DNA of 33,675 bases, taken from assembly GCA_024226555.1 (NCBI GenBank), contig JAAELO010000651.1:1-33675 (forward strand). Reading direction: 5' to 3'. The position numbers and the translations under genes were made by a program. Of the stretch, positions 1-33,675 are shown piece after piece. Under the pieces are notes generated by a model. The model saw only the letters and a program-made list of their open reading frames with translations, was not told the origin of the DNA and did no database searches. This stretch comes from Desulfobacterales bacterium (GTDB taxonomy: Bacteria; Desulfobacterota; Desulfobacteria; Desulfobacterales; JAAELO01). Within the stretch, counting starts at the first letter, position 1; each line of letters starts with the position of its first letter.

Positions 1-12
1 ATTAGCGACTCC

Positions 13-32
13 TCCAGAATAGATATTCTGGA
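13..32. terminator. Short perfect hairpin at the window edge
   Basis: TCCAGAAT and ATTCTGGA form an 8-bp perfect stem around the loop AGAT. No T-run follows on the + strand. It may be the end of a gene lying left of the window, but the partner gene is not visible, so the role is a guess. Confidence 0.3.
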
Positions 33-75
33 ACCTAACTGCCTAATAACACATAATATATAAAAAGTGTTACTT

Positions 76-90
76 AGAAGAGATTCCCTT
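76..90. repeat. Right-end fragment of the MITE-like family
   Basis: The sequence AGAGATTCCC at 81-90 is the right terminus of the dispersed family described at 1531-1652. The rest of the element to the left is too diverged to align by eye. It lies 30 bp upstream of the CARDB gene, just before its ribosome binding site. Confidence 0.4.
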
Positions 91-119
91 AAACATTACC
101 CCATGGGAGGAGAGAAGAG

Positions 120-857
120 ATGAAAAGATCTATTATATTATTTAGCTTATTACTTTTTTTAACTACCGGAAGTGCTTTTGGACAAAATGTTAAAGTCATT
201 AAACCTGTTTTAAACCCTAAACTTCAAAAGATTTTAAAACGTAAAGCAGAATTAGAGAAAATAGAATTTTTATGGGATTATTCTCCAGTTGTTGATGGTC
301 CGATATGTGTTGGAGTGAGAATAAAAAATACAGGATTTAGACCCGCACCTGCATTCAAAGTAAGTTTAAGATTTGGTGGAAGTTTAAATTTAATCTATAA
401 GGATGTACAGTCACTTGCAATTGGTGAATCCCAACCTAGGCAGTTTTGCATTTTGACACCTTTAAAAGCTCAAAAGTACCAAATGAAATTTCATATTGAT
501 GCATTAAATAATGTTAAAGAAGAAAATGAAAATAATAATGAAATTATCCATACTGTTGAAGTAAAACTTGCAAAGGTAAACGTTCAACAATTTATGTTTG
601 ATCCTATGTATCAAGTATGGAGACTCAGAATACAGAATGATGATAACCCCTCTGCAATGAATTTTAAGGTTACAATGCATCCTGCAAATCAACCCCCACA
701 ACTTGTTGGTCACACAGAATCTTTCTCATTGTCTTCAGGAGCATCTAAAAACATTCGAGCAAATCTTTTTGTTCCAATTGGCCAAAAAATGAGAGCTGTG
801 ATAAGAACTCTACCAAGTGAAACAATTATTAAAACAGTTGAAGTTACCAAAAATTAA
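120..857 (+). CDS. Secreted CARDB-type domain protein
   Basis: The 245-residue product begins with a clear Sec signal peptide (basic MKR, then a Leu/Phe-rich core, cleavage probably after SAFG near residue 21), so it is exported. Residues about 45-150 read as a CARDB (cell-adhesion-related, Ig-like) domain: the pattern V-x-I-K-N-T-G, a later I-G-E-S and the typical end N-V-K-E-E-N-E-N-N-N-E. Residues 150-245 may be a second beta-sandwich without a clear signature. CARDB domains occur in secreted or surface proteins, and the ligand is unknown. The start is well supported by GGGAGGAG about 8 nt before the ATG. It looks monocistronic, with a GC-rich hairpin directly after the stop. Domain identification is from pattern recognition only. 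Confidence 0.75.
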   Translation: MKRSIILFSLLLFLTTGSAFGQNVKVIKPVLNPKLQKILKRKAELEKIEFLWDYSPVVDGPICVGVRIKNTGFRPAPAFKVSLRFGGSLNLIYKDVQSLAIGESQPRQFCILTPLKAQKYQMKFHIDALNNVKEENENNNEIIHTVEVKLAKVNVQQFMFDPMYQVWRLRIQNDDNPSAMNFKVTMHPANQPPQLVGHTESFSLSSGASKNIRANLFVPIGQKMRAVIRTLPSETIIKTVEVTKN

Positions 858-862
858 AAAAT

Positions 863-887
863 GGCGGGGAAATCCCGCCTTAAAATT
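863..887 (+). terminator. Probable intrinsic terminator after the CARDB gene
   Basis: GGCGGG (863-868) and CCCGCC (874-879) make a perfect 6-bp GC stem with loop GAAAT, preceded by an A-run and followed by TTAAAATT. The U-tract is weak, but the stem begins 5 nt after the stop codon of the upstream gene, which supports terminator function, possibly in both directions. Confidence 0.65.
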
Positions 888-898
888 AGGCTTAAAAT

Positions 899-1411
899 TT
901 GATATTAATCCCTCCATATTCTGATGATAAAAGCTGGAATGAAGTAAATTCAAGCATCAATTTTCTGCTTGATAAATATGAAACTGAAAAATTAAGGAAA
1001 AATGCAGTGGTAATAAGAGATTTGTTATCATCCACCTTTAGCTTTCAGGATGAGCTTTGCTTTAACACCTGTATTAAATGCTTTGAGCCATGTTGCTCTA
1101 TTGCACAAATCTGGTTTGATATTAAAGATCTTTTATTTCTAAATCTTCTTAACATTAAGGTTCCTGAATCCCAACCAAGAACTGAAAAAGACTCAATATG
1201 TAAATATTATAGACCATTAAAGGGTTGTATTTTAAATAGATTGGAAAGACCTTATATATGTAATTATTATCTGTGCAACACCCAAAAGAAAAATCTCCGG
1301 AAGAATAAACCAGTTGTTTTAAAACAAACAGAGAAGATTTTTTTTGAGATAAAACAATTAAGAAATTTGATTGAGGATGATTTCATAAAAATAACTTCAA
1401 TGAACCTCTAA
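899..1411 (+). CDS. Cys-rich YkgJ-like metal-chelating protein
   Basis: The 170-residue reading frame carries a Cys-rich core: C-x3-C-x2-C-x3-CC, then C-K-Y-Y-R-P-L-K-G-C and R-P-Y-I-C-N-Y-Y-L-C. This resembles the zinc/iron-chelating YkgJ (UPF0153) family, whose hallmark is a CxxCxxCC cluster followed by Cys and RP-x-x-C. No signal peptide is seen. The only plausible start is a TTG at 899, 12 nt after the upstream terminator and with no good Shine-Dalgarno; no in-frame ATG lies in the body of the gene, so the 5' end may be damaged. The last codons (Asn-Leu-stop) come from a terminus of the dispersed repeat family, so the native C-terminus may also have been altered. A real coding region is likely; the exact function is uncertain. 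Confidence 0.5.
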   Translation: MILIPPYSDDKSWNEVNSSINFLLDKYETEKLRKNAVVIRDLLSSTFSFQDELCFNTCIKCFEPCCSIAQIWFDIKDLLFLNLLNIKVPESQPRTEKDSICKYYRPLKGCILNRLERPYICNYYLCNTQKKNLRKNKPVVLKQTEKIFFEIKQLRNLIEDDFIKITSMNL

Positions 1412-1415
1412 AAAC
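1400..1415. repeat. Terminal fragment of the MITE-like family at the gene end
   Basis: GAACCTCTAAAAACT at 1402-1416 matches the left terminus of the dispersed family. It lies across the stop codon of the Cys-rich gene. The remainder of this copy is not recognisable. Confidence 0.4.
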
Positions 1416-1530
1416 TATATTATTCCAGGACACAACATTTTAATAAAAAATTATAAATTTAACTATCAGAAGTTCATAGCCTTGACTCTTTGATATTAAT
1501 TTGTAATTAAAAGGTAGTTTTTTAATAATA

Positions 1531-1652
1531 GGGAATCTCTAATAACTGATCTTTTTGCGAAACACAGCGTTATAACAAAAATAAAACTGTAGTAAAATCA
1601 ACCCGTTATTTTTTGTTATGCCTTGTTTTTCATCAAAAATTCTAATTATTAG
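1531..1652 (+). repeat. MITE-like element, plus orientation, right tip missing
   Basis: It begins GGGAATCTCTAATAACTGAT and contains the family core CTGTAGTAAAATC. It ends in AATTATTAG but lacks the final AGATTCCC. The left and right halves are imperfect reverse complements (for example TAACAAAAA near 1573 and its complement near 1610), so the whole unit can fold as one long hairpin. It sits 24 bp upstream of the LysE-type gene, so any promoter of that gene is in or beyond the element. Confidence 0.85.
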
Positions 1653-1675
1653 TAAAAACCTAATAGGGAGTAAGA

Positions 1676-2308
1676 ATGATGTCATTTGAATTCTGGTTTT
1701 TTTTCTGTGTTACAGTTTTTGTTGCATCTATTATTCCAGGGCCAAGCATGTTGCTTGCTCTAACCCACGGAATTAAATATGGATTTAAAAGAACTTTTGC
1801 AACCGCCTTTGGAAATGTTGCAGCAACATTTATTCAGGCTCTGATTTCCATATCCGGCCTTTCAGCAATTCTAATTGCTTCAAGTACAATTTTTACCATT
1901 ATTAAATGGATTGGTGCTTTATATCTAATATATCTTGGTATAAATATATTTTTATCGAAAAAGACAATTGATGTGGTAAATAATGACCGTGAAATTCCTA
2001 AAATTTCTCTTAGAAAGATGTTTATACAGGCATTTTTTGTAGCTTTTGGGAATCCAAAAGCCATTGTTTTTTTTACGGCACTTTTTCCCCAGTTTATAAA
2101 CCTTGAAGAATCAACACTTCCTCAATTTACTGTTTTGATGATCTCGATGTGTGTTATCGCCTTTTTTTGTATGCTGATTTATTCATACTGTGGAAAAAAA
2201 GTTACAGACCTTTTTTCAAAAAGGTCATTTTCCGGATTTCTAAATAAGATAACAGGATTATCTTTTGTTGCAGCAGGATTAGGAATCCTCTTGCAGAACA
2301 ATGAATGA
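1676..2308 (+). CDS. LysE/RhtB family amino-acid exporter
   Basis: A 210-residue, very hydrophobic inner-membrane protein with about six membrane segments. The N-terminal region has the family signature I-I-P-G-P-S-M-L (residues about 20-27), followed by G-x-K-x-G and A-F-G-N, then Y-L-I-Y-L-G around 82-87 and F-G-N-P-K-A about 123-128. LysE/RhtB proteins export amino acids or homoserine lactone-like compounds by proton antiport; the substrate cannot be told here. GGGAG at 1665-1669 supports the ATG at 1676 (a second ATG follows at 1679). The 3' end overlaps the convergent Nudix gene by 30 bp. A dispersed repeat copy occupies the upstream region. Confidence 0.9.
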   Translation: MMSFEFWFFFCVTVFVASIIPGPSMLLALTHGIKYGFKRTFATAFGNVAATFIQALISISGLSAILIASSTIFTIIKWIGALYLIYLGINIFLSKKTIDVVNNDREIPKISLRKMFIQAFFVAFGNPKAIVFFTALFPQFINLEESTLPQFTVLMISMCVIAFFCMLIYSYCGKKVTDLFSKRSFSGFLNKITGLSFVAAGLGILLQNNE

Positions 2309-2815
2309 TCCGGATTCACAATATCCGGATTCCATAAACAGATCAAATTCATGGATAAAATTTGGTGTGAATTTACCTGAGTATTTTGTTTCCTCTATCT
2401 CTTTAAGAGTAAAGAAGCGCCCCTCTTCGATCTCATTTTCACAAACTTTTATCACACCATCAAATACACATAGAAACGTTGATACATATTCGGACTCAAT
2501 TTCATTTGTATGAAGATATTTATGAATAAATTCAATTGAATCAGTCTCTATATATAGTTCCTCTTTCATCTCTCTAAAACCAGCCTCTTCATATGTTTCA
2601 CCTGAATCCAGGTGACCACCAACTGAAGTATCCCATTTTCCGGGCTGTATATCTTTATTTATAGACCTTTTTTGAAGAAAAAGTTCACCTTTTGAATTAA
2701 AAACAAGAATATGAACAACTCTATGGATCAAATCTGGGTTGCCATGAACCTCACTTCTTGCTGCTATTCCAGTAACTACATCATTTTTATCAACTATATC
2801 AAAAATCTCTTCCAT
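2279..2815 (-). CDS. Nudix hydrolase, YfcD/IPP-isomerase-like
   Basis: The 178-residue product has a complete Nudix box G-x5-E-x7-R-E-x-x-E-E-L, here from G-H-L-D-S-G-E-T to R-E-M-K-E-E-L at residues about 66-87, which binds the catalytic metal and hydrolyses nucleoside-diphosphate-linked substrates. The start (F-D-I-V-D-K-N-D-V-V-T-G) and H-R-V-V-H-I-L-V-F are typical of the YfcD branch, which is related to isopentenyl-diphosphate isomerase. The substrate is unknown. AGGAG at 2826-2830 lies 9-10 nt before the ATG. A short repeat element begins 23 nt upstream of the start codon, immediately behind the ribosome binding site. The gene converges on and overlaps the LysE-type gene. Confidence 0.88.
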   Translation of the reverse strand: MEEIFDIVDKNDVVTGIAARSEVHGNPDLIHRVVHILVFNSKGELFLQKRSINKDIQPGKWDTSVGGHLDSGETYEEAGFREMKEELYIETDSIEFIHKYLHTNEIESEYVSTFLCVFDGVIKVCENEIEEGRFFTLKEIEETKYSGKFTPNFIHEFDLFMESGYCESGSFIVLQEDS

Positions 2816-2838
2816 ATCTCATATCTCCTAATAATTCT

Positions 2839-2902
2839 GGGAACCTCTAAAAACTGGAGTTTTGATTGAAATATAACGCTAATAAAAGCTTTAGAGATTC
2901 CC
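2839..2902 (-). repeat. Short MITE-like element with 4-bp target duplication TTCT
   Basis: A 64-bp copy: GGGAACCTCTAAAAACT at the left and TTTAGAGATTCCC at the right, with the arm motif GTTTTGATTGAAAT but without the central core. Exact TTCT flanks it at 2835-2838 and 2903-2906. It separates the Nudix ribosome binding site from any upstream promoter. Confidence 0.8.
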
Positions 2903-3157
2903 TTCTGAAGGGATGTACCTGTTAATGTTTTTTGAGTCAAGTCTTTCGTTTGTATAAAGGATGTTTTTTATCGTTAAAAACAAAAAAAATTTCAAACTAC
3001 AAATCACTGTAATGATTAATAAATTTTTCTACATATCTTTAAACAGGCTTTATTGATTCCTGATTAAACATTATTTGTTTTTTTAATTGTTAGTTATCCA
3101 TGTAAAGGTTGAATATTATTCATAATACCCATATCATTAGTATGCAAATTCTATTTA
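2903..3157. other. AT-rich intergenic stretch, nothing recognised
   Basis: No reading frame with a ribosome binding site, RNA gene or strong hairpin was seen between the two repeat copies. TTTTTT and AAAAAA runs are frequent. It may hold the divergent promoters of the Nudix and SH3b genes. Confidence 0.4.
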
Positions 3158-3287
3158 GGGAACCTCTAATAACTGATCTTTTTGCGAAATACTGCTTTTT
3201 CAAAAAAAACAACTGTACTAAAATCAACCCCATTGTTTTTTTCTCAGCCTTGTATTTCATCAAAAATTCTAATTATTAGAGATTCCC
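3158..3287 (+). repeat. Full-length MITE-like element with target duplication TTTA
   Basis: A complete 130-bp plus-orientation copy from GGGAACCTCTAATAACTGAT to AATTATTAGAGATTCCC. The 4-bp direct repeat TTTA flanks it at 3154-3157 and 3288-3291. The inner arms share GAAATAC and its complement GTATTTC at matching distances from the ends. It ends 59 bp before the SH3b gene. Confidence 0.9.
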
Positions 3288-3346
3288 TTTACTGATCTTC
3301 AAAATCACGAGATAAGATTCAAACTTAAAAAAAAGAGAAAAATAAA

Positions 3347-4189
3347 ATGAAGAAAAGAACAGTTTTTTTTATTTTAATTGTATTTTTTTTACTAAATGTA
3401 AATACAGCAATATCAAAAAACGGATCGAAACTAATGATTTCTGATATTGATAATCATGTAAATATTATAAACTCTCTTACTCTTTCAAAATATAATATAA
3501 TAACAAATAACTTTAAAAACTGGCAGGTAAACAGCTTTGAAGGAAGTGGATATCACGAAGCGAATATTTACCTCGATAATAAAAAAAGAGTTCGTAAACT
3601 AATTTACAGAGCTATGTTTCCTGAAGATGGAGAGTATATAATAAAGTACTTTAGAGAGGACGGTAGTTTATGTAAAATGATATACCAGATAAATTCAAAA
3701 GATGAAATTCCCATTGAATATATGCCAAAAAAGATTCATGACCCTAATAGTTACTATTATTATATATCAAATGGAAACATATATTTTCAGTACGATAAGC
3801 CTATAAAACTGGACACTGTTACTATCGTTTTTGGAAAATCCAGGAATTTAATTATCAAAAATATTATCCCTCTGAATAGAATCAATGTTTTTCATTTAAA
3901 TGCAAGCGAAATTGTTGAGAATCTTGAATTGGATCAATATAAACCTGTTTCCTATTGCAAATTTTCTGGTCCACATAAAAATGATACGACAGTTGTAAAT
4001 ATTAATAATGTCCTTGTTCGTAAAAAACCTGTTAATAACAGTAAAGTTATAAACACTCTTCACTCCTTAAGTAGTGTAAAGATTCTTTCATCAACTGAAA
4101 ATGAAAAGTGGTATAGAGTTAGCTTTGAGAACCAGATTGGTTTTGTCGATTCATCTCTGCTTGAACCTGTGGAAAAGTTGATACATTAA
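3347..4189 (+). CDS. Secreted protein with C-terminal SH3b domain
   Basis: The 280-residue product starts with a signal peptide (MKKR, then a Phe/Ile/Leu core to about residue 22), so it is exported. Residues about 215-275 form a bacterial SH3 (SH3b, SH3_3-type) domain: V-N-I-N-N-V-L-V-R-K-K-P, then V-K-I-L and W-Y-R-V-S-F-E-N-Q-I-G-F-V. SH3b domains commonly bind peptidoglycan or other envelope ligands. The middle (30-210) has no recognised domain; it contains repeated tyrosines (Y-Y-Y-Y near 138). The ribosome binding site is weak (AAGAGA about 10 nt before the ATG). It looks monocistronic between two non-coding gaps. Confidence 0.75.
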   Translation: MKKRTVFFILIVFFLLNVNTAISKNGSKLMISDIDNHVNIINSLTLSKYNIITNNFKNWQVNSFEGSGYHEANIYLDNKKRVRKLIYRAMFPEDGEYIIKYFREDGSLCKMIYQINSKDEIPIEYMPKKIHDPNSYYYYISNGNIYFQYDKPIKLDTVTIVFGKSRNLIIKNIIPLNRINVFHLNASEIVENLELDQYKPVSYCKFSGPHKNDTTVVNINNVLVRKKPVNNSKVINTLHSLSSVKILSSTENEKWYRVSFENQIGFVDSSLLEPVEKLIH

Positions 4190-4505
4190 GCAGATACCCG
4201 TCTGATAACTTGATATTAGTTTTGAGTGTCACCTAAGAACTTATTTTTAAGATAAACAGATCTCTTTTTTACTATTTTAAACTTTTGTTTTACTAAAGTA
4301 AAAATCTATAAAGTACTATAAATATAAATAAAATATTAAATTACTATCTTTTCCTTTAAAAATTTCCCTATTTGGAAAAAGCTTAATCTTGTTTTTAGTA
4401 TTTAATTATATTACAATTTACAAATAAATCTAAACAAATAAAAAGCCTCAATCAATTAACAGACCTCAAATTTTTTGATTACTATTGGTTGTAAAAAAAG
4501 TTTTT

Positions 4506-6377
4506 ATGAATATTTTCCGAAAAACAGTTAAATCAAGTACTCTTTCTAAGAAATTACTTTTCTACGTGGTTTTATGTAGCTCCTTCTTTACAATATTATC
4601 CACAGCATTCCAGCTATTTTTAGATTATAAAAGCGATGTATTGAATATAAACAAAACAATGGAATTTATAGAAGAAAGCTATATTGAAGCCATTACAGCA
4701 AGCGTATATGAAGTTGATACAAGTCAGGTTAATTTGCAATTAAACGGGATTCTAAAATTGCCTGATATTGTGTATCTGGAGGTAAAAGATAGTAACAGTG
4801 AGACGACTTACCGTTATTCTGCCGGGGACCCTGAAGCTAAGAGAGATTTTGGTAAGAACTTTCCACTTGTTCACATTCGTAAAACCAAAGAGAAAGAGTT
4901 TGTAGGATATCTCAAAGCTTATGCCAGTTATGAAAATATATATAAAAGACTGTGGGAGAGAGCTACTGTTGTGATTATGACCAATGGTATTAAAGTTTTT
5001 TTCGTTTCAGTAGTACTTTTTGTGTTATTTCAGTCTTTTGTCACTAAGCATCTTGTAAGACTTTCTACTTATGTCCAGGATATGGATCTTAAAACCCTTG
5101 ATAATCCTATTGAACTTGAAAGAGGCACTCTTAGTTATGATGAAGACGAACTTGATTCAATAGTTAAATCTCTAAATAGTATGAGACTTAAAATGAAAAT
5201 GGATATTTCACAAAGGGATTTAGCTGAAAAGGAACTTGAAAAGTTAAAAAACTATCTAACTGATATTTTAAACTCAATGCCCTCTGTTGTTATCGGTATA
5301 GACAATGCGTGTGTTGTTACGCAATGGAATCATAAAGCTGAAGAAATGACAGGTTTTTTAAGTAACGAGGTGATTGGAAAAGAGCTTCAGGAAATATTTC
5401 CGGGAATTGTGAGTGAGGAGTTTCTTACAAAGGTTACTGAAGGGAAGCCCCATAAAAGGTTCAGGACGAAAAGAGTGGAAAAAGAAAATATTTTCTATGA
5501 AGATATATCATCTTATCCTCTTCTGTCCTCAAAAAGTGTGGAAGGTGCCGTAATCAGAGTTGATGATGTAACTGAGCAGGTAAGGATGGACGCAATACTT
5601 GTTCAAAATGAAAAAATGATGTCAGTTGGAGGGTTAGCCGCCGGTATCGCTCATGAGATTAATACTCCCCTTGCTATAATGATGCAATCTTCACAAAATA
5701 TTTTAAGGAGGGTATCCGAGGACTTACCAGGAAACATAGAAGCTGCAGAAAGCTGTGGGATTTCAATGGATGATATTAGATGTTACATGGAAAAACGTAA
5801 CATTCTTAGAGCAGCTCAGGATGTTAGAGACTACGGAGAGAAAGCTGCGAATATTGTTTCAGATATTCTAAAATTCAGCCAGTTAAGTAATGAAACTATG
5901 GAAAAGGTTGAATTAACAGAACTTCTTGATCAAGCTATTGAGCTTGCATCCCACGATTATAACCCAACAAAGAGTTATGATTTTAAAAAGATTGAAATTG
6001 AACGTGTTTATGAATCTTCTGTTACTGCATCAATTATTAAAATTGAAATTGAACAGGTTATACTGAATATATTAAAAAATGGTGCCTATGCCATGGGCGA
6101 AAAAAATGGAATAACTCCACAATTTGTTATCAAATGTTTTAAAGATAATAGTTTCGCTGTTATTGAGATTGAAGATAATGGTACAGGAATTAATGAAGAT
6201 ATTGCAAACAGAATATTCGAACCCTTTTATACGACTAAACCAGTTGGGGTAGGTACTGGTTTAGGACTATCAGTATCTTATATGATTATTACAAAAAATC
6301 ATGGTGGTACGCTGGAAGTTTCCTCAAATCAGAACGGAAGTAAATTTACTATTAAACTACCTGATAACCGGATTTAA
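4506..6377 (+). CDS. Membrane sensor histidine kinase, PAS-HisKA-HATPase
   Basis: From the ATG at 4506 (623 residues): membrane segments at about 17-38 and 156-176 enclose an extracytoplasmic sensor domain of about 115 residues. A HAMP-like linker (177-235), a PAS domain (245-365, with M-P-S-V-V-I-G-I-D) and the kinase core follow. The phosphoacceptor is H383 in A-G-I-A-H-E-I-N-T-P. N-box N-I-L-K-N-G, G1 box D-N-G-T-G (D557), F-box F-E-P-F-Y-T-T-K and G2 box G-T-G-L-G-L are intact, so it should be an active autokinase. The region after the H-box carries an insertion of about 35 residues. A TTG at 4485 gives 7 more residues; neither start has a clear Shine-Dalgarno. Only 40 bp separate it from the hybrid kinase gene, so the two probably form one operon and one phosphorelay. 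The signal is unknown. Confidence 0.92.
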   Translation: MNIFRKTVKSSTLSKKLLFYVVLCSSFFTILSTAFQLFLDYKSDVLNINKTMEFIEESYIEAITASVYEVDTSQVNLQLNGILKLPDIVYLEVKDSNSETTYRYSAGDPEAKRDFGKNFPLVHIRKTKEKEFVGYLKAYASYENIYKRLWERATVVIMTNGIKVFFVSVVLFVLFQSFVTKHLVRLSTYVQDMDLKTLDNPIELERGTLSYDEDELDSIVKSLNSMRLKMKMDISQRDLAEKELEKLKNYLTDILNSMPSVVIGIDNACVVTQWNHKAEEMTGFLSNEVIGKELQEIFPGIVSEEFLTKVTEGKPHKRFRTKRVEKENIFYEDISSYPLLSSKSVEGAVIRVDDVTEQVRMDAILVQNEKMMSVGGLAAGIAHEINTPLAIMMQSSQNILRRVSEDLPGNIEAAESCGISMDDIRCYMEKRNILRAAQDVRDYGEKAANIVSDILKFSQLSNETMEKVELTELLDQAIELASHDYNPTKSYDFKKIEIERVYESSVTASIIKIEIEQVILNILKNGAYAMGEKNGITPQFVIKCFKDNSFAVIEIEDNGTGINEDIANRIFEPFYTTKPVGVGTGLGLSVSYMIITKNHGGTLEVSSNQNGSKFTIKLPDNRI

Positions 6378-6417
6378 GAAACATTGTAAATAATAATCTC
6401 CCGGGGGATTTAAAAAA

Positions 6418-8994
6418 ATGATAGGGACGGGGAAAAAACTTTTAACAATAGATGATGAAGAAGGGTTAAGACAAAGCATTCGGGATTATTTTGAAGATTA
6501 CGATTTTGAGGTCTATGATGCAGAAAATGGTGAGAAGGGTATCGATCTGTTCAGAAAAATATTACCCGATGTGGTACTTATAGATCTTAGGATGAAAGGT
6601 TTAAATGGCCTTGAAGTGGTAAGAATTCTACACGGGGAAGCACCTGAAATTCCTCTTATTGTAGTCTCAGGAACTGGAATTATTGAAGATGCAATAGCAG
6701 CTATCAGAGAAGGAGCATGGGATTATGTGGCAAAACCAATAATGGATATGCTGGCTCTTTCTCATACGATTGAAAGAGCATTCGAAAAAGCTGCTTTAAT
6801 TAAAGAGAATAAACGATATCAAAATCAGCTTGAAATACTGGTTAAGGATCGAACAATAGAGTTACAGAATGCAAATCAGGAACTTTATAATTTAAACAGA
6901 AAACTACAGGATATAGTTGAAACAACATGTGCTCTTCAGGGGTTTGACAGGATTGATGCATTTGGAAAATTTCTTCTGGAAAATTTTGGCAAACACCTGA
7001 ATGCAAGCGGTGGGTCGATCTATCTATGTGAAAATGAAGGATTAAGATTGATCCATTCTCTTGAATCTGCAGTGGTACCAGGATTTATAAAATACCCGTT
7101 AGAGGAGAGATCCATTCTTAAAAGAGCTCTAAGAACAGGTGAGCCACAGATAACAGAGTCTGATGAAAACAAGCATCTGCTTGAGATACTTGGTATTAGT
7201 ATGTATAAAGAAGGGTCATCTCTTGTTTTTCCACTCACAGACAGTAATAGAAAAAATGTTGGACTTTTAACACTTCATATAGAGAGAAAACCTCATTTTA
7301 CAGAGCAGGATAAAGAGATCGGTTCGATACTTTCCTCCTTTAGCAGCGAGGCTATAAGGGCTATAAATTTTACTGAAGATATTCAAAAAAGAGCTCAATT
7401 ATTCAGAATTCTTGCAAAAGGAATTGGTGGATCAACGGATCAGGAGCTTTTAAACAGTATCGTTACTTCATGCGTATCTATTTTTGAAACAGAATATGCT
7501 CTTCTTGGTAGGTTAGAGGATGGAAAAATTCATACTGAGGCCTATATCGAAAATGGAAAGTTTGATTCCTTATGCTTTGATATTGCAGGAACACCTGCAG
7601 AAACAGTTCTCAAAGAGGGTAGTAAACTCTATTCGGGAAATTTAATAGAGTTGTTCCCGGAAGATAAGATTCTTTGCGATATTGAGATAGAGAGTTATAT
7701 TGGCTCAGCAATTATTAACAGTAAAGGTAAAACAATCGGTGTTTTATGCACATTTTCAAAATACCCTATAACTTTTCCAGATTACTGGAGTGAAATACTT
7801 GAATTAATGACATCAAGATATTCTTCTCTTGTAGATCGTGTAAAAGCGGACAATGTCCAGGCACAACTTAGGGGCAATCTTCAACAGGCACAGAAAATGG
7901 AAGCAATAGGAACTCTGGCAGGCGGTATTGCCCATGATTTTAATAATATATTGTCTCCTATTTTAGGATACAGCGAAATGATTCTTTACTCTATTTCTGA
8001 AGATGACAAATTTAAAAATGATATAGAACAGATTAAACATGCTGGCGTGCGAGCAAAAGAACTGGTTCAGCAGATTCTTTCATTTAGCAGACAAAAGGAG
8101 ATTAAAGCAAAACCAATTGAGATTCAGATAATTGGTAGAGAAGTTGTTCGTATGCTTAAATCAACACTACCTGCAACTATCAAAATAGAGCAGAATATAA
8201 AAAATGACTGTTTACCTGTTGAGGCCGATCCAACACAGATCCATCAGGTAATAATGAATCTTTGTACTAACTCTTTCCATGCCATGGAGGAAAAGGGAGG
8301 TATTTTGACAATCGTAGTGGAAAATACTGAGGTTGTTAATGAACATTTTGAAGCAACTAAATTTGTTAAAATCTTCATAAAAGATACTGGTTCTGGTATA
8401 GATCAGGAAGTTATTGATCGAATTTATGAGCCATACTTTACAACTAAAAAAGAGGGTAAAGGAACCGGATTAGGACTTTCTGTCGCCCATGGTATTGTTT
8501 CATCCTTCAATGGATTTATAAACATTGAAAGTGAAAAAAATGTTGGTTCAAGCTTCACAGTTTATCTTCCGGTTGTTGAAAAACATCAGGTTGAAACAAA
8601 AGAGGAAGAAAAAGAGATTGAGCAGGGTTCTGAAAACATAATGATTATAGATGATCAAATTCCCATACTTAAAGTTACAGGAAATGTTCTTAAGGAAATT
8701 GGATATAACATAACAAGTTTTTCAGACCCATTATCTGCATACAAAGCATTTGAAGAAGATCCTGATAAATATGACCTGATAATTACAGATCAGACAATGC
8801 CGGACCTAACAGGAGATAAACTTGCTGAGAAAATATTTAAAATAAGAAAAGATTTTCCGATTATTCTGTGTACAGGGTACAGCTCAATTATGACTAAACA
8901 AAAAGCGGGTAAATTAGGTATCAAGGCTTTTATGCTAAAACCACTTGAAATGAATGAGTTAGCGTCTACCATCAGGAAGCTATTAGACTCTTAA
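6418..8994 (+). CDS. Hybrid kinase: REC-GAF-GAF-like-HisKA-HATPase-REC
   Basis: An 858-residue soluble protein. The N-terminal receiver (1-120) has acidic D12-D13, phosphoacceptor D56, the S-G-T turn and K106. A coiled coil (about 120-165) leads to a GAF domain (165-320) and a second GAF-like region (325-475). HisKA has H506 in G-G-I-A-H-D-F-N-N, with N-box M-N-L-C-T-N-S, G1 D-T-G-S-G, and G2 G-T-G-L-G-L. The C-terminal receiver (740-858) has D745-D746, D791 and K841. Receivers at both ends with no DNA-binding output suggest a relay hub: the upstream kinase may phosphorylate the N-terminal receiver. GGGGG about 10 nt before the ATG is the ribosome binding site; it lies within the small palindrome CCCGGG. 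Its stop codon overlaps that of the convergent TruA-like gene within TTAA. Confidence 0.92.
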   Translation: MIGTGKKLLTIDDEEGLRQSIRDYFEDYDFEVYDAENGEKGIDLFRKILPDVVLIDLRMKGLNGLEVVRILHGEAPEIPLIVVSGTGIIEDAIAAIREGAWDYVAKPIMDMLALSHTIERAFEKAALIKENKRYQNQLEILVKDRTIELQNANQELYNLNRKLQDIVETTCALQGFDRIDAFGKFLLENFGKHLNASGGSIYLCENEGLRLIHSLESAVVPGFIKYPLEERSILKRALRTGEPQITESDENKHLLEILGISMYKEGSSLVFPLTDSNRKNVGLLTLHIERKPHFTEQDKEIGSILSSFSSEAIRAINFTEDIQKRAQLFRILAKGIGGSTDQELLNSIVTSCVSIFETEYALLGRLEDGKIHTEAYIENGKFDSLCFDIAGTPAETVLKEGSKLYSGNLIELFPEDKILCDIEIESYIGSAIINSKGKTIGVLCTFSKYPITFPDYWSEILELMTSRYSSLVDRVKADNVQAQLRGNLQQAQKMEAIGTLAGGIAHDFNNILSPILGYSEMILYSISEDDKFKNDIEQIKHAGVRAKELVQQILSFSRQKEIKAKPIEIQIIGREVVRMLKSTLPATIKIEQNIKNDCLPVEADPTQIHQVIMNLCTNSFHAMEEKGGILTIVVENTEVVNEHFEATKFVKIFIKDTGSGIDQEVIDRIYEPYFTTKKEGKGTGLGLSVAHGIVSSFNGFINIESEKNVGSSFTVYLPVVEKHQVETKEEEKEIEQGSENIMIIDDQIPILKVTGNVLKEIGYNITSFSDPLSAYKAFEEDPDKYDLIITDQTMPDLTGDKLAEKIFKIRKDFPIILCTGYSSIMTKQKAGKLGIKAFMLKPLEMNELASTIRKLLDS

Positions 8995-9770
8995 ATGTCA
9001 AACTTAACTTTATTTAAAATTAGGCCGGAAGATGGAGCTATGTACCTGAGGGGTTCTTCATCGTCCCCAATGAGAGATTTTTTAATATCGTTTAAATTAA
9101 TTTCACCCCTTCCAAGACTTAGTAGTTGCCCCATTATCAGTCTTACCTGATAACGCAAAAAACCTTTTCCATGGATCCTTAATAAAAAACTTGTTTCAGG
9201 AAAAAAATTTGCCTTAAAAATATCATTTTGGATTATTTCACACTCTAAAATTTCCCTTACAAAATTAGTTCCGGGTTTTGGTTTTGTGCAGTATTTTTTA
9301 AAGCTATGTATCCCTTTATACAGATTTGCTCCATCCTTCATTGCCTCAATGTTAAGAGAGTCCTGACAAACATGCATTAATGGCGCTGAAAAAGGGTGGG
9401 CTTTTTCACCAAATGAGAAAAGGTAGAGATATTCCTTAACTTTAGGGTTGTTGATAATACTGAATTTTTTGTCCACTTCCTCAATTTTTAGAGCTTTGAT
9501 ATCACCGGGCAGATTATGATTTAACTCTTCAAAAAAATTGTCATCCATTTCTGTTTTTGTAAAAAGCTCAAATGCAAACTGGTTGGCAGATACTTTGGAA
9601 TCGGTTCGACTACAGCCCATTGTTTTAAAGTCACCATTACCAAGAATAAAAGTAATGGTTTTTTCAATCATAGATTGTACAGTTTTAACCTTTGGCTGTT
9701 TCAGCCATCCATGATAACGAAACCCCAGAAATTGTATATGTATAAGATAGTAGTATTTTTGCATAATCAT
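8991..9770 (-). CDS. TruA-family tRNA pseudouridine synthase, divergent
   Basis: The 259-residue product has the TruA layout: F-L-G-F-R-Y-H-G-W near the start, T-V-Q-S-M-I-E-K, then C-S-R-T-D-S-K-V-S-A with the catalytic Asp at D57, and the C-terminal region G-x-G-F-L-R-Y-Q-V-R-L-I-M-G. TruA converts uridines 38-40 of tRNA anticodon arms to pseudouridine. The usual G-R-T-D-x-G-V-H-A is changed around the invariant R-T-D (Ser for the first Gly, Ser-Lys for Ala-Gly, Ser for His), and M-V-R is replaced by Q-V-R, so it may be a specialised paralogue. The start could be residue 1 or Met3. A GGAGG lies too far upstream (about 20 nt) to be sure it is used. The gene is convergent with the hybrid kinase with a 4-bp overlap. 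Confidence 0.82.
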   Translation of the reverse strand: MIMQKYYYLIHIQFLGFRYHGWLKQPKVKTVQSMIEKTITFILGNGDFKTMGCSRTDSKVSANQFAFELFTKTEMDDNFFEELNHNLPGDIKALKIEEVDKKFSIINNPKVKEYLYLFSFGEKAHPFSAPLMHVCQDSLNIEAMKDGANLYKGIHSFKKYCTKPKPGTNFVREILECEIIQNDIFKANFFPETSFLLRIHGKGFLRYQVRLIMGQLLSLGRGEINLNDIKKSLIGDDEEPLRYIAPSSGLILNKVKFDI

Positions 9771-9859
9771 CCATTTTTATTATTGAAGGTTCCTCCATAT
9801 TGTCACCCATACAATATATGTTTTGACACAAAGTCAAGTTGTATATAAAAATTATTATA

Positions 9860-10020
9860 GGGAATCTCTAATAACTGCCCTTTGACTGAACGGCTGCGTT
9901 ATTCAAAATAAAAACTGTAGTAAAATCGGCTCGTTATTTATTTCTCAGCAGAGATTTTATAAAACTAAAGCTTTTATAAGCGTTATATTTCAATCAAAAT
10001 TCTAGTTTTTAGAGGTTCCC
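9860..10020 (+). repeat. Long MITE-like element with target duplication TATA
   Basis: A 161-bp plus-orientation copy starting GGGAATCTCTAATAACTGC and ending TTTTTAGAGGTTCCC, flanked by exact TATA at 9856-9859 and 10021-10024. Its right arm holds an extra segment of about 34 bp (about 9951-9984, including TTTATAAAACTAAAGC) that the 130-bp copies lack. The element ends 40 bp before the dsdA start. Confidence 0.88.
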
Positions 10021-10060
10021 TATACTTAAGCTAACTTCAAATTTTGCAGGAATAAAAAAG

Positions 10061-11353
10061 ATGAATAAAGAAACTTTAGAAAAATATCCTGATCTAATCA
10101 ATCTTACCAAACAAGAACCATACCTATGGATCAATCCTGATAAAAAACCTGTTTCTATGGTTCTACCGAAACTTTCAGTATCTTTTGATGACATGGTAGA
10201 TGCATCTATGCGATTAAAAAGATTTGCACCGTTTCTAACGGAACTATTTCCGGAACTTAAAAAATCAGATGGAATCATTGAGTCTGAGTTGTTATTTGCA
10301 GAAAAATTACTGGAGAAACAATTTCAGAATATACCAGGAAAATTAATTATTAAAGCAGACCATGCTCTTCCTGTTGCCGGGTCTGTTAAAGCAAGAGGTG
10401 GAATATATGAGGTTCTTTTATTTGCTGAAGAAACCGCAAAAAAACATGGATTGCTTAAAGAGAATGAAAGTTATATCCGCCTTTTAGATGAAGATGTAAA
10501 AAACTGTTTTAAAAAGTATACGGTTTCAGTTGGAAGTACTGGTAATTTAGGGATAAGTATTGGTGTCACTGCTAAAACTTTAGGTTTTGCTTCAAAGGTG
10601 CATATGTCCATTGAAGCTAAAGAGTGGAAAAAGGAAAGGCTTCGGGATAAAGGAGTCGAAGTTGTTGAGCATAAATCAGATTATTCAAAAGCGGTATATG
10701 AAGGTAGAAAAGCTGCATTAAATAACCCCAATGAATATTTTGTGGATGATGAAAATTCACTTCCTCTTTTTCTTGGATACAGCGTCGCCGCATTAAGACT
10801 TAAAGAGCAGCTAAAGAAAAAAGAGATTAATGTAAATATTGAAAATCCTTTATTTGTATATCTTCCTTGTGGTGTTGGAGGAGCTCCATGTGGAATAGCC
10901 TTCGGATTAAAACAGGTTTTCGGCGATGATGTACACTGCTTTTTTGCAGAACCCATGCAGTCACCATGTATGATGTTAGGTCTGATAACAGGTTTTGAGA
11001 ATAACCTGAGTGTTTATGATATTGGTCTTACAAATCAGACCTGTGCCGATGGACTGGCAGTTTCAGCACCTTCTGTTTTAGCCGGAACTCTTATTAAGAA
11101 TCTTATCTCAGGAAGCTTTACTGTAGCAGATGAAACTCTATATGAGGAGCTGAAAAAGCTTTATGAGCTGGAAAAAATTAGAATTGAACCTTCTGCTGCT
11201 GCCGGATTTGTTGGGCCAAAATATTTAACATCAGAATCAGGGCAGAAATACCTGAAAGAAAACAACATAGATCTTACTAACAGTACCCATATTTTATGGA
11301 CAACAGGAGGATCACTTGTTCCCGAAATTGAGTTTCATAATTTTTTAAGATAA
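10061..11353 (+). CDS. dsdA: D-serine ammonia-lyase (D-serine dehydratase)
   Basis: The 430-residue product matches DsdA along its length (E. coli DsdA is about 442 residues). This PLP enzyme converts D-serine to pyruvate and ammonia in the cytoplasm. The Schiff-base lysine is K110 in A-G-S-V-K-A-R-G-G, and the phosphate-binding loop is S-V-G-S-T-G-N-L-G at about 157-165. Other hallmarks are N-P-x-x-Y-F-V-D-D-E-N-S, the Gly-rich P-C-G-V-G-G-A-P-C-G and T-T-G-G-S-L near the C-terminus. AGGA lies 11 nt before the ATG. No dsdX permease or dsdC regulator is adjacent, so the gene stands alone between two repeat elements and may serve detoxification or use of D-serine as a carbon source. Confidence 0.95.
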   Translation: MNKETLEKYPDLINLTKQEPYLWINPDKKPVSMVLPKLSVSFDDMVDASMRLKRFAPFLTELFPELKKSDGIIESELLFAEKLLEKQFQNIPGKLIIKADHALPVAGSVKARGGIYEVLLFAEETAKKHGLLKENESYIRLLDEDVKNCFKKYTVSVGSTGNLGISIGVTAKTLGFASKVHMSIEAKEWKKERLRDKGVEVVEHKSDYSKAVYEGRKAALNNPNEYFVDDENSLPLFLGYSVAALRLKEQLKKKEINVNIENPLFVYLPCGVGGAPCGIAFGLKQVFGDDVHCFFAEPMQSPCMMLGLITGFENNLSVYDIGLTNQTCADGLAVSAPSVLAGTLIKNLISGSFTVADETLYEELKKLYELEKIRIEPSAAAGFVGPKYLTSESGQKYLKENNIDLTNSTHILWTTGGSLVPEIEFHNFLR

Positions 11354-11367
11354 AGAACTTCTTCTAA

Positions 11368-11385
11368 GGAAACCTCTAAATTACT
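11368..11385. repeat. Terminal fragment of the MITE-like family
   Basis: GGAAACCTCTAAATTACT resembles the left terminus and lies directly left of the complete copy at 11389, as if a second copy had inserted into an older one. Confidence 0.35.
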
Positions 11386-11388
11386 TAA

Positions 11389-11518
11389 GGGAATCTCTAA
11401 TAATTAGAATTTTTGATGAAAAACAAGGCATAACAAAAAACAACGGGTTGATTTTACTACAGTTTTATTTTTGTTATAACGATGTATTTCGCAAAAAGAT
11501 CAGTTATTAGAGATTCCC
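11389..11518 (-). repeat. Full-length MITE-like element with target duplication TTAA
   Basis: A complete 130-bp copy in minus orientation (core GATTTTACTACAG), from GGGAATCTCTAATAATTAG to CAGTTATTAGAGATTCCC. TTAA is duplicated at 11385-11388 and 11519-11522. Its sequence is nearly the exact reverse complement of the copies at 1531 and 27754, so these three probably spread recently. It lies 35 bp after dsdA. Confidence 0.93.
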
Positions 11519-11599
11519 TTAAATGAAGGTTGAGTTTGGATAAATGCCAATACTAAAGTTTTTGATCTTTTTGAAACCTTCGTATCAGGCCTCTGGCAG

Positions 11600-11633
11600 C
11601 AAACTTTTTGTAAAAAGTTCGATCAAAAACTTT
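11600..11633. repeat. Hairpin repeat, copy 1 (CCTCTGGCAG...)
   Basis: CCTCTGGCAG is followed by the perfect stem AACTTTTT-gt-AAAAAGTT and then CGATCAAA. A related direct copy lies at 12708-12746. Such Cys/Lys-unrelated non-coding units with A/T hairpins are dispersed in intergenic DNA of related anaerobes, as far as I recall. Confidence 0.45.
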
Positions 11634-11679
11634 ATGATTTTGAAAATAAAACGACAACAACGTTTATTTTTTATAAATG

Positions 11680-11720
11680 ACCTGTTTGTCAAACCATGAA
11701 TAAGAAACGGAACGTTTTAT
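11680..11720. repeat. CCTGTTTGT...AAAC unit, copy 1
   Basis: CCTGTTTGTCAAACCATGAA followed by AAGAAACGGAACGTTTTATA. Related direct copies lie at 12920 and 13567. No link to the MITE-like family was seen. Confidence 0.5.
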
Positions 11721-11865
11721 ATCACACAGAGGTTTTATAAAACTAAAAGCTTTAGGTTGAAATGTATCGTCATAATTTTCCACAAAAAATGATTTTTTTC
11801 TTGATATTAACAGATTTTCAGATTAGGTTTAATTCACTCACAATAAAAACTTTGGGTTTTTATTG

Positions 11866-11912
11866 ACAGGCGAGCCGGAAAGGAGCTGTAACTCCTAGCC
11901 GACTCTGAACAC
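11866..11912 (+). other. GC-rich imperfect hairpin before a short reading frame
   Basis: In an otherwise AT-rich area, GAG-C-CGG-aa-AGGAG pairs with CTCCT-ag-CCG-A-CTC around the loop CTGTAA, giving a 34-nt stem with one mismatch and one small internal loop. It lies about 35 nt before an AAGGAG and ATG at 11941. It could be a leader or attenuator-like RNA element, but it matches no riboswitch class I can name. Confidence 0.35.
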
Positions 11913-11940
11913 AATTATTCTCAAGCAAGGAGAACAAATT

Positions 11941-12075
11941 ATGTCTGTATATTCTTTTACAGAATCCACAAGGTTCCGTCAACGCCTCTTTCACACGCCG
12001 GGGCAGTTTTTACACTCTAAACAGTTTAAATATGGAAAACGAGCTGATTTTTATAGGCATTGTTGCGTGCTTTAA
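11941..12075 (+). CDS. Possible 44-residue small protein
   Basis: An ATG with a good Shine-Dalgarno (CAAGGAG, 7-8 nt upstream) opens a 44-codon frame rich in Arg, Phe and His (M-S-V-Y-S-F-T-E-S-T-R-F-R-Q-R-L at the start) that stops at 12073. It has no membrane segment and no known motif. The upstream hairpin and the inverted repeats that start inside the frame argue that this stretch may act as RNA instead. No family is recognised. Confidence 0.25.
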   Translation: MSVYSFTESTRFRQRLFHTPGQFLHSKQFKYGKRADFYRHCCVL

Positions 12076-12117
12076 TTGCTGTATTTCCTAAGTTATTGTG
12101 TAACTGAACCGGGCCAT

Positions 12118-12140
12118 AAATAAAAATCATATTTTTATTT
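12118..12140. terminator. AT hairpin, possible weak terminator
   Basis: AAATAAAAAT and ATTTTTATTT are perfect 10-bp arms around CAT. The stem is all A/T, so it would be a weak RNA hairpin. It lies 43 bp after the 44-codon frame. Confidence 0.3.
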
Positions 12141-12544
12141 GGATTTACGTACCACATAAATCAGCATCTGTTTTTAGCTACCAAATAAAAAAGTACTTTT
12201 ACTTTTAGCCCCCTTTATTTCTGAACCGGTTTTGTGCGTGGAAGAGGTTTCCTTGAATCAGTGATTAAGTGTTGGGTTTGGTAAGAGAACTGCCCCGCCT
12301 TGCCAAACCCTTTCCTATTAATCAGCAAATTAATTTTTGCCGTTTTAAAAATCATGTTTTGAATTTGATACAACTGTCGAATAGAGTTGTTATTCCAACG
12401 AAAATAGACATTCAGTTGGTAGTCATCCCAGAACGCTCCAAAAAACTTGTTTTATGGAGTGTAGGGCTGTGTCACAAATTAATTTTCTCTGTTTAAGAGT
12501 GAAAATATTTTGTATTAGGACCTGTAGAGATATTAGCCAATGGT

Positions 12545-12600
12545 TGTCATTCCAGAACCTGATTAAAGCTTGTTCTTAATCTGGTATCAGGAATCCAGAG
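12545..12600. repeat. TCATTCC...GGAATCC palindromic repeat
   Basis: TGTCATTCCAGAACCTGATT and, in inverted order, ATCAGGAATCCAGAG enclose an imperfect stem (CCTGATTAAAG with CTTAATCTGG). Related pieces lie near 12418 (TCATCCCAGAACGCTCC), 12806-12865 and 31110-31168. This resembles the widespread intergenic GTCATTCC/GGAATCC palindromes of many proteobacterial genomes. Confidence 0.5.
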
Positions 12601-12707
12601 GTTTTTGCTTTATTTCTTATTCCTGACACAGCCAAGTGTATCAAGAATTAGTAAGCTTTTTAACAAAATGGTGATTGTCAAAAAAACAGAAAGAAGAAGA
12701 AGAAAAG

Positions 12708-12746
12708 TCCTCTGCCGAGGGCCAAACTTTTGAAAAGTTTGATAAA
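12708..12746. repeat. Hairpin repeat, copy 2 (CCTCTGCCGAGGG...)
   Basis: CCTCTGCCGAGGGCC is followed by the stem AAACTTTT-g-AAAAGTTT and GATAAAA. It is a direct relative of the unit at 11600-11633, 1.1 kb away. Confidence 0.45.
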
Positions 12747-12919
12747 ACACAGAAAGAATGCTTGTTACTCCTGAAAATATTTTTCAAATGTTTTTCTTAA
12801 AATAAGAGTCGGGAATCCATAGTAAACCGTGTCATTCCTGCGGAGGCGGGGTCTAAGAGCTTTTACGACTTAGTCATTTTGGTATGTAATTACAATTTGG
12901 TCATGGGGTTATTTAAAAA

Positions 12920-12951
12920 CCTGTTTGTTAAACCTTGAATAAAAAACTAAA
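12920..12951. repeat. CCTGTTTGT...AAAC unit, copy 2
   Basis: CCTGTTTGTTAAACCTTGAA then AAAAAACTAAAG, in direct orientation with the copy at 11680. Confidence 0.5.
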
Positions 12952-13070
12952 GTTTATAGGGTTTTTTATGTGAGTTCAAAAGTTAAGATTAAAATAAAAG
13001 TAAAACATCTTGTTTCAGCATTGGCAGGGAGATTTTCATTTTTAAATTATTTTTGAGATTTCTAATAATA

Positions 13071-13199
13071 GGGAACCTCTAATAATTAAAATTTTGGATG
13101 AAATACAAGGCATTTCAAAAAATAACGAGCCGATTTTATTACAGTTTTTTTTGGAAATAACAATGTATTTCGTCAAAAGAGAGGTTATTAGAAATTCCC
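13071..13199 (-). repeat. Full-length MITE-like element with target duplication AATA
   Basis: A 129-bp minus-orientation copy from GGGAACCTCTAATAATTAA to GGTTATTAGAAATTCCC, with core CCGATTTTATTACAG. AATA is duplicated at 13067-13070 and 13200-13203. It belongs to a sub-group with the copies at 13602 and 30434, in which the inner arms read ATTTC(C)AAAAA. Confidence 0.9.
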
Positions 13200-13231
13200 A
13201 ATATTTAAAATCAAACATAAAGGACCTATAA

Positions 13232-13531
13232 ATGTATATAAAAATCAACACCAACTTTGTAGATACACTGGTCAAATTCAAAGATATTCTATCAAGTTAC
13301 GGTGGAACTTATGACCAGTGGTATGTCGGTTTGACAAGAGATCCCAGACACAGCTTAGTAGATATACACAAAGTTGATTTCAATAATATCCACTGGATTA
13401 TAACTAATAAATGTTCTCCTGCAATCATACGATATGCAAAACATATTCTTATTACATTTGGATGTAGATATAATAATGAACTTGATATGAGTGGGGCTGA
13501 TCGCCTATATCTTTTGAAAAAGGACATTTAG
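13232..13531 (+). CDS. Small protein, possibly GIY-YIG-like fold
   Basis: The 99-residue product has no signal or membrane segment. Y-D-Q-W-Y-V-G-L-T-R-D-P (about residues 28-39) and a following I-H-K-V-D resemble small GIY-YIG-related proteins (Y-V-G-I-T-x-D-P ... H), though the typical catalytic Arg and Glu are not clearly placed. The C-terminal G-A-D-R-L-Y-L-L-K-K fits the short terminal strand of such proteins. AAAGGA about 10 nt before the ATG supports the start. The gene lies alone between two same-orientation repeat elements (13071-13199 and 13602-13729), each with its own target duplication. Function is unknown; the fold suggestion is tentative. Confidence 0.55.
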   Translation: MYIKINTNFVDTLVKFKDILSSYGGTYDQWYVGLTRDPRHSLVDIHKVDFNNIHWIITNKCSPAIIRYAKHILITFGCRYNNELDMSGADRLYLLKKDI

Positions 13532-13566
13532 CAGTAATTATTACTTATAAAGTACTTCTTTAAAAA

Positions 13567-13601
13567 CCTGTTTATAAAACATTGATCAAAAAACGTTTTA
13601 A
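13567..13601. repeat. CCTGTTT...AAAC unit, copy 3
   Basis: CCTGTTTATAAAACATTGAT then CAAAAAACGTTTTAA. It is interrupted at its right end by the MITE-like element at 13602, whose target duplication TTAA is its last four bases. Confidence 0.45.
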
Positions 13602-13729
13602 GGGAACCTCTATAATTAGAATTTTGGATGAAATGCAAGGCATTTCCAAAAATAACGAGCCGATTTTATTACAGTTTTTTTTGGAAATAACAAAGTATTT
13701 CGCCAAAAGAGCAGTTATTAGAGATTCCC
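13602..13729 (-). repeat. Full-length MITE-like element with target duplication TTAA
   Basis: A 128-bp minus-orientation copy from GGGAACCTCTATAATTAG to CAGTTATTAGAGATTCCC, flanked by TTAA at 13598-13601 and 13730-13733. It is very close in sequence to the 13071 copy. Both arms carry TTTTGG and ATTTCCAAAAA at matching positions, so the hairpin is well paired. Confidence 0.93.
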
Positions 13730-13980
13730 TTAAGAGTTTTTTTGTGGTTGTTCCAATAAAAAATGTTCTTTATGGTTTTGTTTGAAGAATAAAGAGGTGA
13801 ATTATTGATTTCCTTTTTCAAAAAAATGCTAAATATATGGATGTTTTTTGTTTTAGAGGTGCTGAAAATTCCTTTTGAATTATAAATCTTGATTTATGTT
13901 ATCACATATGTAACTATGTACATTAATTACTTAATTTGCTTATCCCAAGAATTATAAAGATACACTTCTCACTAATTTAA

Positions 13981-14028
13981 GAGAGCCTCTAAAATTATAG
14001 TTTTGATTGAAATACAGCTTTAGCTTTA
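13981..14028 (-). repeat. Partial short MITE-like element
   Basis: GAGAGCCTCTAAAATTATAG followed by TTTTGATTGAAAT resembles the left part of the 64-bp copy at 2839. Its right end is missing where the next element begins, which suggests nested insertion. Confidence 0.55.
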
Positions 14029-14100
14029 GGGAATCTCTAAAAACAGTTTTTTTCATAGTAACGAAGTCGTTCGGTTGAAAGACGGTTATTAGAGATTCCC
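14029..14100 (+). repeat. Short (72-bp) MITE-like element
   Basis: From GGGAATCTCTAAAAACAG to GACGGTTATTAGAGATTCCC. The inner arms are TTTTTTTCATAGT-type and diverged from other copies, with the core lost. No clear target duplication is seen. It ends 39 bp before the first solute-binding gene. Confidence 0.7.
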
Positions 14101-14139
14101 TATTATTAATAACAAGAACTTCAAAAGGAGAGAAAAACA

Positions 14140-14838
14140 ATGTTTAAAAAATTTTCATTAATTACTATGATAATGTTTTTCGTACTGATAACAAAATCTA
14201 ATGCTGAGGAAACCTGGAAGATTACTTCGCTGGACTGGCAACCATACTCTGGTGCAAAAATGACAAATCAGGGAAACTCGATACAGAAATTAAGGGAGAT
14301 TTTAAAGAAAAATGGTATCAGATTATTAGTTGAATTTTACCCATGGAAAAGAGCGCAGTATTTAGCAAAAAAAAAGGGTTATATAGGTTATTTTCCAGCC
14401 TGGCCTGAAGAAGTAACTGAAGGTTTTATTGCATCATCACCAGCGGATTGGTCAGAACTCAAAGTCATTAAACGATCAGAAGATAAAGTTACCTTTAAGA
14501 GTTTTGATGATCTTTTTAAAAACTATAAGGTTGGTTTTGTGAAAACGTATGTTTATCCAAAAGTGATTAACGATGCAATTAAGAAATATCCACATAATAT
14601 AAATAAATCACCCAATGAAATTGCTCTTTTAAAAAAGCTTTCATATGGTAGATACCCTGCCGCAATAACCGATCCAAATGTGATGTTATATCTGGCTGAA
14701 CAGCAAGGAATTACGAACATAGAGCCTCTAAATCAAATTGTAATAAAAAAAGAATTAGTAATTGCTCTACGGTTTGATAATGAGAATGCAAAAAGAATAA
14801 AGCTATTGAAAAAATTCTTGAAAAACATTGCTAACTAA
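14140..14838 (+). CDS. Periplasmic family-3-like solute-binding protein, tandem copy 1
   Basis: A 232-residue product with a signal peptide ending near S-N-A-E-E (residue about 22). The mature part begins T-W-K-I-T-S-L-D-W-Q-P-Y-S-G, a typical start of bacterial extracellular solute-binding proteins of family 3 (PF00497 type), and continues with V-E-F-Y-P-W-K-R-A and G-Y-F-P-A-W-P-E-E-V. It should bind a small polar ligand in the periplasm. AGGAG about 8 nt before the ATG is a good ribosome binding site. Its neighbour 14898-15593 is a clear paralogue (more than half of the residues identical by eye). No permease or ATPase gene accompanies them, so an uptake system would need partners elsewhere, or the proteins act as sensors. 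Confidence 0.85.
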   Translation: MFKKFSLITMIMFFVLITKSNAEETWKITSLDWQPYSGAKMTNQGNSIQKLREILKKNGIRLLVEFYPWKRAQYLAKKKGYIGYFPAWPEEVTEGFIASSPADWSELKVIKRSEDKVTFKSFDDLFKNYKVGFVKTYVYPKVINDAIKKYPHNINKSPNEIALLKKLSYGRYPAAITDPNVMLYLAEQQGITNIEPLNQIVIKKELVIALRFDNENAKRIKLLKKFLKNIAN

Positions 14839-14897
14839 TTTTTTTTATAAACCATTATATGATTTAAAGATTCATTACCTCGATAAAGGAGGTGAAG

Positions 14898-15593
14898 ATG
14901 TTTACTAAAAAAAAATCTGTTTTGATTATAATGTTAGTTCTAACATTATTAGTACTAAACTCATATGCTGAAGAAACGTGGAAAATTACATCTCTGAACT
15001 GGGAACCTTACTCGGGTGCAGAGCTTACAAATCAGGGTAACTCGGTTCAAAAATTGAGGGAACTTTTAAGAAAGGAGGGAATCAAGCTTATAGTTGAGTT
15101 TTATCCCTGGAAAAGGTCCCAGGAAAAAGCAAAAACAAAGGAATATGTCGGATATTTCCCTGCTTGGCCAGAGGAAGTATCTGAGGGTTTCATAGCTTCT
15201 CCGATAATTGACATGTCTGAAATTGGCATAATGAATCGATCTGGAATCTGTATAAAATGTGAAAACATAGATGATTTATTTAAAAAATACAGAGTTGGTA
15301 TTGTCAAAACTTATAGATACCCTAAAGTCATAGACGATGCGATTAAAAAATATCCTCATAATGTAGATTTCTCAATGAATGAGGTTTCACTTTTAAAAAA
15401 ACTTTCCATGGGACGATACCCTGTGGCAATTACTGATCCGAATGTTATGAAGTATCTATCAGAAAAGGAAGGTATTTCAAATATTGAACTTTTTAAATTA
15501 ATTATGAAAAAGGAGTTAGTAATATCTCTTAGGGATGATGAAGACAATAAAAAACGCATAAGCCTGTTGAAAAAATTGTTAAAAGAGAATTGA
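14898..15593 (+). CDS. Periplasmic family-3-like solute-binding protein, tandem copy 2
   Basis: A 231-residue paralogue of the preceding gene with the same order of motifs: signal peptide, E-E-T-W-K-I-T-S-L-N-W-E-P-Y-S-G, N-Q-G-N-S-V-Q-K-L-R-E, V-E-F-Y-P-W-K-R, G-Y-F-P-A-W-P-E-E-V-S-E-G-F and A-I-T-D-P-N-V-M. The ATG at 14898 is chosen over a GTG at 14892 because a near-perfect AAAGGAGG ends 5 nt before it, and the GTG lies inside that Shine-Dalgarno. Copy 2 differs mainly at residues about 105-125, where it has a small insertion with two Cys (C-I-K-C), so ligand preference may have diverged. The 60-bp gap suggests co-transcription with copy 1. Confidence 0.85.
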   Translation: MFTKKKSVLIIMLVLTLLVLNSYAEETWKITSLNWEPYSGAELTNQGNSVQKLRELLRKEGIKLIVEFYPWKRSQEKAKTKEYVGYFPAWPEEVSEGFIASPIIDMSEIGIMNRSGICIKCENIDDLFKKYRVGIVKTYRYPKVIDDAIKKYPHNVDFSMNEVSLLKKLSMGRYPVAITDPNVMKYLSEKEGISNIELFKLIMKKELVISLRDDEDNKKRISLLKKLLKEN

Positions 15594-15756
15594 ACATTGA
15601 ACAGGTATCTCTTTTTTTAATTATTTTTAAATCAACTTTTTCTTCCATTATTCCTCCAGGAATTTTTTTGTTATACATCACGACTTCAGTTTCATTTATA
15701 AAACAGATCAGTTAATAGAGGTTTCGATAAAAAACAATCATGCATTATTTTATTAG

Positions 15757-15902
15757 GCATCTCAAAACTATGACAGAAATCACCTTATCATATTGCATAA
15801 TCATATCAAATATTTAATAAGCTAATATGGTTTAGAGACTCTGTTTATATTATTTTTTTTAGACTTGAATTTTAATCAAAAATCAAGTTATTAGAGATTC
15901 CC
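15757..15902. repeat. Decayed MITE-like element, right end intact
   Basis: The right end AAGTTATTAGAGATTCCC (15885-15902) is clear and is preceded by TTTTAATCAAAAAT. The left part (from GGCATCTCAAAACT at about 15757) is strongly diverged. The element lies 22 bp past the end of the cyclase gene, between convergent transcription units. Confidence 0.5.
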
Positions 15903-15924
15903 ATTATAAACGTTTCTTTAAATT

Positions 15925-18249
15925 TTAGAACTTCTTTTCATCTAACTCTGTTACACCCCTAAAACCATCCGGAACGCCATATTTCAGATAGTGTTCACAC
16001 CTTTCAATATATAGTTTTGCGGGATTATCCAATGGATTTATTTCTACTACCTTCTTAAAATAAATAAGAGCTTCTTTAATATCTTTCCTCTGATAGGAAG
16101 TAATGCCTTTTGTAAAACTGCTTAAACTCTTAACTTTAAGTGCGATCTGTTCTTTTGAGTCACAGTCAAATACTTCATAGATGTCCACCCACTTACTTTT
16201 ACCTTTAACTTTTACTCTGTCCAGATATCTTCTGTTGAACTCGTATTGTTCTTTATTCCCGGATAAAGCACTATCACTGACAATGATAGAAACTCCATAT
16301 AGTTTTGTTAACCGCTCCATTCTAGATGCAAGATTTACAGCATCGGAAATGACTGTTCCCTCCATTCGTTTCTCTTCACCAATAGTTCCAAGCATCATCT
16401 CACCAGTATGGATACCAACTCCAAACTTAATTGGATCAAGACCTTTTTCAACCCATTTTTTATTATGTTTCCTTATTGTTTCCTGCATCTCAACCGAAGC
16501 TTTAATTGCATCGAAAGGGGATACGGGAAAAAGTGCCATGACTGCATCACCTATATATTTATCAATAAAACCTCTGTGCTTTCGTACAACAGGACCTACA
16601 ACTTTTAGGTAACTGTTTATGAATTCAAAATTCTCATGGGGAGTCATCTTTTCAGAAAGATTAGTAAACTCTCTTATATCAGAGAAGATAATAGTCATCT
16701 CTGTTTTTACATAATCACCAAGACTTATTTCTATAACGGTTTCTTTATCAAGGAAATCCAAAAATTCCTTTGGAACAAATCTTGTGTATGCGTCTGTTAA
16801 TCTGACCTGGAGGTCAAGGGAGCCTTTAAGTTTTGTTTCCGATTCAAGAACAGATTTGACCATCTTGTTAAAAGAGAAAGACAGATAACCGATCTCATCA
16901 TTAACCTTAACAGGAACAACGATATCAAGATCCCCCCTGTTTACTTTCCCCACACCATCAAGTAGATGATTTAAAGGCTTTATAAGGCTTTCTTTAAAGA
17001 AATATGGAAATACAATAACAAGAAAAAAAACAGATGTTACAATAATTATAACAAGAAGTTTTCCTGTTTCGTGTATATACAAGCGATAATCCCTGTATTT
17101 AAATCCTACTTCATAAATTTTTTGTTTTTCTCTAAAATCGTAGTGAAGGTAATAAAAATCCGGATTTAGCTTTGACAATTTTCGATAAGACCTTTTACCC
17201 TCATACCATCCTTTAAGATTTAATCGCCTAAACTTTAAACCATTTAATTTGCTCTCTTTTGTATATAAAATTTTATAGTTTGTTATTTCGTCAACTACAA
17301 TTGTTCCCTCTAAAATATATGAAACATTGGAAGGAATTGCAGTTTGATTGCCTTTAATATGGTTCTTACAAATCTCGACCTTTAGGAGACATTCATTTTT
17401 ATATGCCATATCTTTCATAGTAAGAGCTGCATTTGCAATAAAACCCATAAAAATAAGAAGAGTTCCAAGGGAGATACCAACAAGCTTTAACATAAAAGTA
17501 GATGGTTCTTCCGAATAGTTTATATACTGGATCACAAAAAAGAAAGCTGCTATCATTAATGCACTACCAAAAAGATGCCCTACAATTTCAAAGGACAGGA
17601 TTCCAAGATAAGCCATGATAATAACAACAACCAAAGCCACAGGAGATGTAAATATTATAAAAAGATTTCTGGTTGCTTTCACATTTGGGTTATTGGTTTT
17701 AAAAATCTCTTTTATTGAGTAAAATAACCCATCTTTTTTAATGCTGACATCTGCATAGTGAAAAGATTTTCTTAAAAAAAGTGATAACATAATAACAAGT
17801 TCCAATCCTATGACAACACCAATTTCGGGAGTGTCAAGAACAACAAAAAATTTTCCGTCAAAGATGAATTGAGGCTCAGAAAGGGTAGTGTGAAAAATGT
17901 AAACAGGATAAACGATTATCGCAGCAGTAATAGTTACGATAAATACTATTTTAGATTCTTTTAGATGGATGTTATCCGGGAAATTATATGCAAACTGAAG
18001 CATGGATACAGATGAAAATACTACAATATGTAGCATCCACCAGAAAATAAAGGATATTTTTTGATCAAGTGATGAGAAAATAAAGCAAAAAGATATAAAG
18101 ACTATTTCAACACCTAATAAAAAAATGATAAGGTGTTTAGTAGATTTTGTTTTATCTTTATTTCTGCAAAGATAAAAAATCATGAAAAAAAGCAGGATCG
18201 CAACACTTAGAACATTTATTGTAAATGTAGATATATAAAACCATTTCAT
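15925..18249 (-). CDS. Membrane class III adenylate/guanylate cyclase with HAMP and TPR
   Basis: A 774-residue product. Seven or so membrane segments fill residues 5-275, a soluble loop follows (280-390), then one more segment (398-417), a HAMP domain (418-470) and a class III cyclase domain (about 490-690). Catalytic residues are present: metal-binding D524 (F-S-D-I-R-E-F-T) and D568 (K-Y-I-G-D-A-V-M-A), purine-selecting K564 and D636, N639 and R643 in D-A-V-N-L-A-S-R-M-E-R. Lys plus Asp fits ATP as substrate, so cAMP is the likely product. The C-terminus (705-755) looks like one or two TPR units. AAAAGG precedes the ATG. The start codon is only 39 bp from that of the divergent glycosyltransferase gene. 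Confidence 0.92.
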   Translation of the reverse strand: MKWFYISTFTINVLSVAILLFFMIFYLCRNKDKTKSTKHLIIFLLGVEIVFISFCFIFSSLDQKISFIFWWMLHIVVFSSVSMLQFAYNFPDNIHLKESKIVFIVTITAAIIVYPVYIFHTTLSEPQFIFDGKFFVVLDTPEIGVVIGLELVIMLSLFLRKSFHYADVSIKKDGLFYSIKEIFKTNNPNVKATRNLFIIFTSPVALVVVIIMAYLGILSFEIVGHLFGSALMIAAFFFVIQYINYSEEPSTFMLKLVGISLGTLLIFMGFIANAALTMKDMAYKNECLLKVEICKNHIKGNQTAIPSNVSYILEGTIVVDEITNYKILYTKESKLNGLKFRRLNLKGWYEGKRSYRKLSKLNPDFYYLHYDFREKQKIYEVGFKYRDYRLYIHETGKLLVIIIVTSVFFLVIVFPYFFKESLIKPLNHLLDGVGKVNRGDLDIVVPVKVNDEIGYLSFSFNKMVKSVLESETKLKGSLDLQVRLTDAYTRFVPKEFLDFLDKETVIEISLGDYVKTEMTIIFSDIREFTNLSEKMTPHENFEFINSYLKVVGPVVRKHRGFIDKYIGDAVMALFPVSPFDAIKASVEMQETIRKHNKKWVEKGLDPIKFGVGIHTGEMMLGTIGEEKRMEGTVISDAVNLASRMERLTKLYGVSIIVSDSALSGNKEQYEFNRRYLDRVKVKGKSKWVDIYEVFDCDSKEQIALKVKSLSSFTKGITSYQRKDIKEALIYFKKVVEINPLDNPAKLYIERCEHYLKYGVPDGFRGVTELDEKKF

Positions 18250-18256
18250 AACCAGA

Positions 18257-18270
18257 TCCTTTTCAAAGGA
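18257..18270. promoter_or_regulatory. Shared palindromic Shine-Dalgarno between divergent genes
   Basis: TCCTTT and AAAGGA are inverted around TC. Read on the minus strand, this gives AAAGGA for the cyclase; read on the plus strand, AAAGGA and the following AAAAAGG can serve the glycosyltransferase. The gap of 39 bp leaves no room for two normal promoters, so these must lie inside the opposing gene. Confidence 0.4.
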
Positions 18271-18288
18271 AAAAAGGTATTTATTTAT

Positions 18289-19434
18289 ATGCTACTTCTG
18301 ATATTCACAATTCTATGGTTTCTTACCCTTAATTATTTTCTGTATACTCTTTTTAAAATACTACTATTCAGGAATGTATTAAACCCCAAAAAGCAAAAAC
18401 CGGTTAATCACTTTCCTTTTGTTTCAATAATTATTCCCGCAAGAAATGAAGAGCATAATATCAGGAGATGTATAACATCACTATTATCACAATCATATCC
18501 TGCAGACAGATACAAAATAATTGTTGTTAACGATAACTCAATTGACGCAACTGAATCAATTATAAAGGAGTTGGCATCTAATGACAATAAAGTTCACCTT
18601 ATAAACAAAGGTGAACCTGAACCGGAATGGACTGGAAAAAACAGCGCCTGTAATGAAGGTTCAAAGCACGCTGGGGGTGATTATATATGTTTTATTGATG
18701 CTGATACAAAATCTGAAACAGACCTTATCAAGATTTCTGTTTCCTATGCTGAGGAAAACAAAATCGATATGCTTTCGGTTAGCCCATTTCAGGAACTTGG
18801 GTCTTTCACTGAAAAATGTCTTTTGCCAGGAATTTTTTTGGCAATCGCCTCATCCATGAATTTCAAAAACATAAATAATCCAGTAAAACCTGAAGCTATC
18901 GCAAACGGGCAGTTTATTTTATTCAGGAAAAGTGTATATGACGATATTGAGGGACATAACTCTGTAAAATCTATTGTCATGGAGGATATTGCACTTGCAG
19001 AAGTTGTAAAACATAACGGATACAGATTGTTTTTTATATTTGGTGATGACCTTATCAGAACAAGGATGTATACTAAACTCTCAGAAATATGGGAGGGTTT
19101 TTCAAAAAATATCGCAGTTATCATGAAAACCAGAACCTTTTTTACAACCTTTCTGTCGTCCCTGAAATCTATATTTATAGGTTTAGCACCTTTGATTATT
19201 CCCTTATTTCTGTTTTTTAACCAGGATTCCTATTCACTATATACACTATCCTTTTTTGGTGTTGGGTTCACATCTTTATTTATATTAAGTTTTTTTTCCC
19301 TTAGAGCAATGGGAGTATCTCCACTTTATATGATATTTTTTCCGGTTGGGTTTACATTTCACAGCATTATTTCATTAAGCAGTATCTTTAAGCAAAAAAA
19401 AGGAAGGACTGAATGGAAAGGAAGAAAATATTAG
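18289..19434 (+). CDS. Family 2 glycosyltransferase, membrane-anchored
   Basis: The 381-residue product has one N-terminal membrane helix (2-28), a GT-A catalytic domain and about three C-terminal helices (280-370). Family 2 marks are V-S-I-I-I-P-A-R-N-E-E at 45-55, V-V-N-D-N-S-I-D-A-T at 79-88, the metal-binding D-A-D at 137-139 and M-E-D-I-A-L near 228. This layout resembles carotenoid/hopanoid-type glycosyltransferases that act on membrane lipids, but the acceptor is unknown. It is first of three overlapping genes (START protein, SppA), with a 22-bp overlap to the next. It faces the cyclase gene divergently. Confidence 0.88.
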   Translation: MLLLIFTILWFLTLNYFLYTLFKILLFRNVLNPKKQKPVNHFPFVSIIIPARNEEHNIRRCITSLLSQSYPADRYKIIVVNDNSIDATESIIKELASNDNKVHLINKGEPEPEWTGKNSACNEGSKHAGGDYICFIDADTKSETDLIKISVSYAEENKIDMLSVSPFQELGSFTEKCLLPGIFLAIASSMNFKNINNPVKPEAIANGQFILFRKSVYDDIEGHNSVKSIVMEDIALAEVVKHNGYRLFFIFGDDLIRTRMYTKLSEIWEGFSKNIAVIMKTRTFFTTFLSSLKSIFIGLAPLIIPLFLFFNQDSYSLYTLSFFGVGFTSLFILSFFSLRAMGVSPLYMIFFPVGFTFHSIISLSSIFKQKKGRTEWKGRKY

Positions 19435-20060
19435 CTATTTTTATTTTATGTATTATATTTTTGAATGGTTCTCTTAAAGCTGAAGAAAAATGGGTTCTTG
19501 AGAAAGAAAAAAATGGAATTAAGTGTTACACAAGAGTTGTTAAGGGTTCAGTATTTAAGGAATATAAGGCAGATATAACCATTGAGTCAACATACTCTGC
19601 GCTGCTTGCTCTTTTTGAAGATTTGAGAAATTACCCGAACTGGCTTGAGTCATGTATTGAAGGAGAGGTTCTTAAAAGAAATTCGACTTTTGAATATTAT
19701 TCATATACAATCAGTGATCCTCCGTGGCCTATTACAAACAGGGAAGCGGTTGCTTTAAACAACATGGAGCAAGATCCTGAAACAGGGTATATAAACATTT
19801 GGTTTAAGAGTGTTGATGGAATGAAAAGAGATCCTGATCTTATCAGGGTAAAATTGATAGATGGTTACTGGAAATTGATGAAAAAGGGAAACAAAGTAAA
19901 AGTGATTTATAAAGTTCATTGTGATCCGGGGGGGTCTATTCCTTCATCTCTTGTAAATGCCTTTATAATATCCCAACCTTATAACACTCTACTGAATATG
20001 AGAAAAGAGGTTCAGCGTAATAAATATCAAGGAAGTATCTATGAATTTATTAAAGAATAG
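19413..20060 (+). CDS. Secreted START-domain lipid-binding protein
   Basis: The 215-residue product has a signal peptide (M-E-R-K-K, Ile/Leu core, cleavage near L-K-A-E, residue about 23). Residues 25-210 match the START/StAR-related lipid-transfer fold: G-I-K-C-Y-T-R near 36-42, Y-P-N-W-L-E-S-C at about 75-82 and D-P-P-W-P-I-T-N-R-E (about 103-112), a strong START signature. Such proteins bind sterols or other lipids in a hydrophobic pocket; here the location would be the periplasm. AAGGAAGG lies just before the ATG, inside the end of the glycosyltransferase gene. The 20-bp overlap with SppA and the lipid-type glycosyltransferase suggest an envelope-lipid or envelope-quality role for the operon (inference). 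Confidence 0.88.
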   Translation: MERKKILAIFILCIIFLNGSLKAEEKWVLEKEKNGIKCYTRVVKGSVFKEYKADITIESTYSALLALFEDLRNYPNWLESCIEGEVLKRNSTFEYYSYTISDPPWPITNREAVALNNMEQDPETGYINIWFKSVDGMKRDPDLIRVKLIDGYWKLMKKGNKVKVIYKVHCDPGGSIPSSLVNAFIISQPYNTLLNMRKEVQRNKYQGSIYEFIKE

Positions 20061-21024
20061 AACAATTAAAATTTTTATTATATTTGCAATTACTCTCTTA
20101 TTTACCGGATGTTTTTCAAAGGTACAGATGTTCCAAAATTCTTCAGATCCTCTAAAAGAAACTGTTCTTGAAGGGGATGGGGAACAAAAAATTTTGTTAA
20201 TCCCTATTCATGGAGTTATTTCAAGTGATTCCAGTAAGAGAATGCTCGGACCTTCAAAACCTGGTATGATGCCTGAGTTTATTTCAAAGCTCAAAAAAGC
20301 AGAATCTGATGAAAGCATAAAAGCTGTAATAATATCAATAAATTCCCCCGGAGGGACTGTTACGGCAAGCGATATTATCTACAATGAGATCAGGAGTTTC
20401 AAGAAGAAAACCAATAAAAAAGTTATTGTAATAATGATGGATGTTGCGGCATCCGGAGGTTATTATGTTTCTATCCCGGCTGATTATATAATAGCACACC
20501 CAACTACAATAACCGGCTCGATTGGTGTTATAACCATGAGGCAGGATTTAAAAGGTTTGATGAGTAAAATTGGTATAGGTGTTACTGTTTATAAATCAGG
20601 AAAAAATAAAGATATGGGTTCCCCTTTCCGTATATCAACCGGAGAGGAGAAAAAAATGATGCAAAATATCGTGACTAATTTAGCAAACCGGTTTGTTGGT
20701 CTTGTTGTAAAAAAAAGAGGTATTAGTGGTGAAAAGCTTAAAAGAATTAAAACTGCAAGGGTTTTTCTACCCAGAGAGGCTCTTGAAGTTGGTTTGATAG
20801 ATAAAATTGGTTACTTTAAAGATGCTGTTAAAAAAGCAAAGCAGCTTTCAAAGATACCAGAAAATAGTCAGGTTGTGGTTTATAAAAGATCACAATATTT
20901 CGATGATAATGTATATAACAGTGCTGGAGCAAATATAAAAAGATCTGATAAATCACTTTTGGGTTTAGATATAATTCCCAATTATAAAACCGGATTTTAT
21001 TATATGTGGGTTCCAGGTGAATAA
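20041..21024 (+). CDS. sppA: Signal peptide peptidase SppA-type lipoprotein
   Basis: A 327-residue short-form SppA (S49 serine peptidase). It has an N-terminal hydrophobic segment ending in a lipobox (L-F-T-G-C, Cys24), so it may be a lipoprotein facing the periplasm. The S49 core contains I-S-I-N-S-P-G-G at about 98-105, the nucleophile S138 in A-A-S-G-G-Y-Y and the general-base K190 in K-D-M-G-S-P-F-R. SppA degrades cleaved signal peptides and membrane fragments. AAGGA is 7 nt before the ATG. It ends the three-gene overlapping operon; a composite repeat follows directly. Confidence 0.9.
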   Translation: MNLLKNRTIKIFIIFAITLLFTGCFSKVQMFQNSSDPLKETVLEGDGEQKILLIPIHGVISSDSSKRMLGPSKPGMMPEFISKLKKAESDESIKAVIISINSPGGTVTASDIIYNEIRSFKKKTNKKVIVIMMDVAASGGYYVSIPADYIIAHPTTITGSIGVITMRQDLKGLMSKIGIGVTVYKSGKNKDMGSPFRISTGEEKKMMQNIVTNLANRFVGLVVKKRGISGEKLKRIKTARVFLPREALEVGLIDKIGYFKDAVKKAKQLSKIPENSQVVVYKRSQYFDDNVYNSAGANIKRSDKSLLGLDIIPNYKTGFYYMWVPGE

Positions 21025-21025
21025 A

Positions 21026-21136
21026 GGAAATTTCTAATAACTCACTTTTGAGTAGATTACTTCGCAACTAAAAAAATAAGGCTAAGGGAACCTGATAATT
21101 AGAATTTTGATTGAAAGGAAGTTATTAGAGATTACC
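21026..21136. repeat. Composite decayed MITE-like element
   Basis: Two left ends occur: GGAAATTTCTAATAACTCAC (21027) and GGGAACCTGATAATTAGAAT (21086). A single right end AGTTATTAGAGATTACC closes at 21136. The inner unit (51 bp) is a mini-copy consisting of the two tips only. The composite starts 2 bp after the sppA stop codon and may act as its terminator. Confidence 0.6.
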
Positions 21137-21190
21137 TTAAGAGGCTCCGGAAAAAAATAAACTTTAAAATATAAATGAGTATTAATAAAA

Positions 21191-21589
21191 ATGAATGAAA
21201 AGAAATTTGATTTTTGGCAGGATCACTCCCTGAACTTTCTTGAAATGGCTCTTAATAAAGACCGAGCTGAAAAAATTGAAAACCCTGATGCAAGAGGGAA
21301 AAAACATGGTGACTGTGGAGATTCCATAGAGTTTTTTCTAATGATGAAGGATGATGTAATAGAGAATATTTCACATGATGTGGACGGTTGTATGAACTCT
21401 TTGGCCTGTGCAAATACCCTTGCACATTTTGTAGAGGGTGAAACACTTACAAAAGCCTGGGAGATAACGCCTGAAAAAATCGTAGATTATTTAGAGACAT
21501 TACCTGAGCATGAATTACATTGTGCAGAACTGGCTCTTGGATCATTGTTTCTTGCATTAACAGATTATCAGAAAAAAATGGATAAATAA
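21191..21589 (+). CDS. NifU/IscU-like iron-sulfur cluster scaffold
   Basis: A 132-residue product of the IscU/NifU N-terminal family. The cluster ligands are C42 with D44 (G-D-C-G-D-S-I), C67 (D-V-D-G-C-M-N-S) and C111 (E-L-H-C-A-E-L-A), equivalent to IscU C37, D39, C63 and C106. It should assemble and hand on [2Fe-2S] or [4Fe-4S] clusters. An extra Cys73 lies near C67. It is N-terminally extended (F-W-Q-D-H-S-L-N-F-L-E-M-A), as in many anaerobe stand-alone scaffolds, and no IscS or IscA gene is adjacent. The ribosome binding site is not strong (AATGAG). It is bordered by repeat elements on both sides, so probably monocistronic. Confidence 0.9.
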   Translation: MNEKKFDFWQDHSLNFLEMALNKDRAEKIENPDARGKKHGDCGDSIEFFLMMKDDVIENISHDVDGCMNSLACANTLAHFVEGETLTKAWEITPEKIVDYLETLPEHELHCAELALGSLFLALTDYQKKMDK

Positions 21590-21602
21590 TAAATATAAAA
21601 TA

Positions 21603-21732
21603 GGGAATCTCTAAAAACTGCTCTTTATCCGAAATACTGTGTTGAAAGAAAAAGAAGAAGCCTAAAGACATTGGTTATTTTTTCCTCTCGCCTTGTATTT
21701 CATAATAAATTTATAGTTTTTAAGAGGTACCC
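21603..21732 (+). repeat. Diverged full-length MITE-like element
   Basis: A 130-bp plus-orientation copy from GGGAATCTCTAAAAACTGC to TTTTAAGAGGTACCC. The core is diverged (AAGAAGAAGCCTAAAG). The flanks AATA and AGTA differ by one base, consistent with an aged target duplication. It begins 13 bp after the scaffold gene. Confidence 0.8.
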
Positions 21733-21939
21733 AGTAGTAATTCATATGTGAATTTATAAATTAAATTGTACAAAGATACTTTAATGAGTTATAATGCAAG
21801 TTAACAAGTCAATTGATAGCCTGTGATTAAGTTGAATCTTTTCGAAGAAAAAATCCACTTAAAAAACAATAGCTTGATTCAAATTAAACGACATGATAAG
21901 TATCTTCGTTTTTTAAAATTTAAGTAACAAGGAATATAG

Positions 21940-22533
21940 ATGGAATCGACATTTTTAAAATTAAAAGAGAATGAAAGAGAATTAAGAAAAAATGTACTAA
22001 TTGAAGCTGCAATGGTACTTTTTTCAAAAAAACCTTTCCACGAAATAGGTATGAGAGATATCGCATCTGAAGCTGGTGTTTCACCGGCATCAATTTACAG
22101 ATATTTTGCAAGTAAAGATGATCTTTATGTTGAAGCTTTAAAAATTGATATAAGCGCAATAGTAAAAAGACTTGAAAAGAGAAAAAAGAAAAGTACAATT
22201 GAAGAGCTGGCCATTAAAGTTGTGGATTATATGTTTGATCAGGAAGCTACTTTTCAGCTAATGTGTCATTTTCTTATAAGGGGTGATGATAAATCAGAAG
22301 CCATGGATAAATTCAGTGCTATTCAGGTTTTCTTTGTGGACGAATTTAATAAAATGATTAAAAGCATTACAGGTGACAAAAACCCTGTTTTTCATTCCCA
22401 GGCATTTTTCGCTTCTTTAACTGGTGTGGTTATGATGTTCAGAAACTATCCTAATCTTAGCAAAAAAGAGAGACGTGAACTGATGCACAAAATCGCACTT
22501 GTAATTATACAGAAAGGAAAGCCAGTAATTTAA
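21940..22533 (+). CDS. TetR/AcrR family transcriptional regulator
   Basis: The 197-residue product has an N-terminal TetR DNA-binding domain at about 18-65: L-I-E-A-A-M-V-L-F-S, then the helix-turn-helix M-R-D-I-A-S-E-A-G-V-S-P-A-S-I-Y-R-Y-F and K-D-D-L-Y. The C-terminal ligand domain is unlike any I can name. TetR proteins are usually ligand-released repressors. The acyl-CoA dehydrogenase gene follows in the same direction after 313 bp, so the ligand may be a fatty acyl-CoA and the target that gene (inference from context). AAGGA about 10 nt upstream supports the start. A strong terminator closes the gene. Confidence 0.9.
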   Translation: MESTFLKLKENERELRKNVLIEAAMVLFSKKPFHEIGMRDIASEAGVSPASIYRYFASKDDLYVEALKIDISAIVKRLEKRKKKSTIEELAIKVVDYMFDQEATFQLMCHFLIRGDDKSEAMDKFSAIQVFFVDEFNKMIKSITGDKNPVFHSQAFFASLTGVVMMFRNYPNLSKKERRELMHKIALVIIQKGKPVI

Positions 22534-22560
22534 AGTTTATTGGCTTTTTAATTTTTTTTT
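22518..22560 (+). terminator. Intrinsic terminator of the TetR gene
   Basis: AAAGCCAGTAA pairs with TTATTGGCTTT (one G-T wobble), followed by TTTTTAATTTTTTTTT. The 5' arm lies inside the last codons of the gene. Good stem plus long U-tract. Confidence 0.85.
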
Positions 22561-22846
22561 GGTGTTTTTTTTTATTAGAGACTATTTACTCATTATTGGA
22601 AAATAGATACTTGAACTATATGCTACACAAAAGTTAATGGTCAAATAAATCTCCTTCAACAAATAAACCCGTCTTATGTCTTGACAATAGATATAATATA
22701 TCCTACTTCAAATAGACTAAGTTTGGGAATATCCAACAAAAACAGTTAGTTATTAAACACATTCATTTGCTGAATCTGTTCTTGTATAATGATGTGTGTT
22801 GATCATATTTTCATATTAATTTTATAAACCGAAGGGGTTATTGAGC
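22561..22846 (+). promoter_or_regulatory. Upstream region of the acyl-CoA dehydrogenase gene
   Basis: About 290 bp without a gene. TTGACA is seen at 22681 and a TATAAT at about 22783, but they are not paired at a normal distance. No clear TetR-type inverted repeat was found by eye. It presumably contains the promoter of the dehydrogenase gene. Confidence 0.35.
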
Positions 22847-24646
22847 ATGGCACAACAAATTGCAGATACAAGAGATGTTGATTTTGTTCTTAATGAGCAA
22901 TTCAAGGTAGAAAAATTTTCTGAACATGAGAAATTTGCAGACTTCAATAAAAAAACCATTAATATGATTGTTAAAGAAGCAAGGTCACTTGCAATTAAAG
23001 AGATCCTGCCAACACAATCAGATAAAGGATGTGAATTTAACGCTGGTGAAGTAAAAGTACCAGAGGAGTTTCATAAACCTTTCAAGCTATTCATGGAAGG
23101 TGAATGGTTAGGAATGAGTGATTCCCCTGAGTATGGTGGTGGAGGTATGCCAAGAACAGTATCTCTTGCTGCAAGTGAGTACTTTATTGGTGCAAATGTT
23201 TCTTTCATGCTTTATCAGGGACTTTCCCACGGTGCCATGAAAATGCTTGAAGAGATAGGAACTGACGAACAGAAAGAGATCTATCTTAAGAAGATGTACT
23301 CAGGTGAATGGGCAGGAACAATGCTTCTTACTGAAGCTTCCGCTGGTTCTGATGTTGGCGCACTTGAATCTACTGCAAAGAAAAATGATGATGGGACATA
23401 CAGCATAACAGGTAACAAAATTTTTATCTCGGGCGGGGAGCAGGATCTAACTGATAACATTATCCACCCTGTTCTTGCAAGAATCGAAGGTGCTCCAGCC
23501 GGGACAAAAGGAATTTCACTATTCCTTGTACCAAAATACAGAGTAAATGAAGATGGCAGCCTGGGTGAATTTAATGATGTGGTTTGTACCGGTATTGAAG
23601 AAAAAATGGGTCTTCATGGAAACGCTACATGTTCACTTACTTTAGGTGGAAAAGGAAATTGTGTTGGAACTCTTTTAGGTGAAGAGAGCAAAGGGATGAA
23701 GGCCATGTTCCTTATGATGAATGAAGCTAGAATGTTAGTTGGGCTTCAGGGATTTGCCAATGCAACAACTTCATATATGTATGCACTAAACTATGCAAGG
23801 GAAAGAGTTCAGAGTGCATTCCTTCTTAAGCCAAAAGAAGGTGGTGTTCCAATCATCAAACACCCTGATGTAAGAAGACAACTTCTGATAATGAAATCCT
23901 ATGTTGATGCAATGAGAAGTATAATCTACTATTCAGGCACCTGCTTTGACACTATCGCAACCTCTGATAATGAAGAAGAGATCCAGAAATGGAAGGGAAT
24001 GCTTGAGATTCTCACACCAATCATTAAGGGTTATTGTACAGATAAGGCATGGGAAGTATGCAGCCATGCTGTTCAGGTTTATGGCGGTTACGGATATTGC
24101 CAGGACTTTCCTGTTGAGCAGCTTTTAAGAGATTCAAGAATTTTCATGATCTATGAAGGAACAAACGGTATTCAAGCCATGGACCTTCTTGGAAGAAAAC
24201 TTGGTCTAAACAAAGGAAAATCTTTTATGGATTTCCTTGGTGAGATCAAGAAAACAATTGATGAAGCTAACGGAATTGACTCACTTAATGGTCTTGGTTC
24301 AAAACTTGAGACTATCTATAATAAATATACTGAACTTGTTGCGACCATGGGTAAAACAGCAATGAGTGAAGATGTCCTTGCTGCTTTTATCCATGCGACT
24401 CCACTTCTTGAGATAACAGGTGATCTTACAAGTGCCTGGATGCTACTTTGGAGAGCAATAACAGCTACAAAGGCTATGGAAGGTAAAGTTAAAAAGAAAG
24501 ATATGCCTTTCTACGAAGGTCAGATTAAAACAGCTGAGTTCTTCATTAGTTCAATGCTACCTGTTACATCAGGTAAAATTGATTCAATAAATGTAATGAA
24601 TACAGCAGTTACGGATATGTCTGAAGAGGCATTCGGTAGTAAGTAA
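22847..24646 (+). CDS. Acyl-CoA dehydrogenase, long form with C-terminal domain
   Basis: A 599-residue FAD flavoprotein that makes the first alpha,beta-oxidation of acyl-CoA. Family marks: G-M-S-D-S-P-E-Y-G-G-G-G-M near 85-97, M-L-L-T-E-A-S-A-G-S-D-V-G for flavin binding, M-G-L-H-G-N-A-T-C, and the catalytic Glu in I-Y-E-G-T-N-G-I-Q-A-M-D-L. About 150 residues follow this Glu region, as in the long (about 600-residue) enzymes of desulfobacteria and pseudomonads. The ATG at 22847 is preferred to the TTG at 22841 because GAAGGGG ends 10 nt before it. A TetR gene upstream and a thioesterase gene downstream point to acyl-CoA metabolism. Chain-length specificity cannot be read. Confidence 0.95.
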   Translation: MAQQIADTRDVDFVLNEQFKVEKFSEHEKFADFNKKTINMIVKEARSLAIKEILPTQSDKGCEFNAGEVKVPEEFHKPFKLFMEGEWLGMSDSPEYGGGGMPRTVSLAASEYFIGANVSFMLYQGLSHGAMKMLEEIGTDEQKEIYLKKMYSGEWAGTMLLTEASAGSDVGALESTAKKNDDGTYSITGNKIFISGGEQDLTDNIIHPVLARIEGAPAGTKGISLFLVPKYRVNEDGSLGEFNDVVCTGIEEKMGLHGNATCSLTLGGKGNCVGTLLGEESKGMKAMFLMMNEARMLVGLQGFANATTSYMYALNYARERVQSAFLLKPKEGGVPIIKHPDVRRQLLIMKSYVDAMRSIIYYSGTCFDTIATSDNEEEIQKWKGMLEILTPIIKGYCTDKAWEVCSHAVQVYGGYGYCQDFPVEQLLRDSRIFMIYEGTNGIQAMDLLGRKLGLNKGKSFMDFLGEIKKTIDEANGIDSLNGLGSKLETIYNKYTELVATMGKTAMSEDVLAAFIHATPLLEITGDLTSAWMLLWRAITATKAMEGKVKKKDMPFYEGQIKTAEFFISSMLPVTSGKIDSINVMNTAVTDMSEEAFGSK

Positions 24647-24659
24647 AAAATTTGAATAT

Positions 24660-24697
24660 GTTATAAACAGAGATTTTTGACTGTCTCTGTTTATAAC
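24660..24697. terminator. Strong hairpin between convergent genes
   Basis: TTATAAACAGAGA and TCTCTGTTTATAA are perfect 13-bp arms (14 with the outer G-C) around a 10-nt loop. It sits between the convergent dehydrogenase and thioesterase genes and probably stops transcription from both sides, although the U-tract is short. Confidence 0.75.
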
Positions 24698-24733
24698 TGT
24701 TCTTTTCAGAAAAAACCAAACTCCTCTAAAAAA

Positions 24734-25117
24734 CTAATCCTTATTTGTATTAGGAACAAATATCGAATAATTCCCATTGGCTTTTGCAATAAGGTTGTCT
24801 TCACAGAAGATCTCTGATTCGAGATTTGCAACTGATTTTCCCCTGTTCAAAACCTTTGTTAAACAAATGACTTTTCCCGATGTTACGGCTTTATAATAGT
24901 TGATCTTGATCTCTATTGTTGCACAAAGTTCACCTTTTTCTAAGCCAGGGTATAGTGCTGCGCCCATACCAGTATCTGCCAACGAATAAATAACCGCGCC
25001 GTGAATCACACCATGGGGATTAAAAAGTTTTTCACTGGATTCTAATGAACACCTGCTTTGACCGTTTTTCATATTTTCAATTTTAAGACCTGTTAAATCT
25101 GCATAGGGATGATACAT
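24734..25117 (-). CDS. PaaI-type hotdog thioesterase
   Basis: A 127-residue protein with the PaaI/4HBT hotdog signature N-P-H-G-V-I-H-G-A-V-I-Y-S-L-A-D (residues 33-48), where Asp48 or the equivalent position is the usual catalytic acid. A later strand T-I-E-I-K-I-N-Y-Y-K-A and G-K-S-V-A-N-L-E-S-E-I match the family. It hydrolyses acyl- or phenylacetyl-CoA type thioesters to free CoA. It lies convergent to the acyl-CoA dehydrogenase with a strong hairpin between them. The ribosome binding site is weak (AGAGAGAG). Close homologues vary widely in substrate. Confidence 0.88.
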   Translation of the reverse strand: MYHPYADLTGLKIENMKNGQSRCSLESSEKLFNPHGVIHGAVIYSLADTGMGAALYPGLEKGELCATIEIKINYYKAVTSGKVICLTKVLNRGKSVANLESEIFCEDNLIAKANGNYSIFVPNTNKD

Positions 25118-25164
25118 TTAATGAGCTCTCTCTTTATAATTTAATTTCAGATTGTTATAAAAAT

Positions 25165-25258
25165 TTAATGGATTCCATGATTTTTTAATATTTTGTTATA
25201 CACACCATTACTTTTAACCATATCAATTCCTTTGTCAAAGTCATCTCTTACTTTTATA
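25165..25258 (-). pseudogene. Out-of-frame 3' remainder of the solute-binding gene
   Basis: On the minus strand the frame V-R-D-D-F-D-K-G-I-D-M-V-K-S-N-G-V-Y continues for about 30 residues to a stop at 25165 in a frame +1 to that of the upstream CDS. It matches the C-terminal pattern of the paralogue at 26833 (I-N-K-A-I-N-K-I-K-A-K-G-I-Y-S-Q-I-L). A total length of 757 nt is one more than 252 codons, consistent with a single-base insertion. Confidence 0.75.
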
Positions 25259-25921
25259 TAGTTTTTTAGTTTTTTTTGAAATAACTAAATATATTTTATC
25301 TGTTTCCAAAGCAGGATACACAGGCTCAACCTGACTCGCATATTCTTTAAGTTCTTTATTAAGGTAAAAATTGACAGAGTCTTTGAAATCAAGGAAAAGA
25401 TCTATGCGATTCAAAACTAACTTTTTAATATTTTGTTGTGTCGTTGGAACAGCTTCAATATTAAAGCAGTTATAACTTTTAAAACGTTTGATATAAAATG
25501 AACCTGCAAATATTCCAATTCGTAAAGGGCACAGATCCTTAATTTTATTAAATTTAAATTTGTGCCCTTTTCTTGCAAAGAAATGGACTGAACTTTTCCA
25601 GTTATACCTGGGATAAGAGAAGTATTCTATTCGTTTTTTAGTATATGAAGCCCCAATTAGTGCATGAAAATAACCTTCTTTGGTCATTTTTACTGCTCTT
25701 CTCCAGGGGACAAATAAAATTTTTGTATTGTATCCAGCTTTTTTGAATGCTTCCATGCATATCTCTGATAAAAATCCACCGTTTTTTAATTTTTTATCTG
25801 TATATGGGGCCCAGTTCGTAGTTGATATTATAATTGTTTTGTTTTCAGCAAAGACTTCAGGAGACAGGTAGAGAACTGTAACGATTACAATCAGGGTTTT
25901 TTTAAGCATTAAATCCTCCAT
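25241..25921 (-). CDS. Family-3-like solute-binding protein, frameshifted near the 3' end
   Basis: The 226-residue frame starts with a signal peptide (V-F-A-E-N cleavage near residue 26; the start may be Met5) and has T-T-N-W-A-P-Y-T-D, L-S-E-I-C-M-E-A-F, F-V-P-W-R-R-A and G-A-S-Y-T-K-K-R near the middle, as in the paralogues at 14140, 14898 and 26833. The annotated frame ends in a Lys-rich stretch within two A-runs (8 and 6 A on the coding strand at about 25261-25277); the next frame continues to 25165. One A less would restore a 251-residue protein like the sibling of 248. So it is a frameshift by mutation, slippage or sequencing error. GGAGG just before the start is a good ribosome binding site. 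Confidence 0.8.
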   Translation of the reverse strand: MEDLMLKKTLIVIVTVLYLSPEVFAENKTIIISTTNWAPYTDKKLKNGGFLSEICMEAFKKAGYNTKILFVPWRRAVKMTKEGYFHALIGASYTKKRIEYFSYPRYNWKSSVHFFARKGHKFKFNKIKDLCPLRIGIFAGSFYIKRFKSYNCFNIEAVPTTQQNIKKLVLNRIDLFLDFKDSVNFYLNKELKEYASQVEPVYPALETDKIYLVISKKTKKLYKSKR

Positions 25922-25973
25922 ATCTCAATTAAAATATCCCAAATGATAAATAGCTTTTATATTAAGGAAATTT

Positions 25974-26078
25974 TTAGTTACATAGTGAATTCTCTTTAAG
26001 GAATTCAAAGTCTGTTTTTGCGATCTGTTCACAATAATCTCTGTAGTGCTTTTCAAAAATTTCAGAGACTTTAAACAT
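25974..26078 (-). pseudogene. Possible 34-residue gene remnant
   Basis: On the minus strand an ATG opens M-F-K-V-S-E-I-F-E-K-H-Y-R-D-Y-C-E-Q and ends after 34 codons. The composition (acidic/basic helix, balanced codons) looks like true coding sequence, but the AAGGGA lies too close to the ATG, and no family is recognised. It could be the start of a lost gene or a small peptide. Confidence 0.3.
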
Positions 26079-26130
26079 TTCCCTTAAGTTATAGGTCAAA
26101 TATATGGTCTTTTATAACAGAGATTCAAAT

Positions 26131-26155
26131 GAAAAAAAACCCCGTATGGGTGATA
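26131..26155 (-). terminator. Possible intrinsic terminator of the receiver gene
   Basis: On the minus strand ACCC-atacg-GGGT is followed by a run of eight T. The stem is short (4 bp) but well placed 41-65 bp past the stop of the CheY-like gene. Confidence 0.5.
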
Positions 26156-26195
26156 ATTAGAAGGTTTTAAAACGGTATGAGTTTGACTTACATTT

Positions 26196-26600
26196 TTATA
26201 CTTTGTTTTTTGGGGAAAGTTCATTAACATATTTGGCTATGATGTCATGACTCAGTGGTTTTAATACATACCTGTCACAACCGGATTCAATACAATCTTT
26301 AACTGTGTCAGAATCAGAGTTTCCTGTTACCATTATTATTTTTGTTCTTTTCTCAGCCGGGATTTCTTTTTTAGCTTCATATTTGCGGATTTCTCTTAAT
26401 ACATCAACTCCTGAAGGTTCACCCATTGAGATATCAAGCATGATCAGATTGAAAGGCTTGCTTGTTTTTTCAGCATAAAAAAAAGCCTGTAAGGCTTCTT
26501 TTCCGTTAGATACTGCAGAGCAAACTCCATATTTTTTCATGATGCTTTTCATGGCGTTTCGGATTAATTTTTCGTCATCAGCTATTAGAATTTTGTTCAC
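26196..26600 (-). CDS. Stand-alone CheY-like response regulator
   Basis: A 134-residue single receiver domain. The acidic pair D8-D9, phosphoacceptor D56 (L-I-M-L-D-I-S-M-G), T92 (M-V-T-G-N-S) and K114 (V-L-K-P-L) are all present. There is no output domain, so it must act by protein contact, for instance on a flagellar motor, a kinase or another enzyme. An insertion (K-Y-E-A-K-K-E-I-P-A-E-K-R) lengthens the loop before beta-4, a trait of many CheY-like proteins in Desulfobacterota-type genomes. AGGGAG lies about 8-10 nt before the start. It sits between two solute-binding genes on the same strand, but with gaps of over 230 bp on either side, so linkage to them is uncertain. Confidence 0.9.
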   Translation of the reverse strand: MNKILIADDEKLIRNAMKSIMKKYGVCSAVSNGKEALQAFFYAEKTSKPFNLIMLDISMGEPSGVDVLREIRKYEAKKEIPAEKRTKIIMVTGNSDSDTVKDCIESGCDRYVLKPLSHDIIAKYVNELSPKNKV

Positions 26601-26832
26601 TTTTTTCTCCCTGAATCAATTTAATGAACCAAGCCATATGGTTTTTATCAACAGGAAATCATTTTTTATATCATTGATATATTGCTTAGGTTCTATCTGT
26701 GGCTCCACATTTTCACTTTCATCTATAACTATAAAGATATAATTAGAAAAAGTGAAGCATCATTTTTTTTTATTTCATAATTATTCTAACTAAATCTATG
26801 TTCTTTATTTTTCTCTATAAATTCTCTGGAAA

Positions 26833-27579
26833 CTATTCTTTCAAATTATATTTTATTAGAATTTGCGAATAGATGCCTTTAGCTTTGATTTTATTAATTG
26901 CTTTGTTGATACGGTTTGTTATCAATGCTGCTTTTGGGTACGTTCGGGAAATCATGAGTCGAAGATTGTCGCTGCTAAAAGGTTTTTTAACTGTAGCGAA
27001 TTTATTCAAATCTTCAGGGAATAAAGTTTTGATTAATTCCCAACCAACTAACTCATTGGTAGCCAGGAAATCAAATCTTCCTGCATGAAGCTTCATTATA
27101 CCAATTTTATCGGTATAACCATAATCTATACTTAGTCCTGCTTCTTTAAACGTTTCTTTATACCAATAGCCGAAAGTCCCCCCTATTGCATAAGGCTTAA
27201 GATCTTCTAATTTTTCCCATTTTATTTTTGATTTTATTCTCTTTTTTAAATAGAAAAATTTGTTTTTAGAGTTTGCTAATTCATCACTGAAATCAAATAT
27301 TTTTTTTCTTTCATCAGTCATCTTATAGGGAAATGCGGCATAGGCTATTCCTTTTTTTAAATTATGCTCACACCTCAACCAGGGATAGAATCTATACTCA
27401 ACATCGAAATCGGATTCTTTAAATACAGCAGATACAATTTCTGTAAAAAAACCATATCCATTCATTTTTTTTGATGTGTATGGCGCCCACTCTCCAGTTA
27501 CGAGAACAACTTTCTGTTTAGCTAAAATGTTTGAAGATAGAAAGAGTAAAAAACATACAAATATTAATAAATTTTTCAT
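26833..27579 (-). CDS. Periplasmic family-3-like solute-binding protein
   Basis: The 248-residue product has a signal peptide (M-K-N-L-L-I-F-V-C-F-L-L, cleavage near I-L-A-K, residue about 21), then V-L-V-T-G-E-W-A-P-Y-T-S-K-K, G-F-F-T-E-I-V-S-A-V-F, V-E-Y-R-F-Y-P-W-L-R-C and a C-terminal helix I-N-K-A-I-N-K-I-K. It is the fourth protein of this type in the window and shows what the frameshifted 25241 gene looked like when whole. The motif W-x-P-Y and P-W-x-R near residue 60-70 unites all four. GGGA about 6-8 nt before the ATG supports the start. As with the others, no transporter genes are adjacent; it may instead feed a sensor. Confidence 0.87.
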   Translation of the reverse strand: MKNLLIFVCFLLFLSSNILAKQKVVLVTGEWAPYTSKKMNGYGFFTEIVSAVFKESDFDVEYRFYPWLRCEHNLKKGIAYAAFPYKMTDERKKIFDFSDELANSKNKFFYLKKRIKSKIKWEKLEDLKPYAIGGTFGYWYKETFKEAGLSIDYGYTDKIGIMKLHAGRFDFLATNELVGWELIKTLFPEDLNKFATVKKPFSSDNLRLMISRTYPKAALITNRINKAINKIKAKGIYSQILIKYNLKE

Positions 27580-27629
27580 TTTTATCCCAATCAGCTCCTG
27601 GATTTACTAAGAAAATTTTAATTAATACG

Positions 27630-27685
27630 TGAAGCCTCTAAAAATTTGATTTTTGCTTTAATTACAGATTATAAAAGCTTTTTAT
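27630..27685. repeat. Left-end remnant of the MITE-like family
   Basis: GAAGCCTCTAAAAATTTGAT followed by TTTTGCTTTAATTACAG and ATTATAAAAGCTTTTTA resembles the left arm of the long sub-type. No right end is seen. Confidence 0.4.
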
Positions 27686-27753
27686 TTAATAAAGTTTACA
27701 GTTATTTTTTTCTCGTATACTCTTTTGTTTTGTTATTGTTTAAAACAACATAA

Positions 27754-27881
27754 GGGAATCTCTAATAACTGATCTTTTTGCGAAACACAGATATATCAAA
27801 AATAAAACTGTAGTAACATCAACCCGTTGTTTTTTGTTATGCCTTGTTTTTCATCAAAAATTCTACTTATTAGAGGTTCCC
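27754..27881 (+). repeat. Full-length MITE-like element with target duplication ATAA
   Basis: A 128-bp plus-orientation copy, GGGAATCTCTAATAACTGAT to TTATTAGAGGTTCCC, nearly identical to the copy at 1531 and to the reverse complement of 11389. ATAA is duplicated at 27750-27753 and 27882-27885. A loose right-end fragment (TTTTTAGAGATTCC) follows at 27906-27919. Confidence 0.93.
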
Positions 27882-28024
27882 ATAAGTAATTCAGACAAAA
27901 GGTAGTTTTTAGAGATTCCAACAGGTTAGACAATGCCATAGAGTAACACATTTTTAGGTTTATAGACAAGTAAATGTCTATAAAAAACAGATACTTCTAT
28001 ATATTTAAAAAGAGAATTATTAAA

Positions 28025-28103
28025 GGGAGCCTCTAATAATTAGAATTTTGGATGAAATAACACAGTTTCGCCAAAAGAGCAGTTATAGTTATTAGAGATT
28101 CCC
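28025..28103 (-). repeat. Internally deleted MITE-like element overlapping a gene end
   Basis: A 79-bp minus-orientation copy with GGGAGCCTCTAATAATTAG on the left and GTTATTAGAGATTCCC on the right; most of the core is gone, though GGATGAAATAACACAG and TTTCGCCAAAAGAG remain. Its right tip forms the last three sense codons and the stop of the PP-loop gene. Confidence 0.85.
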
Positions 28104-29084
28104 TATTAGAAATTCTGCAAAATCTGAAACAGGACGGTTTTTTACTGTAAATGTTTCTTTTCCAGATGGAGATATAATTGTAATCGGAATTTCCTCTTCA
28201 GCTTTAATTTTTGCATAGGCTACACAAATTTCACCAGCGATAACAAGAGTTTCCTTTGAGATCTCTTCAGTGATTAAAGTTCCAGGGCCAGGAAAGGTTT
28301 CAAGTCTAATCAGAATATCATCTTTTTTTGAGTAATATGACTCTATATTTTCATTTTCTTCCTTTGATCTTCCCAGAATAATTTTAGTGCCATTTACTCT
28401 GAATTGTCTTCCATATCTAAGAAGGTTAAGATCTCTTTTTGTATATTCGGTGTTTTCAAAAAGGTCCCTTAATCTTTTGGAGTAACCAATATCAGTTAAC
28501 AGACAACCACCAGCAGGACTTGGATAATCTTTAATTCCATATTTTTTAGCAAGCGCTATCTGTATCTTTCTTCCACGCCCTGTGATATTAAGAAGTTGTT
28601 CCCGATCCACAAGACCTGACTCTTCCACTTTTGTTATTGGGAGGTTTTTAGCTGAGAGAGGTCTTAATATACTCCCATCAAAACCTGAATGTTTTTCAAC
28701 ATACCTCAAAGCCTGCTTTCTTTGTGAAAATGGTCTTTGCCCTGAAACTTCACCCGAAAAAAGAAAGTCATACTCTTTTCTTAAAATATATTCCCCTGCT
28801 TTATTAAACATCATAGTATGGCAATCCATACAGGGGTTCATATTCTTTCCGTAACCCGCTTTTGGGTTATGGAGCATAATCAGATAATCATCAGTGATAT
28901 CTTCAATAATTAAAGGTATTCCAGTTGATTCGGAAGCTTTCTTAGCATTATCTGCTGAGAAAAAGGGAGTAACAAAAGATATCCATGTAACATCTATCCC
29001 CTGTTCCTTAAGAACAAGGGCTGCCAAAATGCTATCCAATCCTCCTGAGCTAAGACCCAGTGCTTTTACTTTTTTACTTTTCAT
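28092..29084 (-). CDS. PP-loop ATP pyrophosphatase, MnmA/ThiI-like thiouridylase
   Basis: From Met at 29084 (330 residues): the PP-loop S-S-G-G-L-D-S (about residues 11-17) binds ATP, and two Cys sites, N-P-C-M-D-C-H (about 103-109) and S-P-A-G-G-C-L-L-T (about 209-217), match the catalytic Cys pair of MnmA-type tRNA thiolases. It probably activates a tRNA uridine for sulfur transfer; the exact position is unknown. A longer frame to 29147 exists, but the Met at 29084 is preferred: it follows the stop codon of the upstream gene and has AGAGA nearby. The final Gly-Asn-Leu-stop is encoded by a terminus of the dispersed repeat, so the native end has been replaced or extended. Confidence 0.82.
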   Translation of the reverse strand: MKSKKVKALGLSSGGLDSILAALVLKEQGIDVTWISFVTPFFSADNAKKASESTGIPLIIEDITDDYLIMLHNPKAGYGKNMNPCMDCHTMMFNKAGEYILRKEYDFLFSGEVSGQRPFSQRKQALRYVEKHSGFDGSILRPLSAKNLPITKVEESGLVDREQLLNITGRGRKIQIALAKKYGIKDYPSPAGGCLLTDIGYSKRLRDLFENTEYTKRDLNLLRYGRQFRVNGTKIILGRSKEENENIESYYSKKDDILIRLETFPGPGTLITEEISKETLVIAGEICVAYAKIKAEEEIPITIISPSGKETFTVKNRPVSDFAEFLIGNL

Positions 29085-29097
29085 TTTTTTATAATCT

Positions 29098-30228
29098 CTA
29101 AAACATAAATGGTATATCTTTTTTGGTAAATACGGTCTCTTTACCAAGCATAATTCTTATATATTCTGTGAAAATGATCGCAGCCAATTGCTCTCTTGAG
29201 AATTTATCAAGTTTCACATCGTCCTCATATTCGTCGTCCGGAAAGTTACTGAATTTCTTCTCCGCTTTTGTATGAAAATTCTTTGCTAACTCTAAAAGTC
29301 TGATTTTTGGAATTTCATCAAGCTTTTTTAAACTCTTTTTTAAGGTTTCTGAGGATGGCAGGGATTTGTTTTCAAGTATAGTTCTCAAAGCATTACCATA
29401 CTTATGTATCCCGTTATAAACATGCTTTTTCTTGGCCATATTATTGCCAGCCCAACCTGCATTCATCCAGTTGAAAGCACCACATTTTATCGATTTACCA
29501 TCACTTATGTAAACAGAAATACTTAAGGAATCGTAAACATATGAACTAACCCATCCAAGACCAAAAGTTGTAAGACCATCATCATCTGAATAAATATTAT
29601 AAGGTTCTTTTTTTGGACCAAATGGGTAACCTTTGTAACCAACTGTTGATTTCTTTATCTGTTTATTAAGAGATATCAGAACTTTTCTGTCTTTATATTT
29701 AAAAAGAAAGCATGAATTTTTAAGATCATAGTTATAATAGCCACCTGTACTATCATCCGGTGTTGTTTCAGTATGCTCAGTACCTTTAACGATAACCGGT
29801 TCAGTTAAGGAATCAAATCTACTGGAAAGATCAACTAAGTTAAAGCTTTTATTCAGTGGTTTCCACCATGATAAACGAATTGAAATTGGTGCAGCAAATG
29901 CCGATGGTATATCCGGATTAAAAAGATATCCTATAAAGGTTTTAAGATCTGTTTCTATTGTATAATCTGAGTAAGCTGAAGATCTCTTTTTAATAAGCTT
30001 TGAAAAGTATATCTGTTTTTTCTTATCCTTTAGAATAAAATCTATGATTTGAGATACCTTTGCAGGATCAAACCCTTTAGAACTTTGATCATCAGAAATT
30101 GATATTAAATAAGATAATGCTGGTGACAACTCTTTTGGCAACTCTTTTTTATCAATTGCCATTACATTATTAGGAAAAACAAATGCTAAACATAGAACAA
30201 AAAATATTAAAAAGGTTCTAATTTTCAT
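29098..30228 (-). CDS. Secreted protein of unknown function
   Basis: The start is set at the Met of 30228 because a typical signal peptide follows directly (M-K-I-R-T-F-L-I-F-F-V-L-C-L-A, cleavage near V-M-A-I, residue about 24); the frame is open 39 codons further upstream, but that part looks non-coding. The mature product of about 350 residues contains W-W-K-P-L-N, G-Y-K-G-Y-P-F-G-P-K-K-E-P-Y, F-N-W-M-N-A-G-W-A-G-N-N and acidic D-D-E-Y-E-D-D. I do not recognise a family. It precedes the PP-loop gene by 13 bp on the same strand, so they are probably co-transcribed. Confidence 0.7.
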   Translation of the reverse strand: MKIRTFLIFFVLCLAFVFPNNVMAIDKKELPKELSPALSYLISISDDQSSKGFDPAKVSQIIDFILKDKKKQIYFSKLIKKRSSAYSDYTIETDLKTFIGYLFNPDIPSAFAAPISIRLSWWKPLNKSFNLVDLSSRFDSLTEPVIVKGTEHTETTPDDSTGGYYNYDLKNSCFLFKYKDRKVLISLNKQIKKSTVGYKGYPFGPKKEPYNIYSDDDGLTTFGLGWVSSYVYDSLSISVYISDGKSIKCGAFNWMNAGWAGNNMAKKKHVYNGIHKYGNALRTILENKSLPSSETLKKSLKKLDEIPKIRLLELAKNFHTKAEKKFSNFPDDEYEDDVKLDKFSREQLAAIIFTEYIRIMLGKETVFTKKDIPFMF

Positions 30229-30433
30229 TTTTTGGAATCCTAAATTAAATGGGTTACTTCTTTGTGCAATCATTTGAAGATCTTCATATTTTATCATATT
30301 CAAAATAATTCCGGTAGTTTTTCTTAATTTAAAAGAGACATTCAACTATCAAACATATATAGTTGAAGAATAATACGAAACGCCTTCATATATTATAGAT
30401 TTACGCATTTGGCAATTTAAATCAAAAAATAAA

Positions 30434-30551
30434 GGGAATCTCTAATAATTAGAGTTTTGAATGAAATTCAGCGTTTATAAAAGCTTTTAGTTTTATAAAA
30501 TCTCTGCATTTCCAAAAATAACGAGCCGATTTTATTACAGTTTTTTTTGGA
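30434..30551 (-). repeat. MITE-like element, right part missing, reaching into a gene
   Basis: The left end GGGAATCTCTAATAATTAG and the core CCGATTTTATTACAG are clear, with the same 34-bp extra segment (TATAAAAGCTTTTAGTTTTA) as in the 9860 copy. It breaks off at TTTTTTTTGGA, about 46 bp before the expected right end, exactly where the DUF3786 frame begins. TAAA stands on both sides (30430-30433 and 30552-30555), perhaps by chance. Confidence 0.85.
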
Positions 30552-31065
30552 TAAATTAAAAAATAACAAACTGTTTGTAAATTTTTTAGATAATACATAT
30601 TGCATTTCCAAAGATGGAATTAAAGATGCTTCAGAGAATGTTCCTGATTACAGGATTTGTATCATACTTGCCAAATATATCTTACTGTGCCCACGCCAAC
30701 TTGATCCTGACTGGGTTTCGTTTAAAGATTTTAAACGGGAAGCTCATTTTGCAAATGTAAACTTTTTCTCAAGTGAAGCAGAGCAGGTTATTGTAAGACG
30801 CTTCTCTGGTAAAAAAAATAAACTTTTAAAAGCCTGCATAAAAGCAGATGGTTTTAAATCAAAAGTTGACTTGCCATATGATCTTTCCATACAGTTCAAT
30901 GTGCTGCCACGTATCTCTCTTCTATTACTCTTTAACGACAACGATGAAGAGTTTTCTGCTCAATGCATTGTACTCTTCCAGAAACACTCAGAGTTTTATC
31001 TGGACCCTGAATCATTAGCTATTGCAGGCTCCATGCTATCAAAGAAAATATTGGAAGCTGCATAG
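30547..31065 (+). CDS. DUF3786 domain protein, 5'-truncated
   Basis: The 172-residue frame matches DUF3786, an uncharacterised family of anaerobes: I-L-A-K-Y-I-L-L-C-P, W-V-S-F-K-D-F, D-L-S-I-Q-F-N-V-L-P-R-I, and F-x-A-Q-C-I-V-L-F-Q-K-H-S-E-F-Y-L-D-P-E-S-L-A. The only upstream start is a TTG at 30547, which lies in the T-run of a broken repeat element and has no Shine-Dalgarno. As I recall, family members usually have extra N-terminal sequence, so an insertion plus deletion probably removed the 5' end and promoter. It could be a decaying pseudogene or a gene restarted from the element. Confidence 0.7.
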   Translation: MDKLKNNKLFVNFLDNTYCISKDGIKDASENVPDYRICIILAKYILLCPRQLDPDWVSFKDFKREAHFANVNFFSSEAEQVIVRRFSGKKNKLLKACIKADGFKSKVDLPYDLSIQFNVLPRISLLLLFNDNDEEFSAQCIVLFQKHSEFYLDPESLAIAGSMLSKKILEAA

Positions 31066-31109
31066 AAGGCATCTCAAAAATGATAAATAAATATTTTTTG
31101 TTGTAGAAA

Positions 31110-31168
31110 GCATGGATTCCTGACTCAAATTTGGTTTAAAAAGACAAACAGAATTTTCTCGGGAATGA
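31110..31168. repeat. TCATTCC...GGAATCC palindromic repeat
   Basis: CATGGATTCCTGACTC (about 31111) and TCTCGGGAATGAC (31157-31168) are the inverted form of the palindrome seen at 12545. It lies between the DUF3786 gene and the MBL gene. Next to it, ATCATTAGAGGTTTCC at 31206-31221 may be a MITE-like right tip. Confidence 0.45.
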
Positions 31169-31300
31169 CTAATCAAACTAAAAGCTTTTATAATCTATAT
31201 TCTATATCATTAGAGGTTTCCATACATTACAAAATATGTAGAAAATTATCTAAACATATATTATGTTATGTAAAAATATTTACCCGAAGAAGAGGTTCAA

Positions 31301-32296
31301 ATGACAAAGATTAACAAAATTAAGGATTTTGGAGAAACTGAAAAATTATCTATTACTGTTTTAGTTGATAATAAAGCCAGTTTGATTGTCGACTCAACTG
31401 AAACAATAAGGTATTTTAAGGATGAACCTTTATTAGCAGAACATGGTTTTTCTGTATTATTACAATTTGGCAATACAGGAAAAAATATTCTTTGGGATGC
31501 AGGAGTTTCTAAAAATGCATTAATAGATAATTTAAAGCGTATGAATATTGATCCTGCTAAAATCAACAAAATAGCCCTCAGCCATGGTGACTACGATCAT
31601 TTAGGAGCTTTGTCGAACTTACTTGAACAGATGGATCTGCTTCCCAATGAAAAAGAATGGGAAAAATCTGTTAACTGTGAACAGATTGATAACTGGATAA
31701 AAAAACATCAAATACCAATAGTAGTTCATCCAGCAGCATTTCGTGAAAAATGGAGTGAAAAAGAAGATGGTACGAAAGTTGGTCCAGATTTTAAGCCTCC
31801 AATAAAAGAGTGGCAAGCTAAAGGGGCTGATATTATTTTATCAGAAAAGCCTTACAAGCTTGATGAAGGCTGTTGGACAACAGGTTATATCCCAAGACAA
31901 AGTTTCGAAAAATCAGGAATACCAAAAAATGCTCTTTATCGTAATGATGGTAGGTTTTTCGTTGACGAACTTGATGAAGATCAGGCACTCATTATAAACA
32001 TAAAGAAAAAAGGACTGGTAATTCTATCTGGATGTGCACACTCAGGGATTGTAAATACGGTAAATTATGCAAAGAAGATAAGTGGGATAGACAAAGTCTT
32101 TGCAATTATAGGCGGATTTCATTTGATCTCCTCTCCTATGGAAGAGATACAGAAGACAATTGATCATATTAAGGTCATAGACCCTGATTTAATTGTTCCG
32201 TGCCACTGCTCAGGATTTCGGGCAGAATGTCAGTTTTCCCATCAAATGCCAGATGCATTTAAGGAAGGTATAGTGGGAGCGACTTATATATTTTAG
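31301..32296 (+). CDS. Metallo-beta-lactamase-fold hydrolase
   Basis: A 331-residue MBL-fold protein. The metal motif is S-H-G-D-Y-D-H (H95, D97, D99, H100); further ligands lie in S-G-C-A-H-S-G-I-V-N-T, I-G-G-F-H-L and P-C-H-C-S-G. This pattern resembles the dihydropterin-phosphate-synthase-like (MptN-related) branch, where a phosphate ester of a pterin-aminobenzene is one reported substrate; the real substrate here is unknown. No signal peptide is present. AGAGG about 7 nt before the ATG supports the start. It has a gap of 235 bp to the DUF3786 gene, with repeats in it, so it is probably transcribed alone. Confidence 0.9.
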   Translation: MTKINKIKDFGETEKLSITVLVDNKASLIVDSTETIRYFKDEPLLAEHGFSVLLQFGNTGKNILWDAGVSKNALIDNLKRMNIDPAKINKIALSHGDYDHLGALSNLLEQMDLLPNEKEWEKSVNCEQIDNWIKKHQIPIVVHPAAFREKWSEKEDGTKVGPDFKPPIKEWQAKGADIILSEKPYKLDEGCWTTGYIPRQSFEKSGIPKNALYRNDGRFFVDELDEDQALIINIKKKGLVILSGCAHSGIVNTVNYAKKISGIDKVFAIIGGFHLISSPMEEIQKTIDHIKVIDPDLIVPCHCSGFRAECQFSHQMPDAFKEGIVGATYIF

Positions 32297-32857
32297 CATC
32301 ACCTTTAAGCCAGCCATCCTAATTATTATTATAAAATTTTTGTCCATATAGATTCAGAACCCTGCAAATTAATCATTTTAACACATCTTATTTATCTTTA
32401 TTACTATTCAAAAGAGAAAGTGGTTTCGTAACAAACTACATATATCTATTATACATCCATATAAATTATAAGTTATAAATGTATCCTGATTTTAGATTAA
32501 AAAGACAGGTAATTTATTTAGCTCATAAATAAAGGTTTTTATTAATTTTTTTCTCAAACATATTTATAATTCTCTTACGATATTTGAAAAAAATATTTCG
32601 CACTTATTTTCATAGTGCAGCGCACCATATTATTCTCTTTATTCCGCATTGAACAGTATTTAAAATATTTCGCATGATGATTTCATCCTTGTTAAAAACG
32701 AACCTTAACAACGTAAATGATTCATATTATTAGATATTTTGTTTGACAAACGATTTGTTTTTTAATATTTTGATTCATATAATGAATTGAAATATTTCAT
32801 TAATTAAAATATGAGTGTCACCCTTGTAACATTATTATGACAAACTTGTATTTTTCC
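32297..32857. other. 560-bp AT-rich gap, nothing recognised
   Basis: No coding frame with a ribosome binding site, RNA gene or strong terminator was seen. TATTTCGCA occurs at about 32595 and 32668. The stretch presumably contains the promoter of the small membrane protein genes. Confidence 0.4.
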
Positions 32858-32934
32858 TTAAGGCAACTTCTAATAAATTACACCAGGTTTTATAGCTGTT
32901 CCTCTTAGAATTTCATATTAGATATTACCTTAAG
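32858..32934. repeat. Strongly decayed MITE-like element
   Basis: AAGGCAACTTCTAATAAATT at the left and TTAGATATTACCTTAA at the right resemble family termini with several changes. It lies 25 bp before the ribosome binding site of the following gene. Confidence 0.4.
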
Positions 32935-32971
32935 AATTTAATATTTCATTAAATTTTTAAGGGGTAAATTA

Positions 32972-33259
32972 ATGTTTTTAATGTTTTCAGAATTTATTAG
33001 TAGTAATCCATTTTTAAATTTTCTAATAGTCTCCTTTATCTCAGGTATAATAGGCTCATTATTTGCTTTCTCAAAGGGCATGAATGCATCTCTGTATTTT
33101 TTCATGTGCCTTATTCCCATATTCCTTATCATACCAATTTCACAAAGATCTCAGAAAGAAACTCTGAAATGTTTTAAACAATGTTCTATTTGTCATGAAT
33201 TTCTTCACTGGGATACAAAGGTTTGTTCTCACTGCCATAACATAATTACAATTTCTTAA
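32972..33259 (+). CDS. Small membrane protein with zinc-ribbon tail
   Basis: A 95-residue product with two hydrophobic segments (about residues 14-31 and 39-57) and a C-terminal zinc ribbon C-S-I-C-H ... C-S-H-C-H (residues about 71-90). The ribbon would lie in the cytoplasm or periplasm according to topology. AAGGGG 7 nt before the ATG is a good ribosome binding site. A second gene for a membrane protein follows after 48 bp in the same direction, suggesting an operon. No function is known. Confidence 0.7.
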   Translation: MFLMFSEFISSNPFLNFLIVSFISGIIGSLFAFSKGMNASLYFFMCLIPIFLIIPISQRSQKETLKCFKQCSICHEFLHWDTKVCSHCHNIITIS

Positions 33260-33307
33260 AAATTACCTAAAATTAACTTTTTATTCAGGAAAGTATTGGT
33301 GTTTCTT

Positions 33308-33675
33308 ATGTTGAATTTTTTAAAAGCCACTTTTTTTCGAAAAAGACCTTCTATCGTTGGGATTGCAATCTTCATTGCACCTGCATTTGCAGGGGTTTTG
33401 GGATGTATCTCAGGTATATATTTAATTTTTATCCGGGATGAGTTTGGCCTTGGAATAGGTCTTTCTATACTTATGGGTTTAACCGCTATTTTGTTTGGAT
33501 CTTATGTACTGTCATCCATTGGTCCATATAGAAAGCCAAATGAATACTACTTAAAACTTGAACCTAATAAACTTATTTTTTCCAAAGGAAAAGAAACCGT
33601 TCTAATACCTAAAGAAACACTTACAAATGTCACATATGATATACAGGGAACTAACTTTCCTACCAAGTGGACGAC
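33308..33675 (+). CDS. Membrane protein, cut by the window end
   Basis: An open frame of 122 codons from ATG at 33308 runs to the edge. After a basic start (M-L-N-F-L-K-A-T-F-F-R-K-R), two membrane helices (about residues 15-39 and 48-66) and a soluble portion with L-K-L-E-P-N-K-L-I-F-S-K-G-K follow, a pattern of PH-like or YdbT-type beta strands. AGGAAAG lies about 15 nt upstream. It is probably co-transcribed with the zinc-ribbon gene. The family cannot be fixed from the partial sequence. Confidence 0.6.
   Translation, partial: MLNFLKATFFRKRPSIVGIAIFIAPAFAGVLGCISGIYLIFIRDEFGLGIGLSILMGLTAILFGSYVLSSIGPYRKPNEYYLKLEPNKLIFSKGKETVLIPKETLTNVTYDIQGTNFPTKWT

Follow-up and report, generated by a model that had tools for sequence, protein, structure and literature searches.

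Miniature transposons of a Desulfobacterales genome share a conserved hairpin core with elements bearing other ends

The repeats of about 130 bp dispersed through the window, by which we mean the whole 33,675-nucleotide stretch analysed here, are non-autonomous transposons (MITEs). In related genomes their inner hairpin recurs between terminal repeats of other types, and on comparative sequence grounds we consider it probable that the family is a structured, probably transcribed hairpin riding several transposases through the exchange of its ends, with a putative function in the host.

Repeats in the window and in the genome

The first-pass annotation had named ten positions as clear copies of a MITE-like family lying in both orientations, between genes or at gene ends. 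An element was present at all ten, seven of them with two ends and a length of 128-161 bp; both strands were represented among the mapped copies, which lie between genes or reach the 3' end of a gene (Table 1). The right repeat of the 79-bp form overlaps the 3' end of the ORF at 28092-29147 (-), and the 161-bp copy owes its length to an extra internal stretch. The motif GGGAATCTCTAATAA, allowing up to 3 mismatches, matched 31 times in the window, while 100 dinucleotide shuffles gave a mean of 2.26 and at most 6 matches. In agreement with the same annotation, which had seen no transposase bearing such ends in the window, none was found among the proteins of the 10 ORFs scanned out of the window's 35.

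Table 1. Elements mapped in the window; the strand given is the R-to-L, RNA-like strand (TSD, target site duplication)
Element	Position	Strand	TSD or flanks	Evidence
Right terminal repeat degraded	1531..1659	-	no identical 4-bp flanks	nhmmer 86.9 bits; R1 110.9 bits; R2 E 2.4e-8
Internal-deletion form, 64 bp	2839..2902	+	TTCT/TTCT	motif scan, flank reading, R1
Complete	3158..3287	-	TTTA/TTTA	R2 E 7.1e-12
Complete, 161 bp	9860..10020	-	TATA/TATA	R1, R2 matches
Complete	11389..11518	+	TTAA/TTAA	R1, R2 matches
Complete	13071..13199	+	AATA/AATA	R2 E 2.6e-12
Complete	13602..13729	+	TTAA/TTAA	R1, R2 matches
Degenerate, terminal repeats at 14029 and 14100	13981..14100	+		motif scan, R1, nhmmer
Degenerate, weak	15755..15902	-		R1 33.4 bits, E 0.0099
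Degenerate, two strands match about equally	21026..21136	+		R1
Complete, diverged	21603..21732	-	AATA/AGTA (not identical)	R1, R2 matches
Complete	27754..27881	-	ATAA/ATAA	R1, R2 matches
Internal-deletion form, 79 bp	28025..28103	+	no identical 4-bp flanks	motif scan, R1
No recognisable right terminal repeat	30434..30571	+		R1, nhmmer

A search of the window's own assembly (G000) extended the family far beyond the window, as GGGAAYCTCTAATAA occurred exactly 1217 times (605 + 612) and the reversed-pattern control 0 times; scaling to this genome-wide motif count gave an estimate of about 1,450 elements. The stretches of G000 that were analysed had been picked for carrying matches, with 216 exact motifs per Mb in the first set, 146 in the second and 158 in the genome. 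The modal element of G000 is 128-130 bp long, non-coding and bounded by terminal repeats of 15 bp, and its two arms are unlike. Only 5 of the 114 full copies in 805 kb of G000 lay inside an ORF under a simple longest-ORF rule. Identical 4-bp flanks bounded 72 of 141 units, for which shuffled right flanks gave a mean of 8.6 and a maximum of 19 in 1000 shuffles, and a tally of 139 units counted 71 duplications of 4 bp, 7 of 3 bp and none of 5 bp. Near-identical copies were dispersed, with differing flanks in 14 of the 15 closest pairs listed. The family is thus short, non-coding and bounded by terminal inverted repeats, with a target duplication of fixed length and many dispersed copies, as expected of MITEs, and the earlier view of elements moved in trans is supported by the ends, the exact duplications and the copy number. 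Two other candidates were discarded: the 1.5-kb element considered at C47:19148-20623 consists of two MITEs around host ORFs, and the GGGAATCTCTTCTAAG.. end, taken for a second foldback family, is an insert inside a terminal repeat.

Terminal repeats and their transposases

The first-pass annotation could not name the parent IS, and an answer can now be given at family level only, as IS5-type (NF033581) in related genomes. The terminal repeat of the window type (type a) is GGGnnCCTCTAAWAA, and type-a ends adjoin the IS5_4 (NCBIfam NF033581) transposases of the related genomes G001 (280.9 bits) and G009 (168.1 bits), the only 2 of 58 genomes above the cut-off. Of the 44 relatives identified, 23 were inspected, and GGG-starting ends were listed for 8 of them, in one case on one side only. 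Ends of the GGGnnCCTCTAAAAA/TAA type were also present at the IS5-type locus L144, and 4-bp flanks were readable there and at L152, L154 and L164. The window elements therefore agree with this IS in their ends and in the length of their target duplication where readable, but the IS is autonomous and about 1.25-1.3 kb long. Their interior does not appear to be derived from it by deletion, as R2 had no match (E up to 1) in the 44 loci around NF033581 transposases, that of G001 included.

The transposase with the same ends that the annotation had proposed to look for is therefore present in related genomes and was not detected in G000. None of the six PF01609 genes of G000 bears the ends within the flanks examined, PF13701 gave just two matches, both below cut-off, and searches with the G001 transposase and then NF033581 gave no match; a collapsed copy may be missing from the assembly. 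A single GLFDW codon pattern in G000 was rejected, its frame being unlike the transposase.

Across the 30 genomes read, whose loci held 79 core matches, ends could be assigned to 78 and fell into eight different terminal repeats. The target duplications vary with end type between 3, 4, 5 and 6 bp (75 rows, three matches below 45 bits being left out); that of 6 bp was seen in 16 of 32 type-b copies, and type f had a duplication in 0 of 3. Two end types occur within single genomes, b and c in G037 and c and h in G080. The tree of the cores was built on 51 rows, with L262 left out; its columns are few, and type f and one d row sit on long branches. In it identical ends occur with dissimilar cores and similar cores with differing ends, and it needs 13 changes of end type where the minimum is 7. 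A single origin was rejected (AU) for type b (p 4.9e-5), for e (p 0.0165) and weakly for c (p 0.045), while one clade was not rejected for g (p 0.136). Because end types have been reassorted relative to core lineages, the cores seem to have gained other ends and, with them, other transposases, and this suggests that it is the middle, rather than the ends, that is kept. No parent for ends b, c, d, e, g or h was found in PF01609 loci from 15 genomes, among the matches listed; at L333, L350 and L357, ends of type h were considered as transposase bounds and rejected, as none bounds a transposase.

In a rival history the elements would be plain IS5-derived MITEs handed down within the order. Their ends would have drifted along with diverging IS5-superfamily transposases with no exchange, and the core would be conserved for no other reason than its youth or a need for the palindrome in DNA. 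The nearly gap-free, almost column-by-column alignment of the end types, the between-type end identity of 56%, the nearly constant element length (mostly 139-146 bp outside G000) and the IS5-like transposase frame that type f ends bound in L217 are all compatible with this history. The differing lengths of the duplications, the mismatch of ends and cores with the rejected single origins, and the presence of two end types in one genome argue against it, and we regard this history as unlikely.

Under end exchange, the window repeats would be one end type within a superfamily of mobile elements of about 140 bp (130 bp here), whose outer 15-17 bp would be the terminal repeats on which a transposase acts in trans. 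The anatomy of the window type points to an IS5-type enzyme that would move it and duplicate 4 bp of AT-rich target. The core would swap ends among transposases, so that the element would persist through whichever transposase is present.

The hairpin core

The inner hairpin of about 100 nt, not noticed in the first-pass annotation, is the part common to several genera. Within the order, apparently the Desulfobacterales, R1 matched it in 33 of the 146 genomes, the best 22 candidates being scored in each so that counts per genome are lower bounds among the matches listed. The 52 copies on which R2 was trained come from 28 genomes and not from G000, and R2 matched eight window copies with E values from 2.6e-12 to 2.4e-8. 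Alignment A4 took in 52 of 78 rows (score of at least 60, 130-148 bp, up to 3 per genome), and because of these rules G000 and G008 are absent from it. Elements outside G000 are mostly 139-146 bp long, and the G000 form of about 130 bp lacks much of the apical part. A plain DNA search matched five genomes, of which G020 and G043 had one short match each without recognisable ends. The suspicion that the family may be undescribed held in every collection searched. Rfam, queried with 10 source sequences (E up to 1), returned only a tRNA beside one element; one copy used as query found no match in plasmids and phages, nor did two exact patterns in viral contigs, searches that distant forms could escape, and no description was found in the open-access literature searched.

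The whole element folds end to end into a single long imperfect hairpin. Changes on both sides were found at 37 of 53 base pairs (28 genomes), and the covariation score of 0.355 exceeded that of shuffled alignments (0.149 +/- 0.006; 0/500) and of slid controls (0.056-0.121). In the core G.U outnumbers A.C by 147 to 24, an excess mostly from a few columns (18 columns vs 5), and in the terminal repeats by 74 to 36 without a column excess. The unpaired motifs CAAGG / ACGCAG and AACC..AGG are conserved and unlike each other. The R-to-L strand was the more stable in 51/69, 4/6 and 13/14 copies, with fold z-scores that take in the terminal repeats. RNAalifold recovered only 11 outer pairs from the 31-copy alignment of G000 and 10 from the 55-copy set, as the shortened G000 form aligns poorly with the others.

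Such covariation could also be a by-product of DNA repair, in which template switching rewrites one arm from its partner (quasi-palindrome correction) and the RNA has no function. Long palindromes are known substrates of template switching, and position 13 of the paired repeats in G000 does co-change (UA 22, AU 4, unpaired 4, of 31). The conservation of unpaired motifs that differ from each other speaks against this account, as does the G.U excess of the core when set beside that of the ends, and we hold it to be quite improbable. On the R-to-L strand the core keeps its base pairs by compensatory change and has G.U far above A.C, which points instead to an RNA copy of the core as the probable target of selection.

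The orientation of the elements towards genes was also biased in G000, where the RNA-like strand was sense to flanking tandem genes in 81:35 cases (p 2.3e-5). The bias persisted where the gene opposes the skew (25/34) or the local majority strand (27/38), and was modest in the second G000 set alone (28:14, p 0.044). Tandem counts were 52:20 or 53:21 because neighbours were defined slightly differently, and 53:21 was used. At convergent pairs the nearest gene was sense in only 8 of 22, and the tandem pairs of other genomes showed no sense bias (14:14). The likely role of the core would be that of a hairpin in read-through RNA, harmless to the host message or stabilising or processing it, and insertions near genes would thereby be tolerated. 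The stronger reading takes the core as a mobile, transposon-independent RNA module, a structured and transcribed hairpin under selection, as old as the order and trading ends among at least eight systems; to this reading we give slightly less than even credence.

Known elements and the unit that is kept

REP/REPIN-type repeats, mobilised by a Y1 (tyrosine) transposase, or a regulatory RNA gene fixed in place, would share the high copy number, hairpin form and mostly intergenic placement, but REPIN/RAYT systems are not known to make a target duplication, and the duplications of defined length, the DDE-type terminal repeats and the near-identical copies with differing flanks render this reading highly implausible. 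A close likeness is to the 127-bp ERIC/IRU repeats of enterobacteria, which are likewise intergenic, number up to hundreds of copies and are able to form a long stem-loop transcript, with 711 copies reported in Photorhabdus luminescens, the top bacterial figure in the available part of PMC10969869, to be set beside the high load of about 1,450 here. As far as its description in PMC2229807 goes, ERIC has a 7-bp terminal repeat with TA at the ends and an orientation-dependent effect on mRNA stability; the present family lacks those ends and is set apart, by description, by its repeats of 15-17 bp, eight end types, duplications of 3-6 bp and other hosts. The Correia/NEMIS elements of Neisseria are also small hairpin MITEs (about 107 and 155 bp), with 24-bp repeats ending in TA and a hairpin transcript for which RNase III processing is proposed, and the part of PMC2229807 at hand describes no core of theirs under other ends. 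QMITE1 and QMITE2 of Coxiella, with terminal repeats, direct repeats, a core, a link to small RNAs and copy numbers of 45 and 78 in a single strain, are likewise set apart by description, as the accessible portion of PMC5896051 describes no end exchange. The Tn3-derived mosaic miniature elements (TIMEs), which are non-autonomous transposons, share ends and exchange cargo (PMC4133298, in part). What varies in TIMEs, so described, is the middle between constant ends; in the present family the middle is the constant part and the ends are variable.

The present pattern, in which the middle is retained and the ends change, reverses the usual picture of bacterial MITEs as decaying remnants of one IS, with ends kept and the middle drifting. 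A covariance model is now at hand for finding such elements elsewhere, and it becomes testable that a small structured module of RNA or DNA may be the unit of selection, outliving its transposase.

Abundance and mobility of the element

The end motif GGGAATCTCTAATAA was matched 31 times in the window with up to 3 mismatches (shuffle mean 2.26), and a repeat search of the window returned units of 123-130 bp in either orientation with identity up to 98%. The element, a non-autonomous transposon (MITE) with terminal repeats and an inner hairpin core, was present at all ten places listed in the first-pass annotation, two of them internal-deletion forms and one with a degraded end. The family, which that annotation expected to extend beyond the window, was recovered throughout its genome, G000 (7.69 Mb, 904 contigs), where exact GGGAAYCTCTAATAA occurred 1217 times and the reversed control 0 times. 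Through nhmmer, 194 elements were identified in 805 kb of G000 (2.9% of the sequence) and 139 in a second set of 719 kb (2.3%); scaling by the genome-wide motif count gives an estimate of ~1,450 elements, ~960 of them near full length. The MITE repeat itself contributes to fragmenting the assembly, with contig ends lying a few to 20 bases from MITE copies, and the true copy number may therefore exceed the count. Apart from the MITE copies, a 39-bp direct repeat (family D9) occurs in the window as three copies spread over less than 2 kb.

Taking facing ends less than 420 bp apart as units, we obtained 141 units in 805 kb of G000, of which 72 had matching 4 bp flanks on both sides, most commonly TTAA, TATA and TTTA, while shuffles of the right flanks gave a mean of 8.6 matches and a maximum of 19 in 1000. 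Among 139 units the longest flank identity reached 4 bp in 71; 7 units matched over 3 bp, and none over 5 bp. These flanks are target-site duplications (TSD) of an element with a modal length of 128-130 bp in G000. Identity exceeded 97% in 24 pairs among 73 full-length G000 copies and the flanking 4-mers differed in 14 of the 15 closest copy pairs listed; such near-identical copies with unlike flanks signify a recent spread. The copies would be moved in trans.

Conserved core, end types and an IS5-type transposase

The core is shared across genomes of the order, probably Desulfobacterales. Elements of the same plan were present in two of them, G001 and G009, and a covariance model built from G000, G001 and G009 copies matched 33 of 146 genomes in 28 of 104 genera, G000 counted, with most matches listed outside G000 being 139-144 bp. 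On comparison of one locus from each of 30 of these 33 genomes, the inner ~100 nt were shared and the termini were unlike. With further copies added to these 30 loci, 75 copies represented eight end types, and G037 (b and c) and G080 (c and h) each had two types. With locus L262 excluded, identity between end types was 75% in the core and 56% in the left end, and within end types 85% and 94%, respectively. A second model (R2), whose training copies came from 28 genomes and included none from G000, found eight copies in the window (E 2.6e-12 to 2.4e-8) plus weaker matches.

Terminal repeats and target-site duplications of the eight end types (75 copies; copies outside a stated fraction lack any duplication as long as 3 bp)
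End type	Terminal repeat	TSD
a	GGGnnCCTCTAAWAA	4 bp in 10/12
b	GTGTCCATCCAGAAA	6 bp in 16/32
c	GAGACCTTTGAAAAA	5 bp in 13/19
d	GAGCrTGTTTGAAAA	3 bp in 2/2
e	GAGGCTGTCCGAGAA	CTAG in 2/3
f	TAGAAGCCATCTCAAAA	none in 3 copies
g	GTGCCCGAACGAAAA	6 bp in 1/2
h	GAGGCAGTTTCAAAA	4 bp in 2/2

A transposase gene with the same ends, as sought by the first-pass annotation, was located in G001, where four contigs break ~130-135 bp inside an element in which the gene begins next to a type-a end. An intact 337-aa copy at G001:C63, whose element has TTAA flanks on both sides, carries the domains DDE_Tnp_1 and DUF772 and scored 280.9 bits against the IS5-type family IS5_4 (NCBIfam NF033581, cut-off 140). This cut-off was passed by two of 58 genomes, G001 and G009. 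Type-a ends are linked to IS5_4 transposases, but not perfectly, as G008, one of these 58 genomes, carries an element with type-a ends and gave no NF033581 match. We identified 44 related transposase loci in other genomes and examined the ends of 23, of which 8 had ends starting GGG and ~1.25-1.3 kb apart, with readable 4-bp duplications of TTAA (L152, L164) and TGTA (L154). Another IS5-like transposase of G001 (L217) was bounded by type f ends. R2 gave no core match at E up to 1 in 244 kb around the 44 transposases. No IS5_4-type transposase was found in the contigs of G000, of which the shortest encountered were ~3.2 kb, so that a collapsed 1.3-kb contig could be missing. G048 (contig C1, 4.07 Mb), which belongs to this order too, is rich in IS elements: its genome has 102 DDE_Tnp_1 matches, dozens of which are identical in length (390 aa) and in score.

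Re-sorting of ends and cores

On a tree of 51 cores and 100 columns (few for the number of rows, and with both f rows and one of the d rows on long branches), end types named before the tree was built required 13 changes against the least possible 7, and the starred branches alone force 3 changes in type b and 2 in each of types a, e, f and g. A single origin was rejected for b (p 4.9e-5), e (p 0.0165) and weakly for c (p 0.045), and was not rejected for g (p 0.136). At locus L282, e ends flank a core most similar to those of type b (86% versus 77% to its own type), and at L279, b ends flank a core closest to one of type g (90% versus 79%). These patterns suggest exchange of ends between elements, possibly by insertion of a hairpin element into another with subsequent loss of the old ends, or by template switching between hairpins.

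In six near-identical copies a terminal repeat is split at one fixed position (GGGAATCTCT^AATAA) by a ~75-bp unit bearing small hairpins. This end, joined to at least four different MITE interiors in G000, may be a case of end exchange within that genome, the structure being either a unit directed at this end or an end module that is itself mobile. Besides, a unit of 563 bp, complete with its two terminal repeats and flanked by TATA on either side, contains what by eye resembles a broken piece of a GGDEF-type gene, possibly host sequence captured between MITE ends, and a sub-type has a nested palindromic insert of the form TATAAAACTAAAGCTTTTATAA near its middle.

Positions of features in the window and other contigs of G000
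Feature	Position	Remark
Interrupted end	window 1-88	cut by contig start
Interrupted end	C821:4593; C821:21784; C47:47909; L084:18932 (C819); C214:427	
563-bp unit	C47:11685-12247 (= L067:11685-12247)	
Palindromic sub-type	window 9860-10020; 30434-30571	also other G000 copies
D9 repeat	window 11670-11708; 12909-12947; 13556-13594	outside MITE copies
MITE near contig end	C11:104377-104505; C39:52264-52392; C437; C459; C429	

Hairpin structure and gene context

Representative elements fold end to end. In an alignment of 52 copies from 28 genomes, 91.4% of cells were paired, a measure on which the structure, derived from the alignment itself, is favoured over slid versions, and two-sided changes occurred at 37 of 53 base pairs. 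The covariation score was 0.355 against 0.149 +/- 0.006 in shuffles (0/500 reached it), an excess partly due to relatedness, and at most 0.121 in partner-slid controls. The core has thus undergone compensatory changes, although the 31-copy alignment of G000 supports only 11 outer pairs. G.U outnumbered A.C in the core (147 vs 24; 18 columns vs 5), and the ends had 74 vs 36 (6 columns vs 7). The G.U excess in the core points to RNA, since a DNA-only hairpin would show none if mutation is strand-neutral. The strand with this excess was also the more stable one in 51/69 G000, 4/6 G001 and 13/14 G009 copies. The element is probably transcribed. At terminal-repeat position 13 the two ends of a copy tend to agree (among 31 G000 copies, TAATAA with TAATAA in 22 and TAAAAA with TAAAAA in 4), as if there were two transposase specificities or end-to-end correction.

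The family had no match in Rfam or among plasmids and phages, viral contigs had no match for two exact patterns, and no description was found in an open-access library. ERIC and Correia elements are alike in being small mobile hairpins that enter transcripts, but the ends here lack the features described for theirs.

With G000 genes called by a longest-ORF rule, 805 kb contained 114 full copies, 5 of which lay inside called ORFs, and overlaps numbered 12 with gene 3' ends and 0 with 5' ends. Sense bias at tandem pairs was lacking in other genomes (14:14) and is therefore demonstrated for G000 only. There, sense orientations of the RNA-like (R-to-L) strand between tandem genes outnumbered antisense ones by 53:21 in one set and by 28:14 in another, independent one (pooled 81:35, p 2.3e-5). 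The bias persisted where the gene opposes local GC skew (25/34) or the local majority strand (27/38) and on stratification by contig (z 3.1). The nearest gene was sense in 25/32 cases between divergent genes and 8/22 between convergent genes. Insertions near genes may be tolerated or beneficial.
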